This document shows, piece by piece, positions 1-64,000 of a DNA stretch of 64,000 bases. Each line of letters opens with the position of its first letter. Positions within the stretch are counted from its first letter, which is position 1. The notes under the pieces are model-generated. The model was not told the origin of the DNA. It saw nothing but the letters and a program-made list of their open reading frames with translations, and did no database searches. The position numbers and the translations under genes were made by a program. This DNA is from Stenotrophomonas rhizophila (lineage in GTDB: Bacteria > Pseudomonadota > Gammaproteobacteria > Xanthomonadales > Xanthomonadaceae), in NCBI RefSeq assembly GCF_003751305.1, contig NZ_RJKV01000001.1:1159586-1223585 (forward strand), written 5' to 3'.

Positions 1-1
1 G

Positions 2-76
2 GAAGAGGCTGGCTACACCTTCACCCTGGGATCGCTGGCCGACCGCCCGGCGCCGCAGCCGGTGCGCTTCCGCTGA
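2..76 (+). CDS. 3' end of an unrecognised protein (truncated by window edge)
   Basis: Only the last 24 codons are inside the window. They read EEAGYTFTLGSLADRP and end FRF-like with a TGA at 74-76. The frame is open from the first base. The residues are too few to assign a family. It points the same way as the AraC gene and opposite to the GNAT gene that follows. Confidence 0.5.
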   Translation, partial: EEAGYTFTLGSLADRPAPQPVRFR

Positions 77-130
77 CGCCGGTCAACGGCGTCGCATTCA
101 TTCTCGATCCAACATCCCGCGACCGCGTGT

Positions 131-619
131 TCAGTCGACGCGGTCGGCGGCCACGCTGCGGACCATGATCCGGACCGGCATGCCCGCGGCATGCCGCAGC
201 GATTCCAGCGGTGCCCAACCCAGCCGGCGGTACAGGCCGCCATCATCGGCTTCGGTCTGCAGGTAGATGTCCCGCACGCCAAGGGTCCTGCCACGCGCCA
301 GCAGTTCCGCAATGACCGCCTCGGCCAGGCCGCGGCCGCGATGGTCCGGGTGGACATAGACGCCCCCCAGCCAGTGCAGCCGTTCGGGGCGCTCCGTGCG
401 TTCATGGAATTTGAGCTGCGCGGCAGCGACCGGGACCTCGCCCTCCAGTACCACCAGCAGCAGGGGCAGCTCGTCGTCCTGCAGGAAGACTTCCAATCGC
501 TGCTGCTCGTCCAGCACGGTGACTCCGGCAACGTGGCTGCCCCATTCCTGGAAATACCATGCGGCGATGACCGGCAACAGCTCGGGGCGATCACTCAAGG
601 GGACGATGCTGCAGGCCAC
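131..619 (-). CDS. GNAT-family N-acetyltransferase
   Basis: A 162-residue protein with the GNAT fold. The acetyl-CoA pyrophosphate-binding motif HPDHRGRGLA lies at residues 90-99, after a predicted beta strand LGGVYV, and is followed by a helix. The C-terminal part (YLQTEADDGGLYRRLGW) matches the usual beta5-alpha4 region, where an aromatic residue sits near the CoA thiol. The length is typical of a single-domain GNAT. It probably transfers acetyl from acetyl-CoA to a small molecule or protein amine in the cytoplasm, but the acceptor cannot be read from sequence. It stands alone, convergent to the truncated gene at the left edge and divergent from the AraC gene. Confidence 0.85.
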   Translation of the reverse strand: MACSIVPLSDRPELLPVIAAWYFQEWGSHVAGVTVLDEQQRLEVFLQDDELPLLLVVLEGEVPVAAAQLKFHERTERPERLHWLGGVYVHPDHRGRGLAEAVIAELLARGRTLGVRDIYLQTEADDGGLYRRLGWAPLESLRHAAGMPVRIMVRSVAADRVD

Positions 620-708
620 GGCGAACGCTCCATGTTGTACGGGTCGGCTGCCATGGTACTCGTAGCCGCGGCTTGCGGTGCTCTTCGCTCTGCGCGCAGA
701 CTATCGCC

Positions 709-1398
709 ATGCACGCCAGCGCCTGCCACCTGCGGTGTTACGGAAGGTCCAGTGATGTGGACCGGCATGACTTTGCGCAGTGGGTGCTGCCGCTGCGAGG
801 GGATCTGGATTTCGACGTGGATGCGTTTGGCGGTCGGCTGGATGTCATGCAGGGGGCGTTTGTTGCACCCGGGGAAGGACACGCGCAGACCGGCGATGGC
901 GATCATCTGATGCTGATCGTCGATTGCCCGGCCGGGCTGATCGATGACCACACCCTTGAGCATCTGCGCCGCCAGCGGTGGCTGGCACTGCCGAAGAAAC
1001 TGCGGCAACGCTTGGCCGGCGCGTCCGCGCACGCCAGCGACGATCTGCTCGCAACCTTGCTTCAGCAGTACGCACCTGCCGGCAGCGCGGCACGCCTGCA
1101 TGCGCTGTGCACGCAGCTTTCGGCCAACCCCGGCGCGGACTGGAACGTGGCCCGCATGGCGGCACGGGTCGGTATCAGCGGCAGCCGCCTGCACGCGGCG
1201 TTCGTCCAGGAATTCGGGGTGCCGCCGCAGGCCTGGTTGAGTGCCTGCCGGCTGCGCTGGGCCAAGCATCGGCTGCTCACCAGCACCGACAGCATCGCTG
1301 CCATCGCGCTGGATGCCGGGTACTCCGAGCACAGTGCGTTGACCCGTGCCCTGCGCCGGGAAACCGGGCTGACCCCGCAGGCCTTCCGCAGGCAGTAG
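709..1398 (+). CDS. AraC-family transcriptional regulator
   Basis: A 229-residue protein. Residues about 10-100 form a cupin-like sensor half (APGEGHAQTGDGDHLMLI). Residues about 146-229 carry two helix-turn-helix motifs of the AraC/XylS type; VARMAARVGISGSRLHAAF is the first, and the signature-like end is IALDAGYSEHSALTRAL ... TGLTPQAFRR. I chose the ATG at 709 because the upstream in-frame residues (673 onward) do not resemble the family. It is followed in the same direction by a DMT-family exporter 66 bases downstream, the usual arrangement of a regulator beside its target. The ligand is unknown. Confidence 0.85.
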   Translation: MHASACHLRCYGRSSDVDRHDFAQWVLPLRGDLDFDVDAFGGRLDVMQGAFVAPGEGHAQTGDGDHLMLIVDCPAGLIDDHTLEHLRRQRWLALPKKLRQRLAGASAHASDDLLATLLQQYAPAGSAARLHALCTQLSANPGADWNVARMAARVGISGSRLHAAFVQEFGVPPQAWLSACRLRWAKHRLLTSTDSIAAIALDAGYSEHSALTRALRRETGLTPQAFRRQ

Positions 1399-1464
1399 TC
1401 TGGGTCAAGACGCCGTGGCACGCTGCTCCTACACTGCGCGGCCAATGCACACGCACGAGCCGCA

Positions 1465-2412
1465 ATGAAACGATCAATGGGAGTGGGCATCGCCAACGGC
1501 ATTGCCGCCGGCGCGCTGTGGGGCGTGGTGTTCCTGGCCCCGGCGATGCTGCACACCTTCACTGCGGTGCAACTCTCAGCGGGCCGTTATCTGATCTACG
1601 GCCTGATTGCCGTGATTCTGCTCGCGCCGCGCTGGCGCCAGCTCAAGGACCGGCTCAGCTGGCCCGAGTGGCGAGGCCTGTTATGGCTGAGCCTGGCCGG
1701 CAACCTGGTCTACTTCCTGCTGCTGGCCAATGCCGTGCAGTGGGCCGGTGGTGCGGCCGCCTCGCTGATCGTGGGATTGATTCCGGTCGTGGTGACACTG
1801 GCGGGTGTACGCGAGGAGGGTGCCGTGCCGCTTCGGCGCCTGGCCCCGGCGCTGCTGTTGTGCCTGCTGGGTGTGGCGCTGGTGGGCTATGAGGCCCTGA
1901 TGGCGGAACACGCGCAGGGCTCGGCGGGGCGTAGACTGCTCGGGCTGCTGTGCGCGGTCGGGGCGCTGTTGTCGTGGGCGGTGTATTCCATCGGCAACAG
2001 CCGCTGGCTGGCGCGCCGCCCGGATCTGTCCGGCCATGACTGGTCGCTGCTGACCGGCATCACCACCGGCGGACTCGCCCTGGTGCTGGTGCCGAGTGCG
2101 TTTCTGACCAGCGCGACGGTGCATCCGTCCGGTGAGTGGCTCAACTTCTGGCTGATCAGTGCGGGCGTGGCGGTGGTCGCCTCGGTGCTCGGCAATGCCT
2201 GCTGGAACCGCGCCAGCCGCAACCTGCCGCTGACCCTCACCGGGCAGATGATCGTTTTCGAAACGTTGTTTGCGCTGTTGTATGGCTTCGCCTGGCAGCA
2301 GCGCTGGCCGACGCTGATGGAAACGGTCGCCATTGTCTGCCTGGTGTCTGGCGTGCTGATGTGCGCGCACGCGCATCGGCCACCTGCGGCGGTGGCGGAG
2401 CATGTGGGGTAG
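1465..2412 (+). CDS. DMT-superfamily (EamA) transporter
   Basis: A 315-residue integral membrane protein with about ten hydrophobic segments arranged as two EamA repeats. The first repeat begins at GIANGIAAGALWGVVFLAPA and the second at about residue 160 (LLGLLCAVGALLSWAVYSIG). Length and topology fit drug/metabolite exporters such as those for amino acids or nucleosides. The substrate cannot be inferred. It sits just after an AraC-type regulator, which probably controls it. The stop codon TAG is followed by a short GC-rich inverted sequence (GCAGG..CCTGC) that may aid termination. Confidence 0.85.
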   Translation: MKRSMGVGIANGIAAGALWGVVFLAPAMLHTFTAVQLSAGRYLIYGLIAVILLAPRWRQLKDRLSWPEWRGLLWLSLAGNLVYFLLLANAVQWAGGAAASLIVGLIPVVVTLAGVREEGAVPLRRLAPALLLCLLGVALVGYEALMAEHAQGSAGRRLLGLLCAVGALLSWAVYSIGNSRWLARRPDLSGHDWSLLTGITTGGLALVLVPSAFLTSATVHPSGEWLNFWLISAGVAVVASVLGNACWNRASRNLPLTLTGQMIVFETLFALLYGFAWQQRWPTLMETVAIVCLVSGVLMCAHAHRPPAAVAEHVG

Positions 2413-2505
2413 GGCAGGCCCTGCTGCGCTTGAATGGTCACATTCGCAACTTTTTGGCCGACGTTCGCAGCGGTTTACGTGCCGCCATCTTTTGCAGCGC
2501 AGCAC

Positions 2506-2532
2506 TTGACAAGCAGGGCGGTGGCGTAGTTT
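2506..2532 (+). promoter_or_regulatory. Candidate promoter of the thr leader and thrABC
   Basis: A perfect -35 hexamer TTGACA lies at 2506-2511. A weak -10 TAGTTT lies at 2527-2532 with a 15-base spacer. Transcription would then start near 2539-2540, only two or three bases before the ATG of the leader peptide at 2542. No Shine-Dalgarno sequence precedes that ATG, so the leader may be translated as a leaderless mRNA. The -35 is clear; the -10 assignment is tentative. Confidence 0.5.
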
Positions 2533-2541
2533 TCTTGCCCC

Positions 2542-2670
2542 ATGGTCATCCCCGCCGCCCACGTCAGCCTGCTCCTTCCCGCCTCCGCGGGCGGCCAGGC
2601 CGTGTCGACCGGTACCACCATCATTACCACCGCCACCACTCGCCCGGTGCGGCCCGTCGTCTTCGCGTAA
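2542..2670 (+). CDS. thrL: thr operon leader peptide
   Basis: A 42-codon open frame ending in TAA, placed 89 bases before thrA. Residues 23-33 read TGTTIITTATT: seven threonines and two isoleucines in eleven codons. That composition is the hallmark of a threonine/isoleucine attenuation peptide, as in enterobacterial ThrL (known from the family). Ribosome stalling on these codons when charged Thr- or Ile-tRNA is scarce would change folding of the RNA downstream and raise thrABC expression. The peptide is about twice as long as E. coli ThrL, because of a non-repetitive first half. It is too short for ordinary gene finders and is probably missing from automatic annotations. Confidence 0.85.
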   Translation: MVIPAAHVSLLLPASAGGQAVSTGTTIITTATTRPVRPVVFA

Positions 2671-2684
2671 TTTCCGAAAACCAC

Positions 2685-2743
2685 GGCCCCGCACCCAGAT
2701 CAGGTGGCGGGGGAAACTCTCACATCTGATATGACGCGGGGCC
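2685..2743 (+). promoter_or_regulatory. Alternative RNA hairpins of the thr attenuator
   Basis: Two mutually exclusive pairings share one strand. Pairing 1 joins CCCCGCACC (2687-2695) with the GGTGGCGGGG segment (2703-2712), with one bulged G. Pairing 2 joins GGCCCCGC (2685-2692) with GCGGGGCC (2736-2743), an 8-bp perfect match that ends about 7 bases before the thrA ribosome binding site. The layout after a Thr-rich leader peptide is that of an attenuator. Neither stem is followed by a U-run, so this may act by Rho or by masking translation rather than by a classical intrinsic terminator. Confidence 0.5.
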
Positions 2744-2759
2744 TCCCATCGAGGTCAGC

Positions 2760-5282
2760 ATGTCTTCTGTCGCCGCTTCCGCTCCCCCCTCCGCCCAGCC
2801 GGCCGTCTCCGTTGCATCGCGGGCCGGCGTGACCACTGTGGTCCACAAGTTCGGTGGGACCTCGGTGGCCGATGCCGAGCGCTATCGCCACGTCGCCCAG
2901 TTGCTGCTGGCGCGCGAGGAAGCGATGCAGGTCACCGTGGTCTCGGCCATGAAGGGCGTCACCGATGCGCTGATCGGCGTCGCCACCTTGGCAGCGGAAG
3001 ATGGCTCGGCCTGGCGCGAACAGTGGCACGGGTTGCGCGCACGCCACCGCGGTGCGGCGGTTGCCTTGTTGGGCGAACACGCCGGGGCAACGGTGGAGTG
3101 GTTGGACCAGCGCTTCGACCAGTTGGCCGAGGTGCTGGGCGCGCTGGCGGTGATCGGTGGTCTGCCCACCGAAGTGCTGGATCGCGTGCAGGGCATGGGG
3201 GAGGTGTATTCGGCCCAGCTGCTCGGCAAGTACCTGCAGACGCTGGGCGAAGACTGCGCGGTGCTGGATGCGCGCGATGTGCTGGTGATCGAGCGCGGTG
3301 AACTGGGCGTGGATGTGGACTGGGTGCGCAGCGCCGAGCGACTGGCCCAGTGGCGCCTGCAGCATCCGCAATCGCGCATCGTGGCAACGGGTTTTGTCGC
3401 CCGCGACCGCCAGGACCGCATCACCACGCTGGGCCGCAACGGCAGCGACTACTCCGGCGCGATCTTCGCCGCCTTGTTCAATGCCGACGAACTGCACATC
3501 TGGACCGACGTGGACGGCGTACTCTCGGCCGACCCGCGGGTAGTGCCCGAGGCGGTCCAGCTGGAAGCGCTGAGCTACGACGAAGCCTGCGAGCTGGCCT
3601 ATTTCGGCGCCAAAGTGGTGCACCCCCAGACGATGTCGCCAGCGATCGAGCGCGGCCTGCCGATCATCATCCGCAACACCTTCCATCCGGACCATCCGGG
3701 CACGCGTATCACCGCCGAGCGCACCGTTTCGGGTCCGATCAAGGGTCTGACCCTGAGCCCGGACCTGGCGGTGATCAACCTGGAAGGCACCGGCCTGATC
3801 GGTGTGCCCGGCACGGCCGAGCGGGTGTTCGCGGCGCTGCGCAATGCGCATGTGTCGGTGGTGATGATCTCGCAGGGCTCCTCCGAGCACTCGATCTGCT
3901 GCGTGGTGAAGCAGGCCGAGGCCGTGCGGGCGCGTGAATCGCTGCTGCAGGCGTTCGCGCATGAGTTGAGCCTGGGCCAGGTGCAGCGCGTGCAGTTGAC
4001 CGACAACGTGAGCGTGTTGGCCGCCGTGGGCGATGGCATGGCCGGCCAGCCCGGCGTGGCCGCGCGCCTGTTCGAGTCGCTGGGCCGCGCGCAGGTGAAT
4101 ATCCTGGCGATCGCGCAGGGCTCGTCGGAGCGCAACATCTCGGTGGCGGTGGACAGCCGCCATGCGACCAAGGCCCTGCGCGCGGCGCACGCCGGGTTCT
4201 GGCTGTCGCCGCAGACATTCTCGGTCGGTGTGATCGGCCCGGGCAACGTCGGTGCGGCGTTGCTCGATCAGCTGCAGGCGGCCCAGGTGCAGCTGCTCGG
4301 CCGCGCGAATGTGGATCTGCGTCTGCGTGCGGTGGCCTCGCGCACGCGCATGGTGCTGGACGAGCGCGGCCTGAAAGGTGACTGGCGCGCGGCGCTGTCC
4401 GGCCCGGCGCAGCCGAGTGATCTGGAGGCATTCACCGAGCATCTGCTCTCCGCCCATCTGCCGCACGCGTTGATCATCGACTGCAGTGGCAGCGCCGACG
4501 TAGCCGACCGCTACGCCGGCTGGCTGGCGGCGGGCATCCATGTGGTCACCCCGAACAAACAGGCCGGTGCCGGTCCGCTGGAGCGCTATCACGCGATCCG
4601 CGAGGCAGCGGCTGGCAGTGGCGCGCGCTTCCGCTACGAAGCCACGGTGGGTGCCGGGCTGCCGGTGATCACCACGCTGCGCGACCTGGTCGATACCGGC
4701 GACGAGGTGCTGGCGATCGACGGCATTTTCTCCGGCACGCTGGCGTGGCTGTTCAACAAGTACGACGGCCAGGTGCCGTTCTCCGAGCTGGTCAGCCAGG
4801 CACGTGGCATGGGCTACACCGAGCCGGACCCGCGTGATGACCTCTCCGGCGTGGATGTCGCGCGCAAGCTGGTGATCCTGGCGCGTGAGGCGGGCCGGGA
4901 GCTCAGCCTGGAGCAGGTGCGCGTGGAAAGCCTGGTGCCTGAGGCGCTGCGCCAGGCCAGCGTGGACGACTTCATGGCGGGCCTGCCCCAGATCGATGCG
5001 GTGTTTGCAGAGCGCCTGGCGGTCGCCAAGGCTGACGGCGCAGTTCTGCGTTACGTCGCGCGCCTGACCTCTGACGGTGCCGAAGTCGGTCTGGTCGCAC
5101 TGCCGGCCGGGCATGCCTTCGCCAACCTGCGCCTGACCGACAACGTGGTGCAGTTCACCACGCGCCGCTACTGCGACAACCCGCTGGTGGTGCAGGGGCC
5201 GGGCGCCGGGCCGGAGGTGACCGCCGCCGGTGTCTTCGCCGATGTGCTGCGCGTGGCGGTGGGTGAAGGAGCACGTCTGTGA
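2760..5282 (+). CDS. thrA: Bifunctional aspartate kinase / homoserine dehydrogenase I
   Basis: An 840-residue cytoplasmic enzyme catalysing the first and third steps from aspartate to threonine. The aspartokinase domain begins with HKFGGTSV at residues 29-36. Two ACT regulatory domains follow at about 320-470 ([32 protein letters not shown]). Homoserine dehydrogenase starts with the NAD(P)-binding loop GVIGPGNVG near 488 and contains the catalytic-region segment [16 protein letters not shown]. Length equals E. coli ThrA (about 820) plus a short N-terminal extension. GAGG seven bases upstream supports the ATG. It is first in thrABC, overlaps thrB by 4 bases, and is probably attenuated by the leader peptide. 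Confidence 0.97.
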
Positions 5283-6211
5283 GTGAGGGCAGCATGACGG
5301 AAGCACGCGCGTTTGCGCCGGCCTCGGTCGGCAACGTGGGGGTCGGGTTCGACATCCTGGGCCACGCCATCGAGGGCGTTGGCGATACCGTGACGGTGCG
5401 GCGCATTGAAGCGCGCGTGGTGCGCATCCAGGCGATCCGCGGCACCACGGTGGACCTGCCGTTGGTGGCCGAGGACAACACCGCCGGCGCGGCGTTGATC
5501 GCGCTGCATACCGCGCTGGATCTGCCGTTCGGCTTCGAGGTGGAGATCGACAAGGGCATCGCGCTGGGCTCGGGCATGGGCGGCTCGGCCGCGTCGTGCG
5601 TGGCGGCGCTGGTCGCGGCCAATGCGCTGTTGCCGCAGCCGTTGTCGCGCGAGGCGCTGTATCCGTTCGCGTTGACCGGCGAGGCGGTGGCCAGCGGTGG
5701 CCGCCATGGCGACAACCTCGGGCCGATGCTGCTGGGTGGCTTGGTACTGAGTACCGCGGACCGGCTGGTGCCGGTGCCGGTCCCCGCGGCCTGGCACAGC
5801 TTGCTGGTGCATCCCGAGGCGGTATTGGAGACCCGCCGCGCGCGCGCCGCGCTGCAGGGGCATTACGCCTTGGGCGAGTTCGTCGCGCAGAGCGCGAATC
5901 TGGCGCTGGTGCTCAGTGGCTGCTACACCGCTGATGCCGCGTTGGTCCGTGCCGGGCTGCGTGATGTGCTGGTCGAGCCGCGCCGTGCGGGTCTGATCAC
6001 CGGGTTCGCCGCCGCGCGCGACGCGGCGCTGGCGGCCGGGGCGATGGGCGCCAGTATTTCCGGCGCAGGGCCGAGCGTGTTTGCCTGGTTCGAGCAGCGT
6101 GATGCCGCCCTTGCCGCGCAGGCAGCCGTGCAACAGGCATTTGCCGAGGCCGGCTTTGACAGCCAGGGCTGGGTGTCGCCCTTGAATGCGCCCGCCGCGC
6201 GCTTGCTGTGA
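5279..6211 (+). CDS. thrB: Homoserine kinase (GHMP family)
   Basis: A 310-residue enzyme that phosphorylates homoserine with ATP. The GHMP phosphate-binding loop [14 protein letters not shown] lies near residues 96-109, and the C-terminal glycine-rich segment is [17 protein letters not shown] chose the GTG at 5279 because a perfect AAGGAG (5266-5271) sits 7 bases before it and it overlaps the thrA stop as GTGA. An ATG at 5294 would give a protein five residues shorter and has only a weak GAGGG. Coupled translation with thrA is likely. Confidence 0.95.
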
Positions 6212-6242
6212 CGCGTCCACTCTTTCTACTTTGGGATGTCCG

Positions 6243-7535
6243 ATGAAGTTCGTTTCCACGCGTCACGCTGCACCCGCCGTTTCACTGAGCCAGGCGCTCG
6301 CCGCTGGCCTCGCCCCGGACGGTGGCCTGTATGTCCCCGAACATCGCCCGCGCCTGCAGCACTGGTCGGCGCAGGGTTCTTTCGCGCAGACGGCTGCAGC
6401 CGTGCTGGCACCGTATTTCCATGACGATGCCCTGGAGAAGGCGCTGCCCGACGTGTGCGAGCAGGCCTTCAACTTCGATGCGCCACTGCGCCCCCTGGCG
6501 ACCGCCGATGACCATGTGCTGGAACTGTTCCATGGACCGACGGCCGCGTTCAAGGACTTCGGTGCGCGCTTCCTCGCGGCGTGTCTTGCCCGTCTGCAGG
6601 AAGGCCGGGAGCGTCCGCTGACGATCGTGGTCGCCACCTCCGGCGATACCGGGGCGGCCGTCGCCGCGGCCTTCCACCGGCAGCCGGGAATCCGGGTGGT
6701 GGTGCTGTACCCGGACGGCCGGGTTTCGCCACGTCAGGCGCATCAGCTGGGGTGCTTCGGCGACAACATCCACACGCTGCGCGTCGCCGGGTCGTTCGAC
6801 GATTGCCAGGCGATGGTGAAGCAGGCGCTGGGCGATCGCGAGCTGCAGGACGCGGTGCCGCTGAGCTCGGCCAACAGCATCAGCCTGGGGCGTTGGCTGC
6901 CCCAGATGAGCTACTACGCACACGCCGCGCTGGTCCATCAGGCACAGACCGGGCACGTGCTCAATCTGGTGATCCCGACCGGCAACCTCGGCAATGCGAT
7001 GGCGGCGATCCTGGCCCGTACGATGGGCCTGCCGTTGGGGCAGATCGCGCTGGCAACCAATGCCAACGATGTATTGCCGCGCTACTTCCACGGCGAGGTC
7101 TACAAGGCACAGACCAGCGTCGCCACCATCGCCAATGCGATGGACGTAGGTGCGCCGAGCAACTTCGAGCGGCTGCGCTGGCTCTACAACGACGACGACG
7201 CGGCACTGCGGGGCGCGTTCACTGCCGAAGCGGTGGATGACGCAGCCATCCGCGAACTCATCAAGCGGCGCCATGATCTGCATGGCGAGGTGTTCTGTCC
7301 GCATACGGCGACGGCGGTGGCGCGCCTGGAGCACCTGCGGGCCGCGGGTGCGCAGGGTCACTGGGCAGTCGCGGCGACGGCGCACCCGGCCAAGTTCGAG
7401 TCGGTGGTGGAACCGCTGATCGGGCAGGCGCTGGACGTACCGCCGGCCTTGGCCGCGCTGCTGGAGCGGCCGGCGCAGGCCGAAGCCTGCGCACCGGCGT
7501 ATGGGGCGCTGCGTGAGGTGCTGTTGCGCGGGTGA
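6243..7535 (+). CDS. thrC: Threonine synthase
   Basis: A 430-residue PLP enzyme converting O-phosphohomoserine to threonine and phosphate. The cofactor lysine is K104 in FHGPTAAFKDFGARF. The PLP phosphate-binding region includes IVVATSGDTGAAVAAAF. The N-terminus KFVSTRHAAPAVSLSQALAAG matches the long proteobacterial ThrC class. It is third in the thr operon, 31 bases after thrB, and ends 7 bases from the convergent FNR-type gene with no obvious terminator hairpin in between. Confidence 0.96.
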   Translation: MKFVSTRHAAPAVSLSQALAAGLAPDGGLYVPEHRPRLQHWSAQGSFAQTAAAVLAPYFHDDALEKALPDVCEQAFNFDAPLRPLATADDHVLELFHGPTAAFKDFGARFLAACLARLQEGRERPLTIVVATSGDTGAAVAAAFHRQPGIRVVVLYPDGRVSPRQAHQLGCFGDNIHTLRVAGSFDDCQAMVKQALGDRELQDAVPLSSANSISLGRWLPQMSYYAHAALVHQAQTGHVLNLVIPTGNLGNAMAAILARTMGLPLGQIALATNANDVLPRYFHGEVYKAQTSVATIANAMDVGAPSNFERLRWLYNDDDAALRGAFTAEAVDDAAIRELIKRRHDLHGEVFCPHTATAVARLEHLRAAGAQGHWAVAATAHPAKFESVVEPLIGQALDVPPALAALLERPAQAEACAPAYGALREVLLRG

Positions 7536-7542
7536 GGCGGGG

Positions 7543-8304
7543 TCAGTACGACTCGTCGGCCGAGAGCTTCTGCAGGCCGGCTTCGTCCAGGATCTCGACG
7601 GTGTTCAGATGGGGCAGGGCGATCAGGCCCTGCTGGCGCAGCTTGGTGAAGGTGCGGCTGACAGTCTCCATGGTCAGGCCGAGATGGTCGGCGATGTCGC
7701 CACGGCCCATCGGCAGGGTCACGCGCAGCCCCGGCTCACCGAGCAGCGCTTCGCGCGCGGCCAGGCGCAGCAGGAAATCGGCGACCTTCTCGGCCGGCTG
7801 CAGCCGGCCCAGCGCCATCGCGGCATCCTGCGCGGCATCCAGCTCCTGGCAGGCGCGCTGCAGCAGCTTGCGCTCCAGATGCGGGAAGCGCGAGCGCAGG
7901 TCCTTCATCTGCGGCAGGGCCACGCGGCAGACCCGGCTGTCGGCGATGGCCTCGATGTCGTAGCGGTGATGATCGCTGCCGCTCAAGCCCAGGAAGTCGC
8001 CAGGCAGCACGAACCCGCTGATCTGGCGGCGGCCATCTGCCAGCGTGCGGACCAGGCGCAGCGCACCGGCGGTAATCGTATAGACATGTTGGCGCGGCTC
8101 ACCGGCACGGGCCAGGGTGGACCCCAGCGGCAGTGCCTGGGACACGGTGACGCGTTCCAGCGCCTGCACTTCATCCGGCGAGAGCGCCGAGCAGACCGCC
8201 AGATGCCGTACCGAGCAATGCAGGCAGTCGCGCAGCGGCGAGCAACCGGGGGCGGCGGGGTCTTCAACAGCGGAAAGCGCGGTACCGGAGTGGGGCCGGG
8301 TCAT
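7543..8304 (-). CDS. fnr: FNR-type CRP-family transcriptional regulator
   Basis: A 253-residue regulator. Residues 21-38 hold four cysteines (C21, C27, C30, C38) and a fifth, C126, lies where E. coli FNR has its central ligand C122; four of these probably bind an oxygen-sensitive [4Fe-4S] cluster. A cNMP-type beta-roll occupies about 45-150. The C-terminal helix-turn-helix contains LTMETVSRTFTKL, whose E..SR pattern is that of FNR and predicts TTGAT-N4-ATCAA sites. The cysteine spacing (C-x5-C-x2-C-x7-C) differs from E. coli FNR. It is monocistronic, convergent with thrC. The expected role is switching genes for low-oxygen or denitrifying growth. Confidence 0.85.
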   Translation of the reverse strand: MTRPHSGTALSAVEDPAAPGCSPLRDCLHCSVRHLAVCSALSPDEVQALERVTVSQALPLGSTLARAGEPRQHVYTITAGALRLVRTLADGRRQISGFVLPGDFLGLSGSDHHRYDIEAIADSRVCRVALPQMKDLRSRFPHLERKLLQRACQELDAAQDAAMALGRLQPAEKVADFLLRLAAREALLGEPGLRVTLPMGRGDIADHLGLTMETVSRTFTKLRQQGLIALPHLNTVEILDEAGLQKLSADESY

Positions 8305-8445
8305 GTCAGGTCAGCAAGCGGGACCTGCCTATGATACGTCATGCCGCCATTGGCCCGGTCCCGATGCCCGGATGCGGCTCGTTGCGCTGGCTGCGGCTAG
8401 AATATGCCGCTCGCTCATCCCCCCGTTTCCGCAGGAGTCCCGCAA

Positions 8446-9843
8446 GTGATCAAGCCCCGTACGCCGCCCGGCATCATGGAACTGCTGCCGCGTGAGCAGA
8501 TCGCGTTCCAGCGCATGCTGGACGTCATCCGCCGCAACTACGAGCGGTTCGGGTTCCTGCCGGTGGAAACCCCGGTGTTCGAGCTGTCCGATGTGCTGCT
8601 GACCAAATCCGGTGGCGAGACCGAGCGCCAGGTGTATTTCGTGCAGTCCACCGGCGCGCTGGCCAATGCCGCCGAAGCCGAAGAAAAAGCGCTGCCCGAG
8701 CTGGCACTGCGCTTCGATCTGACCGTGCCGCTGGCGCGCTACGTCGCCGAGCACGAGCACGACCTGACCTTCCCGTTCCGCCGTTACCAGATGCAGCGCG
8801 TGTACCGCGGTGAGCGCGCCCAGCGGGGCCGTTTCCGCGAGTTCTACCAGTGCGACATCGATGTGATCGGCAAGGACGCGCTGAGCACCCGCTATGACGC
8901 CGAAGTGCTGGCGGTCATCCACGCGGTGTTCGCGGAGCTGCGCATCGGTGATTTCTCGGTGCAGCTCAACAACCGCAAGCTGATGCGTGGGTTCTTCGAA
9001 AGCCTGGGCGTGGCCGATGGCGAGCGCCAGCTGGCCGTGCTGCGCGAAGTGGACAAGCTGGACAAGCGCGGCGCCGATTACGTGCGCGAGACGCTGGTGG
9101 GCGAGGGCTTTGCGATTCCGGCCGAGCAGGTCGAGCGCATCCTGGCTTTCGTGGCCGTGCGTTCGAGCAGCCATGCCGACGCGCTGGCGCAGCTGGACGC
9201 GCTGTTGGTCGACGGCGGCGCCAGCGAGACGCTCAAGCAGGGCGTGGCCGAACTGCGCGAAGTGCTGCAGCTGGTCAAGGCGCTGGGCGTGCCGGAAACC
9301 GCGTACTGCCTGAACTTCTCGATCGCACGCGGCCTGGATTACTACACCGGCACCGTCTACGAGACCACGCTGACCGACCACCCGCAGATCGGCTCGATCT
9401 GCTCGGGTGGCCGTTACGAAGACCTGGCCAGCCACTACAGCAAGTCCAAGCTGCCGGGCGTGGGCATCTCCATCGGCTTGACCCGCCTGTTCTGGCAGCT
9501 GCGCGAAGCGGGCCTGATCGCCGGTATCGAGGACAGCAGCGTGCATGCGCTGGTGGCCCTGATGGATGACAACGGCCTGCCCGAGTCGCTGGATATCGCC
9601 CGTCGCCTGCGCGTGGGCGGCATCAATGCTGAAGTACAGATGGAGCCGAAGAAGATCGGCAAGCAGTTCCAGTACGCGGCCAAGGCCGGCATCCGTTTCG
9701 TCGTGCTGGCCGGTGAAGATGAGCTGGCGCGTGGCGTGGTGGCGGTCAAGGATCTGCTGCGCGAGCAGCAGTTCGAGGTCGCCCGCGACGAGCTGGCCAG
9801 CGCGCTGCAGGTCGAGCTGGAGCAGGCCAAGGCCATGGCATGA
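8446..9843 (+). CDS. hisS: Histidine-tRNA ligase
   Basis: A 465-residue class II aminoacyl-tRNA synthetase. Motif 2 is [18 protein letters not shown], the histidine-specific motifs include [12 protein letters not shown] and the SGGRYED segment, and motif 3 is [16 protein letters not shown]-terminal anticodon-binding domain follows at about 380-460. I chose the GTG at 8446, which has AGGAG 8 bases upstream; an in-frame ATG at 8404 would add fourteen unconserved residues. It overlaps the downstream lipoprotein gene by 4 bases (ATGA), and the histidine biosynthetic operon lies just beyond. Confidence 0.96.
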
Positions 9844-10133
9844 AGCGGCCTGGGGCAGGGGCGCTGATGGTGCTCCTGCTCGCGGCCTGCCAGAGTGATC
9901 CGGCGCTGCGCAGCCAGCAGATCGGCCCGGGGCACTACCAGCTCTCGGTCGATCGCTGCCATGTGATCGATCGGGAACAGCTTGAGCACGACCTGCGCGA
10001 GCTGGCCGGGAACCAGTGTCCCGGCGGCGCCGGACCCCTGGAGGCCGTTGAGTCACTCGCCAGTCGCCAGGGCAGCCTGCTCGGCGAATGCCTTCGCAGT
10101 GGCGCACTGCGTGCCGAGGTCCGCTGCCGGTAG
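9840..10133 (+). CDS. Small predicted lipoprotein
   Basis: A 97-residue protein with a short signal ending in the lipobox LLAAC (Cys17), so probably a lipid-anchored envelope protein. The mature part has three more cysteines (C43, C59, C83) plus C96 and no family I recognise. It overlaps hisS by 4 bases (ATGA) and so is translationally coupled to it. Its stop codon TAG is the TAG of a GTAG-headed hairpin repeat at 10130. A functional link to histidyl-tRNA charging is not implied. Confidence 0.7.
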
Positions 10134-10156
10134 GTGCCGACCGTGGGTTGGCACGC
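10130..10156 (+). repeat. SMAG-type GTAG hairpin repeat
   Basis: GTAG followed by a hairpin GTGCC.ACC / GGT.GGCAC with loop GTG. This is the architecture of the Stenotrophomonas GTAG elements seen four more times in this window. Its TAG (10131-10133) is the stop codon of the preceding lipoprotein gene. Confidence 0.65.
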
Positions 10157-10176
10157 CTCCTTGTGGATACGCATCA

Positions 10177-10208
10177 CAACGCCCGCCAATGCGGGCGTTG
10201 CGCGTTTC
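10177..10208 (+). terminator. Rho-independent terminator after hisS-lipoprotein
   Basis: A perfect 10-bp stem, CAACGCCCGC (10177-10186) and GCGGGCGTTG (10191-10200), with a CAAT loop. The tail is GCGCGTTT, only a short T-run. It separates the hisS transcript from the his operon promoter. Confidence 0.65.
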
Positions 10209-10246
10209 CAGACCCTGAACCGACCCAGTCTGCCTGCGGCGGCGGT

Positions 10247-10276
10247 TTGACCGTATGCCTTCATTTGCGCTAATGT
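10247..10276 (+). promoter_or_regulatory. Candidate promoter of the his operon
   Basis: The -35 is TTGACC (10247-10252) and the -10 is TAATGT (10271-10276), with an 18-base spacer. The start point would fall near 10283, inside the palindrome at 10272-10295, leaving about 19 untranslated bases before the hisR ATG. No clear Shine-Dalgarno sequence is present in that short leader. Confidence 0.55.
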
Positions 10277-10295
10277 AATAGCACGCTATTACATT
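10272..10295 (+). promoter_or_regulatory. Perfect palindromic operator for the TrpR-family regulator
   Basis: Two perfect 11-bp arms, AATGTAATAGC (10272-10282) and GCTATTACATT (10285-10295), separated by AC. The A/T-rich site stands out in GC-rich DNA. It covers the -10 and start point of the his promoter and ends 6 bases before the regulator's ATG. That position implies autorepression of the whole operon. I recall a TrpR-family HisR being predicted for Xanthomonadales in regulon databases, but could not check it. Confidence 0.8.
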
Positions 10296-10301
10296 GATAC
10301 G

Positions 10302-10622
10302 ATGAAACTACGTCCCGTCCCCCGCGAGAAAGACGCCCTGGCCGATCTGGCCTCGCTGGCGCGTGCCTTTGCTGCCCTGTCCGATCCCGTCGCGGTGACC
10401 GCGTTCCTGCGCGACCTGTGCACCCCCGCCGAGCTGGAAGCGCTGTCCGATCGCTGGAAGGTGGTGCCGCTGCTGCAGCAAAGCGTGCCGTATCGCGAGA
10501 TCCATGAGCTGACCGGGGTCAGCGTGACCACCACCGGGCGCGTGGCGCGCTCGCTGGACCACGGCCACGGCGGTTACGCCGCCGCCATCGCCGCCACGCC
10601 GACCTCCCCCGAATCCGAGTAG
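10302..10622 (+). CDS. hisR: TrpR-related (YerC/YecD-type) repressor of the his operon
   Basis: A 106-residue DNA-binding protein. Residues about 45-90 match the TrpR repressor fold: [14 protein letters not shown], then the helix-turn-helix [20 protein letters not shown]. It is the first gene of the histidine operon, 11 bases before hisG, and a perfect palindrome lies over its promoter, so histidine-responsive repression is the simplest reading. The co-repressor (free histidine or an intermediate) is inferred, not shown. The tail after residue 90 is a low-complexity Ala/Pro stretch. Confidence 0.85.
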
Positions 10623-10633
10623 AGACCTCCCCC

Positions 10634-11545
10634 ATGAGTGCAACCCAGACCGCCCCGGCACGTGACCGGCTGCGTATCGCCATCCAGAAGAACGGGCGGC
10701 TGGCCGAGCCCGCCCGCAGCCTGTTGACCGCCTGCGGGCTGAGCTGGCGGCAGAGCCGCGACAAGCTGTTCTGCTACGGCGAATCGCTGCCGGTGGATCT
10801 GCTGCTGGTCCGCGACGACGATATCCCCGGCCTGATCGCCGATGGCGTGTGCGACTTCGGTATCGTCGGCCGCAACGAGCTCGACGAGCAGGGCGCCGCC
10901 CGCCGCCGGATCGGCCTGCCGGATGCCTACCAGGCGCTGCGCGGGCTCAACTTCGGCCAGTGCCGGCTGATGCTGGCGGTGCCGGAGGAGTGGGAGTGGA
11001 CGGGCGTGGAGCAGCTGGCCGGCAAGCGCATCGCCACCAGCTACCCCGCGATCCTGGCCGATTGGCTGGCCGAGCGCGGCGTGGATGCCCAGGTGGTCGA
11101 GCTGTCGGGCTCGGTCGAAATCGCCCCACGCCTGGGCACCGCCGATCTGATCTGCGATCTGGTCTCCAGCGGCGCCACCCTGGCTGCCAACCAGCTCAAG
11201 CCGGTCGAAACCCTGCTGGAAAGCGAAGCGGTGCTGGCCGGCCCGGTCCGTACCCCCGATGACGCCCGCGCCGGTCTGATGGCCATGCTGCTGCGTCGTC
11301 TTGATGGGGTGGTGAAGGTGCAGGACAGCAAGCTGCTGATGTTCCGCGCCGCGCTGGACCGCGTCTCCGAGTTGACCCGCCTGCTGCCCGATGCCGATCC
11401 GCTGGTGCAGTTGCCCGATGATGGCGGCCACCTGCGTTTGCAGACCATGTGCCACGGTGCGTTGACCTGGCAGCGGCTGGAGGACCTGGAGCGCGCGGGC
11501 GCGCAGGGATTGATGGTATTGAGTGTGGAGCGGTCGCTGGCATGA
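10634..11545 (+). CDS. hisG: ATP phosphoribosyltransferase, long form
   Basis: A 303-residue enzyme joining ATP and PRPP in the first step of histidine synthesis. The N-terminal periplasmic-binding-like domain starts [11 protein letters not shown] and includes the PRPP-loop region [18 protein letters not shown]. Residues about 225-303 form the C-terminal ACT-like domain of the long form, which carries feedback inhibition by histidine; no HisZ is therefore needed, and none is seen. It overlaps hisD by 4 bases (ATGA). Confidence 0.96.
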
Positions 11546-12837
11546 ATCGTTTGACGTGGTCCCAGTTGGATGCCGGCGCCCAGGCGCAGGCGCTGCAACG
11601 CCCGGTCCAGGCCGTGGCGGCGCGTACCCGTGAGTCCGTTGCCGCGTTGATCGCGGCGGTGCGCGAAGGCGGCGATGCCGCACTGCGCGAGATCACCCTG
11701 CGCTTCGACGGGGTGGCACCGGAGACCTTCGAGGTCAGCGAGGCGGAGTTCGCCGCCGCCGAGCAGGCCGTCTCCGCCGAACTGCGTCAGGCGATGATCG
11801 ATGCCGCCGCGCGCATCCGTACCTTCCACCAGGCCGGCATGAGCCAGGGCTATGCGGTCGAGACCGCGCCCGGCGTGCGTTGCGAGCGCGTGGTGCGCCC
11901 GATCGGTCGGGTGGGTCTGTATGTGCCGGCTGGCAGCGCGCCGTTGCCGTCCACCGCGTTGATGCTGGGCGTGCCCGCACAGCTGGCCGGCTGTCGTGAA
12001 GTCGTGTTGTGCACGCCGCCGCGCAAGGACGGTAGTGCCGATCCTGCGGTGCTGGTGGCCGCGCGCCTGACCGGCGTGCACCGCGTGTTCAAGCTGGGCG
12101 GCGCGCAGGCGATCGCTGCGATGGCGTATGGCACCGACAGCGTTCCCGCCTGCGACAAGCTGTACGGCCCGGGCAATAGTTACGTGACCGAAGCCAAGCA
12201 GCAGGTCGCCCAGGACGGCGCTGCGGCGATCGACATGCCGGCCGGGCCGTCCGAAGTGTTGGTGATTGCCGATGCCGGCGCCAATCCCGCGTTCGTGGCC
12301 GCCGATCTACTCTCGCAGGCCGAGCACGGTCCGGACTCGCAGGTGCTGCTGCTGACCGACGATGCGGGAATGGTGGATCAGGTTGAAGCGGCCGTGGAGG
12401 CGCAGTTGGCGCAGCTGTCGCGTGCGCAGATCGCCGCGCAGGCGCTGGCATCCTCGCGGCTGATCCTGGTTGATTCGCTGGACGACGCCTTCGCGATCAG
12501 CAACCGGTATGCCCCGGAGCACTTGATCCTGGCGCTGCGCGAGCCGCGCGCCTGGTTGGACAAGGTGGAAGCGGCCGGTTCGGTGTTCCTCGGCGACTAC
12601 ACCCCCGAAGCGCTGGGCGATTACTGCAGTGGCACCAACCATGTGCTGCCCACTGCCGGTGCCGCGCGTGCCTACAGCGGCGTCAGCGTCGCCAGCTTCC
12701 AGAACCTGATCAGCGTGCAGTCGGCCACCGCCGCCGGCATCGCGGCCATCGGCGAGTGTGCCCGTGTGCTGGCCCGCGCTGAAGGCCTGGATGCCCACGA
12801 GAACGCGGTGACCCTGCGCATGGAGGCGGCCGCATGA
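11542..12837 (+). CDS. hisD: Histidinol dehydrogenase
   Basis: A 431-residue zinc/NAD enzyme that oxidises histidinol to histidine in two steps, the last of the pathway. Family segments are visible: [48 protein letters not shown] (zinc and substrate region) and the C-terminal GTNHVLPT. The ATG at 11542 overlaps the hisG stop by 4 bases. Length is normal for bacterial HisD. Confidence 0.97.
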
Positions 12838-13922
12838 GCACTGGCTCCCTCCTGTCCCTGGTCCGTGCCGACCTGCAGGCGTTTGCCGGCTATTCCTCAG
12901 CGCGCAGCAGTGCGCTGGTCGGGGATGTCTGGCTCAACGCGAATGAATCGGCGTGGGCCAATCCGGCCGACGTCGCTGGCGGCGCGCGGCGCTATCCCGA
13001 CCCGCAGCCGGCAGCATTGCGCGATCGGCTGGCCGAACTGTACGGCTGCTCCGCCGAACAATTGTTGATCGGCCGTGGCAGTGACGAGGCCATCGATCTG
13101 CTGGTGCGCGCGCTGTGCGAGCCGGGCCGCGATGCAGTGGTGACCACGCCGCCGGTGTTCGGCATGTATGCCGTCTGCGCCCGCCTGCAGAACGCGCCGC
13201 TGATCGAGGTGCCCCTGGTCGATCAGGGCGATGCGCTGGTCGCCGATATCGATGCGGTGATCGCCGCGGCGCTGGGCGGTAACGCCAAGCTGGTGTTCCT
13301 GTGCTCGCCGTCCAATCCCGCCGGCAGTGTGATCCCGTTGGCTGAGATCGAGCGTGTGGCCGCGGCGTTGCAGGGCAGGGCGCTGGTGGTGGTGGATGAG
13401 GCCTATGGGGAGTACGCCGAGCAGCCGTCCGCGACCACGCTGTTGAGCCGTTACGAGAACATCGCGGTGCTGCGCACGCTGTCCAAGGCGCATGCGCTGG
13501 CAGCCGCGCGCATTGGCAGCCTGATCGCCGATGCTGCGCTGATCCAGCTGCTGCGCCGCTGCCAGGCGCCGTATCCGGTACCCGCGCCCTGTGCCGAGCT
13601 GGCGTTGGCCGGTCTCGGCGCCGAGAGCCTGGCCATCACCACCCAGCGCATCGCGCAGGTCAAGGTTGAACGTACCCGCCTGCAGTCCGGCCTGGCCGCG
13701 CTGCCCGGTGTGGTGCGTGTCTATCCCTCGCAGGGCAACTACCTGCTGGCCCGCTTTGCCGACCCACAGGGCGCGTTCGATGCGCTGCTCGCCGCTGGTG
13801 TGGTGGTGCGTGACCAGCGTGCCGCGCCGCAGCTGGGCGATGCACTGCGCATCACTATCGGCAGCCCGGAACAGAACGACCGTGTACTCGCCGCCCTGAT
13901 GGCCCGGAGGGCTGCCGCATGA
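12834..13922 (+). CDS. hisC: Histidinol-phosphate aminotransferase
   Basis: A 362-residue fold-type I PLP enzyme that transaminates imidazole-acetol phosphate with glutamate. The PLP lysine is K218 in [24 protein letters not shown] holds the aspartate that contacts the pyridine nitrogen, and [11 protein letters not shown] is the class II aminotransferase segment. It overlaps hisD and hisB by 4 bases each (ATGA), so it is tightly coupled in the operon. Confidence 0.96.
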
Positions 13923-14992
13923 CCCCGATTCTGTTCGTCGACCGCGACGGCACCCTGATCGAAGAGCCCGCCGATTTCCAGATCGACGCGTACGAGAAGC
14001 TGCGCTTCGTGCGCGATGTGATCCCGGCGATGCTCAAGCTGCGCGACGCGGGTTACCAGTTCGTGATCGTCAGCAACCAGGATGGCCTGGGCAGCGAAGG
14101 CTATCCGCAGGCGAGCTTCGATGGCCCCAACGACCTGATGCTGCAGATCTTCGCCAGTCAGGGCATCACCTTCCGTGACGTGCTGATCGACGGCACCTGG
14201 CCGCAGGACAACGCACCGACCCGCAAGCCGGGTATCGGCCTGATGCTGCCCTACCTGCAGGACCGCAGCATCGACTGGTCGCGCTCGGCGATGGTGGGTG
14301 ACCGCCTGACCGATATCCAGTTCGCCGAGAACATGAAGATCCGTGGCTTCCAGCTGCGCACCGAGCAGTTTGGCGGCGACTGGGACTGGACCTCGATCGC
14401 GCATGAGCTGGCCGATGCGCCGCGCCGGGCCACCGTGCAGCGCAATACCAAAGAAACGAAGATCCGTGTCGAGGTCGATCTGGATCGCACCGCCGAGCCG
14501 CAGACCCACACCGGGCTGCCGTTCTTCGATCATATGCTGGAGCAGATCGGCAAGCACGGCGGCTTCGCGCTCAGCGTGCAGGCCGAGGGCGACCTGCACA
14601 TCGACGAGCACCATACCATTGAAGATACCGGTCTGGCGCTGGGCCAGGCCCTGCGTGAGGCGCTCGGCGACAAGCGCGGCATCGGTCGCTACGGCTTTAC
14701 CCTGCCGATGGATGAAACCCTGGCCAGTGCCGCGCTGGATTTCAGCGGCCGCCCGTACTTCGTCTTCGAAGGCGAGTTCAAGCGCGAGCGGGTGGGCGAC
14801 ATGCCGACCGAGCTGGTGCCGCACTTCTTCCGCTCCCTGTGCGATGCGGCCGGGTTGAACCTGCACCTGAGCGTGCGCGGCGACAACGACCACCACAAGG
14901 TCGAGGCCTGCTTCAAGGCGCTGGCGCGCGCGCTGCGCCAGGCCTTGCCGCGGCAGGGCACTGCGCTGCCGAGCACCAAGGGGGCACTGTGA
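13919..14992 (+). CDS. hisB: Bifunctional histidinol-phosphatase / imidazoleglycerol-phosphate dehydratase
   Basis: A 357-residue fusion of two histidine-pathway enzymes. Residues 1-165 are a HAD phosphatase with DRDGT at 8-12 (nucleophile D8, acid D10). Residues about 170-357 are the dehydratase, with metal-binding DEHHTIED and the [13 protein letters not shown] segment. The four zinc ligands of the E. coli phosphatase half (C93, H95, C101, C103) align here with D91, T93, A99 and T101, so the structural zinc is probably absent. I recall Xanthomonas HisB being similar in this loop. Overlaps on both sides show operon coupling. Confidence 0.96.
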
Positions 14993-15591
14993 CCGAGGTT
15001 GCGCTGATCGATGCGGGTGGCGCCAACCTCGGCTCGGTCCGCTATGCGCTGGAACGTCTGGGCGTGCAGGTGCGGCTGGTGCGCGATGCGCAGGGTCTGG
15101 AAGGTGTCTCGCGGGTGATCCTGCCCGGCGTCGGCGCGGCGCCGCACGGGATGGCGCGTCTGCATGCGCAGGGTCTGGTGCAGCCGTTGCGCGAGCTGCA
15201 GGTTCCGCTGCTCGGGATCTGCCTGGGCATGCAGCTGCTGTTCGATGGCTCCGAGGAAGGCCACGTCGAGTGCCTGGGCCTGTTGCCCGGGGTCGTGCGC
15301 CACCTGCGTCCTGCCACCGGCATCCGTGTGCCGCACATGGGCTGGAACCGGCTGTTGCCCCTGCGCGAGTCAGCGCTGCTGGCCGGCGTGCCGGCGCGGG
15401 CCAGCGCGTATTTCGTCCACAGCTACGCCGCGCCCCTGGGCGAAGACACGGTCGCGGCCTGCGATCACGGCGGGCTGTTCGCGGCCGTCGTGCAGCGCGG
15501 CCGGCACAGTGGCGCCCAGTTCCACCCGGAGCGCTCGGCCGATACCGGCGCGCGCATCCTGCGCAATTTCATCGAGAACGAACCGACATGA
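14989..15591 (+). CDS. hisH: Imidazole glycerol phosphate synthase, glutaminase subunit
   Basis: A 200-residue class I glutamine amidotransferase that supplies ammonia to HisF. The nucleophile C78 lies in [11 protein letters not shown]. The triad is completed by H179 and E181 in FHPERSAD. I chose the GTG at 14989, which overlaps the hisB stop as GTGA and directly precedes the family start [16 protein letters not shown]. It works as a heterodimer with HisF, encoded two genes later. Confidence 0.95.
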
Positions 15592-16322
15592 GTTTCATCG
15601 TCTATCCCGCCCTGGATATCCGCGAAGGCCGCGTGGTGCGGCTGCTGCAGGGTGACTACGCGCAGCAGACCACCTACGGCGATGACCCGCTGCCGCGCGC
15701 GCAGGCCTTTGCCGCGGCGGGCGCAAGCTGGATGCACCTGGTGGATCTGGATGCGGCCCGTGCCGGTGGTTACACGCTGGCACCGCTGCTGTCCTCGATC
15801 GCATCGCAGACCGGCCTGAAGGTGCAGACCGGCGGCGGTGTGCGCTCGCGCGATGACGTGGCGCGCATCCTCGATGCCGGTGCCGCCCGCGTGGTGGTCG
15901 GCTCGGTCTCGGTCCGTGAGCCCGACACCGTGATCGGCTGGCTGCGCGAGTTCGGTCCGGAACGGCTGACCATCGCGCTGGACGCGCGCCAGGCCGAGGA
16001 TGGCCGCTGGCTGTTGCCGGTGCATGGCTGGACCGAGACCGCCGAGGACACCCTGGACGTGTTGGCCCAGCGCTACGCCGAGGCGGGCATGCAGCACCTG
16101 CTGTGCACGGATATCGCGCGCGACGGCATGCTGTCCGGGCCGAACATCGATCTCTACCAGCATCTGGCCGCGCTGCTTCCCGGCGTGGCGGTGCAGGCCT
16201 CTGGCGGCGTGCGCGATGCCGACGATGTCGCCCAGGCCAAGGCAGTCGGCTGCGGCGGGGCGATCCTCGGCAAGGCATTGCTGGAAGGGCGCATGACCCT
16301 GGAAGGCGCGCTGGCATGTTGA
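15588..16322 (+). CDS. hisA: ProFAR isomerase
   Basis: A 244-residue (beta/alpha)8 barrel that opens the ribose of ProFAR in an Amadori rearrangement. The N-terminal catalytic aspartate is in [15 protein letters not shown] (D10), and the C-terminal one is in [10 protein letters not shown]. Phosphate-binding glycine loops are TGGGVRS and SGGVRDADD. Its start overlaps the hisH stop by 4 bases. The barrel is homologous to HisF, encoded next. Confidence 0.95.
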
Positions 16323-17092
16323 GCCGCCGCCTGATTCCGTGCCTGGATGTGCGCGATGGTCGCGTGGTCAAGGGCGTGCGTTTCCGCGATCACGTGGACA
16401 TGGGCGATATCGCCGAACTGGCGATGCGCTACCGCGACCACGGCGCGGATGAACTCGTGTTCTACGACATCGGCGCCAGCCCGGAAGGTCGCGCGGTGGA
16501 CGTGGCCTGGATCGAGCGCATCGCGCGCCTCATCGACATTCCGTTCTGCGTGGCCGGCGGGATCAGCGATGTGGAGACCGCGCGGCGCGTGCTGCATGCC
16601 GGTGCCGACAAAATCTCGATCAACTCGCCGGCTCTCGGTCGGCCCGAACTGATCGAAGAACTGGCCGATGCCTTCGGCGTCCAGTGCGTGGTGGTCGGTA
16701 TCGATTCGGTGCGCGAGGCGGACGGCGAATGGCGCGTGCGCCGCTTCAGCGGCGATCCGGACAAGACCCAGGCGGTGGCGGTCCGTACCTTGGACTGGGT
16801 AGTGGAGGCACAGCGTCGGGGTGCCGGTGAGATCGTGCTCAACTGCATGGACAGCGATGGCGTGCGCCGCGGCTACGATGTGGCCCAGCTGCGCCAGGCC
16901 CGTGCGCTGTGCCAGGTACCACTGATCGCCTCCGGCGGCGCTGGCGAGATGCAGCACTTCGCCGATGTGTTCGACCAGGCCGATGTTGACGGCGCACTGG
17001 CCGCCAGCGTGTTCCACAGTGGCGCCATTGCCATTCCCGCGCTCAAGCAGTTCCTGCGCGAGCAGCAGATCGAGGTTCGAGATGTCTATTGA
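16316..17092 (+). CDS. hisF: Imidazole glycerol phosphate synthase, cyclase subunit
   Basis: A 258-residue barrel that cyclises PRFAR with ammonia from HisH, releasing AICAR. The catalytic aspartates are D11 ([14 protein letters not shown]) and the one in [14 protein letters not shown]. Phosphate loops are VAGGISDVE and [10 protein letters not shown]. The ATG overlaps the hisA stop by 7 bases. Length is standard. Confidence 0.96.
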
Positions 17093-17720
17093 GGTGGATT
17101 CCATTGACGTGCAGCCGTCGCGCGAGGCGCTGGCGCAGCTGGACTGGGGCAAGGGCGATGGCCTGTTGCCGGTGGTGGTGCAGGACACCGACACGTTGCG
17201 CGTGCTGATGCTCGGCTATGCCAATGCGGCGTCGCTGGAGCAGACGCTGGCCACGGGCCACATGACCTTCTTCAGCCGCAGCAAGCAGCGGCTGTGGACC
17301 AAGGGCGAATCCTCCGGCAACGTGCTGGCGGTGACCGCCGTGCGGATCGATTGCGACAACGACACGCTGCTGGTGAGTGCGCGCCCGGCCGGACCGACCT
17401 GCCATACCGGCAGCGAGAGCTGCTTCCCGCAGGCACCCGGCAACTTCCTGGGCCGGCTGGATACGGTGGTGCGCGAGCGCGAACAGCAGCGCCCGGCCGG
17501 CAGCTACACCACGTCGCTGTTCGACGGCGACATCCGCCGGATCGCGCAGAAAGTGGGCGAGGAGGGCGTGGAGACCGCGCTGGCAGGGGTGGTGCAGGAC
17601 GATGACGCGCTGCTGGGCGAGTCGGCCGATCTGCTGTTCCATCTGACCGTGCTGCTGCGTGCGCGTGGGCTGTCGCTGGATGATGCGGTCGCGGTGCTGG
17701 CGGCGCGCCACGCGGGGTAA
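17082..17720 (+). CDS. hisI: Phosphoribosyl-AMP cyclohydrolase / phosphoribosyl-ATP pyrophosphatase
   Basis: A 212-residue fusion (HisIE) for steps two and three of the pathway. The cyclohydrolase half ends with the zinc cysteines in [12 protein letters not shown]. The pyrophosphatase half, from about residue 120, carries [13 protein letters not shown] and the metal-binding ESADLLFHL. The start overlaps hisF by 11 bases. It is the last gene of the operon. No strong terminator is visible before the next gene. Confidence 0.95.
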
Positions 17721-17813
17721 GCGAGGCCGCACATCGTTTAACGTCGGTGAAACGCGGTGCAGGCGATGATGTGCGGCTCTACACTTCCCCACCCCCCGAC
17801 CGGACCGCCCCCG

Positions 17814-19412
17814 ATGACCCGTACTGCCGCCTGGCTGGCTTGCCTGCTGTTGATGACTTCGCCTGCCTGGGCTGCTGAAACGACCGTCACCGGCAAGGTG
17901 TATCAGGAGCGCGACGGCAAGCCCGGGCGCGGCCCGACCGATCCCGGCCTGGCCGGTGTGCAGGTCTCCAACGGGGAAACGATCGTGCGTACCGCTGCCG
18001 ATGGCAGCTACAGCCTGCCGGTGCGCGAGGGGCAGACCGTGTTCGTGATCAAGCCCGACGAGTACCGCTTCCCGGCCGCCGCCAACGGGCTGCCCTCGTA
18101 CTGGCGCCACTACGCACCGCAGGGTTCGCCCACGCTCAAGTACGACGGCATCCGCGCCACCGGCGGCGGCACCCGCAACTGGGATTTCGCGCTGGAACCG
18201 GCCAAGGGCACCGATGCGGCACGCAACGGTTTCGAGATGCTGGTGTTCAGTGACTCGCAGACCGCCAGCCGCCAGGACATCGGTTACTACCAGCGCGCCA
18301 TCGTTGAGCCGATCATCGGCAAGCACCCGGCGCGGCTGGGCACTACCCTGGGCGACATCGTCAACGACGACCTGAGCCTGTACCCGGACATCAACAAGGT
18401 CACCGCGCAGCTGCAGGTGCCATGGTTCCATGTGCCGGGCAACCACGATCTGGACATGGACGCAGGCAACGACGCGCACTCGCTGGACAGCTGGCGCGCC
18501 GTGTACGGCCCGGACACCTATGCGGTGGAAGAGGGCGGCGCGAGCTTCGTGTTCCTCGATGACGTGGTCTACGATCCCAAGGCCAAGCCGAGCTACGTGG
18601 GCGGTCTGCGCGCGGACCAGTTCACCTTCCTGGCCAACTACCTGAAGGGCCTGCAACGTGATCGCTTGATCGTGCTCGGCATGCACATTCCGCTGTTTGA
18701 TGCGGCGCCGGGCCGTGAGACGTTCCGCCATGCGGACCGCACGCGCCTGTTCGCGCTGCTCAGGGAGTTCCCGAACGTGCTGGTGCTCAGCGGCCACAGC
18801 CACACCCAGCAGCACTACTACCACGGTGCCGCCGAAGGCTGGCAGGGCAGCAAGCCGCTGCACGAGTACAACGTGGGCGCGGCCTGCGGGGCGTTCTGGT
18901 CGGGGGTGAAGGACAGCAACGGCATTCCCGATGCGACCATGAGCGATGGCACCCCTAACGGCTATGCGGTGCTGTCGGTCAAGCCCGGTGGCGACTATGG
19001 CCTGCGCTATTACGTGGCGCGTGCGCCGGACGATTACCAGATCGCCCTGCATGCGCCGAAGGTGCTGCGCCAAGGCGCGTATCCGGCGTGGGGCATATAC
19101 GCCAACGTGTTCATGGGTCAGGCCGATTCGTTGGTCGAGTACCGCGTGGACGATGGCGCCTGGCAGCCGATGAAGCGTGTCGAGCAGCCCGATCCGCGGC
19201 TGCTGCAGGAGAACGTCGCCGACGATACCGCCGAGCGCCTGCGTGGTTTCGACCGCTCGCCGGAAGCTACGCCGTCGCCGCACCTCTGGCGCGGCGCGCT
19301 GCCGACCAACCTGCCGGTAGGCGAGCACAGAGTGGAGGTGCGTGCGGTGCAGGGGGATGGCCCGACCGCCACGGCCAGCATCAGCTACCGCCTGCAGACC
19401 GCCAAGCCCTGA
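17814..19412 (+). CDS. Secreted calcineurin-like metallophosphoesterase
   Basis: A 532-residue exported protein with a signal peptide (TRTAAWLACLLLMTSPAWAA). Residues about 22-125 resemble the N-terminal carboxypeptidase-regulatory-like module of this family. The catalytic domain has motifs GDIVNDD, GNHD, MHIP and GHSHTQQ. A C-terminal beta domain follows from about 350. The first metal motif reads FSDSQ, where most relatives have D-x-H, so one metal ligand is replaced by glutamine. The substrate is unknown; a periplasmic phosphodiester is likely. It starts 93 bases after hisI and looks monocistronic. Confidence 0.85.
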   Translation: MTRTAAWLACLLLMTSPAWAAETTVTGKVYQERDGKPGRGPTDPGLAGVQVSNGETIVRTAADGSYSLPVREGQTVFVIKPDEYRFPAAANGLPSYWRHYAPQGSPTLKYDGIRATGGGTRNWDFALEPAKGTDAARNGFEMLVFSDSQTASRQDIGYYQRAIVEPIIGKHPARLGTTLGDIVNDDLSLYPDINKVTAQLQVPWFHVPGNHDLDMDAGNDAHSLDSWRAVYGPDTYAVEEGGASFVFLDDVVYDPKAKPSYVGGLRADQFTFLANYLKGLQRDRLIVLGMHIPLFDAAPGRETFRHADRTRLFALLREFPNVLVLSGHSHTQQHYYHGAAEGWQGSKPLHEYNVGAACGAFWSGVKDSNGIPDATMSDGTPNGYAVLSVKPGGDYGLRYYVARAPDDYQIALHAPKVLRQGAYPAWGIYANVFMGQADSLVEYRVDDGAWQPMKRVEQPDPRLLQENVADDTAERLRGFDRSPEATPSPHLWRGALPTNLPVGEHRVEVRAVQGDGPTATASISYRLQTAKP

Positions 19413-19420
19413 TCTACCTG

Positions 19421-19460
19421 CGCGCCCTTCAGTACGCCACTGTATGGCGGGCGCGGCTTT
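19421..19460 (+). terminator. Likely terminator after the metallophosphoesterase gene
   Basis: A 7-bp stem CGCGCCC (19421-19427) / GGGCGCG (19449-19455), with a smaller stem possible in the loop and GCTTT after it. It begins 8 bases after the stop codon. The T-run is short. Confidence 0.4.
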
Positions 19461-19521
19461 GCAATCCCCCGGTGATGCCTGAGAATCGCCGGGATTCAAT
19501 TGATTCAATCAAGGCAAGCGA

Positions 19522-20559
19522 GTGAGCGCAGCGGTACCGGTTCCGGCCCAACCTGAGATGTCGCCCATTGCGGCCCACCGGGATACTGAGAAAGAAACGC
19601 TGATCGTGGCCGATGTGGGCGGCACCTTCGCCCGCGTTGCCCTGGCCACCGTGCGCGCCGGCACCGCGCCGACGTTGCATGGCCTGCGCCGCTACGCCTG
19701 CGCCGATCATGTCAGCCTTGCCGCGATCCTGGCCGATTTCGTGAGCACGCTGCCTGCGCCGCCGGCCGCGGCCGTGGTCGCGATCGCCGGCCTGCTCGAT
19801 GGCGATCATCTGGTGAACACCAACCTGCCGTGGCCGGTGTCGGTGGCGCGGACTCGTCAGGATTCCGGGTTGGCCTCGCTGGCGCTGATCAACGATTTCG
19901 AAGCGGTCGCCTATGCGATTCCGCATGTGGCGCCGGACACGCTGGTGGCCCTCAACGGGGATGCCGATGTTACCCCGCGCTGGCCGGCGCTGGTGCTGGG
20001 CCCGGGCACTGGCCTGGGGGCGGCCCTGCGCTTTGAAGGTGGCGAGCGGCCGGTGCTGGCCAGCGAGGCCGGCCATGCCGCATTGACGGCCTGCAATGCA
20101 TTGGAGCTGGACGTGCTGTCACGCCTGCTGCAGCGCTGGGAACACGTGGACAACGAGCGCGTGCTGTCCGGCGGCGGCCTGATGAACCTCTATCCCTGCC
20201 TGTGCGATATCCGTGGCGTCACGCCGCGCTGGACCAGCACCGAGGCCCTGATTGCGGCCGCGCATGAGGGCGGCGATCCGGTGGCGGTGGAGACGCTGGA
20301 CGTGTTCTGTGCCTGGCTTGGCAGTCTGGCGGGCGATCTGGCCACGACCTTCGGTGCGCGCTCGGTCTATCTGGCCGGCGGCATCTCCACGCGCGTGGAC
20401 CGGTTCCTGCGCGACGGCCGCTTCCGCGAGCGCTTCCTGGCCAAGGGGGTGATGCGCGACGTGCTGCGCCAGGTGCCGATCTGGCGCGTGGACCATGGTG
20501 AGCTCGGCGTGCTTGGGGCGGCGGTCTGGCATGTGGAGCATCGCCGGTCCGCTGCGTAG
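19522..20559 (+). CDS. glk: Glucokinase
   Basis: A 345-residue enzyme of the proteobacterial glucokinase family (ROK-related ASKHA fold) that phosphorylates glucose with ATP. The phosphate-1 loop is VADVGGTFARVAL. The catalytic aspartate is in LINDFEAVAYAI. LGPGTGLGAAL is the adenosine/phosphate-2 region. The GTG at 19522 has AAGG 7 bases upstream. It starts an apparent operon with a glycosylasparaginase and cutC, next to the mannoside locus, so it may be recruited for sugars released from glycans. A 13-bp palindrome TTGATTCAATCAA sits just before its ribosome binding site. Confidence 0.93.
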   Translation: MSAAVPVPAQPEMSPIAAHRDTEKETLIVADVGGTFARVALATVRAGTAPTLHGLRRYACADHVSLAAILADFVSTLPAPPAAAVVAIAGLLDGDHLVNTNLPWPVSVARTRQDSGLASLALINDFEAVAYAIPHVAPDTLVALNGDADVTPRWPALVLGPGTGLGAALRFEGGERPVLASEAGHAALTACNALELDVLSRLLQRWEHVDNERVLSGGGLMNLYPCLCDIRGVTPRWTSTEALIAAAHEGGDPVAVETLDVFCAWLGSLAGDLATTFGARSVYLAGGISTRVDRFLRDGRFRERFLAKGVMRDVLRQVPIWRVDHGELGVLGAAVWHVEHRRSAA

Positions 20560-20592
20560 TTCCTTCGTTGTCGATTCTCTGGAGGTGCACCG

Positions 20593-21591
20593 ATGAATGA
20601 CCGCAGACGATTCCTTCAGGCGAGCGCGTTGGCCGCCGGTGCGCTGGCATTGCCAACGCTGCAGGCACGGAGCGCGTCCGGCGCACGGGTCGTGTCTACC
20701 TGGGATTTCGGCGTGGGTGCCAACCAGGTGGCGTGGAAGACCTTGTCGGCCGGCGGCTCCGCGCTGGATGCCGTGGAGGCCGGTGCGCGATGGGCCGAGA
20801 GTGACCTGTGCAATCCCACCGTCGGGCGCTGCGGCAATCCTGACCGTGATGGCGTGCTGAGCCTGGATGCCAGCATCATGGACGGCGATGGCCGCTGTGG
20901 ATCGGTGGCAGCGCTTAGCGATATCGCGCACCCGGTCTCGGTGGCGCGGCAGGTGATGGAAAAGACCCCGCACGTGATGCTGGTCGGGGAGGGCGCGCAG
21001 CAGTTCGCGGTGCAGCAGGGCTTCGAACGCAGGAAGCTGCTTACCCCGGACGCTGAAAAAGCCTGGCGCGAGTGGCTCAAGACGGCGCAGTACACGCCCG
21101 AGATCAACGCCGAACGGCGCAGCCGCCCCGGCGACAGCAGCAACCACGACACGTTGGGCATGCTCGCCATCGATGCCGGGGGTCGGTTGGCAGGTGCCTG
21201 CACCACCAGTGGCATGGCCTGGAAAATGCACGGCCGCGTCGGCGACAGCCCGATCATCGGGGCCGGCCTTTACGTCGACAACGAGGTCGGGGCGGCCACC
21301 GCGTCCGGCGTCGGCGAGGAAATGATCCGCAACGCGGCTTCGTTCCTGGTGGTCGAACTGATGCGCCAGGGCCGCTCACCGGCCGACGCCTGCCGCGAGG
21401 CGATCGCCCGGGTGGTGCGCAAGCGCCCGGAAGCAAGCAAGACCCTGCAGGTGTGTTTCCTCGCGTTGAACAAGCACGGTGAGGTCGGCGCCTACGCGCT
21501 GCATCGCGGCTTCGTCTACGCGGTCTGCGACACCAACCGGCAGGACGATCTGCGCGATTCCGCCTCGGTGTACACGAGCGAACAGACGTGA
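20593..21591 (+). CDS. N4-(beta-N-acetylglucosaminyl)-L-asparaginase, exported
   Basis: A 332-residue Ntn-hydrolase of the glycosylasparaginase type, which cleaves the GlcNAc-Asn bond left after N-glycoprotein breakdown. Autoproteolysis should expose the nucleophile T187 in SSNHDTLGM; NPTVGRCGNPDRDG and GSVAALSDIAHPVSVAR are family segments. The N-terminus NDRRRFLQASALAAGALALP is a twin-arginine signal, so the folded enzyme is exported. GGAGG precedes the ATG. Its stop overlaps cutC as GTGA. Company with mannosidases downstream supports N-glycan use. Confidence 0.92.
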   Translation: MNDRRRFLQASALAAGALALPTLQARSASGARVVSTWDFGVGANQVAWKTLSAGGSALDAVEAGARWAESDLCNPTVGRCGNPDRDGVLSLDASIMDGDGRCGSVAALSDIAHPVSVARQVMEKTPHVMLVGEGAQQFAVQQGFERRKLLTPDAEKAWREWLKTAQYTPEINAERRSRPGDSSNHDTLGMLAIDAGGRLAGACTTSGMAWKMHGRVGDSPIIGAGLYVDNEVGAATASGVGEEMIRNAASFLVVELMRQGRSPADACREAIARVVRKRPEASKTLQVCFLALNKHGEVGAYALHRGFVYAVCDTNRQDDLRDSASVYTSEQT

Positions 21592-22322
21592 GCGGGCCGC
21601 GCCGGGTACTGGAGATCGCGTCCAATTCGGTGGCCTCTGCGGTGGCCGCCCAGCAGGGGGGCGCGGATCGGATCGAACTGTTCGACAACCTGGCCGAGGG
21701 CGGCACCACGCCATCGCAGGGCAGCATCGCCGTCGCCCGTGATCGCCTGCGGATTCCACTGTTCGTGCTGATCCGCCCGCGTCCCGGCGATTTCCTCTAC
21801 ACCGCGCAGGAGGCTGAAATCATGCTGCGCGATGTCGCGCACTGCCGTGCGCTCGGCTGCGACGGCGTGGTGATCGGTGCCCTGGAGGCCGACGGCGGCA
21901 TCGACATGGCGCTGTGCCGCGAACTGGTGTCCGCCGCCGGCCCGCTCGGTATCACCTTCCACCGCGCCTTCGATGCCGCGCGTGATATGGGGACGGCGCT
22001 GGAGCAGATCGTGACGCTGGGCTGCCAGCGCATCCTGAGTTCGGGGGGGCAGGCCAGCGCGCTGGCTGGGGCCGATGTCCTGGCCGCACTGGTGGCCCAG
22101 GCAGGCGATCGGATTTCGCTGATGGCCGGTGCGGGAATCACGGCGGCCAATGCCGCAGAGGTCGCCGAACGCAGTGGGTGCATTGAATTGCACGCCTCGG
22201 CGAAGGCCACACAGCGGTCGGCAATGCGCCACCACAATCCAGCACTGACCGGATTGTCGCCGGACTGGACCGCCACCGACGTGGCGCAGGTCAGCGCACT
22301 GCGCGCGGCGCTGGATCGCTGA
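21588..22322 (+). CDS. cutC: CutC family protein
   Basis: A 244-residue TIM-barrel protein. Family segments are LEIASNSVASAVAAQQGGADRIELFDNLAEGG near the start (quoted in part only), LIRPRPGDFLYT, GALEADGGID and ITFHRAFDAARD. CutC was first described as a copper-homeostasis protein, but its biochemical role is not settled. The GTG start overlaps the glycosylasparaginase stop by 4 bases, so the two are coupled. Presence in a glycan operon hints at a metabolic role rather than a copper role, which is inference. Confidence 0.9.
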   Translation: MSGPRRVLEIASNSVASAVAAQQGGADRIELFDNLAEGGTTPSQGSIAVARDRLRIPLFVLIRPRPGDFLYTAQEAEIMLRDVAHCRALGCDGVVIGALEADGGIDMALCRELVSAAGPLGITFHRAFDAARDMGTALEQIVTLGCQRILSSGGQASALAGADVLAALVAQAGDRISLMAGAGITAANAAEVAERSGCIELHASAKATQRSAMRHHNPALTGLSPDWTATDVAQVSALRAALDR

Positions 22323-22333
22323 GAAGCCCGCGG

Positions 22334-22401
22334 GTAGAGCCACCCCATGGGTGGCTGCGCTTTGATCCTGCAACGTGCAGCCACCCATGGGGTGGCTCTA
22401 C
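22334..22401. repeat. Paired inverted SMAG repeats
   Basis: Two 25-bp copies, 22334-22358 and 22377-22401, are perfect reverse complements, 18 bases apart. Each begins GTAGAGCC and folds as GCCACCC-CAT-GGGTGGC. Together they can form one long stem. They lie between the convergent 3' ends of cutC and the TonB-dependent receptor gene and may also act as a bidirectional terminator or 3' RNA stabiliser. Confidence 0.8.
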
Positions 22402-22412
22402 GGATAACACGA

Positions 22413-22435
22413 TTAACTACCCCCGTCCCCGTTAA
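22413..22435. repeat. 23-bp repeat shared with the palindrome at 41939-41983
   Basis: The block starts TTAACTACCCCCGTCC and ends GTTAA, and is identical to one full arm of the palindrome between the NUDIX gene and serA. Here only one arm is present. It lies at the 3' ends of convergent genes in both places. The TTAAAAGAA that follows supplies the T-run of the terminator on the minus strand. Confidence 0.7.
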
Positions 22436-22472
22436 AAGAAACGGCAGCCGCCTGTACAAGCGCAGCTGCCGT
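22434..22472 (-). terminator. Rho-independent terminator of the TonB-dependent receptor gene
   Basis: On the minus strand an 8-bp stem ACGGCAGC/GCTGCCGT (22472-22465 with 22448-22441) is followed by TTCTTTT (22440-22434). It starts 13 bases after the receptor stop codon. This is the most canonical intrinsic terminator in the window. Confidence 0.85.
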
Positions 22473-22484
22473 GGAGGACCGCTC

Positions 22485-25400
22485 TTAGAACTTCCAGTTC
22501 ACGCCGAAATACAGCTGGCGGCCGGCATAGATGTTGGACAGCAGGCGGGCCTGGCTGTCATTGCCGATGTAGCTCTGCAGCTCGGACTTGGTGGCGTTGA
22601 GCACCGAGGCGGTCACCGTCCAGTCCGGGGTGATGTTGTAGGCCACGTTGAGGTCGAGCTGGTCGTACGGCTTGGTGTAGGTGGTCAGTCCGTTGTTCAG
22701 GCCACCGACCACTTCGCCACGGCGGTTGTACGAGGCACGGGCCAGCAGCTTGTCGTTCTCGTAGAAGATCGTGACGTTGGCCTGGTTCTTGGCGCTGCCG
22801 ACCAGCGGCGAGGCACCGATTTCTTCGCCATCCAGCACGATCGAGGCGAGGTTGGTGTCGTTGTAGGTGTAGTTGGCCTGGACACCAAAGCCCATGTCGA
22901 ACGTGTACTGACCGTACACCTCCACGCCCTGCGAAACGCCATCGCGACCGTTGGCTTCCGTGGCGTACTTCTGCACCGTGACCGTCTGGCCGCCGACCGT
23001 CATCTGCTGGTCGCGCACCACCGGGACGGTGAAGTTGTCCACGTTCTTGCGGAACAGGGCCACGCCCGCGGCGGAGCCCGGCTTGAAGTACCACTCCAGG
23101 CCGAGGTCGAACTGGACGGCTTCGAACGGTTCCAGGTTCTTGTTGCTGCCCGAGCCGTACCAGCCGGGGGTGTCGGTGCCGCCGGCGACACGGCGGTCGT
23201 TGCTGTATTCCTCGCTGATGTAGCTCAGGCCACCCGGGTAGGCGATGCTGGTGTAACCCGGGCGTGCAATCACCTTCGACGCCGCGCCGCGCAGCACCAG
23301 GCTGTCGGTGATGTCCCAGGCGATGTTGAAGCTGGGCAGGAAGTCGGTATAGGTCTTGTCCAGCGAGCTGAGGGTGTACACCTTGTCGCGGACCTGATTG
23401 TCCGGCAGGCGCACGAAGCCGCCCTGGCAGCGCAGGGTCGGATCGGCCGCCGGATCATCGCAGCTCATCGGCGAGCCGTTGGCGTTGTCCACGAAGTAGT
23501 CGTTGAAGCGCTCCACCGAATCGCTGGACTGGGCGAACTGCTGCGTGCGCACCACGCGCACCCCGACGTTGCCGCGGACGCGCTCGGTACGGAAATTGGC
23601 CTGGAAGTACCCGGAGTAGATCTTCTCGTTGACGTCGTAGACGAAGTCTTCTTCGGTCCGGTTGTGCGAGCCGCCGTAGGTCTGGTTGAGGTAGTTGATG
23701 TAGGCCGGGTAGTTGACGCCCGGGAACACATTGGCGTTGAAGCCGCCGACGATGTTGCTGATCGGGCTGGACAGGAAAAAGCCCGGCTGGGCATCACCGG
23801 CGGTGGAATCGCAGCCGGCCTGGTAGCGGTTGTTATCGTAGTCGGCTGGATCCAGCCCCTGGCAGACCCAATAGGTGTTGCCGGTGTTGCGGTGGACCTT
23901 GCCGTCACGGTACTTGGTGCCGAACTGGATCGAGTCCAGCCAGCCGGCTTCGAACAGCTTGGTGAAGTCGGCCTGGAAGTAGTTCTGTTCAACCTCCGTC
24001 TGCATCCACGACGAGTCGGTCGAGCCGGTGTCGACCTCGGCAATGCCGGCCATCAACTGGTCCTGCAGGTCCGGGGAGAACTGCACCGACGGCGTGCCGG
24101 TGAGGTCCCATGCGGTGTACTGGTTACCCGACAGATAGTCCGCACCGACCTTGCGGCGCGGCTTGGCCGACATCCGGAAGTTCATTGACGGGCCGCCCTC
24201 GGACCACGTACGGCCACCGGTGAACGAGGCCTTCCACAGCGGGCTGATGTCCCATTCGACGGCCAGATCGGCGGTCTGGGAAAGCGCTTTTTCCTTGCTG
24301 TAGCCGCCGGTCAGCTGCGGGGTGGGCAGGGTGCAGTCATCCGGACCCCAGCCGCCCGGCGCAAGGCCAGCCGCTGCGGCCTGTTCTTCGCTGCAGATGT
24401 AGGCCTTGCCCGGCAGCTTCTCGAACTGCGCGCCAGTCACGATGCTGCCACTGGGATCGAAATCGAGCCCGTTGAGGAGTCGGCCGCCGGCCCAGTTACC
24501 GTCGCCGTTGAAGCGGGCCATGCTCCACTCCGGCACCTTGAGCATGTTCTGGGTGTAATCACCCTGCAGCTCGAAGCGGAAGTAGTTGGCGGTCAGGGTC
24601 AGGTTGTCCAGCGGCTTGAACTGGAAGGTCAGCTGCCCACCCTTGCGTTCGCGCTTTTCTTCCTTCACCGCGAAGTTGACCGAGGTCGGCATGAAGAAGT
24701 CGCTGTAGTTGCCGCCGGTCTGGTTGTTGAAACCGGACTGCCCCCACCAGTAGTGGATGCCATCCTGCGCCAGGACGTTGCCGTTGGCATCGCGCGCGTC
24801 GCCGGCGCCATACCACTGATAGTCCTCGGTACTGGCTTCCATGGTGCGGCTGGTGCGCTTCTGCTGCGTCACGCCCACCAGGACGCCAAAGCGCTCATCC
24901 TTGCTGTGCCAGGAGTAGAGCGCCGAGGCCTGCGGATCGATGTCGTGGCTGGTATCCGACGAAGTGCCTTCCAGGTTCACGTAACCCGAGTTGGCTTCCA
25001 TATCGAGCGGACGGCGGGTATGCAGGATCACCGTGCCGCCGATGCCGCCTTCGTCGATGCGCGCTTCCGGGGATTTGAACAGTTCCGCGCTGGACAGCAT
25101 GTTGGACGGCAGCAGCGTGTAGTTGAACGAACGCGACGCCTCGTTGTTGGTTTCCGAGGTGGCGACGTAATTGCCGTTCAACTGGGTGAGGGTGAGGTCG
25201 GGCGCAAGGCCGCGCACGCTGACGCTCTTGCCTTCGCCGCCGCTGCGCGTGATCACCACGCCGGGCACGCGCTGCAGCGCATCGGCGACGTTCTTGTCGG
25301 GGAACTTGCCCACGTCCTCGGCGGTGATCACTTCCACCACCGCGTTCGCATCGCGCTTCTGCTGAAGGCTCTTTTCGATGGCGTAGCGGTAGCCGGTGAC

Positions 25401-25550
25401 GGTCACGCTGTCGAGCGTGGTTGCATCAGGGGTGCCGGTCGCCGGGCTGGCCTGCTGCGCGAATGCGCTGGCCGGCACGACCGCGGTGGCCAAGGCACTG
25501 GCGATGGCCGCGGACAACCTGACGCGGCGGTGCATGCGTGACATCTTCAT
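22485..25550 (-). CDS. TonB-dependent outer-membrane receptor (Xanthomonad carbohydrate type)
   Basis: A 1021-residue outer-membrane transporter. The signal peptide runs from the start to about residue 31 (ASAFAQQ). A TonB-box-like segment LDSVTVTGYR lies near 46-55. The plug domain (VVEVITAEDVGKFPDKNVADALQRVPGV) precedes a 22-strand barrel ending LYFGVNWKF with terminal phenylalanine. Its size fits the large receptors found in carbohydrate-utilisation loci of Xanthomonas and Caulobacter. It is divergent from GH92, with three palindromes in between, so it probably imports mannosides or N-glycan fragments. GGGAGAGAG precedes the ATG; a second in-frame ATG two codons on is possible. Confidence 0.93.
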   Translation of the reverse strand: MKMSRMHRRVRLSAAIASALATAVVPASAFAQQASPATGTPDATTLDSVTVTGYRYAIEKSLQQKRDANAVVEVITAEDVGKFPDKNVADALQRVPGVVITRSGGEGKSVSVRGLAPDLTLTQLNGNYVATSETNNEASRSFNYTLLPSNMLSSAELFKSPEARIDEGGIGGTVILHTRRPLDMEANSGYVNLEGTSSDTSHDIDPQASALYSWHSKDERFGVLVGVTQQKRTSRTMEASTEDYQWYGAGDARDANGNVLAQDGIHYWWGQSGFNNQTGGNYSDFFMPTSVNFAVKEEKRERKGGQLTFQFKPLDNLTLTANYFRFELQGDYTQNMLKVPEWSMARFNGDGNWAGGRLLNGLDFDPSGSIVTGAQFEKLPGKAYICSEEQAAAAGLAPGGWGPDDCTLPTPQLTGGYSKEKALSQTADLAVEWDISPLWKASFTGGRTWSEGGPSMNFRMSAKPRRKVGADYLSGNQYTAWDLTGTPSVQFSPDLQDQLMAGIAEVDTGSTDSSWMQTEVEQNYFQADFTKLFEAGWLDSIQFGTKYRDGKVHRNTGNTYWVCQGLDPADYDNNRYQAGCDSTAGDAQPGFFLSSPISNIVGGFNANVFPGVNYPAYINYLNQTYGGSHNRTEEDFVYDVNEKIYSGYFQANFRTERVRGNVGVRVVRTQQFAQSSDSVERFNDYFVDNANGSPMSCDDPAADPTLRCQGGFVRLPDNQVRDKVYTLSSLDKTYTDFLPSFNIAWDITDSLVLRGAASKVIARPGYTSIAYPGGLSYISEEYSNDRRVAGGTDTPGWYGSGSNKNLEPFEAVQFDLGLEWYFKPGSAAGVALFRKNVDNFTVPVVRDQQMTVGGQTVTVQKYATEANGRDGVSQGVEVYGQYTFDMGFGVQANYTYNDTNLASIVLDGEEIGASPLVGSAKNQANVTIFYENDKLLARASYNRRGEVVGGLNNGLTTYTKPYDQLDLNVAYNITPDWTVTASVLNATKSELQSYIGNDSQARLLSNIYAGRQLYFGVNWKF

Positions 25551-25597
25551 TCCACTCTCTCCCTCTCCTGGATTGAAACGGTGGCGATACGAATTCT

Positions 25598-25611
25598 TTG
25601 AATCGATCTAA
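25598..25611. promoter_or_regulatory. Candidate LacI-family operator A
   Basis: TTGAATCGATCTAA, centred on ATCGAT, about 48 bases upstream of the receptor ATG. The CG at the centre of an even palindrome is typical of LacI-family sites. The right half CGATCTAA is identical in all three copies. Confidence 0.6.
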
Positions 25612-25718
25612 TGTTGAAGGCGAATCATCTCGGGCGTCGAGTCGCCTGGCGCGTCCCGCATGCATCGCGTGGGGCAGTCCCCCGGCTCCCCACTTCCGGC
25701 AATCGTGACCGTTTTAAG

Positions 25719-25732
25719 TTGGATCGATCTAA
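25719..25732. promoter_or_regulatory. Candidate LacI-family operator B
   Basis: TTGGATCGATCTAA, 121 bases from copy A. It lies upstream of the receptor gene, where it could overlap a promoter or serve as a distal site for looping. Confidence 0.6.
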
Positions 25733-26004
25733 ACGATTGGCGGCGAATTTTTAACACGACCGGCGCCGGGAAGCATGCTGCTCCGCAATATGGACCATGA
25801 GCGACCGTCCGCAGTGCGGGCGCTACGAGCCAGCGCAACAGGGGATTCCTTCTACACCTCGCAGACAGGCACTTGCCGCGATCGTTTCCTGGACACCTTG
25901 GTGGGCGACGGGCGTTCCGCGCGGGACGGCGCGCGGCGCGCGTTGGCGGAGGACGCGTGCATGTTGCAGCGCAGAATGCATCCGCCGAAATCTCCGTGCT
26001 TTAC

Positions 26005-26018
26005 TTAAATCGATCTAA
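26005..26018. promoter_or_regulatory. Candidate LacI-family operator C
   Basis: TTAAATCGATCTAA, the most A/T-rich copy, about 100 bases before the GH92 start codon at 26119. It is well placed to control the GH92 gene and the genes after it. Confidence 0.6.
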
Positions 26019-26118
26019 ATTCACCGGGGTGTGGATTGGGTCATCCCGTCCCAGGAACCGCCGACCCCGGTCGCCGCTGGTTCTCGCCGCCGCCACGTCC
26101 GCCAAGGAGTCCGTGTCC

Positions 26119-28605
26119 GTGACCCGCTTTTCCCGACATCCTGCTGTTGCTGCTACCCCCGGCGTTCGCCCGGTCCGCCGTCGTCCGCTCGCCGGCCTGG
26201 CCTGCCTGCTGGCGCTGAGCTGCGCGCCGCTGGTGCTGCAGGCCGCACCCGCCGCACTGGAGCGCGAGGTGAACACCTTCATCGGCAGCAAGGATGACGG
26301 CAACACCTTCCCGGGCGCCTCGGCTCCGTTCGGCCTGATCCAGGTCAGCCCGATCGGCGAGCACTATGCCGGCTGGCGTTATGACGACCCCAAGATCCGC
26401 GGTTTCGGGCATTCGTTCCTGTCCGGTGCCGGCTGCTGGGAGCAGGGCGGGCAGGTCTCGGTACTGCCGGTGACCGGCAGCATCGGTCCGGGCGGTGACT
26501 TCAATACCGACGACGCCAAGAGCTTCGACCACAAGCGCTACGCGTCCAGCTATACCCACGACGGTGAAGTCGGCCAGGCCGGGTATTACAAGGTACGCCT
26601 GACCAATTACGGCGGCATCGATGCCGAGGCCACCGCACGCACCCGTGCCGCAGCCGAGCGTTACACCTTTGCCGCCGATGCGGATACCGGCCACGTGCTG
26701 GTCAACCTTGGCCAGGCCAACGAGCGCCATTCGGTGATCGGCAGTGTGGTCGACGTGGTCGGCGACCGTGCCGTGGAAGGCAAGCTGGTCACCAAGAGCT
26801 TCTGCGGTGGGCATCAGTACACCACCTGGTTCCGCATCGAGTTCGACCGCCCGTTCAAGGCGTTCGGGACCTGGGGCGAGGGCGGTGGCCTGCCCGGCGC
26901 ACGCCACGGCATGGAAGGCGAACTCAAGCCGAGCGGCGCCTGGCTCAGCTTCGATCTGGCCAAGGGCCGTGCGGTGACCGCGGTCAGCGCGATTTCGCAC
27001 GTGGATGCCGAAGGCGCGCGCGCCAATCTGCGCAGCGATGGCATGCAGGGCGATCGCCTGCTCGGCTTCGATCAGATGCGCCAGATGGCGCAGCAGCAGT
27101 GGCGCAAGGAACTGGCGGCCGTGCGTGTGCAGGGCGGCAACAGCGACGACCGCACCGTGCTGTACACCGCGCTGTACCACGCGCTGCTGCAGCCGCTGAC
27201 CGGCAGCGACGCCGATGGCCGCTACCGTGGTTACGACGACAACATCCATCGCGCCGATGGCTGGACCTACTACGAGTATTTCTCGCTGTGGGATACCTAC
27301 CGTGCGCAGAACCAGTGGCTGGCGCTGACCAAGCCCGACGTCGCGCGTGACATCGGCCGGACCCTGCTGGCCATTGAAGCGCAGGGCGGCTGGTTGCCGC
27401 GCTGGGGCTATGCCAACTTTGAAACCAACATCATGACCGGCGACCCGGTCACGCCGTTCCTGGTGGATCTGTGGCGTTTCGGCGCGCTGGACGGCCGCGA
27501 GGGTGAGGCTTACACCGCGCTGCGCAAGAACGCCTTCCAGGTGCCGCCGATGAACTCGCGTCACGCCGGGCGCTCGGGCAACCCGAACTACCTGGCCAAC
27601 GGCTACGTGCAGTACGACCGCGCCTTCCCCTCCAAGGGCATGGACGTGGATCCGCACCACGGGGGATCGGCAACGCTGGAATACGCACTGGCTGACTGCG
27701 CGCTGGCGCAGATGGCCGATGGCCTCGGCCATGCCGCCGATGCCGGCGTGCTGCGCGAGCGTGGCCGCAACTGGCACAAGGTGTGGGATCCGTCGGTGCG
27801 TGACGAGGAGGGCGACTTCAACGGCTTCCCGCGGCCGCGCATGGAGGATGGCGCGTGGTACCTGCCGGCCGATGGCAAGTACAGCCCGCGCTCGCATCAC
27901 GGGTTCCATGAAGGCACCGCATGGCAGTACCAGTGGCTCGCGCAGCAGGACGTGCCGGGCCTGGTCCAGGCCATGCACGGCCGCGAACAGACCGCGCGCC
28001 GACTGGATACCTTCTTCGCTTACGACGCCCTCGTTACATCGCCGCTGACCGCCGCCCGCAAGGAATGGGTGGTCGGGCCGTACAGCTACTACAACCAGTT
28101 CCGCTACAACCCCAACAACGAGCCGGACCTGCACGCGCCGTGGATGTACACGCTGATCGGCCAGCCGTGGAAGACCGCCACCGTGGTGCGCGCCGCGCAG
28201 CAGTTGTTCACCAATGCACCCAATGGCGTCACCGGCAATGATGACCTGGGCACGATGTCGGCCTGGTACCTGTTCAGTGCGCTGGGGCTGTACCCGGCGG
28301 TACCGGGCAGCGGCGAGTTCCTGCTGCACACGCCGCGCTTCGCTCGTGCCGAGATCGATCTGGGCCAGGGTAAAACGTTGACCTTGAAGGCGCCGGGCGC
28401 GGATGGCCGCCAACTGCAGTATGTCCAGAGTGTCCAGGTCGATGGCCGCGCGCATGCGCCGGTGTGGCTGGACTGGGCCCAGCTGCAGCGCGGTGGCACC
28501 ATCGCCTTCGCCCTGGGCGGCACCGCGCCGGAGAACGGCTGGGGCACCCAGGCCGAGGCGCTGCCGGCCTCGTTCTGCGCCACCCCGGGCGCGGTACTGG
28601 AATGA
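26119..28605 (+). CDS. GH92 alpha-mannosidase, exported
   Basis: An 828-residue glycoside hydrolase. After a signal peptide (RRRPLAGLACLLALSCAP...AAPA) the mature protein starts EVNTFIGSKDDGNTFPGASAPFGLIQ, typical of GH92. RGFGHSFLSGAGCWEQG and GNDDLGTMSAWYLFSALGLYP are family blocks; the aspartates of the GNDD block match catalytic-site residues known in Bacteroides GH92 enzymes. GH92 enzymes are calcium-dependent inverting exo-alpha-mannosidases that trim high-mannose N-glycans or mannan. I chose the GTG at 26119, with AAGGAG 9 bases upstream. The linkage preference cannot be read. Confidence 0.93.
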   Translation: MTRFSRHPAVAATPGVRPVRRRPLAGLACLLALSCAPLVLQAAPAALEREVNTFIGSKDDGNTFPGASAPFGLIQVSPIGEHYAGWRYDDPKIRGFGHSFLSGAGCWEQGGQVSVLPVTGSIGPGGDFNTDDAKSFDHKRYASSYTHDGEVGQAGYYKVRLTNYGGIDAEATARTRAAAERYTFAADADTGHVLVNLGQANERHSVIGSVVDVVGDRAVEGKLVTKSFCGGHQYTTWFRIEFDRPFKAFGTWGEGGGLPGARHGMEGELKPSGAWLSFDLAKGRAVTAVSAISHVDAEGARANLRSDGMQGDRLLGFDQMRQMAQQQWRKELAAVRVQGGNSDDRTVLYTALYHALLQPLTGSDADGRYRGYDDNIHRADGWTYYEYFSLWDTYRAQNQWLALTKPDVARDIGRTLLAIEAQGGWLPRWGYANFETNIMTGDPVTPFLVDLWRFGALDGREGEAYTALRKNAFQVPPMNSRHAGRSGNPNYLANGYVQYDRAFPSKGMDVDPHHGGSATLEYALADCALAQMADGLGHAADAGVLRERGRNWHKVWDPSVRDEEGDFNGFPRPRMEDGAWYLPADGKYSPRSHHGFHEGTAWQYQWLAQQDVPGLVQAMHGREQTARRLDTFFAYDALVTSPLTAARKEWVVGPYSYYNQFRYNPNNEPDLHAPWMYTLIGQPWKTATVVRAAQQLFTNAPNGVTGNDDLGTMSAWYLFSALGLYPAVPGSGEFLLHTPRFARAEIDLGQGKTLTLKAPGADGRQLQYVQSVQVDGRAHAPVWLDWAQLQRGGTIAFALGGTAPENGWGTQAEALPASFCATPGAVLE

Positions 28606-28663
28606 GCAGCAGGTCAGCGCGATCGTTTAGGCTTGCACCTTGCTTGAGGAACCCGACGACCCG

Positions 28664-29707
28664 ATGAACGACAAGGCCACCCCTGCCGGCAAAGGTACGC
28701 GCGCGGTCACCGTGACCGACATCGCCGAAGCGATCGGCGTGTCGCGCGCGACCGTGTCGCTGGTGCTGCGCGGCAGCCCCTTGGTCAACGTCGACACCCG
28801 GGCCAAGGTGGAAGCCGAACTGCGGCGCCAGCGGTATGTGTACAACCGCGGCGCGGCCAACCTGCGCCGGCGTACGTCCTCGAGCGTGGCGCTGGTGATC
28901 AATGATCTGTCCAACCCGTTCTTCGCCGAATTCGCCTCCGGGGTGGATGAAGCGCTGGGCGGCAAGGGCTTCGTGACCCTGCTCGGCAGCACCGGCGAAT
29001 CGCCGGAGCGTCAGCAGGCCGTGCTGGCTACGCTGATGGAGCACATGCCGGCCGGGCTGATCCTGTCGCCGGCCGAAGGCAGCGATGCGGGGCAGCTGCG
29101 CCAGGTGCTCGGTCATGCCAACGTGCTGCTGTTCAATCGCGAACTGCCCGGCGCCGAATGGGATTTCCTGACGCTGGACAACCAGCAGGGCGCCTACCTG
29201 GCGACGCGCCATCTGATCGAGCAGGGCCACCGCCGTATCGCGTTCTATGGGGGTCATGCCGTGTCCAGCTCGTGCCATCAGCGCCGTACCGGCTATGCAC
29301 AGGCGCTGGTGGAGGCGGGGATGCCGGTGCAGCCGGAGTGGCTGATCGAGACCTCGCCCAGCCGCCTGGATGCAGCCGCCCGCACCGGTGAGCTGTTCGC
29401 GCTGGGTGCAGTGCCGACCGCAGCGGTCTGCTACAACGACAGCGTCGCGCTGGGCCTGATGCTGGGCCTGGCCTCGCGCGGGGTGCAGCCTGGCCGCGAC
29501 TTCGCAGTGACCGGTTTCGATGATATTTCCGAGGCCTCCGTGGCATCGCCGCCGCTGACCACGCTGACGGTCAACCCGCGCGAGCGTGGGCGGCAGGCCG
29601 CGGAGCTGCTTCTGCAGCGACTCGATCACCCGGAGGCGGCGGCACAGCGTACTGTTGCACCGGTCCAACTCCGTATCCGCGAAAGCAGCGGCAGCACTGT
29701 CGCCTGA
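28664..29707 (+). CDS. LacI-family regulator of the mannoside locus
   Basis: A 347-residue repressor. The N-terminal helix-turn-helix VTVTDIAEAIGVSRATVSLV is followed by the hinge helix region and a periplasmic-binding-protein-like sugar domain (VALVINDLSNPFFAEFASGV ... DFAVTGFDDISEASVASPPLTT). It lies 58 bases after GH92 and before the transporter, kinase and isomerase genes, so it probably binds the ATCGAT palindromes and responds to mannose or a mannoside. A possible TTG start at 28640 would add eight residues; I prefer the ATG. It resembles the ManR-type regulators I recall being predicted for Xanthomonadales. Confidence 0.9.
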   Translation: MNDKATPAGKGTRAVTVTDIAEAIGVSRATVSLVLRGSPLVNVDTRAKVEAELRRQRYVYNRGAANLRRRTSSSVALVINDLSNPFFAEFASGVDEALGGKGFVTLLGSTGESPERQQAVLATLMEHMPAGLILSPAEGSDAGQLRQVLGHANVLLFNRELPGAEWDFLTLDNQQGAYLATRHLIEQGHRRIAFYGGHAVSSSCHQRRTGYAQALVEAGMPVQPEWLIETSPSRLDAAARTGELFALGAVPTAAVCYNDSVALGLMLGLASRGVQPGRDFAVTGFDDISEASVASPPLTTLTVNPRERGRQAAELLLQRLDHPEAAAQRTVAPVQLRIRESSGSTVA

Positions 29708-29751
29708 TTCCGCCCCTTTTCACCTGCTCGCGCAATGAGGCGCGTACTTGA

Positions 29752-31062
29752 ATGCCCATTTCCCCAACGCCCCGTCTCCCGTCCTCGTCCTCTGCTGCGC
29801 CCGTGGTGAACACGCGTGTCGCGCTGGCCGTGGCGACCACGATCTTCTTCATGTGGGGCTTCCTCACCTGCCTCAATGACATCCTGATCCCGCATCTGAA
29901 GGCCGTGTTCGACCTGACCTACGCCCGCGCGATGCTGGTGCAGTTCACCTTCTTCGGCGCGTACTTCCTGATGTCGGTGCCGGCCAGTCGCCTGGTCGCA
30001 CGGCTGGGCTACAAGAACGGCATCGTGGCCGGCCTTGCCATTGCCGCAGTGGGCGCGCTCGGCTTCTGGCCGGCGGCCGAGCTGCGGGTGTATGAAGCCT
30101 TCCTGGGCGCGCTGTTCGTGCTGGCCACGGGCATCACCGTGCTGCAGGTGGCGGCCAATCCGTACGTCGCCCTGCTGGGCCCGGAGCAGACGGCCTCCAG
30201 CCGCCTGACGCTGGCGCAGGCGTTGAACTCGCTGGGTACGGCGATCGCGCCGATCTTCGGTGGCCTGCTGATCCTGGGCAACACCGTCAAGAGCGCGGAC
30301 GAGATCAATGTGCTGCCGATGGCCGAACAGCTGGCCTATCGCACCCAGGAAGCCCAGTCCGTGCAGGGCCCGTATGTCGGCCTGGCGATCGCGCTGGTCC
30401 TGCTTGCCGTGTTCGTGTATCTGTTCCGCCTGCCGGCACTGAATGAGACGACCGAGCAGAACGGTGGCGACAAGCACACCCTGATGGAGGCGCTGCGTCA
30501 CCGCCACGTCCGGTTCGGCGTGCTCGGCATCTTCTTCTACGTGGGTGCGGAAGTGGCGGTGGGCAGCGTGCTGGTGAACTACCTGTCGCTGCCGAACATC
30601 GGCGGCTTCAGCGAACAGCAGGCCACGCATTACGTCTCGGCGTACTGGACGATGGCGATGATCGGCCGCTTTGCCGGTTCGGCCATCATGACCCGCTTCT
30701 CGCCGCGCCTGCTGCTGACCCTGTTCGCCAGCATGAACGTGGCGCTGCTGGCCCTGACCATGCTCACCCAGGGGCAGGTAGCGCTGTACTCGGTGGTGGC
30801 GATCGGCCTGTTCAACTCGATCATGTTCCCGACGATCTTCGCGCTGAGCATCGAACGCCTGGGCACGCTGACCACCAAGGCCTCGAGCCTGCTGATCATG
30901 GCGATTGTCGGCGGGGCGCTGATCCCGGTCCTGCAGGGCAAGCTGGCCGACCATATCGGCCTGCAGCCGTCCTTCATCCTGCCGCTGCTGTGCTACGGCT
31001 ACATCATCTTCTACGGCCTGTGGGGTTCGCGCCCGGCCGTTGGAATCCGCCAGGGAAATTGA
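29752..31062 (+). CDS. FHS-family (FucP/GluP-like) MFS sugar transporter
   Basis: A 436-residue inner-membrane protein with twelve predicted helices. The start LAVATTIFFMWGFLTCLNDILIPHLK is characteristic of the FHS family of sugar:proton symporters. VLQVAANPYVALLGP and LGTAIAPIFGG are further family blocks. It would carry the monosaccharide freed by the periplasmic mannosidases, most likely mannose. It is followed by the kinase gene after 7 bases, with GAGG between, so they form one operon. Confidence 0.92.
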   Translation: MPISPTPRLPSSSSAAPVVNTRVALAVATTIFFMWGFLTCLNDILIPHLKAVFDLTYARAMLVQFTFFGAYFLMSVPASRLVARLGYKNGIVAGLAIAAVGALGFWPAAELRVYEAFLGALFVLATGITVLQVAANPYVALLGPEQTASSRLTLAQALNSLGTAIAPIFGGLLILGNTVKSADEINVLPMAEQLAYRTQEAQSVQGPYVGLAIALVLLAVFVYLFRLPALNETTEQNGGDKHTLMEALRHRHVRFGVLGIFFYVGAEVAVGSVLVNYLSLPNIGGFSEQQATHYVSAYWTMAMIGRFAGSAIMTRFSPRLLLTLFASMNVALLALTMLTQGQVALYSVVAIGLFNSIMFPTIFALSIERLGTLTTKASSLLIMAIVGGALIPVLQGKLADHIGLQPSFILPLLCYGYIIFYGLWGSRPAVGIRQGN

Positions 31063-31069
31063 GGCCAAG

Positions 31070-32065
31070 ATGTCCAAAATTGTCTGTTTCGGCGAGATTT
31101 TGATCGATCTACTTGCCCAACCTCCGGCGTCTCCCGATACCCCCCGTGCCTTCCTGCAGTACGCCGGCGGCGCGCCCGCCAACGTAGCTGTGGCGGCCGC
31201 ACGGCTGGGCGCGGACACGCATTTCGCTGGCATGCTGGGCAAGGACATGTTTGGCGACTTCCTCGCCGAGAGCCTGGCCAATGCCGGCGTGGCGACCGAT
31301 TGCATCGTGCGCACGGATGAAGCCAAGACCGCGCTGGCGTTCGTCGCACTCGATGCCAGTGGCGAGCGCAGCTTCAGCTTCTACCGCCCGCCGGCGGCGG
31401 ATCTGCTGTTCCGTAGCACGCATTTCCACCCGAACTGCTTCGAGGGCACGCGCAGCTTCCACGTGTGTTCCAACAGCCTGACCGAGGCGGAGATCGCGCA
31501 GGCCACGCTGGAAGGCATGCGCCGCGCCCGCCAGGCCGGCGCGATGGTCAGCATCGACCTCAACCTGCGCCCGGCGCTGTGGCCGACCGGTGTCGACCCG
31601 CTGCCGCGCCTGTGGGAAGCGCTGTCGCTGGCCGAGCTGGTCAAGCTGTCGCGCGAGGAACTGGAGTATCTGGCGGGCTCGGTGCCCGGTGGCGACGCTG
31701 CGGTGGTCGAGCGCCTGCTCGGCGCGCAGGCGCAGGCGGTGGTGATCACCGACGGCGCCGCGCCGATCCGCTGGCACACCCGCCACGGCAACGGCGTACT
31801 CACCGGCTTCCAGGTGACGACGGTGGATTCCACCGCCGCCGGCGATGCGTTCGTGGGCGGCCTGCTGTTCGGCATCGGCGAACGCGGCGGTGATGGCACG
31901 GCGTTCCCCGCGTTCTGCGCGGGACAGGCCGGCCTGCTCGAGGCGATCCACTTCGGTGCGGCTGTCGGTGCCCTGGCGGTCACCCGCAAGGGGGCGTTCG
32001 CCGCGATGCCCAGCCTTGGGGAAGTCCAGCAACTGCTGCAGCAACAACAGGAAACCGCCGCATGA
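31070..32065 (+). CDS. PfkB-family sugar kinase, probably fructokinase
   Basis: A 331-residue ribokinase-fold enzyme. The N-terminal block CFGEILIDLLAQ and the GGAPANVAVAAARLG segment are PfkB signature 1. Signature 2 is VDSTAAGDAFVGGLLFG, with the catalytic-base aspartate in AAGD. The closest matches in memory are fructokinases. With a mannose isomerase encoded next, it should phosphorylate fructose to fructose-6-phosphate. GAGG sits 6 bases before the ATG at 31070. It overlaps the isomerase gene by 4 bases (ATGA). A near-copy of the operator core (GATCGATCTA) lies within codons 11-14. Confidence 0.9.
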   Translation: MSKIVCFGEILIDLLAQPPASPDTPRAFLQYAGGAPANVAVAAARLGADTHFAGMLGKDMFGDFLAESLANAGVATDCIVRTDEAKTALAFVALDASGERSFSFYRPPAADLLFRSTHFHPNCFEGTRSFHVCSNSLTEAEIAQATLEGMRRARQAGAMVSIDLNLRPALWPTGVDPLPRLWEALSLAELVKLSREELEYLAGSVPGGDAAVVERLLGAQAQAVVITDGAAPIRWHTRHGNGVLTGFQVTTVDSTAAGDAFVGGLLFGIGERGGDGTAFPAFCAGQAGLLEAIHFGAAVGALAVTRKGAFAAMPSLGEVQQLLQQQQETAA

Positions 32066-33255
32066 GCACCACCACCGCATCCCAGCCCGATTTCCGTTCG
32101 CCGGATTTCCTGCGCGCCCATGTCGCGCGGACGATGGCGTTCTATCAGCCGCATGAAATCGACCCCAAGGGCGGCTTCTTCCATTACTACCGTGACGATG
32201 GCAGCGTGTACGACGCCAGCCACCGTCATCTGGTCAGCAGCACGCGTTTCGTGTTCAACCACGCGATGGCCTACCGCGAGTTCGGCAAGCCCGAGGACCT
32301 GGCGGCGGTCGAACACGGTGTGCGTTACCTGCGCGAGATACATCGCAATCCGGCCACTGGCGGTTACGCCTGGACGCTGCGCGATGGCGTGGTCGAAGAT
32401 GCGACCAACCACTGCTACGGCGTCGCGTTTGTGCTGCTGGCCTACAGCTGCGCGCTGAAAGCTGGCATTGCCGAGGCGCGTTCGTGGATGGACGAGACCT
32501 GGCAGCTGCTGGAAACGCGCTTCTGGGAACCGGCGTTCGGCCTGTACAAGGACGAAGCCGATGCCGACTGGACCTTCAGCGACTACCGCGGCCAGAACGC
32601 CAACATGCACATGTGCGAGGCGATGCTGGCCGCGTTCGAGGCCAGTGGCGAGCAGCGCTATCTTGATCGTGCGCTGCTGCTGGCCGACCACATGACCCGC
32701 CGCCAGGCCGCGCAGGGCGATGGCCTGGTGTGGGAGCACTACGACACCCAGTGGCAGATCGACTGGGACTACAACCGCGACAACCCCAAGCACCTGTTCC
32801 GTCCCTGGGGCTTCCAGCCAGGGCATCAGACCGAGTGGGCCAAGCTGCTGCTGATCCTGGACCGCCACGTACAGGCCGACTGGCTGGTGCCGACCGCGCG
32901 CCATCTGTTCGATGTGGCGGTGGAGCGCAGTTGGGATGCCGAGCGTGGCGGGCTGTACTACGGTTTCGCGCCGGATGGCAGCGTCTGCGATGACGACAAG
33001 TATTTCTGGGTGCAGGCCGAGTCGCTGGCCACCGCCGCGTTGCTGGCCAAGCGCACCGGCGATGCCGTGTACTGGGACTGGTACGACCGCCTGTGGGCGT
33101 ATGCGTGGGCGCATATGGTCGATCACCAGTACGGCGCGTGGTTCCGCATCCTGGATGCGGACAACCGCAAGTACAGCGATGAAAAGAGCCCGGCCGGCAA
33201 GACCGATTACCACACCATGGGCGCCTGCTACGAAGTGCTCAACGTAGTGCGTTGA
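32062..33255 (+). CDS. AGE-family D-mannose isomerase
   Basis: A 397-residue (alpha/alpha)6-barrel protein of the N-acylglucosamine 2-epimerase superfamily. TNHCYGVAFVLLAY, NANMHMCEAMLAAFEA, FQPGHQTEWAKLL and DYHTMGACYE carry the conserved histidines and arginine-pocket residues of mannose/aldose isomerases. It likely interconverts mannose and fructose. Genomic partners (sugar transporter and PfkB kinase) support this over epimerisation of GlcNAc, but the exact aldose is inferred. Two GTAG repeats lie just after it. Confidence 0.9.
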   Translation: MSTTTASQPDFRSPDFLRAHVARTMAFYQPHEIDPKGGFFHYYRDDGSVYDASHRHLVSSTRFVFNHAMAYREFGKPEDLAAVEHGVRYLREIHRNPATGGYAWTLRDGVVEDATNHCYGVAFVLLAYSCALKAGIAEARSWMDETWQLLETRFWEPAFGLYKDEADADWTFSDYRGQNANMHMCEAMLAAFEASGEQRYLDRALLLADHMTRRQAAQGDGLVWEHYDTQWQIDWDYNRDNPKHLFRPWGFQPGHQTEWAKLLLILDRHVQADWLVPTARHLFDVAVERSWDAERGGLYYGFAPDGSVCDDDKYFWVQAESLATAALLAKRTGDAVYWDWYDRLWAYAWAHMVDHQYGAWFRILDADNRKYSDEKSPAGKTDYHTMGACYEVLNVVR

Positions 33256-33260
33256 ATCCG

Positions 33261-33322
33261 GTAGAGCCGACCGTCGGTCGGCTGCCCCAACATCCCGGTA
33301 GAGCCGACCGTTGGTCGGCTGC
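33261..33322 (+). repeat. Tandem SMAG repeats
   Basis: Two direct 25-bp copies at 33261-33285 and 33298-33322 differ at one base. Each starts GTAGAGCCGACCGT and folds as AGCCGACC / GGTCGGCT. They separate the mannose isomerase gene from the beta-mannosidase gene and could lower expression of the latter relative to upstream genes. Confidence 0.8.
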
Positions 33323-33344
33323 TCCCGCAGCCAGGCAGGTCCTC

Positions 33345-35987
33345 ATGCGCGCGCACAGCCGTCTCCATGTCGTTGCACCGGCCAGCTGGCTGTTGCTGGT
33401 CCTGCTGGCAGCATGGGCACTGCCCGTGGCAGCCGCCCCGCTGCTGGCAGAGTGGTCATTGCGCCTGTTGCCCGGTGATGCCCAGCTTCGTGCCCACCCG
33501 CAGCTGGGCGAGTGGCGTGCTGCGCAGGTGCCCGGGGCCGTGCATACCGATCTGCTGGCGCAGGAGCAGATTCCCGATCCTTACGTGGGTGCGCCGGAAG
33601 CCGGGCTGCAGTGGATCGGCCTGTCCGACTGGGAGTACCGCGCACGATTCGATGTGGATGCGGCCACGCTGGCGCGCGCGCATGCCGAGCTGGCGTTCGA
33701 AGGGCTGGACACGTTCGCCACCGTCACGCTCAACGGCCAGCCCCTCCTGCAGGCCGACAACAGCCACCGCACCTGGCGGGCGCGGGTGGATGGCCAGTTG
33801 CGGCCCCGCGGCAATGAGCTGCGCATCGTGCTGCGTTCGCCGATCCGCACCCTGCTGCCGGTCGTGCAGGCGATGCCGCACAAGATCGCCGGCAACTACC
33901 CTTCGCCCTATGGCGATGAGCCCAAAGACGCGATGGTCGGCAATTTCGTGCGCAAGCCGGGCTATCACTTCGGCTGGGATTGGGGCCCGCGTTACGTGAC
34001 CGCCGGCATCTGGCGGCCGGTGAAGCTCGAGAGCTGGGACGCACAGCGCCTGACCGCTCTGGTGGTGCAGACCCGCAGCCTGGACGCGGCCAAGGCGGAC
34101 CTTGAGATCGCGGTCGAGGTGGAAAGCGCGGTGGTTGGTTCTGCGTCCGTGCAGGTGGATGTCCTGGATCCGGACGGCAAGCGCGTGGCGCGCATCGACC
34201 AAAAGACGATGCTCAAGGCCGGTGACAACCGCATTGCGGTGCCGGTCGCGCTGCAGAAGCCGCGGCGCTGGTGGCCGGCCGGGCAGGGCGAGCAGGCCCG
34301 CTACACTGTGCGTGCCACCCTGGCGCCTGAGACGGCGGAGGCGACGCACATCGAGCAGCGCACCGGCCTGCGGACCGTCGAGCTGCGCCGCGAAGTGGAC
34401 CGCAACGGCGGACAGGGCTTCGCATTCGTGATCAACGGTGTGCCGATCTTTGCCAAGGGCGCCAACGTCATTCCGTTCGACATGTTCCCCGCGCGTGTGG
34501 ACGCGGCGCGGATTCGGCGCGAGCTGACCGCAGCGCGCGATGCCAACATGAACATGCTGCGCAACTGGGGCGGTGGCTATTACGAAGACGATGCGTTCTT
34601 CGATATCGCCGACGAGCTGGGGCTACTGGTCTGGCAGGATTTCATGTTCGGTGGCGGGATGCAGCCAGGTTACGATCCCGCGTTCCGCGCGAACGTGGTC
34701 CATGAGGCGCGCGACAATGTGCGCCGTCTGCGCCATCACCCCAGCGTGGTGCTGTGGTGTGGCAACAACGAAGAAGAGACTGCATGGAAGGACTGGGGCC
34801 ATGGCCGTGACCTGACCGCTGCCGATCCTGCCTTCGCTGCGAAGGTCTGGCAGGGGTATGTGGACCTGTTCGGCAACGACCTGCGCCAGGTGGTGACCGA
34901 GGAAGGGCTGGGCGTGCCGTACTGGTCGAGCTCGCCGAGCAATGATCTGGACGAGAAGGCCAACGATTCCACCCGCGGCGACAAGCACTACTGGCAGGTG
35001 TGGGGCAACCCGGCGCTGCCGGTCACCGCGTACCTGCGTGAAACGCCGCGTTTCATGTCCGAGTACGGGCTGCAGGCCTGGCCGGCGCTGCGCACGCTGG
35101 ACGGCATCATTCCCGCCGCCGAGCAGCAGGTCGACAGCCCGACGGTACGCGCGCATCAGAAGTTCATGGCGGGCGAGGGCAACCAGCGCCTGCTCAAGTA
35201 CATCGAGGAGGAGTACGGCACGCCGCGTGACTTCGCCACGTTCGTCTACCTGAGCCAGGTCATGCAGGCCGATGGCATCCAGCTCGCTGCCCTGCATCAC
35301 CGGGCCTCGCGGCCGTACACGATGGGCTCGTTGTACTGGCAGCTCAACGATGTATGGCCGGGGGCGTCGTGGTCCAGCATCGATTACGCCGGGCGTTGGA
35401 AGGCGCTGCATTTCCACGCCAAGCGCTTCTTCGCCGACCACGCGGTGGCGGCACTGCGCGATGAAGGGGTGACCCGGGTGAGCCTGCTCAATGATCGTCA
35501 GCAGGGCCTGCAGGCCACGTGGCGGCTGCGCGTGATCGACCTCGATGGCACCCAGCGCAGTGAGCAGCGGCACACCGTGGCAGTGCCGCCGCTGTCCGCG
35601 CTGGAGGTGGGGCGATTTGCCGACGCGGACCTGTTGAAGGGCGCCGATCCAACCCGCACCGTGGCGGTGGTCGAGCTGTTCGATGGCGCGACGCTGTTGT
35701 CGCAGCAGGTGGTGTATTTCGTGCCGGCCAAAGCGTTGGCGCTGTCACCGGCGAAGATCGACAGCGCGCTGCGCGCCGATGGCGACGGCTACCTGCTGAC
35801 GCTGCGCTCGCCCACGTTGGTGCGGGCGCTGTGGATCGACTTCGATGGGCGGGACGCCGCGCTCAGTGAAAACGCGCTGGACCTGGTGCCGGGTGAAACG
35901 GTGACGATCCGGCTGCGCGCGGAGGCGGATCTGGCGACGCTGCGCAACGCGTTGCGCCTGCACTCCTTGGCAGATATCCGGAGGTAG
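33345..35987 (+). CDS. GH2 beta-mannosidase, exported
   Basis: An 880-residue enzyme with a signal peptide (SWLLLVLLAAWALPVAAAP). The N-terminal jelly-roll domain (FEGLDTFATVTLNGQPLLQADNS) and Ig-like domains precede the catalytic barrel at about residues 370-700. The acid/base is E476 in CGNNEEETAW; the nucleophile is E573 in FMSEYGLQ. PYTMGSLYWQLNDVWPG is typical of GH2 beta-mannosidases. It would remove the core beta-1,4-mannose of N-glycans or cleave manno-oligosaccharides in the periplasm. Its stop TAG is part of a GTAG repeat. Confidence 0.94.
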   Translation: MRAHSRLHVVAPASWLLLVLLAAWALPVAAAPLLAEWSLRLLPGDAQLRAHPQLGEWRAAQVPGAVHTDLLAQEQIPDPYVGAPEAGLQWIGLSDWEYRARFDVDAATLARAHAELAFEGLDTFATVTLNGQPLLQADNSHRTWRARVDGQLRPRGNELRIVLRSPIRTLLPVVQAMPHKIAGNYPSPYGDEPKDAMVGNFVRKPGYHFGWDWGPRYVTAGIWRPVKLESWDAQRLTALVVQTRSLDAAKADLEIAVEVESAVVGSASVQVDVLDPDGKRVARIDQKTMLKAGDNRIAVPVALQKPRRWWPAGQGEQARYTVRATLAPETAEATHIEQRTGLRTVELRREVDRNGGQGFAFVINGVPIFAKGANVIPFDMFPARVDAARIRRELTAARDANMNMLRNWGGGYYEDDAFFDIADELGLLVWQDFMFGGGMQPGYDPAFRANVVHEARDNVRRLRHHPSVVLWCGNNEEETAWKDWGHGRDLTAADPAFAAKVWQGYVDLFGNDLRQVVTEEGLGVPYWSSSPSNDLDEKANDSTRGDKHYWQVWGNPALPVTAYLRETPRFMSEYGLQAWPALRTLDGIIPAAEQQVDSPTVRAHQKFMAGEGNQRLLKYIEEEYGTPRDFATFVYLSQVMQADGIQLAALHHRASRPYTMGSLYWQLNDVWPGASWSSIDYAGRWKALHFHAKRFFADHAVAALRDEGVTRVSLLNDRQQGLQATWRLRVIDLDGTQRSEQRHTVAVPPLSALEVGRFADADLLKGADPTRTVAVVELFDGATLLSQQVVYFVPAKALALSPAKIDSALRADGDGYLLTLRSPTLVRALWIDFDGRDAALSENALDLVPGETVTIRLRAEADLATLRNALRLHSLADIRR

Positions 35988-36053
35988 GGCCACGCCATGC
36001 GTGGCTGGCGTGGTACCGGAATCGCGCGAAAGGCATCCACGCATGGCGTGGAT
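35984..36053. repeat. SMAG-type repeat pair
   Basis: The first copy starts GTAGGGCC (35984) and folds as GCCACGC-CAT-GCGTGGC. The second, inverted, at 36035-36053 folds as ATCCACGC-ATG-GCGTGGAT. The TAG at 35985-35987 is the stop codon of the beta-mannosidase gene. The pair lies between convergent genes and probably helps terminate both transcripts. Confidence 0.7.
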
Positions 36054-36060
36054 CCACCCG

Positions 36061-36759
36061 TTACAGCGTGATCTGCTGGAAGTTCTCGACGCGGTCGTGG
36101 CCGTGTGTGGCCTCACCACTGCGTGGCAGCGGGTAATCGTCCAAGCGGTCGATCAGACGCGTCTGCAGGCCGGCGTCGCGCGCGGCATCGAGCTCTTCCA
36201 CCACGTCGGACAGGAACAGAATCTGCGCGGCCGGCACATCGATCGCCTCGACGATACGGCGGTAGCTGTCGGCCTCACGCTTGCCGCCGACTTCGGTATC
36301 GAACCAGCCCGAGACCAGCCCGGTCAGGTCACCGGCTTCGCTGAAGCCGAAGAACAGCTTCTGCGACGGCACCGAGCCGGAGGAATACACGTACAGCGGC
36401 TTGCCCTCGGCATGCCACCCCTTCAGCACGGCGGCCACTTCCGGATAGAAGTGCGCCTTGTAATCGCCGTTGCGGTAGCCGGCTTCCCAGATCATGCCCT
36501 GCAGCGCCTTGAGCGCGGTGTGCTTGCGGTCCTGGTCGATCCAGCCCTGCAGCGTCTCCACGATCAGGCTGTCCTGGCAGGCACCACCGATCTCCACCGC
36601 CACCGCGTCCAGCCAGCGGCGCACCTGCGGCTCCTGGCCATGCGCGGCGACGAACGCCGGCAGTGCCTTGCGCGCATACGGGAACAGCACGTTCTTGACG
36701 AACGAAATGCTGCTGGTGGTGCCCTCGATATCGGTGAGGATGACGGTCGGTTGCGGCAT
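36061..36759 (-). CDS. mtnC: Enolase-phosphatase E1
   Basis: A 232-residue HAD-family enzyme of the methionine salvage pathway. It enolises and dephosphorylates 2,3-diketo-5-methylthiopentyl-1-phosphate to acireductone. The nucleophile motif is [14 protein letters not shown] (D10); [14 protein letters not shown] and [12 protein letters not shown] are the second and third HAD blocks. It lies 3 bases after the mtnD stop and is clearly co-transcribed with it. Confidence 0.95.
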
Positions 36760-36762
36760 GGA

Positions 36763-37326
36763 TCAGTCGGCCTGGTGCTGTGCGGGGTGGTAACGCGGGA
36801 AGGTCTGGGCGATGTCGCTGCCGGTGAAATGGCCGACCCAGCCGTCCGGCTCGGTGAAGAAGCGGATCGCCACGAAACTCGGTTCCTCGCCCATGTCGAA
36901 CCAATGGGTGATGCCATCGGGCACGGCGATCAGATCGTTCTTGACGCACTCGATCTCGTAGACCTTGCCGTCCACGTGCAGGGTGAACAGCCCGGAGCCG
37001 GCGACGAAGAAGCGGACTTCATCTTCCTTGTGGAAGTGCTCGTCCAGGAACTTCCTGCGCAGCTCGGCGCGGTTCGGGTTGTCCGGCGCGATCGACGCGA
37101 CGTCCACACTCTTGAAACCGTGTGTGGCGACGAGACGGTCGATATCGACCTTGTAGGCGGCGAAGACCTCGTCCTGGCTGGCGCCCGGCGCGACCTCGTG
37201 GGTCGCCTGCCAGCGCTCGAACGTGACGCCGATCGGCTTCAGCTCGGCGGCGATCGCCTCGCCATCCCGGCTGTCGAACAGCGGGACATCCGGGGCGGTG
37301 TCATCAAAGATACGGAGTCGGCTCAT
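36763..37326 (-). CDS. mtnD: Acireductone dioxygenase
   Basis: A 187-residue cupin. The metal ligands H97, H99, E103 and H141 are all present ([13 protein letters not shown] and GITHWFD), matching the spacing in characterised ARD. With iron it yields 2-keto-4-methylthiobutyrate, the methionine precursor; with nickel the off-pathway products. I chose the ATG at 37326, which starts SRLRIFDD. An in-frame start further upstream would add unconserved residues. It is upstream of mtnC and 117 bases after mtnB. Confidence 0.95.
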
Positions 37327-37443
37327 GGCGGCAGCATCGAGGCGAAGAGGGGAGGGAAAGGGTACCAGTGCGGCGCCAGGGTGGGGGCGACGCACTGATG
37401 CCGATGCGCGGAATACAGATTCTCTTCAGGAATCTGAGCGCGA

Positions 37444-38085
37444 TCAGCCGCGCAGCTTGCGCAGTTCCAGCTCACAGTGGAGCAGGAACTCGAAGGCTTC
37501 CATGTGGCGGCGTGCCTCGGCCATGGTGCGGCCCCAGGCGTACAGGCCGTGGCCGTCGATCAGATAGCCCCACAGCGGCTGGGTGTCGAGCAGGGCATCG
37601 ACCTGTGCCGAGAGCACGTCCATATCCTGGGTATTGGCGAACACCGGCACGTCGACCGCCATCTCGTGCGTGCTGTTGCCGTGGAAGGCCTTCAGCAGCT
37701 CGTAGCCCTCCAGGCGGATATGGCCCTGCGGCGCATACAGGCGCGAGGCGATGGTCTGCACCGGTGAATGGGTGTGCAGCACGCAGCCGATTTCCGGGAA
37801 ACGGCGGTACAGCTGGGTGTGCAGCAGCGTCTCGGCGGACGGGCGCAGCGGGCGGCCGACGGCCTGGCCGTCGAAATCCACCACCATGATGTCGTCCTCC
37901 ACCAGCCGGCCCTTGTCCTTGCCGGACACGGTGATCGCCGCGTGGCGGTCATCCAGGCGGTGGGAAAAGTTGCTGCTGGTGGCCGGGGTCCAGCCGGCGT
38001 GGGCCAGCTCGCGGACGTTGTCGATCAGCAGCTGGGCCAGTTCGCTCAGGCGCGCGGTGTCGTAGGGGAAGGTGGGGGTGTTCAT
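37444..38085 (-). CDS. mtnB: Methylthioribulose-1-phosphate dehydratase
   Basis: A 213-residue class II aldolase-fold zinc enzyme. Zinc histidines H104 and H106 are in [10 protein letters not shown], with a third in [20 protein letters not shown] and [10 protein letters not shown] are substrate-phosphate segments. It acts before MtnC in methionine salvage. Gene order on the minus strand is mtnB-mtnD-mtnC. mtnA, the sugar-kinase/nucleosidase steps and the final aminotransferase are not in the window. Confidence 0.95.
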
Positions 38086-38128
38086 GGGGCTATTTTACGG
38101 CGCTTCCATCGATTTCGCGCGCTCTGCG

Positions 38129-38201
38129 GTAGTGCCGGCCGCCGGCCGGCTCCTCATGAGCGTGTTGGGTGCACGTGGAGCCGGCCAGCGGCCGGCACTA
38201 C
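38129..38201. repeat. Paired inverted SMAG repeats
   Basis: Copy one, 38129-38153, starts GTAGTGCCGGCC on the plus strand. Copy two, 38175-38201, has the same start on the minus strand. Each folds on GCCGGCC/GGCCGGC and the two can pair with each other. The minus-strand TAG at 38200-38198 is the stop codon of the adjacent permease gene. Confidence 0.75.
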
Positions 38202-39622
38202 TTGCGCAGACGGCTATGGCGATACCCATAACAGAAGTAGATCGCGAAACCACCCAGCGTCCAGAAGCCCATCAGCATCCAGTTGTGGGCCGTCATCGCC
38301 GTCAGCAGCGCGATGCAGCTGAGCACACCCAGGCTGCAGATCAGCCACGCCATCGGCATCCGGAACGGACGCGGCAGGTCCGGTTGGGTGCGGCGCAGGA
38401 TCAGTACGCCCGCGCAGACCGCCGCGAACGCGATCAGCGTGCCCATCGATGTCAGCTCACCGAGCACGTCGAGCGGGAACACCGCCGCCAGCAGCGCGAT
38501 GCCGATGCCGGTGATCACGGTGTTGATGTGCGGGGTGCGGTACTTGGGATGGATCTTGGTGAACAGCGGCGGCAGCAGGCCGTCGCGGCCCATGATCATG
38601 AAGATGCGCGGCTGCGCGATCACCATCACCAGCACCACCGAGGACAGCCCGATCAGCGCGCCGATCTCCACGACCACGCGCAACCAGCCCAGCTGCGGAT
38701 GCGCCGCCACCGCGGTCACCACCGGCTCATCGGTCCCGAGCAGCTGGTACGGCACCAGCCCGGTCATCACCGCGGCCATCGCGATGTACAGCACGGTGCA
38801 GATCACCAGCGAGAGCAGCATGCCGATGGGCATGTCGCGCTGCGGTTTGTGCGATTCCTGCGCGGCGACCGACACCGCTTCGAAACCGATATAGGCGAAG
38901 AACACCATCGCCGCACCGCGCAGCACGCCGTCGAAGCCGTACTTGCCGGGGCCTTCATTCTCCGGAATGAACGGGGTCCAGTTGGCCGGGTCCACGTATT
39001 TCCAGCCGACCACGATCACCAGCACGATCAACGCGGTCTTGAGCACCACCATCGCCATGTTCATGGCCGAGGACTTGCTGATGCCCACGTAGCACAGCCA
39101 GGTCAGCAGCAGCACCAGCACCGCGGCCGGGATGTTGGCGATGGCGCCGGTCGGGCGCAGCTGGCCATCCAGTGGCGCACTGACCAGCGCGGCCGGGAGA
39201 TGGATGTCGAAATGACTGAGCAGGCTCAGGAAATAGCCGGTCCAGCTGACCGCCACGGCCGAGGCGGAGACGCCATATTCCAGCACCAGCATCCAGCCGA
39301 TGAACCAGGCCGAGAGCTCGCCGAAGGTGGCATAGGTATAGGTGTAGGCACTGCCGGAGACCGGCACCATCGCCGCGAACTCGGCGTAGGCCATCGCGCA
39401 GAACGCGCAGCAGATCGCGGCCAGCACGAAGGACAGCATGATCGCCGGGCCGGCGTGGTTGGCCGCGGCCTGGCCGGTGATCACGAAGATGCCGCCGCCG
39501 ATCACCGCGCCGATGCCCAGCGCGGTCAGGCCCCAGGGGCCGAGGGTACGGCGCAGGCTCAGGCCGTTGGCGTCTTCATGGGCGGCGTGCGGATGCTTGG
39601 TGGCCCACAGTTGCTTGAACAT
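38198..39622 (-). CDS. APC-family amino acid permease
   Basis: A 474-residue inner-membrane transporter with about twelve to fourteen helices. The first helix GIGAVIGGGIFVITGQAAANHAG holds the G-x-G-x-x-x-G unwound substrate-binding segment of APC transporters. PVSGSAYTYTYATFGELSAWFIGW matches the cationic amino acid transporter subgroup. It is nearly collinear with the next permease gene, so the two arose by tandem duplication. Substrate is not determined. Its stop codon lies in a GTAG repeat. Confidence 0.92.
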   Translation of the reverse strand: MFKQLWATKHPHAAHEDANGLSLRRTLGPWGLTALGIGAVIGGGIFVITGQAAANHAGPAIMLSFVLAAICCAFCAMAYAEFAAMVPVSGSAYTYTYATFGELSAWFIGWMLVLEYGVSASAVAVSWTGYFLSLLSHFDIHLPAALVSAPLDGQLRPTGAIANIPAAVLVLLLTWLCYVGISKSSAMNMAMVVLKTALIVLVIVVGWKYVDPANWTPFIPENEGPGKYGFDGVLRGAAMVFFAYIGFEAVSVAAQESHKPQRDMPIGMLLSLVICTVLYIAMAAVMTGLVPYQLLGTDEPVVTAVAAHPQLGWLRVVVEIGALIGLSSVVLVMVIAQPRIFMIMGRDGLLPPLFTKIHPKYRTPHINTVITGIGIALLAAVFPLDVLGELTSMGTLIAFAAVCAGVLILRRTQPDLPRPFRMPMAWLICSLGVLSCIALLTAMTAHNWMLMGFWTLGGFAIYFCYGYRHSRLRK

Positions 39623-39659
39623 GGTTTGGATGTCTTCTCAGGCGCGACGTATCAAACGA

Positions 39660-39684
39660 CCGGGCCGGCACTGGGCCGGCCCGG
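39660..39684 (-). terminator. Hairpin between the two permease genes
   Basis: A perfect 9-bp stem CCGGGCCGG/CCGGCCCGG with a 7-base loop, just after the stop of the upstream permease on the minus strand. The tail is TCGTTTGAT, so termination may be partial. Confidence 0.5.
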
Positions 39685-39690
39685 CAGCAC

Positions 39691-41169
39691 TCAGGCGTTC
39701 TTCTTGTTCAGCTTGCTGTGGCGGATGCCGTAGCCGAAGTAGATGCACAGGCCCAGCAGGGTCCAGGCCACGAACAGGTGCCAATGCACCACGAACGCCT
39801 GGTAGAACAGGAACAGGCAGGCCAGGGCGCCCAGCGGGCAGATGACCCATACCATCGGTACGCGGAACGGGCGTTCCAGCTCCGGCCGTGTGTAGCGCAG
39901 GATCAGCACGCCGATACAGACGGTGGCGAAGGCCAGCAGGGTGCCCATCGAGACCAGCTCGCCGAGCACGTTCAGCGGCACGGTACCGGCCAGGGTGGCG
40001 GCAATGGCGCCGACAACGATGGTGCTCCAGTACGGGGTACGGAAGCGCTTGTGCACCTTGCCGAAGATCTTCGGCAGCAGGCCGTCACGGGAGATCGTGT
40101 AGGCGATGCGGGTCTGGCCCATCATCATCACCAGCACCACCGAGGAGAGGCCGGCGATCGCACCGATTTCCACCGCGGTCTTCAGCCAGGACAGGGTCGG
40201 GTAGGGCTCCAGCGCGGTCGCGACGGGCTTGTCCGTGCCCAGCAGGTGATACGGCATCATGCCGGTCAGCACGGCGCAGACGATGATGTAGACGATGGTG
40301 CACACGGCCAGCGAGCCGAGCAGGCCGATCGGCATGTTGCGCTGCGGGTCCTTGGTTTCGCCGGCGGCGGTGGAGACCGCATCGAAGCCGATGTAGGCGA
40401 AGAACACGATGGTTGCCGCACGGAACACGCCGCTCCAGCCGAACTCACCCGGCACGCCGGTGTTCTCCGGAATGAAGGGGGTCCAGTTGGCCGTATCCAG
40501 GTGCGCCGCGCCGAAACCGATGAACAGACAGATCACGGTGACCTTGATCGCGACGATGATCGCGTTGACGAAGGCCGACTGGGTCACGCCGACGTACAGC
40601 AGGCCGGAGACGGCCGCCACGATCAGTACTGCCGGCAGGTTGAACAGTTTGCCGGAGGAGATGAACTCATGGCCGGTCCAGGCGATGGGCGCAGCGCTGA
40701 GCGCATCGGGGAACGGCATGTTCAGCGTCGTGGTGATGAAGCTGATCAGGTACGCCGACCAACCCACCGCGACCGAGGCCGAGGCGAACAGGTACTCCAG
40801 CACCAGGCACCAGCCGATGAACCAGGCCATGCCTTCGCCGAGGGTGGCGTAGGAGTAGGAGTAGGCGCTGCCGGAGACCGGCATCATCGCCGCGAATTCT
40901 GCGTAGCACAGGCCCGCCAGTGCGCAGGCGAAGCCGGCGAACACGAACGAGAGCATGACGGCCGGACCGGCATGGTTGGCCGCAGCCTGGCCGGTCAGCA
41001 CGAAGATGCCTGCACCAATCACCGCACCAATGCCGAGCAGGATGAGATGTTTGGCGGTGAGGGTCCGTTTCAGCGTGACTTCGCCGTCCAGGCTGCCTTC
41101 GATGGGTTCGCCGGCATCGACGTGGCCGGCCGGTTCGACCGGCTTGACCCTCAACAGAGACTTCAGCAT
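39691..41169 (-). CDS. APC-family amino acid permease (paralogue)
   Basis: A 492-residue transporter with the same architecture as its neighbour: GIGAVIGAGIFVLTGQAAANHAG, then PVSGSAYSYSYATLGEGMAWFIGW. It has a longer hydrophilic N-terminus (about 40 residues). I chose the ATG at 41169, which has AGGGAA about 8 bases upstream; an in-frame start 24 bases earlier lacks this. It is upstream of the second permease and separated by a strong hairpin, so the two may be expressed unequally. Confidence 0.92.
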   Translation of the reverse strand: MLKSLLRVKPVEPAGHVDAGEPIEGSLDGEVTLKRTLTAKHLILLGIGAVIGAGIFVLTGQAAANHAGPAVMLSFVFAGFACALAGLCYAEFAAMMPVSGSAYSYSYATLGEGMAWFIGWCLVLEYLFASASVAVGWSAYLISFITTTLNMPFPDALSAAPIAWTGHEFISSGKLFNLPAVLIVAAVSGLLYVGVTQSAFVNAIIVAIKVTVICLFIGFGAAHLDTANWTPFIPENTGVPGEFGWSGVFRAATIVFFAYIGFDAVSTAAGETKDPQRNMPIGLLGSLAVCTIVYIIVCAVLTGMMPYHLLGTDKPVATALEPYPTLSWLKTAVEIGAIAGLSSVVLVMMMGQTRIAYTISRDGLLPKIFGKVHKRFRTPYWSTIVVGAIAATLAGTVPLNVLGELVSMGTLLAFATVCIGVLILRYTRPELERPFRVPMVWVICPLGALACLFLFYQAFVVHWHLFVAWTLLGLCIYFGYGIRHSKLNKKNA

Positions 41170-41340
41170 GCAGTGCTTCCCTAAAATGAACAAAGGTGAG
41201 GCGCGCGGTACATTGCCGCACGCCCTGATGGCGACTGGGCGCCCCAGCGGTGCGGGGCCCGCTGTACCTTAGCCAAAGCTGAAGCCGCTGTACAAGCACA
41301 AATGCAGCATGGTCGAGCGATAATCGGCCAAATCCGCACG

Positions 41341-41937
41341 ATGCCTGCACCTGCCATGTCGCTGAACCCCGAATCCGTTGCCATTCCTGACGCCGCCCTG
41401 CGCAGTCAGCTTGACAATTACGCCCGCCGACATCCGGAGCACGCGGCATTGGCTGACGAATTCAGCACAGTGCTGGACGATCCCGAGAACCCGTTCCTGC
41501 GCGAGCGCCTGGCCGGGCACTTCACCGGCAGCGCGTGGCTGGTCAGTGCCGATGGGCAGCGCGTGCTGCTGACCCACCACCGCAAGCTGGACCGCTGGCT
41601 GCAGCTGGGCGGGCACGCTGATGGCGAGCGCGATCTGGCCCAGGTGGCGCTGAAGGAGGCCGAGGAGGAATCCGGGCTGACCGCGCTGGTGCTGGAAGAT
41701 GGCGAGTTGTTCGACATCGACAAGCACTGGATTCCCGAACGCAAGGACGTCGCGGGGCATTGGCACTACGACGCCCGCTACGTCGTGCGGGCGCTGGGCA
41801 GTGAGCAGTTCGCGATCAGCGAGGAATCGCTGGCGTTGGCCTGGCGCGAGATCCGTGACGTGGCCAACGCGGCGATCGAGACCCCCGATGGGGATGATTC
41901 GCTGCCGCGCATGGCCAAACGCTGGCTGGCGCGGTGA
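41341..41937 (+). CDS. NUDIX hydrolase
   Basis: A 198-residue protein. The NUDIX box runs from G90 to about residue 112: GGHADGERDLAQVALKEAEEESG, given here only by position in part, with the usual REVxEE arginine replaced by lysine (KEAEEE). Metal-binding glutamates are kept. It should hydrolyse a nucleoside-diphosphate-linked substrate, which is not predictable. Possible starts are 41302, 41341 and 41356; none has a good Shine-Dalgarno sequence. It is convergent with serA, with a long palindrome between. Confidence 0.82.
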   Translation: MPAPAMSLNPESVAIPDAALRSQLDNYARRHPEHAALADEFSTVLDDPENPFLRERLAGHFTGSAWLVSADGQRVLLTHHRKLDRWLQLGGHADGERDLAQVALKEAEEESGLTALVLEDGELFDIDKHWIPERKDVAGHWHYDARYVVRALGSEQFAISEESLALAWREIRDVANAAIETPDGDDSLPRMAKRWLAR

Positions 41938-41938
41938 T

Positions 41939-41983
41939 TTAACGGGGACGGGGGTAGTTATTAACTACCCCCGTCCCCGTTAA
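41939..41983. repeat. 45-bp near-perfect palindrome at convergent gene ends
   Basis: Two 22-bp arms, 41939-41960 and 41962-41983, are exact reverse complements around a single T. The arms read TTAACGGGGACGGGGG and so on. The serA stop codon (41982-41980) lies inside the right arm, and the NUDIX stop ends 1 base before the left arm. One arm recurs at 22413. It probably serves as a bidirectional terminator; its origin as a mobile repeat is inferred. Confidence 0.8.
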
Positions 41984-43221
41984 TAAAGAACGCGGGTGCG
42001 CAGCGTGCCCGGGATCGCGGCCAGTTCGTCGCGCACGGCGCCGGCCTGGGCTTCGCTGGCGGTGATGTCGATCACCACGTAGCCGACCTTGGCGTCGGTA
42101 CGCAGGAACTGGCCGTCGATGTTGACGTTGTGGCGCGAGAAGATCTCGTTGACCTTGGACAGTACGCCCGGCACGTTCTGGTGGATGTGGAGCAGGCGCA
42201 GGCTCTCGGCGTGCTCGGGCAACGTCACTTCCGGGAAGTTGACCGCCGACAGGGTGCTGCCGTTGTCGCTGTAGCGCACCAGCTTGGCCGCCACTTCCAC
42301 GCCGATGTTGTCCTGCGCTTCCAGCGTGCTGCCGCCTACGTGCGGGGTCAGGATCACGTTGTCGTGCGCGGTCAGCGGAGAGACGAAGGCATCGCCGTTG
42401 CCCTTGGGCTCGACCGGGAACACATCCAGCGCCGCACCACCGAGGTGGCCCGAGCGCAGCGCTGCATCCAGTGCGTCGATGTCGACCACGGTGCCGCGTG
42501 CAGCGTTGATCAGGTGGGCCCCGGGACGCATCCGCGCCAGTTCATCGGCACCGATCATCCATTGCGTGGCGGGGGTTTCCGGCACATGCACGGTCACGAT
42601 GTCAGCGCGCGACAGCAGGTCATCCAGGCTGATCGCCGCGCGGGCATTGCCCAGCGACAGCTTGGTTTCCACATCGTGGAAGATCACCTGCATGCCCATC
42701 GCCTCGGCCATCACGCCGACCTGGGTGCCGATATGGCCGTAGCCGATGATGCCCAGCGTCTTGCCGCGCACCTCATGGCTGCCGGCCGCGGATTTGGACC
42801 AGCCGCCGCGATGGCATTCGGCGTTCTTCTGCGGGATGCCACGGGTCAGCATGATCGCTTCGGCGATCACCAGCTCGGCCACGCTGCGGGTGTTGGAATA
42901 GGGGGCATTGAAGACCGGGATGCCGGCCAGTTCCGCTGCCTCCAGGTCCACCTGGTTGGTGCCGATGCAGAAGCAGCCGACCGCCATCAGGCGCTTGGCG
43001 CTCGCGAGCACGTCTGCGCTGAGCTGCGTGCGCGAGCGGATGCCGACGATGTGGGCCTCGGCGATGCGGGCCTTCAATTCGTCTTCGGGCAGCGCCTTGC
43101 TGTGCAGTTCGATCTGCGAATAGCCGGCCGCGGTGAACACGTCGATCGCGGTCTGGCTGACCCCCTCGAGCAACAGTACGCGGATATCCTGCTTCGGGAA
43201 CGAGGTCTTTTTCGGCGACAT
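41980..43221 (-). CDS. serA: D-3-phosphoglycerate dehydrogenase
   Basis: A 413-residue NAD enzyme catalysing the first step of serine synthesis. The NAD loop is LGIIGYGHIGTQVG. Catalytic residues of the D-2-hydroxyacid dehydrogenase family are in INAARGTVVD (Arg), the acid region after ALDVFPVEP (Glu) and LTPHVGGST (His). A C-terminal ACT domain (about 340-413) should mediate serine inhibition. I chose ATG 43221 (SPKKTSFPKQDIRVLLLEG). SerA-type enzymes can reduce 2-oxoglutarate to D-2-hydroxyglutarate; the divergent gene encodes an enzyme likely to reverse that. Confidence 0.95.
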   Translation of the reverse strand: MSPKKTSFPKQDIRVLLLEGVSQTAIDVFTAAGYSQIELHSKALPEDELKARIAEAHIVGIRSRTQLSADVLASAKRLMAVGCFCIGTNQVDLEAAELAGIPVFNAPYSNTRSVAELVIAEAIMLTRGIPQKNAECHRGGWSKSAAGSHEVRGKTLGIIGYGHIGTQVGVMAEAMGMQVIFHDVETKLSLGNARAAISLDDLLSRADIVTVHVPETPATQWMIGADELARMRPGAHLINAARGTVVDIDALDAALRSGHLGGAALDVFPVEPKGNGDAFVSPLTAHDNVILTPHVGGSTLEAQDNIGVEVAAKLVRYSDNGSTLSAVNFPEVTLPEHAESLRLLHIHQNVPGVLSKVNEIFSRHNVNIDGQFLRTDAKVGYVVIDITASEAQAGAVRDELAAIPGTLRTRVLY

Positions 43222-43425
43222 GGGCGGCGTGCGACGTATGGCGGTGGAGCCCCCAACTATGCCAGAAGCCGGCCGCGATGGTGCGGTGCGCCAATCGACG
43301 TTCAAACGGTTTCAGATGCACCTATTTTCGTGAGTGCGTGTGGCCGTCACCGGCGCGCCTGCTACTGGACGCGGCCGGTAGCGGCTGGCAGGCTTGCGGG
43401 CTCCCCCGGCACCGCCAGACGCCCC

Positions 43426-44814
43426 ATGACCGATCCGCGCCTCGATTCGCTGCTGCACGCTTGCCCCGGCCTGCGCCTGAAGACCGATCCGGCCGATCTG
43501 GAGCACTACGGCCGCGATTGGACCCGGCGCTGGACCCCCGCGCCGCTGGCGATCGCCCTGCCGGGCACAGTGGAGGAGGTGCAGGCGATCCTGTGCTGGG
43601 CCAGTGCCCAGCACGTGGCCGTGGTGCCCTCCGGCGGCCGCACCGGCCTCTCCGGTGGCGCGGTGGCAGCACACGGCGAGCTGGTGCTCAGCCTGGAGCG
43701 GTTGAACAAGCCGCTGGCCTTCGATGCCGTCGACCGCACGCTGACCGTACAGGCCGGCATGGCACTGGAGGCGGTGCACAACGCCGCGCTCGAGCACGGC
43801 CTGATCTATCCGGTGGATTTCGCCGCACGTGGTTCGTGCTCGATCGGCGGCAACATCGCCACCAATGCCGGGGGCATCCGGGTGATCCGGTACGGCAATA
43901 CACGCGAGTGGATCGCCGGCCTGAAGGTGGTCACGATGGCCGGTGAGCTGGTCGAGCTCAACAAGGGCCTGATCAAGAATTCCAGCGGCTATGACTTCCG
44001 CCAGCTGCTGATCGGCTCGGAAGGCACGCTCGGCGTGATCGTCGAAGCCACCTTGAAGCTCACCGATCCGCCGCCGGCCAGCAACGTGATGCTGCTGGCG
44101 CTGCCCTCGTTCGAGGTATTGATGCAGGTGTTTGCCGCCTTCCGCGAGCGGCTGCAGCTGCAGGCCTTCGAGTTTTTCACCGACCGCGCGCTCGAGCACG
44201 TGCTGGCGCATGGCGCGCAGGCACCCTTCGACAAGGTCCATCCGTACTACGTGGTGACCGAATTCGCTGCCGGCGACGAGGCGCAGGAAGCCGCCGCGAT
44301 GGCCGCGTTCGAAGACTGCATGGAGCACGGCTGGGTCAGCGATGGCGTGGTCAGCCAGAGCGATGCCCAGGCCGCGCAGCTGTGGCGCCTGCGCGAGGGC
44401 ATCACCGAAGCGGTGGCGCGCTACAAACCCTACAAGAACGATGTCTCGGTGCGGATCTCGGCGATGCCGGCCTTCCTTGCCGAAACCCAGACGCTGATCG
44501 GGCAGGCGTACCCGCAGTTCGAGGTGGTCTGGTTCGGGCACATCGGCGACGGCAACCTGCACATCAACGTGCTCAAGCCGGACGAGACCGCCGATGCGGA
44601 GTTCCTGACCCAGTGCGAGCACGTCACCAAACTGCTCGCCGGAGTGCTGGCCCGTTTTGACGGCAGCATCTCGGCTGAACACGGGATCGGCCTGGTCAAG
44701 AAGGGCTACCTGGACAGCACGCGCAGCGCGCCGGAAATCGCACTGATGAAGGCGGTCAAACGTGCGTTTGATCCCCAAGCGCTGCTGAATCCCGGCAAGG
44801 TGTTCGACCTCTGA
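43426..44814 (+). CDS. FAD-linked oxidase, probably D-2-hydroxyglutarate dehydrogenase
   Basis: A 462-residue PCMH-type flavoprotein (GlcD/D2HGDH/D-lactate dehydrogenase group). The FAD-binding half has PSGGRTGLSGGAVA and SCSIGGNIATNAGGIRVIRYGNTREWI. The C-terminal oxidase half includes the metal-site HIGDGNLHINV and SAEHGIGLVKKGYL. Position back to back with serA, 204 bases apart, matches the serA-D2HGDH pairing described in pseudomonads, where this enzyme removes the D-2-hydroxyglutarate made by SerA. A D-lactate or glycolate role cannot be excluded. Electrons probably go to ETF or quinone. Confidence 0.88.
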   Translation: MTDPRLDSLLHACPGLRLKTDPADLEHYGRDWTRRWTPAPLAIALPGTVEEVQAILCWASAQHVAVVPSGGRTGLSGGAVAAHGELVLSLERLNKPLAFDAVDRTLTVQAGMALEAVHNAALEHGLIYPVDFAARGSCSIGGNIATNAGGIRVIRYGNTREWIAGLKVVTMAGELVELNKGLIKNSSGYDFRQLLIGSEGTLGVIVEATLKLTDPPPASNVMLLALPSFEVLMQVFAAFRERLQLQAFEFFTDRALEHVLAHGAQAPFDKVHPYYVVTEFAAGDEAQEAAAMAAFEDCMEHGWVSDGVVSQSDAQAAQLWRLREGITEAVARYKPYKNDVSVRISAMPAFLAETQTLIGQAYPQFEVVWFGHIGDGNLHINVLKPDETADAEFLTQCEHVTKLLAGVLARFDGSISAEHGIGLVKKGYLDSTRSAPEIALMKAVKRAFDPQALLNPGKVFDL

Positions 44815-44878
44815 AGCAAGACAGCGTTTCACGCAGCCTATACGCTCTGTGCTTTCCACCGCGAACGACAACCTGATG

Positions 44879-45172
44879 ATGCGTCCGATCCTGCTTCTTG
44901 CCGTGCTCGCCCTGCCGTTGTCGGCGATGGCCTCCAGTTTTGCCGGCAGCTCTGCCGGTTCCGCCTCTGGCGCGTCCTCGGCCGGTTCGTCCAGCTCGGG
45001 CGATGACAAGATCGTGCTCGATGCACGCGATGACGCCGCGGCCTTCGTGGCCAGCGACGGTGCGATCCGCGGTGCACGCCTGGAGGCAGCGCTGCTGCAC
45101 CTGCGCGAGCAGAGCGTTGCGCAGCAGCAGGCCAGCGACATGGTGCTGGCCAGGACCCTGCTGGCCCGCTGA
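44879..45172 (+). CDS. DUF2388-like exported small protein
   Basis: A 97-residue protein with a signal peptide (RPILLLAVLALPLSAMA), then a Ser/Gly/Ala-rich linker at about 18-40 and a compact conserved part containing DARDDAAAFVASDGAIRGA. This resembles the DUF2388 family of small periplasmic proteins, recalled rather than searched. ATG 44876 is equally possible. It overlaps the DUF4105 gene by 1 base (TGATG), and I recall the two families being neighbours in pseudomonads too, so they probably act together at the cell envelope. Confidence 0.75.
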   Translation: MRPILLLAVLALPLSAMASSFAGSSAGSASGASSAGSSSSGDDKIVLDARDDAAAFVASDGAIRGARLEAALLHLREQSVAQQQASDMVLARTLLAR

Positions 45173-46986
45173 TGCGAACGCTGGGTCAGGTCCGCCGCTG
45201 GCGTTGGGCGGTCCTGATCGCGTGGCTCGCCGCGCCGTTCGCACAGGCAGCGCTGCAGCTGGAGTTGCAGCCGCAGGGATTGAGCGCCGCGCAGAGCGTG
45301 GCCGCCGAGCGTGCGCTGCAGCAGGTACGCATGCGCATGCCGCCGTCGTGGCAGGGACGCTTCCAGCAGCCGGTGAAGGTCCGTTGGTCGGACACGTTGC
45401 CGGCCCATGTGCACGGCCGTGCCCGCAACGGCACGATCACCCTGCAGCGCGCACTGCTCGACAGCGTGCAGGAGGATCAACCATTGCCGCGCCCGCTCGA
45501 GGCGGCACTGATCCATGAACTGACCCACGTGCTGGACCGTTCGCCGCAGGGCGGCTGGTCACGCGACGCGCGGCTGCGCGACCTGGCCGGCTGGCAACGA
45601 CGCCCGTGGAAACTCGGCCGCACCGGCAACGCCTTCAGCGGGCGCAGCCCCGATGATTACGAGCGTGCCAGCCCGGCCGAGTTCCTGGCGGTCAACGCCG
45701 AGCACCTGCTGCTCGATCCTGATTACGCCTGCCGTCGACCGGCCGTCGCCGCGTGGTTCGCCGACCACCTGGGGCCGATCGTGCACGCGGTCGACTGCGA
45801 CACCCGTCTGCCGCTGATGCAGGCCGAAGAGGACGCGGGCGCTGCGACGCTGCTCGAGCTGGATCCGGCGCGGGTTTACGGCGTCGACTACCTGCTCGCC
45901 GAAGGCAATGACCAGCTGATGAGCCGCTGGGGCCACAGCATGCTGCGGCTGGTGATCTGCGCGCCGGGACGACCACGCGGGCCGGCCTGCCGGATGGATC
46001 TTTCCCATCACCGCGTGCTGTCCTACCGCGCCTTCGTCGGCGATGTACAGATCTCCAGCTGGCGCGGGCTGACCGGCGCCTATCCTTCGCGCCTGTTCGT
46101 GCTGCCGCTCAACCAGGTCATCAACGAATACGCCCAGGTGGAACTGCGCGGGCTCTCGTCTGTCCCGCTGGCGCTGGAGGCGCCGGACATCGCCAGCCTG
46201 CTGGAGCGTGTCGCGCAGGTGCACTGGAGCTATGACGGCCGCTATCTGTTCGTCAGCAACAACTGCGCGGTAGAGACCGGGAAGCTGCTGCAGGAAGGCG
46301 TGCCACGCCTGGCATCGCCCGGGTTGAACCGGCTCACGCCGCGCGGGCTGCTGTCCCGTCTGGAGCGCCTGGGCGTGGCGGATGCCAGCGTGCTGGCCGA
46401 TCGCGGGCAGGCGACGCGACAGGGCTATTACTTTGCCTCTGCCGAAGATCACTACCAGCAGTTGTTCGATGCGGCGCGCCAGCAGCTGCCGCTGGGCACG
46501 GCAGACGTCGGCCACTGGTTGCGGCAACCGGCCAGCGAGCGTGCACGCTGGGTAGAGCAGGGCGATCTGCGCGCGACGGCCGCCCTGCTGTTGCTGGAAC
46601 AGGCAGCACTGCGCCGCGAGGAACTGCGTGCGCGCGATGTGCTGAAACGGCTGCTGGGCGATCCGGACAACGCCGATGGCACGGCGCGCGACGCGCTGCG
46701 CGCATTGCTGGAAGACACCGGCCAGCTGATCAGTCCGGCCGCGCTTGTGCAGGGGGACGGCTACGGGCTGCCTTCGGCGGACGAGCGGGTGCAGGCCAGC
46801 GCGGCGGCGGCGCAGCTCAGCGCCCGGGGTGTGCCGGCCTGGCAGGCGTTGCAGACACAGCTCAAACACCGCCTGCCACAGGCACAGCAACGCGAACTGG
46901 CCCTGATCGACAGCAACCTGGCACGGATTGGCGCGCGCATGCGTGCGCTGGCGCGAGAGGACGAAGGACGGGTCGCACCGCACTGA
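45172..46986 (+). CDS. DUF4105 (Lnb N-terminal-like) envelope protein with an HExxH domain
   Basis: A 604-residue exported protein (signal WAVLIAWLAAPFAQA). Residues about 25-210 carry a zinc-protease-like motif HELTHVLD at 115-122. Residues about 225-400 resemble the DUF4105/Lnb N-terminal domain, with H255 in WGHSMLRLV and C365 in SNNCAVETG, which suggests an NlpC-like Cys/His pair acting on lipoproteins or lipids. The C-terminal 200 residues are helical and charged. The combination of a metalloprotease motif and a cysteine-acyl domain in one chain is unusual. The substrate is unknown. Confidence 0.82.
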   Translation: MRTLGQVRRWRWAVLIAWLAAPFAQAALQLELQPQGLSAAQSVAAERALQQVRMRMPPSWQGRFQQPVKVRWSDTLPAHVHGRARNGTITLQRALLDSVQEDQPLPRPLEAALIHELTHVLDRSPQGGWSRDARLRDLAGWQRRPWKLGRTGNAFSGRSPDDYERASPAEFLAVNAEHLLLDPDYACRRPAVAAWFADHLGPIVHAVDCDTRLPLMQAEEDAGAATLLELDPARVYGVDYLLAEGNDQLMSRWGHSMLRLVICAPGRPRGPACRMDLSHHRVLSYRAFVGDVQISSWRGLTGAYPSRLFVLPLNQVINEYAQVELRGLSSVPLALEAPDIASLLERVAQVHWSYDGRYLFVSNNCAVETGKLLQEGVPRLASPGLNRLTPRGLLSRLERLGVADASVLADRGQATRQGYYFASAEDHYQQLFDAARQQLPLGTADVGHWLRQPASERARWVEQGDLRATAALLLLEQAALRREELRARDVLKRLLGDPDNADGTARDALRALLEDTGQLISPAALVQGDGYGLPSADERVQASAAAAQLSARGVPAWQALQTQLKHRLPQAQQRELALIDSNLARIGARMRALAREDEGRVAPH

Positions 46987-47089
46987 ACCGCGTGTTCAGC
47001 GATGCCCGGAAGGTCAGCGTTGCTTCACCTGCTCTCACGGCGCGGCAGGTACGATCAAGTGTTGTTGACGTAATCGCAAGGAGTCCCTC

Positions 47090-47830
47090 ATGCGCGCATC
47101 TCCCTGGTTGTTGAGTCTGGCCATTACCGGCGCACTGGCCGCCTGCCAGCCGGCCAGTCAGAGCAGCCCCGCCGCCGATGGCAGTGAAGCCCCCCCGCCG
47201 ATCGATGCTTCCACTGCTGAAGAGCGCGCGTATGCGTTCCGCTGTGGGGAGCTGGAAGTGCATGCCACCTATCGTGGTCAGGATTCGGCAACAGTAGTGG
47301 TGGGCGACCGTACCTTCCCGATGTCTTCGCAGCCTGCAGCGTCCGGCGCCAAGTATGGCGATGGGCAGGGCAATGAGTTCTGGACCAAGGGCACCACCGA
47401 AGGCAGCCTGATCCTCAATGGCGAGCCGGACCGCACCTGCACCGGCACCGGCGAGCAGGGCGGCGAAGCACCGCCGGCCAAGGCCACGGCTGAGGCAACG
47501 GATCCTGATGCTGCAGGCGGCTTCCGAGCGACCGGCAACGAGCCGGGCTGGCTGGCCCAGGTGGCGGCGGGTGCAACGCCGGCGCTGCACATCGAGATGG
47601 ACTATGGCGAGCGCAAGCTCGAGATTGCCAGCCCCACCCAGGGCCGTGACGGCTGGTCCGGTACCGCCGCCGACGGCACGCCGGTCAAACTGACCTTCCA
47701 GCGCACGGTGTGCCAGGACGACATGAGCGGCCAGGCCTTCGGTGCCACGGCCATGCTCACCGTCGGCGCGCGCCAGTACCACGGCTGTGGTGATTTCGCC
47801 GGTGCGCCATCGTTGGCGGCCAAGCCCTGA
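47090..47830 (+). CDS. Lipoprotein with MliC-like and COG3650-like domains
   Basis: A 246-residue lipoprotein; lipobox LAAC ends at C19. Residues about 48-125 (AYAFRCGELEVHATYRG ... KYGDGQGNEFWTKGT) resemble MliC, the inhibitor of c-type lysozyme. Residues about 145-240 (GFRATGNEPGWLAQV ... YHGCGDFAG) resemble the COG3650 domain of unknown function. It is probably anchored to the outer membrane and may protect peptidoglycan from host or phage lysozyme. The lysozyme-blocking Ser/Lys residues of MliC could not be verified by eye. Confidence 0.8.
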   Translation: MRASPWLLSLAITGALAACQPASQSSPAADGSEAPPPIDASTAEERAYAFRCGELEVHATYRGQDSATVVVGDRTFPMSSQPAASGAKYGDGQGNEFWTKGTTEGSLILNGEPDRTCTGTGEQGGEAPPAKATAEATDPDAAGGFRATGNEPGWLAQVAAGATPALHIEMDYGERKLEIASPTQGRDGWSGTAADGTPVKLTFQRTVCQDDMSGQAFGATAMLTVGARQYHGCGDFAGAPSLAAKP

Positions 47831-47842
47831 TCACGTTGCAGA

Positions 47843-47870
47843 CACCGGATGCGCGCGTGCGCGTCCGGTG
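47843..47870. terminator. Bidirectional terminator hairpin
   Basis: A 12-bp stem with one G-U pair, CACCGGATGCGC and GCGCGTCCGGTG, around loop GCGT. It lies between two convergent lipoprotein genes (13 and 5 bases from their stops). There is no strong T-run on either side. Confidence 0.55.
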
Positions 47871-47875
47871 AACCC

Positions 47876-48352
47876 TCACATGCCGCGCGGGCAGGGGTTG
47901 GGCAGCGCCCGGCTGTCGACATCGAGCACGAGTTCATTGCGGGTGCCCAGCAGCATCAGCTCGGTGTGCACCAGGCAGTTGTCGGCATGGCGCTGCAGGA
48001 GTTGATTGAAGCGCCGGGCACGGTCGTCGCAGCTTTCGTGGATCGCGTAGGCCAATTCTCGCGCACGGTCTTCGTCGTACGCTTCTTCGCCAGCGAAGTG
48101 CTGGCAGGCGCTTTCGCGCGTCAGGAAGGCCTGTACGTCGCCGGGCATCGCGCAGTACATGCGGATGTCCTCGGCCACGAACACCTGCGCTGGCACCTCG
48201 CAGCGGGCATTGCCGTCGCTGCTGTCGGAGATCGCATCCGTGGCCGACGCATCCAGCGCCTCACTCTCCACTGCCCGCGGCGAGCACGCCGCGAGCAGCA
48301 GGAGCAGGACGATCAGTGCGGACCGCTTAGTCGGCACGGCCGGCGAATTCAC
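47876..48352 (-). CDS. Hypothetical lipoprotein
   Basis: A 158-residue protein with signal [12 protein letters not shown] and a lipobox cysteine at 23. The mature part has further cysteines, including [30 protein letters not shown] and NCLVHTEL, which suggests disulfides. I do not recognise the family. The GTG at 48352 overlaps the end of efpL by 26 bases; a second GTG at 48337 gives a shorter, more typical signal peptide. It probably belongs to the same transcript as efpL. Confidence 0.65.
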
Positions 48353-48893
48353 CGGTGGTGGTGTTGACCAGCACGCGTTCGCCGTTGGCGATGTACTCCG
48401 GCACCATGATCTCGATGCCGGTGCTGAGCTTGGCCGGCTTCGGGCGCTTGGTGGCGGTGCCGCCCTTGAGCTCCGGCGGCGTCTCGACGACTTCCAGTAC
48501 CACGCTGGTCGGCAACTGCACGCCCACCGGGGTTTCGTCGATCACCTGCACATAGATGCCGGTCAGGCCATCGGTGATGTAGCCGGCATCATCGCCGAGC
48601 ACGTCCGCATCGACCATGTACGGGGTGTAGTCCTCGTCATCGAGGAAGACGAAAGCGTCGCCATCCATGTACGAATAGGTCGCCTGGCGGCGCAGCAGCT
48701 CGACTTCCGGCAGGTTGTCGTCGGCATCGAAGCTGGAATCAAGCTTGTTGCCGCCGGGCACGCTGTACATGATGAAACGGAAGCGGACATTGCCGCCGCG
48801 GCCCTGCGGGGAGCTGCGTTCGATGTCGCGGATCTGGTAGACGCCGTTGTTGAATTCGACGACGTTGCCTTTCTTGATGTCGCTGGCTTTCAT
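48327..48893 (-). CDS. efpL: Elongation factor P-like protein EfpL (YeiP)
   Basis: A 188-residue EF-P paralogue with a KOW-like domain followed by two OB domains. The tip loop reads [10 protein letters not shown] with Arg at residue 32, where modified EF-P of the EpmA type has lysine. The C-terminal block [25 protein letters not shown] ends GRAD, as in E. coli YeiP (block given in part). EfpL helps ribosomes through proline-rich and some other stalling motifs. I chose ATG 48893 ([13 protein letters not shown]). Confidence 0.93.
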
Positions 48894-48961
48894 GGGAATG
48901 AAGGTCGGTTCGTGGAGGTGGCGGGTGCCGGAACCGGGCACCCATCGGGTTGCGTGCTCGC

Positions 48962-49732
48962 TTACTTCGGCGCCAGACGCACGGCGCCGTCAAGGCGGAT
49001 GGTCTCGCCGTTGAGGTAGGTGTTGCCCAGGATATAGGCGACCAGGCCGGCGAAATCCTCCGGCTTGCCCAGGCGGGGCGGGAACGGGATCGAGGCGGCC
49101 AGCGATTCCTGCACGGCCGGCGGCATGCCATCGACCATCGGGGTCCAGAAGATGCCCGGGGCGATGGTCATCACACGGATGCCGAAGCGCGACAGCTCGC
49201 GGGCCATCGGCAGGGTCATGCTGACCACGCCGCCCTTGGAGGCGGCATACGCGGCCTGGCCGATCTGGCCTTCGTAGGCCGCCACGCTGGCGGTGTTGAT
49301 GATCACCCCGCGCTCGCCGTCGTCGCCCGGGGTGTTGTGCTGCATGCGGTTGGCGGCGGCCTTGGCGACGTTGAAGCTGCCAACCAGGTTGACCATCACC
49401 GTGCCCTGGAAGTTGGCCAGCGGCATCGGCGCTTCTTTGCCGAGCACGCGGCCGGCGCCCAGAATGCCAGCGCAGTTGATCGCGGTGTTCAGCCCCCCCA
49501 GGAAGTCGCAGGCGGCATCGATCTGCGCGGCGACGGCGGCTTCGTCGCTGACGTTGGTGCTGTAGTAGCGCGCGTTGGCCTCCCCAAGCTCGGCCACGGC
49601 GGCCGCGCCCTTGTCGTCATTGAGATCGAACAAGGCCACCTTGGCGCCGTTGGCGACCAGGTGCTGGGCCACGGACAGGCCGAGGCCGGAGACACCGCCG
49701 GTGATGACGGCGCGGACAGAAGACAGCTGCAT
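48962..49732 (-). CDS. Short-chain dehydrogenase, 3-hydroxyacyl-CoA dehydrogenase type II-like
   Basis: A 256-residue SDR. The NAD loop TGGVSGLG is at residues 11-18, followed by FDLND, whose acidic residue favours NAD. The active-site YAASKGG and [14 protein letters not shown] supply Tyr, Lys and Ser. [14 protein letters not shown] and [13 protein letters not shown] match HSD10/FabG-like fatty or branched acyl-CoA dehydrogenases. It could serve fatty-acid or isoleucine breakdown. The leucine-degradation genes lie just beyond the GGDEF-EAL gene on the same strand. Confidence 0.88.
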
Positions 49733-49784
49733 TGCATGATCCCGCTGGTTCAAGAACCGCCGATTCTAACGGAAGCGCTCGCGA

Positions 49785-52373
49785 TCACCGTTGTGCACTG
49801 CCCACCGCGACCTTTGCGCGCAGGGCCAGGCGGCGGGCAAACTCATCCGGTGCCAGTCCCGGCGCGAACAGAAAGCCCTGGCCGACAGAGACCCCCAGCG
49901 TCTGCAGGAACTGGCGCTGCGCCTCCGATTCCACGCCCTCGGCAACCAGCCCCAGCCCGAGGCTGCGGGCGATCCCGCAGACCGCCTCGCAGACCGCCAC
50001 GTCCGAACGGTTGCCCGGTACCCCCTCCACGAACAGCTGGCTCAGTTTGAGCCCATGGATCGGCAGCCGACGCAGGTAGTTCAGGGCGCTGTAGCCCTCG
50101 CCGAAGTCATCAATGGTGAGCAGCACGCCCATCTCGCGCAGCCGGGCGAAGGTCTGCAGGGTGTCCGGGGCATCCTCGATCAACACCCGCTCGGTGAACT
50201 CCAGTTCCAGTGCGCTGCCGGGCAGGTGGAACTCGTCCAGCACGGCGCGCACATGCCGGGCAAGGTCTTCGCCGACGAATTGCCGGTAGGACACATTGAC
50301 CGCCACCCGCACGATACCCAGCCCGTCGTCCTGCCATTGGCGTACCTGCCGGCAGGCCTCGCGCAGCACCCACAGGCCGATCCGGACGATGTCGCCCGTG
50401 CTTTCGGCATGGGCGATGAAGATATCCGGGCGCAGCTCGCCGAGCTGGGTGTTGCGCCAGCGGATCAGGGCCTCGGCCGCCACCAGCTGGCCGCTGTGCA
50501 GGTTGACCTGCGGCTGGTAGACCAGATGGAACTCGTCATCGTCCAGGGCGCGGTGCAGGCGGCTTTCGATCTGCAGGCGGTCATGCTGGCGCTGGGCCAG
50601 TTCCGGCGAGAACACCTGCCAGCCGTTGCGGGTGCGTCGCTTGCAGTCGTACATGGCGATGTCGGCGTTCTGGATCAGCTGCTGCGGGCGCAACCCGTCC
50701 TGTGGCGCCCGCGCGATGCCGATGCTGGTGGTCACCGGGAACTCGTCGGCGCCGAAGCGGAACGGGGTGCTGAAGGCACGGGTGATCGCCTCTGCGAGCC
50801 GCTCGGGCTGGTCGGGCTGGTCGCGGGTATCGCAGACCACCAGGAACTCGTCACCGCCGAACCGGGCCAGCAATCCCTCGGTACCGATCGCGGTGGCGAT
50901 GCGGCGGGTGGCGTCGATCAGCAGTTCGTCACCGGCATTATGGCCGAGCAGGTCGTTGACGATCTTGAAGCGGTCCAGATCGATGTACAGCACCGCAACC
51001 CGGCAGTGCGTCGGGTTGGCCATGCGCGTGGCCAGATCATTGAGCACCGCGTCGCGGTTCATGATCCCGGTGAGTGGATCGGTGCGCGCCTGGATCCGCA
51101 GCGTCTCTTCGGCCTGTTTGCGCGCGGTGATGTCCTGCACGGTGCCGGCGATGCGAGCGGCATCGACATCGCCGGCCTCGGCCTCGCCGATCATCCGCAC
51201 CCAGAACGAGTGGCCGTCGCTGCGCTGGCCCTGCAGCTCCAGCTCGAAGGAGACCTGCTTGTCGATCACATCCAGCAGGGCCTGCTGCAGCTGCGCACGG
51301 TCATCCACGCGCAGGCACTCCAGCAGCTCGGCCATGTCGCGCATCGGCAACGCCTGGCCGAGGATGCGGGTCGCCTCGTCGGTCAGGTACAGACGCTGCA
51401 GGCCCCGGTCCCATTCCCAGCCGCCGATGTGCGCCAGCGACTGCGCGCGGTCGAACAGGGTGTTGTTGCGCTTGAGTTCGGTGATGTCGCTGAACAGGCC
51501 GAACACGTGGTCCGGCGCATCGCGCCCATTGCCGTACACCGGCACGTTGGTGGTGGAGATCCAGATCATCCGGCCGCGCGGGCGGTGGTACAGGCCGACG
51601 ATGGTGCTGCGCACGATGCGCCCGGTCTGCAGCGAGACGCTGGCCGGCCACTGTTCGCGGGTGAGCGGGTGGCCGTGCTCGTCCACGCTGATCCAGTCCT
51701 CCGGCGCCAGCATCGCCTGCAGGCTGCCGCCGTTGCCGGCGATACCGAGGATGCGGTGGGCGGCCGGGTTGGCGGAAACCACCCGCAGCTGGCGGTCGAA
51801 CAGGATCACGCCCTTGTCGATGGACTCCATCAGCAGCCGATAGCGGGACTCGGCCTGCCAGCGGCTGCTCAGATCGCGCGCTACGGCCACGATGCAGTGG
51901 TCGCCCTGATGCTCGAACCCGGCCGAATGCACTTCCACCGGGAAGCGGCTGCCGTCGCCGCGCATGTTGGTGACTTCGATGACGTAGGTTTCGCCCTGGC
52001 GCAACGCCTCCCAGACCGGGTCCAGATGATCGCTGGGGAGGTCCGGGTTCAACAGCTCGATCGGTTGGCCGATGATCTCTTCGCGTGGGCGGCCATACGC
52101 GCGCACCCCCGCCTTGTTGAGATCCAGTACTACGCCGTCCTCGCTGAGGATGCTGACCGGATCGGGAACCGCATCGAACAGCGCGGTGTAGCGACGCAGG
52201 GCCAGCTGGCGTTCGTCCATGGCTTCCTGCAGGGCCTGCTGGGCCGCTTCGAGCAGGTCATGCAGCTGGCCGGGTGACTGGGCCAGTGCGCGATCCAGAG
52301 CGGCCAGCGCGTGGACGTGTGCGGTGAGGTGATCACCGACCGCAGCGTCCTTGCGCGGGCCGCTCTGTTTCAT
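49785..52373 (-). CDS. PAS-GGDEF-EAL cyclic-di-GMP signalling protein
   Basis: An 862-residue cytoplasmic protein with no membrane segments. Three PAS modules are suggested at about 60-175 (YTALFDAVPDPVSILSEDG), 185-305 (YRLLMESIDKGVILFDRQ) and 320-430 (LAHIGGWEWDRGLQ). The diguanylate cyclase site RFGGDEF is intact near 502. The EAL domain keeps AEALIRW (about 632), NVSYRQF, LEFTERVLIE, IDDFGEGYS and VAEGVE. The usual LKID..F is LKLSQLF: the lysine is kept, the aspartate lost. Either activity is possible. The ATG overlaps the HMG-CoA lyase stop by 4 bases. Confidence 0.92.
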   Translation of the reverse strand: MKQSGPRKDAAVGDHLTAHVHALAALDRALAQSPGQLHDLLEAAQQALQEAMDERQLALRRYTALFDAVPDPVSILSEDGVVLDLNKAGVRAYGRPREEIIGQPIELLNPDLPSDHLDPVWEALRQGETYVIEVTNMRGDGSRFPVEVHSAGFEHQGDHCIVAVARDLSSRWQAESRYRLLMESIDKGVILFDRQLRVVSANPAAHRILGIAGNGGSLQAMLAPEDWISVDEHGHPLTREQWPASVSLQTGRIVRSTIVGLYHRPRGRMIWISTTNVPVYGNGRDAPDHVFGLFSDITELKRNNTLFDRAQSLAHIGGWEWDRGLQRLYLTDEATRILGQALPMRDMAELLECLRVDDRAQLQQALLDVIDKQVSFELELQGQRSDGHSFWVRMIGEAEAGDVDAARIAGTVQDITARKQAEETLRIQARTDPLTGIMNRDAVLNDLATRMANPTHCRVAVLYIDLDRFKIVNDLLGHNAGDELLIDATRRIATAIGTEGLLARFGGDEFLVVCDTRDQPDQPERLAEAITRAFSTPFRFGADEFPVTTSIGIARAPQDGLRPQQLIQNADIAMYDCKRRTRNGWQVFSPELAQRQHDRLQIESRLHRALDDDEFHLVYQPQVNLHSGQLVAAEALIRWRNTQLGELRPDIFIAHAESTGDIVRIGLWVLREACRQVRQWQDDGLGIVRVAVNVSYRQFVGEDLARHVRAVLDEFHLPGSALELEFTERVLIEDAPDTLQTFARLREMGVLLTIDDFGEGYSALNYLRRLPIHGLKLSQLFVEGVPGNRSDVAVCEAVCGIARSLGLGLVAEGVESEAQRQFLQTLGVSVGQGFLFAPGLAPDEFARRLALRAKVAVGSAQR

Positions 52374-53263
52374 GTCGCCGCCAGGGCCTTGCCGGTTTTG
52401 CTGCCGGTCTCGCGGCCCAGGCGTGCGGCCAGCCAGCGCCCGGTAGTGGCCAGCGCTGGCAGATCGATACCGGTGCGCATGCCGATGCCGTGCAGCATGT
52501 AGACCACGTCCTCGCTGGCCACGTTGCCGCTGGCACCCTTGGCATACGGGCAACCGCCCGCGCCGGAGACGGCCGAATCGACCACCCGCACGCCTTCTTC
52601 CAGGCAGGCATCGATGTTGGCCAGGGCCTGGCCATAGGTGTCGTGGAAGTGCACGGCCAGCGCGGCCATCGGCAGTTCGCTGGCGACGGCCTTGAGCATC
52701 GCGCGCGCCTTGCGCGGCGTGCCGACGCCGATGGTGTCGCCGAGCGAGATTTCGTAGCAGCCCAACTCATGCAGCGCGCGGGCGACGCGGACCACCTCGC
52801 TCACCGCAACCTCGCCCTGGTAGGGGCAGCCGAGCACGGTGGACACATAGCCACGCACCTTGACCCCATCGGCCTTGGCACGTTCCAGGATGGGCGCGAA
52901 GCGCGCCAGCGACTCATCGATGCCGGCGTTGGTGTTGGTGCGGTTGAAGGTCTCCGAGGCAGCGGTGAACACCGCCACTTCCTGTACTCCCACCGCCAGG
53001 GCGCGGTCGTAACCCTGTTCGTTCGGCACCAGTACCGGGTAGGCGATGCCCGGCACACGGGTGATGCCGGTGTAGACCTCGGCGGCATCGGCCAGCTGCG
53101 GCACCCAGCGCGGGCTGACGAAGCTGGTCGCTTCGATGGTGCGCAGGCCGGTCAGCGAAAGCTGGCGGATCAGCTCGATCTTGTCGGCGGTGTCGACCGG
53201 GCGTGCTTCGTTCTGCAGCCCATCGCGCGGGCCGACCTCGACGATGCGGACGAAATCATCCAT
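52370..53263 (-). CDS. mvaB: Hydroxymethylglutaryl-CoA lyase
   Basis: A 297-residue DRE-TIM metallolyase that cleaves HMG-CoA to acetoacetate and acetyl-CoA, the final step of leucine catabolism. The start VRIVEVGPRDGLQNE supplies the catalytic Arg/Asp. LGDTIGVGTPRKA and AVHFHDTYGQALANI carry metal ligands, and SGAGGCPYAKGASGNVA contains the active-site cysteine. GGAGG lies 8 bases before ATG 53263. The gene could equally be called liuE. Other liu genes (acyl-CoA dehydrogenase, carboxylase) are not in the window. Confidence 0.95.
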   Translation of the reverse strand: MDDFVRIVEVGPRDGLQNEARPVDTADKIELIRQLSLTGLRTIEATSFVSPRWVPQLADAAEVYTGITRVPGIAYPVLVPNEQGYDRALAVGVQEVAVFTAASETFNRTNTNAGIDESLARFAPILERAKADGVKVRGYVSTVLGCPYQGEVAVSEVVRVARALHELGCYEISLGDTIGVGTPRKARAMLKAVASELPMAALAVHFHDTYGQALANIDACLEEGVRVVDSAVSGAGGCPYAKGASGNVASEDVVYMLHGIGMRTGIDLPALATTGRWLAARLGRETGSKTGKALAAT

Positions 53264-53390
53264 GCGCCAGCCCTCCACGAACGGAGTGACGGACGGCCAG
53301 CAGGGAGCGGGGTGGGGTAGAGATCACGGAGGTTCCTGACAGACGAAAGGCGGCCCACGGTCCCCGGCGGGCCACGAAAAGGGGATACGC

Positions 53391-53416
53391 GGGATGGGCG
53401 GCAAAGCGGCCATCCC
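53391..53416 (-). terminator. Possible terminator after the VOC gene
   Basis: A 7-bp stem GGGATGG/CCATCCC with extra GC pairs inside. On the minus strand it follows the VOC stop by about 15 bases, and CCCCTTTTCG lies about 7 bases further on. The 168-base gap between the VOC and mvaB genes holds nothing else I can identify. Confidence 0.35.
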
Positions 53417-53431
53417 TGCGGCGGTGGGCGG

Positions 53432-53818
53432 TCAGCCCGGGTGGTGGCAGACCACCTCGATGTTGTTGCCATCCGGGTCGAGCACGAACGCCCCGTAATA
53501 GTCCGGGTGGTAATGCTCGCGGATGCCGGGGGCACCGTTGTCCGTGCCCCCGGCTGCCAGTGCGGCGCGGTGAAAGGCATCCACGTCGGCCCGGCTGGCG
53601 GCGCTGAAGGCGATGTGCACGCCGCCATGGGCGCCCGGGGCGTTGCCGATCCAGAAGTCCGGCTTGCCGGTGCGGCCGAAGCCGGCATGGTCATGGTCGC
53701 CGGTCTGGGCGGCAGATACCTGCATCACCACCGAGATGCCCAGCGGGCCCAGGGCCTGCTGGAAGAACGCCAGGCTGCGCGGAAAATCGGCGCAGCGGAT
53801 GCCCACATGGTCGAGCAT
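53432..53818 (-). CDS. VOC-family (glyoxalase-like) protein
   Basis: A 128-residue protein with two beta-alpha-beta-beta-beta modules. It starts LDHVGIRCADFPRSLAFFQQALGP and ends YYGAFVLDPDGNNIEVVCHHPG, with metal-ligand positions H4, H68 (GGVHIAFS) and E120 apparent. Homologues are annotated as glyoxalase/bleomycin-resistance-like. The reaction is unknown. It is encoded 11 bases after the enoyl-CoA hydratase gene on the same strand, so a role in acyl-CoA or branched-chain metabolism is possible. GGAGAGAGG precedes the ATG. Confidence 0.88.
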   Translation of the reverse strand: MLDHVGIRCADFPRSLAFFQQALGPLGISVVMQVSAAQTGDHDHAGFGRTGKPDFWIGNAPGAHGGVHIAFSAASRADVDAFHRAALAAGGTDNGAPGIREHYHPDYYGAFVLDPDGNNIEVVCHHPG

Positions 53819-53829
53819 GACCTCTCTCC

Positions 53830-54618
53830 TCAGTCCTGGGTGACCCAAAGGGGGGAACGCTTGTCGAGGAAGGCACCGAGGCCCTCCTGGCCTTCGGCCG
53901 AGACCCGCAGGCGGGCGATCAGTGCCGCGTTGTCGCGGTCGGTGGCGTCGCGGTCGCGACCCAGCGCCACGCGCCGGACCAGAGCCTTGGCCGAGGACGA
54001 GGCCACCGGGCCGGCCTTGTCGAGCAGGCCCAGCTGGCGCTGCACAGCCTCGTCGATGCGTTCGGGCTCGATCAGCTGGTGGACCAGGCCGATGCGCAGC
54101 GCGGTCTCGGCGTCGAAATGCTCTCCGGTAGCGAACCAGCGGCGGGCCTGGCGCGGGCCGATCGCGTCGATCACATACGGTGAAATAACCGCCGGGAGCA
54201 GGCCCAGACGGCTTTCGGTCAGGCCGAAGCGGGCGCTGGTGCTGGCGATGGCGATATCGCAGCAGGCCACCAGGCCGACCCCGCCACCGAAGGCGGCGCC
54301 CTGCACGCGGGCGATGGTCGGCTTGGGCAGCTCGTCCAGGGTCCGCATCAGGCGGGCCAGGGCGAGGGAGTCCTGGCGGTTGTCCTCCTCGCTGGCGGCC
54401 GCCATGCCGCGCATCCACTGCATGTCCGCGCCCGCCGAGAACGAGGCGCCTTCGCCGGCCAGCACCACCGCCCGGACGTGGTCGTCGCGCCCGGCGGCCT
54501 CCAGGGCGGCCGTCAGCTGGGCGATCAACGAGGCGTCGAACGCGTTGTGCAGGGCGGGGCGGTTCAACCACAGGGTCAGCACCGAGGCGCTGCGTTCAAT
54601 CCGTAGTGCATCACTCAT
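53830..54618 (-). CDS. liuC: Enoyl-CoA hydratase, probably methylglutaconyl-CoA hydratase
   Basis: A 262-residue crotonase. The oxyanion-hole segments are ASFSAGADMQWMRGM and GAAFGGGVGLVACCDIAIAS. LTESRLGLLPAVISPYVIDAIG has the glutamate of the hydratase site. Such a sequence next to HMG-CoA lyase is typical of LiuC in leucine/isovalerate catabolism. I chose ATG 54618. It is first of the liuC-VOC-mvaB-GGDEF/EAL run on the minus strand and divergent from feoA. Confidence 0.85.
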   Translation of the reverse strand: MSDALRIERSASVLTLWLNRPALHNAFDASLIAQLTAALEAAGRDDHVRAVVLAGEGASFSAGADMQWMRGMAAASEEDNRQDSLALARLMRTLDELPKPTIARVQGAAFGGGVGLVACCDIAIASTSARFGLTESRLGLLPAVISPYVIDAIGPRQARRWFATGEHFDAETALRIGLVHQLIEPERIDEAVQRQLGLLDKAGPVASSSAKALVRRVALGRDRDATDRDNAALIARLRVSAEGQEGLGAFLDKRSPLWVTQD

Positions 54619-54696
54619 GGGTCGGCTTGCTCCATAACATGTACAGATCATAGCGGGCCATCGGTCACGGGCAATGACGCGACGCGGCGATGGTAG

Positions 54697-54718
54697 AATT
54701 GATAACCATTCCTATCAT
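54697..54718. promoter_or_regulatory. Candidate Fur box upstream of feoA
   Basis: AATTGATAACCATTCCTATCAT has a TGATA...TATCA dyad and a contiguous match TTGATAACCATT to the Fur consensus GATAATGATAATCATTATC (about 11 of 19 positions in the best register). A good -10, TAGAAT at 54694-54699, overlaps its left edge, so binding of iron-loaded Fur would block feoA transcription. The 22-base site lies 15 bases before the feoA GTG. Confidence 0.6.
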
Positions 54719-54732
54719 CGAGAAGGCGCTCC

Positions 54733-54990
54733 GTGACGTTGTCCGATCTGGCGCTGTATGACTCCGCCCTGGTGGAGTCCGTACAGGAACTACACGCAAA
54801 CGATGCGATCGCCCGCCGACTGAAGGAGCTTGGCTTCGTCAAAGGGGAAGAGGTGCGTCTGGTAGCCCGTGGTCCAGTCGGCGCCGAGCCGCTGCTGGTG
54901 CAGGTCGGGTTCACGCGCTTCGCGCTGCGCCGCAGTGAGGCGGCCCGCATCGTGGTGACCGCGTTGAAGGCCCGGGAGGCCCACGCATGA
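54733..54990 (+). CDS. feoA: Ferrous iron transport protein A
   Basis: An 85-residue SH3-like cytoplasmic protein that assists FeoB. RRLKELGFVKGEEVRLVARGP followed by RFALRRSEAARIVV is the FeoA fold (first block given by its key part). The GTG start has AAGG about 7 bases upstream and lies just after a likely Fur box. It overlaps feoB by 4 bases (ATGA). Fur-controlled iron(II) uptake under low iron or low oxygen is expected. Confidence 0.93.
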   Translation: MTLSDLALYDSALVESVQELHANDAIARRLKELGFVKGEEVRLVARGPVGAEPLLVQVGFTRFALRRSEAARIVVTALKAREAHA

Positions 54991-56846
54991 GCGCTGTGGC
55001 CAACGCGCTGCGCATCGCCCTGGTGGGCAATCCGAACAGTGGCAAGACCGCGCTGTTCAACCAGCTCACCGGCAGTCGCCAGAAGGTAGCCAACTACACC
55101 GGCGTGACCGTCGAGCGTAAAGAGGGGCGCCTGCGCGCCCCGTCTGGCCGTGAGTTCGCCGTGCTGGATCTGCCGGGCGCCTACAGCCTGCAGCCGGCCA
55201 GCCTGGACGAGGCGATCACCCGCGACCTGTGCCGGGGCTTCTACCCGGGCGAGGCCGCGCCGGACGTGCTGTTGTGCGTGATCGATGCGACCAACCTGCG
55301 CCTGCACCTGCGCTTCGCGCTGGAACTGCGCGAGCTGGGCAAGCCGATGATCGTGGCCCTGAACATGGTGGATGCGGCCGAGCGCCGCGGCATCAAGATC
55401 GATGTGCAGGCACTGGAGCAGGCGCTGGGCGTGCCCGTCGTGGAAACCGTGGCGGTGCGCCGCAACGGCGCGGCCAAGCTGGTCGAGCGCCTGGATGCGA
55501 TGGTGCCGCACCTGCAGGCCCCGGTGGCCGTGCCCGCCGCCGAGACCGATTACCACGCCCAGGTGCGCGACATTCTGGCCAGCGCGGTCAGCATGCCCAC
55601 GCGCACGGCCAAGATCGATGACGCGCTGGACCGCTGGCTGCTGCACCCGGTGTTCGGGCTGCTGACGCTGGCGGTGGTGATGTTCCTGATCTTCCAGGCC
55701 GTATACGCCTGGGCGACCCCGGTGATGGATTTGATCGAGGCCGGTACCGGTGCACTCGGCGAGTGGGTGGGTGGGGCGTTGCCGGAAGGCCCGCTCAACA
55801 GCCTGCTGACCGATGGCATCATCGCCGGCGTGGGCGGGGTGATCATCTTCCTGCCGCAGATCCTGATCCTGTTCGCCTTCATCCTGGCGCTGGAGGAGTC
55901 CGGCTACCTGCCGCGTGCCGCCTTCCTGCTGGACCGCATGATGGCCGCGGCCGGTCTTTCCGGGCGTTCGTTCATCCCGCTGCTGTCCAGCTTCGCCTGC
56001 GCGGTGCCGGGCATCATGTCCACCCGCAGCATCCAGGATCCGCGCGACCGGCTTGCCACCATTCTGGTCGCGCCGCTGATGACCTGTTCGGCGCGCCTGC
56101 CGGTGTACGCGCTGCTGATCGGCGCCTTCATCCCGCAGAAGCAGATCTGGGGCGTGTTCAACCAGCAGGGCCTGGTGCTGTTCGGGCTGTATGCCGCCGG
56201 CATCCTCAGCGCACTGCTGATGTCGTGGACCATGAAGAAATGGCGCCGCGACAAGAGCGAGCATCCGCTGATGCTGGAGTTGCCGTCCTACCGCATTCCG
56301 CATCCGCGTGATCTGGCGGTCGGTCTGTACGAGCGCGGCATGATCTTCCTCAAGCGCGTGGGCGGCATCATCCTGGCGCTGACCATCCTGCTGTGGGTGC
56401 TGTTGTCGTTCCCGGGGGCGCCGGAGAACGCGACCATGCCGGCGATCGACTACAGCTTCGCCGGTCAGATCGGCCATGCGATGGCGGTGTTCTTCGCACC
56501 GCTGGGCTTCAACTGGCAGATATGCATCGCGCTGATCCCGGGCCTGGCCGCGCGTGAAGTGGCAGTGGCCTCGCTGGCCACGGTGTATGCGCTGTCCGCC
56601 GCCGATGACGACGCTGCCAGCCAGGCACTGACCCCGCTGATCAGCGACGGCTGGTCGCTCGCCACCGCGCTGTCGCTGCTGGTCTGGTACATCTACGCCC
56701 CGATGTGCATTTCCACGCTGGCCACGATCAAGCGTGAGACCAACTCGTGGAGGCAGATGGGTTTTGCCACGTTCTACCTGTTCGCGGCCGCCTACATCGC
56801 CTCGCTGATCACCTACCAGGTGACCGTGGCACTGGGCGGCGGTTGA
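54987..56846 (+). CDS. feoB: Ferrous iron transporter B
   Basis: A 619-residue inner-membrane iron(II) transporter. The cytosolic G domain has G1 GNPNSGKT (14-21), G2 threonine in NYTGVTVE, G3 DLPGAYSL and G4 region LNMVD. Gate motifs include FACAVPGIMSTR and LMTCSARLPVY with the conserved cysteines. It is about 150 residues shorter than E. coli FeoB, mostly in the G-domain tail and C-terminus. It is followed by a Cys-rich small membrane protein with a 1-base overlap. Confidence 0.95.
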   Translation: MSAVANALRIALVGNPNSGKTALFNQLTGSRQKVANYTGVTVERKEGRLRAPSGREFAVLDLPGAYSLQPASLDEAITRDLCRGFYPGEAAPDVLLCVIDATNLRLHLRFALELRELGKPMIVALNMVDAAERRGIKIDVQALEQALGVPVVETVAVRRNGAAKLVERLDAMVPHLQAPVAVPAAETDYHAQVRDILASAVSMPTRTAKIDDALDRWLLHPVFGLLTLAVVMFLIFQAVYAWATPVMDLIEAGTGALGEWVGGALPEGPLNSLLTDGIIAGVGGVIIFLPQILILFAFILALEESGYLPRAAFLLDRMMAAAGLSGRSFIPLLSSFACAVPGIMSTRSIQDPRDRLATILVAPLMTCSARLPVYALLIGAFIPQKQIWGVFNQQGLVLFGLYAAGILSALLMSWTMKKWRRDKSEHPLMLELPSYRIPHPRDLAVGLYERGMIFLKRVGGIILALTILLWVLLSFPGAPENATMPAIDYSFAGQIGHAMAVFFAPLGFNWQICIALIPGLAAREVAVASLATVYALSAADDDAASQALTPLISDGWSLATALSLLVWYIYAPMCISTLATIKRETNSWRQMGFATFYLFAAAYIASLITYQVTVALGGG

Positions 56847-57100
56847 TGGAGACCGGGCTGCTGCTGCAGTACGTCGTGATCGCGCTGGCCGTGGTGGTCA
56901 GCGCGTGGGTGGTGATGAACAAGCAGTTCCCGGGAACCGTGCGCAAGGCGCGCGGGGCGATCGCGCTCGGGCTGGTCAAGCCGCAGCGCGCCGCCTGGCT
57001 GCAGGCGCTGGGCCGGAAGATCGCGCCACCGGCGACCGGTAGCGGTGGCGCGTGCGGTGGTTGTGACAGCTGCGGGCCGACGCCGCCGAAGCAGCACTGA
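56846..57100 (+). CDS. Small Cys-rich membrane protein of the feo operon
   Basis: An 84-residue protein. One membrane helix spans about residues 6-24 (LLQYVVIALAVVVSAWVVM). The tail is basic and ends in GGACGGCDSCGP, a CxxCxxC cluster suited to binding iron or a cluster. Its ATG overlaps the feoB stop (TGATG). It is probably the DUF6587-type protein, recalled by name, and is analogous in place to FeoC or FeoB-associated Cys-rich proteins. Its function in iron delivery or FeoB regulation is inferred. Confidence 0.75.
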   Translation: METGLLLQYVVIALAVVVSAWVVMNKQFPGTVRKARGAIALGLVKPQRAAWLQALGRKIAPPATGSGGACGGCDSCGPTPPKQH

Positions 57101-57153
57101 GCCGCGCCAAAAACCCCTTGTACATCCTCGCCGCCACCCGCTAGCCTGCGGGC

Positions 57154-57894
57154 ATGACTACCACTCCCCTACGTTTGCTCATCCACGGTGCCTCCGGCCG
57201 AATGGGCCAGGCACTGCTCCGCCTTGCCGCCGACACCCCCGCCCTGCAGGTCGTGGCTGCGGTCACCCGCCGCTCGCCGGCCCAGCGCGTGGTCGAGGGC
57301 GTGCCGCATTTCGCCAGCAGCGAGCTGGCCGGTGCCCCCCAGTTCGATGTCGCCATCGATTTCAGCCTGCCCGAGGGATTCGATCCGGTGCTGGCGCTGT
57401 GCGTGGAGCGCGGTGCCGGCTTCGTGTCCGGCACCACCGGCGTCAGCGAGGCGCAGCGCCAGGCGCTGATCCAGGCGGCGGGCCGGATTCCGCTGGTCTG
57501 GGCCTCCAACTTCAGCCTGGGCGTGGCGGTGCTGGACGAGCTGGTCGAGCGGGCTGCCGCTGCACTGGCCGGCTGGGACTGCGACATCGTCGAATCCCAC
57601 CACACCCAGAAGAAGGACGCGCCCTCCGGCACGGCCCTGACCCTGGGTGCGGCGGCGGAGAAGGGGGGCGCGAAGCCGCAGTACGCCAGTCTTCGTGCCG
57701 GCGACATCGTCGGCGAGCACCTGGTCCAGTTCACCGGACTGGGGGAGCGCATCGAGCTGACCCACCGGGCCACCAACCGCGACATCTTCGCCCGTGGCGC
57801 CCTGTTCGCCGCCAGCCAGCTGCCGGGCCGCGCGCCGGGCAGCTACCGGGTCCGCGATCTGCTGGACGGGGCCACGCCGCCGCCTGCCGTCTGA
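57154..57894 (+). CDS. dapB: 4-hydroxy-tetrahydrodipicolinate reductase
   Basis: A 246-residue enzyme of the lysine/diaminopimelate pathway. The nucleotide loop is IHGASGRMGQALL. FVSGTTGVSE and WASNFSLGV follow. The catalytic region is ESHHTQKKDAPSGTAL with the conserved His and Lys. It ends 8 bases before a strong hairpin, and carAB follows; dapB upstream of carA is a common proteobacterial order. Confidence 0.95.
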   Translation: MTTTPLRLLIHGASGRMGQALLRLAADTPALQVVAAVTRRSPAQRVVEGVPHFASSELAGAPQFDVAIDFSLPEGFDPVLALCVERGAGFVSGTTGVSEAQRQALIQAAGRIPLVWASNFSLGVAVLDELVERAAAALAGWDCDIVESHHTQKKDAPSGTALTLGAAAEKGGAKPQYASLRAGDIVGEHLVQFTGLGERIELTHRATNRDIFARGALFAASQLPGRAPGSYRVRDLLDGATPPPAV

Positions 57895-57901
57895 ATGGGC
57901 A

Positions 57902-57936
57902 GGAAGGCGCGCGCCTGAACCGGCGCTGCGCCTTCC
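57902..57936 (+). terminator. Long hairpin after dapB
   Basis: GGAAGGCGC (57902-57910) pairs with GCGCCTTCC (57928-57936), extended inward by GCGCC/GGCGC with one bulged T: about 14 base pairs. There is no T-run, so it may need Rho or stabilise the dapB 3' end. Confidence 0.5.
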
Positions 57937-57992
57937 GTCAGGCTGACCAGGGCAATTGCACGCGGATACTGGCGTCGCACCCGGCTTCCCTT

Positions 57993-57998
57993 TACAAT
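57993..57998 (+). promoter_or_regulatory. Candidate -10 element of carA with a 120-base leader
   Basis: TACAAT at 57993-57998 is a good -10 hexamer, but no convincing -35 lies at the usual distance. The leader to carA (58124) would be about 120 bases. It contains a GGAC...GTCC stem followed by GCGCTTTTTT and a second CTTTTT, which could form a pause or attenuator for pyrimidine or arginine control. Confidence 0.4.
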
Positions 57999-58123
57999 TC
58001 CCGCTCGCCGAATCACGACAGCCGGACCGGTCCAGAACCGCAGTCCGCGCTTTTTTGCAGCCGCTTTTTCGTGAAGCGCAGGCGTGACTTCGGTGACCCC
58101 TCGGTAGCCAAAGTGAGATTTCC

Positions 58124-59254
58124 GTGACCCAAGCCGCAATCCTCGTCCTCGAAGACGGCACCGTATTCGAGGGCGAATCCGTAGGCGCGCCCGGCCTGTC
58201 CGTCGGTGAGGTGGTGTTCAACACCGCCATGACCGGCTATCAGGAAGTGTTGACCGATCCTTCCTACGCCCGGCAGATGGTCACGCTGACCTACCCGCAT
58301 ATCGGCAACACCGGCATGACCGACCAGGACGATGAAGCGGCCAAGGTGTGGTCGGCCGGCCTGATCGTGCGCGATGTGCCGCGCCGCCCGAGCAACTGGC
58401 GCAGCCAGGTGTCGCTGCAGGATTGGCTGATCCAGCGCGGCGTGGTGGCCATCTCCGGCATCGATACCCGCAAGCTGACCCGCATCCTGCGCGAGCGCGG
58501 CGCCCAGAACGGTGCGCTGATGGCCGGCGAAGGGCTGAACGTGGAGACGGCGCTGGAAGCGGCGCGTAAATTCCCGGGCCTGAAGGGCATGGATCTGGCC
58601 AAGGTGGTCAGCACCGACAAGCGTTACACCTGGAGCGAGGGCCAGCTGGATCTGGACAGCAACGCCTTCGTCAACGCCGCACCGCGCTTCAAGGTGGTGG
58701 CCTATGACTTCGGTGCGAAGCTGAACATCCTGCGCATGCTGGCCGAGCGTGGCTGCGAGCTGACCGTGGTGCCGGCGCAGACCCCGGCTGCCGAAGTGCT
58801 GGCGATGAACCCGGATGGCGTGTTCCTGTCCAACGGCCCGGGCGATCCGGAACCGTGCGACTACGCCATCGCCGCGATCAAGACCTTCCTTGAGAAGAAG
58901 GTGCCGGTCTTCGGCATCTGCCTGGGTCACCAGCTGCTGGCGCTGGCCTCCGGTGCGAAGACGGTCAAGATGGGCCATGGCCACCACGGCGCCAACCACC
59001 CGGTCCAGGACCTGGACGGTGGCCGCGTGATGATCACCTCGCAGAACCATGGTTTCGCGGTCGATGAGGCCTCGCTGCCGGCCAACCTGCGCGTGACCCA
59101 CCGTTCGCTGTTCGACGGCACCAACCAGGGCATCGCGCGCACGGACGTGCCGGCGTTCTCGTTCCAGGGTCACCCGGAAGCCTCGCCGGGCCCGCACGAT
59201 GTCGGTCCGCTGTTCGACCGTTTCGTGACTCTGATGGCCGAGGCCAAGGCGTGA
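58124..59254 (+). CDS. carA: Carbamoyl-phosphate synthase, small (glutaminase) subunit
   Basis: A 376-residue protein that hydrolyses glutamine and channels ammonia to CarB. The N-terminal CPSase_S domain is [20 protein letters not shown]. The glutaminase nucleophile is in [10 protein letters not shown]; His and Glu of the triad are in [13 protein letters not shown]. The GTG start at 58124 has only a weak GTGAG upstream and overlaps an 18-codon upstream frame by 4 bases. The gene is followed with a 1-base overlap by a secreted-protein gene, not directly by carB. Confidence 0.96.
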
Positions 59255-59808
59255 TGCGCAGCCCCGCGCTGCTGCTCTCGCTGTTGTGCCTTGCCGGCGT
59301 GGCCCAGGCCGCGCCGGCGACCGATGCGCAGGTGCAGGCGGTCGTACAGAAGCTGAGCCTGGGCACGCTGGGCACGGATATGGCCAAACTGATGGTCGAT
59401 AACGTGCCGGCGCTCAATGCGCTGCCCGAGGCCGATCGCCAGTGCGCGCATGCCCCGATCCAGACGCTGCTCGACGCGCAGTTCCGCCGTTCGGTGATCG
59501 ACGGTCTCGGCAATGATGGCGATCAGGTCATGGCCGAGTGGTCCCGCTTCCTGGCTACCCCGGCGGGCAAGGGTCTGTCCTCGGCCTTCGCCGGTGCGAA
59601 TCCATCGACCATCGCCGAAAAGGCCAACGTGGACCTGAGTGAAAAGGAGCGCGCCGAGGTGGCTGCGTTCCTGGGCAGCCCGGCCTACACCCGCTTCATC
59701 GCCACGCTCGATATCGAATCGGAGCTGCCCGACGACATCGGCGTGCAGCTGGCGAAAGGACTGCAGGACCAGTGCCGGATCGCGCTGAACCCCGACGATA
59801 TTTCCTGA
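59254..59808 (+). CDS. Secreted hypothetical protein encoded between carA and carB
   Basis: A 184-residue protein with a clear signal peptide (RSPALLLSLLCLAGVAQAAPA). The rest is helical and rich in Ala/Asp, with cysteines in RQCAHAPIQ and DQCRIAL that could form a disulfide. I do not recognise its family; it loosely resembles DUF2059-like periplasmic proteins. Its ATG overlaps the carA stop (TGATG) and carB begins 54 bases downstream, so it sits inside the carAB transcript. A periplasmic protein has no obvious part in carbamoyl-phosphate synthesis. I recall an unrelated-looking frame at the same place in pseudomonads. Confidence 0.78.
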   Translation: MRSPALLLSLLCLAGVAQAAPATDAQVQAVVQKLSLGTLGTDMAKLMVDNVPALNALPEADRQCAHAPIQTLLDAQFRRSVIDGLGNDGDQVMAEWSRFLATPAGKGLSSAFAGANPSTIAEKANVDLSEKERAEVAAFLGSPAYTRFIATLDIESELPDDIGVQLAKGLQDQCRIALNPDDIS

Positions 59809-59862
59809 TCGACAGCGTGCGATCACCCCCATCTGCCTCGCTGTCCAGACTTAGAGAAGACA

Positions 59863-63101
<3,239 letters not shown>

Positions 63102-63105
<4 letters not shown>

Positions 63106-63578
63106 GAGCACCGATCACCCTGAAGGGCGCGCAGCGTCTGCGCGAAGAGCTTGACCACCTGAAGTCGGTCAAGCGCCCGAAGGTCATCGCGGCGATCGCC
63201 GAAGCGCGCGAGCACGGCGATCTGAAAGAGAACGCCGAGTACCACGCCGCGCGCGAAGAGCAGGGCTTCATCGAAGGCCGCATCAAGCAGCTGGAAGGTG
63301 AGCTTTCGCATGCCGAGATCATCGACATCACCAAGCTCAACGCCGGCAGCAAGGTGGTGTTCGGCGCCACGGTCGAGCTGTCGGACGTGGAGAATGATGA
63401 AGAGAAGCGCTACCAGATCGTTGGCGACCTGGAAGCGGACATCAAGCTGGGCCTGATCGCGATCTCCTCGCCGCTGGCCCGTGCCTTGATCGGCAAGCTG
63501 GAAGGCGATGCGGTCACCATCGACGCACCGGCCGGCCAGCGCGAGTACGAAATCGTCAGCGTCCAGTACCTGGACTGA
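63102..63578 (+). CDS. greA: Transcription elongation factor GreA
   Basis: A 158-residue factor that restarts backtracked RNA polymerase by stimulating transcript cleavage. The N-terminal coiled coil contains the acidic tip region [20 protein letters not shown] (D and E residues there activate cleavage). The C-terminal FKBP-like domain has [18 protein letters not shown]. The ATG overlaps the carB stop by 4 bases, the same carB-greA order seen in other proteobacteria. Confidence 0.96.
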
Positions 63579-63583
63579 CGGCG

Positions 63584-64000
63584 ATGGCCACGGCGACGTT
63601 GTTGCTGCCGGCGCGCAGCCGGTTTCCGGCGGCGCCGTTGCCTGATGACGTCGCCAAGGCGCTGGGGCGTGCGCAGCGCCGCAGCGCCGAGGCAGGCGAA
63701 CGCGCCCAACTGCGTCGGCATTTCCAGACGCAGCCGGACGCGTGGTCCGCGGCAGCCCTGACCCGTGAGCTGGATGTCGGCGATGCCGACCAATCCGTGT
63801 GGCTGCGGGCGGATCCGGCCAATGTGGTGCCGGACATGCATGGCGCACGCCTGATGGGGCACGGGGATACCCTGCGCCCCGATCTGGCCGATGTGATGCA
63901 GCTGCTGCCCGCGTTGCAGCCGTTGTTTGCCGGCTACGGCTTCGTGCTGGATGCACCGGTGCCGTCGCGCTGGTATCTGCGCCTGCCGCCAGGCACCACG
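63584..64000 (+). CDS. 5' end of a protein of the 'phosphoglycerate mutase'-annotated type
   Basis: The first 139 codons, from ATG 63584, 5 bases after greA; the rest is outside the window. The protein starts ATATLLLPARSRFPAA. It contains LRADPANVVPDMHGARLMGHGD and GYGFVLDAPVPSRWYLRLPPGT (cited in part). This recalls Xanthomonad proteins annotated as phosphoglycerate mutase or regulatory protein, but no RHG catalytic motif of that family is seen, so the usual label may be wrong. No signal peptide is evident. Confidence 0.7.
   Translation, partial: MATATLLLPARSRFPAAPLPDDVAKALGRAQRRSAEAGERAQLRRHFQTQPDAWSAAALTRELDVGDADQSVWLRADPANVVPDMHGARLMGHGDTLRPDLADVMQLLPALQPLFAGYGFVLDAPVPSRWYLRLPPGTT

Follow-up and report, generated by a model that had tools for sequence, protein, structure and literature searches.

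A Stenotrophomonas locus for glycoprotein sugars suggests that CutC is a sugar-processing partner of glycosylasparaginase

In a stretch of DNA of 64,000 nucleotides (the window), whose closest records are from Stenotrophomonas (S. bentonitica, S. rhizophila), we found two operons that probably belong to one carbohydrate regulon and in which CutC would process the amino-sugar product of glycosylasparaginase (GA). The stretch is a genuine utilization locus for glycoprotein sugars. Gene content, operators, and the linkage and co-occurrence of CutC with GA were read from the sequence.

The CutC family extends from bacteria to humans, and its function is unsettled; the tie to GA points to a definite class of substrates and to an easy assay. 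Because loss of human AGA causes a storage disease, another enzyme acting on that branch would be of interest. The operator described below defines a testable regulon that links mannosidases with the use of GlcNAc-Asn.

Gene content of the locus

A preliminary description had named the genes of this locus, and each of them was found where it had been placed. It had mentioned cutC merely in passing, while this gene proved the most informative of the set.

19522..20559, + strand: glucokinase (PF02685, PRK12408 subfamily), leading the glk-GA-cutC row
20593..21591, + strand: GA, predicted exported (PF01112; Tat-type signal read by eye)
21588..22322, + strand: cutC (PF03932), TIM barrel with no evident signal peptide; proposed sugar-processing enzyme
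22485..25550, - strand: TonB-dependent receptor (score reaching the TIGR01782 cut-off)
25873..28605, + strand: GH92 alpha-mannosidase, predicted exported (ORF as called)
28640..29707, + strand: LacI-family regulator, presumed owner of the operator
29752..31062, + strand: FHS-type sugar:H+ symporter (reaching both the gluP and fucP cut-offs of NCBIfam)
31040..32065, + strand: PfkB sugar kinase, fructokinase-like (below the NCBIfam fructokinase cut-off)
32062..33255, + strand: AGE-superfamily isomerase, mannose-isomerase-like (below the NCBIfam D-mannose isomerase cut-off)
33252..35987, + strand: GH2 beta-mannosidase, predicted exported (signal read by eye), homologue of PDB 6byc/6bye/6byg/6byi

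The start of cutC overlaps the end of the GA gene by 4 bp. The product of 20593..21591 is by sequence a member of the GA branch of Asparaginase_2: it has 62% identity to the Elizabethkingia glycosylasparaginase, a proven enzyme, keeps the N-D-T autocleavage site at residues 185-187, including T187, and groups with GA (E 7e-105) and not with isoaspartyl peptidases (E 4e-37 to the best other branch). The start of the GH92 ORF was called too far upstream, as an operator at 26005 falls inside it; the true start probably lies near 26113, with a signal peptide read by eye. The isomerase scored 236.9 against a cut-off of 600 and the kinase 212.2 against 450, and because both fall short, the route from mannose through fructose to fructose-6-phosphate is one that we only infer. 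As for the SusC/SusD pair of Bacteroidota-type polysaccharide utilization loci, the TonB receptor was present and no SusD was found among the 18 proteins scanned (17757-41937).

Linkage of CutC and glycosylasparaginase

Of 80 GA loci, 72 have cutC downstream of GA on the same strand and no more than 400 bp away (median gap 15 bp), and 6 have no cutC in the flank. Among 138 Bacteroidota genomes, in a sample centred on a Mucilaginibacter genome (G061) picked for having GA, CutC was present in 42; GA was found in all 42 as compared to 24 of the 96 without CutC, at a cut of 237.9 bits chosen for the score gap down to 187.4, and in 40 of 42 as compared to 19 of 96 at a stricter 340 bits. In 18 of these CutC genomes GA is encoded on the same strand at most 1 kb upstream, and in 4 more it is on the opposite strand at a distance of up to 2 kb; in 18 of the 42 the two genes are far apart or on separate contigs. 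Within Pseudomonadota, CutC was found in 7 of 9 genomes with GA as compared to 24 of 230 without it; this sample includes G000, and with its own genus removed CutC remains in 4 of 6 GA genomes. In some genomes only part of the first-look candidates entered the co-occurrence counts, GA and CutC can transfer jointly between phyla, and related genomes are non-independent samples. A specificity control with isoaspartyl-peptidase-type asparaginase paralogues, one per genome being used for distance, gave no clear link with CutC (p = 0.09).

On a CutC tree made by a quick method from 85 rows (xanthomonad rows thinned, duplicates and the long row L259 removed), adjacency to GA requires at least 10 changes, and it is seen in several gene orders. 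The neighbours of CutC include GH20, GH85 or GH2 beta-mannosidase, for example in the orders GA-GH85-CutC-GH2 (L259), CutC-GH20-GH92-GA (L257) and GH20-CutC-GH2 (L258). This reading leaves aside L232 and L237, where a simple ORF caller gave no CutC ORF; the GH92-like genes of L258 were read by eye, and the neighbour profile scan left out L258:9531-12458, L230:5987-7003 and L238:908-1912. None of the papers searched contained both "glycosylasparaginase" and "CutC". These patterns in the genomes suggest that CutC is a partner of GA and processes sugars within the GlcNAc-Asn branch.

GA is missing from 24 of the 31 Pseudomonadota genomes with CutC, and at nine loci from two gammaproteobacterial families (L220-L228) CutC was seen by eye amid housekeeping genes; CutC therefore cannot serve GA alone. 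It may instead act on a general sugar metabolite, for example as a mutarotase, epimerase or lyase whose substrates are N-acetylhexosamines, free or phosphorylated, with GlcNAc from GA as one source, a reading to which we give somewhat less than even weight. It is consistent with the position of CutC in genomes without a GA match, where it adjoins a ROK kinase (L229) or comes after ROK, GatZ/KbaZ-like and amidohydrolase genes (L236) or, in L238, after an amidohydrolase gene, and with a fold like that of sugar-phosphate barrels in which the glycines following strand 7, G181 and G183, are conserved. By itself, however, it leaves unexplained why CutC occurs in the Bacteroidota sample only together with GA.

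A shared operator upstream of mannosidase and glk-GA-cutC genes

The LacI-type operator TTRRATCGATYYAA, a CG-centred palindrome, has three copies between the TonB receptor and GH92 genes, and a degenerate form precedes glk. The sites, found by pattern scan, carry no strand.

19495..19508: degenerate operator TTCAATTGATTCAA upstream of glk, two mismatches
25598..25611: operator TTGAATCGATCTAA
25719..25732: operator TTGGATCGATCTAA
26005..26018: operator TTAAATCGATCTAA

The exact operator has 4 sites in the 4.09-Mb genome as compared to none for a reversed control pattern. Allowing one mismatch gives 8 sites, 6 of them upstream of the three GH92 genes of the genome, all of which are preceded by the operator, one by a one-mismatch site only. 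Of 37 genomes from the genus, 33 carry exact sites and 4 have none, and 15 of 17 same-genus operator loci, read with 1.5-kb flanks, are at GH92 or the receptor.

An operator with at most one mismatch was found in the 225 bp upstream of glk in 13 of 55 rows, as compared to 63 of 4000 random stretches; three or more mismatches were found in 36 of 55 rows. Two of these rows (L092, L098) are faulty, the contig beginning inside glk, and count as misses; for the 53 valid rows the latter figure is 34. The site before glk is exact in four Pseudoxanthomonas and one Luteimonas, and it has one mismatch in three more Pseudoxanthomonas and in the five closest Stenotrophomonas, where it lies at the same offset as in the window; one of the two mismatches of the window site is in the central CG. 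A reading from exact matches had placed glk-GA-cutC outside the regulon and was overturned by this mismatch scan of relatives. Since the mannosidase operator also stands before glk-GA-cutC in relatives, the sequence data support placing mannosidases and glycosylasparaginase in one regulon. The GA-cutC cassette of some Pseudoxanthomonas and Lysobacter is accompanied by GH92, GH2 or GH20. Merged clusters include GH92, GH2 and the isomerase in three loci (L071, L073, L085) and GH92 and GH20 in four (L086, L087, L094, L103).

These glk operators and merged clusters argue against a reading in which the mannosidase half is devoted to mannan or mannooligosaccharides and glk-GA-cutC, a neighbour by chance, forms a salvage operon of its own. 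We consider that reading unlikely, although GH92, GH2 or GH20 flank only 37 of 80 GA loci, the genome has no GH85, and a good operator upstream of glk is lacking in most Stenotrophomonas other than the five closest.

The preliminary description had proposed joint use of the locus on N-glycans, with GH20, GH18 and GH85 absent from the stretch and either the chitobiose-cleaving steps encoded elsewhere or mannan as the substrate. None of the three families was found among the 18 proteins scanned, and the operators of some Pseudoxanthomonas and the nearest Stenotrophomonas support the joint use. Elsewhere, the genome has one GH20 and one GH18, and no GH85 was found genome-wide. The sole GH20, at C2:565367 in a nag-type locus, was dropped as a regulon member, there being no operator within two mismatches across its 36 kb, and the sole GH18 resembles chitinases; release of the whole N-glycan is therefore unproved. 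It is possible that the mannosidase half acts on mannan.

Proposed pathway

For the joint regulon, we infer regulator binding, transport and metabolic flow as follows. The LacI-type regulator (28640-29707) probably represses the TonB receptor gene, the GH92-LacI-FHS-PfkB-isomerase-GH2 operon and two more GH92 genes at other places in the genome; the glk-GA-cutC operon would be under its control at least ancestrally. The mannosidases would strip alpha- and beta-mannose outside the cell or in the periplasm, and the FHS symporter may import mannose, to be converted into fructose and then fructose-6-phosphate. GA would cleave the GlcNAc-Asn left from the glycoprotein core, a reaction that gives aspartate and 1-amino-GlcNAc, which yields GlcNAc. 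CutC most likely processes this amino sugar in the cytoplasm; its reaction is a guess, glycosylamine hydrolysis being the first. Glk or a similar kinase would then phosphorylate the sugar.

The CutC protein and its copper label

The window protein matches the CutC profile (PF03932) and shares fold and sequence family with human CUTC (3iwp; Z 37.7, 45% identity) and Shigella CutC (1twd); the family has six entries in the PDB, representing four sequences. Among the best 50 entries, fold matches other than CutC have Z of 17-21 and indicate the barrel type only, DERA and MJ1099 being near folds. The conserved charged residues gather at the barrel strands. A class I aldolase was considered and rejected, as no lysine stands in the columns kept in at least 85% of the 85 rows.

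The family is labelled CutC or copper homeostasis in Pfam and NCBIfam, animal CUTC knock-downs raise copper sensitivity according to the available part of PMC11083455, and a 2019 Xanthomonas paper, in the portion at hand, assigns the cutC of the nix region to copper metabolism. The genomic context of the window CutC, in contrast, is N-glycan core catabolism. The test for the conserved cysteine ligands expected of a copper protein failed: none of the cysteines is invariant among 85 sequences, and the commonest cysteine column, filled in 77 of 85 rows, has Phe in the window protein; histidine or other ligands are possible. In the source texts as available to us, human CUTC is a weak binder of copper and is described as unlikely to serve as a chaperone, the copper tolerance of E. 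coli overexpressing cutC is attributed to the sigma-E (stress) response, and a 2024 review terms the mode of action of CutC undefined. Together with the repeated gain or loss of GA adjacency in several gene orders, this makes it quite improbable that CutC is a copper-homeostasis protein whose gene is simply linked to that of GA, through a conserved or selfish operon, within an ordinary N-glycan/mannoside cluster. We put forward, as a tentative and still somewhat doubtful extension, that the family, from bacteria to human CUTC, comprises not copper proteins but TIM-barrel enzymes of N-glycan core (GlcNAc-Asn) catabolism that act on the GA-released glycosylamine or on GlcNAc from it.

Comparison with known systems

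The Xanthomonas nix N-glycan cluster (Dupoiron 2015), as described in the available parts of PMC6718126 and PMC5700972, has an asparaginase (XAC3092) and cutC (XAC3091) in its neighbourhood. Like nix, the window locus has an alpha-mannosidase, a beta-mannosidase and a TonB receptor; unlike nix, it includes its own LacI gene and genes for mannose catabolism, and none of the 18 scanned proteins is a fucosidase, hexosaminidase or galactosidase. In the PDB, the window GH92 is closest to 7zgm (E 8e-89), the plant N-glycan GH92 B035DRAFT_03340 of Bacteroides massiliensis (PMC9522356, in the part available); the similarity is modest, and linkage specificity is not transferable. The fucosyl-GlcNAc-Asn pathway of Lactobacillus casei, as far as the accessible text of PMC6960285 describes it, likewise uses a glycosylasparaginase for an N-glycan core constituent, in another organism and on another substrate.

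Organisation of the locus

All genes named in the preliminary description of the window (G000:C1:1159586-1223585) were found where it had placed them, in a genome of 4.09 Mb that is 100% complete. They form two same-strand rows, in which several genes have overlapping ends (4 bp for GA and cutC), and the TonB receptor gene is divergent from GH92.

19522-20559, + strand, glucokinase (glk)
20593-21591, + strand, exported glycosylasparaginase (GA)
21588-22322, + strand, cutC
22485-25550, - strand, TonB receptor
25873-35987, + strand, GH92-LacI-FHS-PfkB-isomerase-GH2 row

The locus itself is a new form among known N-glycan and mannoside clusters. GA retains the N-D-T site and shares 62% identity with the Elizabethkingia glycosylasparaginase, isoaspartyl peptidases being much more distant; its best matches (96-97%) come from Stenotrophomonas sp. 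SAM-B, another Stenotrophomonas, S. bentonitica, S. rhizophila, and a strain filed as S. maltophilia. The solved beta-mannosidase 6bye is a clear homologue of the GH2 protein (E 3e-298), and the isomerase, closest to 3gt5 (E 9e-221), is D-mannose isomerase-like with a score under the curated cut-off. Because the FHS transporter reaches both the gluP and fucP cut-offs, fucose may be among its cargoes.

A calcineurin-like phosphoesterase with MetallophosN/C domains (17757-19412) stands just 5' of glk, as it does in 15 of 80 GA loci (L037-L051; best 80 of 320 confirmed matches). The locus is directly followed, at 36061-38085, by genes of the methionine-salvage type that encode a HAD hydrolase, an ARD dioxygenase, and a class II aldolase.

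The preliminary description held that the chitobiose-cleaving steps must be encoded elsewhere, or else that the substrate is mannan. The genome carries one GH20 and one chitinase-like GH18; no GH85 was found. The row that holds GH20 also includes genes for a TonB receptor and a LacI-like protein, along with nag genes identified by eye. Of 147 structural matches of the GH18 protein, the best 60 are chitinases or chitinase-like, and none of these 60 is named as an endoglycosidase.

Linkage of CutC and glycosylasparaginase

The part of these results that would surprise specialists is the linkage between CutC and GA. We compared 80 GA loci (best 80 of 320 confirmed matches), mostly from Xanthomonadaceae and kin, with others from Oxalobacteraceae, Gemmatimonadota, and Mucilaginibacter. 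In 72 of them, cutC follows GA on the same strand at no more than 400 bp; two others have it on the opposite strand or 453 bp off, and in the flank of six it was not found. GH92, GH2, or GH20 occurs in the flank of only 37. Whole-genome searches of five of these genomes found CutC as a single copy at the GA locus. One of the loci (L051, JAHREJ010000006.1), of Stenotrophomonas type, comes from a record titled Bacillus subtilis SK7B5, an assembly evidently mislabelled or contaminated.

Among 138 Bacteroidota genomes, 42 have CutC and 66 have GA; GA is present in 42/42 genomes with CutC versus 24/96 without (Fisher p 1e-18, kinship ignored). Of the 42 genomes with both, 18 have GA on the CutC strand and no more than 1 kb upstream, 4 have it on the opposite strand at up to 2 kb, and 2 have it within about 10 kb, leaving 18 where it is distant or on another contig. 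As a control, the isoaspartyl-peptidase type was found in 24/42 genomes with CutC and 39/96 without (p 0.09); 6 of these 24 pairs share a contig, the closest no nearer than 67 kb. A set of 239 Pseudomonadota genomes includes 31 with CutC, 9 with GA, and 7 with both (p 1e-5); in six of the seven, the two genes are about 2 kb or less apart. At least 10 changes in GA adjacency, 5 of them forced by well supported branches, are needed on a tree of 85 CutC rows.

Other CutC neighbourhoods in fetched loci
L257 (Bacteroidota): order CutC, GH20, GH92, GA
L258 (Bacteroidota): order GH92-like genes (by eye), GH20, CutC, GH2
L239 and L249: GH2 adjoins CutC
L241: GH20 two genes from CutC
L259:2108-8537 (gammaproteobacterium): order GA, GH85, CutC, GH2; a compact operon for the N-glycan core
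L229: ROK kinase adjoins CutC; genome without a GA match
L236:1711-5779: ROK kinase, GatZ/KbaZ-like, amidohydrolase, then CutC; genome without a GA match
L238: amidohydrolase, then CutC; genome without a GA match

The L236 row is perhaps an aminosugar pathway. Nine further loci from two gammaproteobacterial families (L220-L228) have CutC among housekeeping genes, as judged by eye without a Pfam scan, and neither GA, GH20, nor GH2 was seen beside CutC, likewise without a Pfam scan, in four loci of one sampled family (L230, L231, L234, and L235).

Fold and conserved residues of CutC

The structure of the window CutC was predicted with high confidence (pLDDT 96.6), and human CUTC matches the model (Z 37.7). 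After CutC proteins, the closest folds belong to MJ1099, hexulose-phosphate synthase, DERA, and phosphoribosylanthranilate isomerase, an enzyme that performs a glycosylamine rearrangement. Nine residues are at least 95% conserved in 85 dereplicated CutC sequences (E9, R28, E30, R63, R65, H125, R126, D129, and H202), and in the model they lie within strands 1, 2, 3, 5, and 8 or immediately after them. The commonest Cys column (77/85 sequences) holds Phe in the window protein. The pattern resembles an active site, not a copper site with cysteine ligands.

A 2019 screen credits the sigma-E response for the copper tolerance of cutC-overexpressing E. coli (PMC6338753), the MicL small RNA is described as a product of the cutC region (PMC8216713), and a 2024 review regards human CUTC as an improbable copper chaperone and still assigns it to copper homeostasis (PMC11083455). 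A 2017 paper reports an asparaginase near the Xanthomonas N-glycan cluster, with a prediction server tying VirK to CutC and the asparaginase XAC3092 (PMC5700972). No proposal of a CutC role in N-glycan use appeared in the titles and abstracts searched, a scope that leaves preprints and most subscription papers outside. CutC likely acts in the GA (GlcNAc-Asn) branch; that its putative reaction is glycosylamine hydrolysis is a guess, and a rather doubtful one.

Operator of the mannosidase genes

By reading, TTGAATCGATCTAA and TTGGATCGATCTAA were seen in the receptor-GH92 gap. Strand-wise operator matches with three or fewer mismatches number 9 in the window, compared with a mean of 1.6 and a maximum of 5 in shuffles. 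The palindrome TTRRATCGATYYAA has four exact sites genome-wide, three of them in the window (25598-25611, 25719-25732, and 26005-26018), and four more with one mismatch; its reversed control has no exact site in the genome. There are exactly three GH92 genes in the genome: the second (L033) has one exact and one one-mismatch operator upstream, and the third (L035) has a one-mismatch operator 11 bp upstream. Two one-mismatch operators are without GH92 (L036:4488 and L034:4071), the former or the latter lying some 230 bp upstream of a gene for a family 2 glycosyltransferase and its counterpart in a stretch without a called gene.

The exact operator occurs in 36 of 61 genomes searched, 33/37 within the genus and 3/24 outside, and one of these three also matches the control pattern. 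Fifteen of 20 operator loci from other genomes (one per genome) are at GH92 or the receptor; the remaining five comprise two from the genus and three from other families.

The glk gene is directly upstream of GA in 55 of the 80 GA loci (best 80 of 320). In the 225 bp surrounding the glk start, the best site is exact in 5 rows and has 1 mismatch in 8, 2 in 6, and at least 3 in 36 (two faulty rows counted as misses). Of 4000 random stretches drawn from these loci, some of whose matches are true GH92 operators, 40, 23, and 9 gave 0, 1, and 2 mismatches. The exact operator precedes glk in four Pseudoxanthomonas and in Luteimonas salinisoli; in the five Stenotrophomonas nearest the window, TTCAATCGATTCAA stands 27 bp upstream of the glk start, and the window form is TTCAATTGATTCAA at 19495. 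The mismatch counts across the 55 rows suggest that co-regulation of the glk operon is conserved in part of the family. In this strain it may be weakened, as its operator sequence suggests. A two-mismatch operator at 31099-31112, within the start of the PfkB gene, is probably a chance match in coding sequence.
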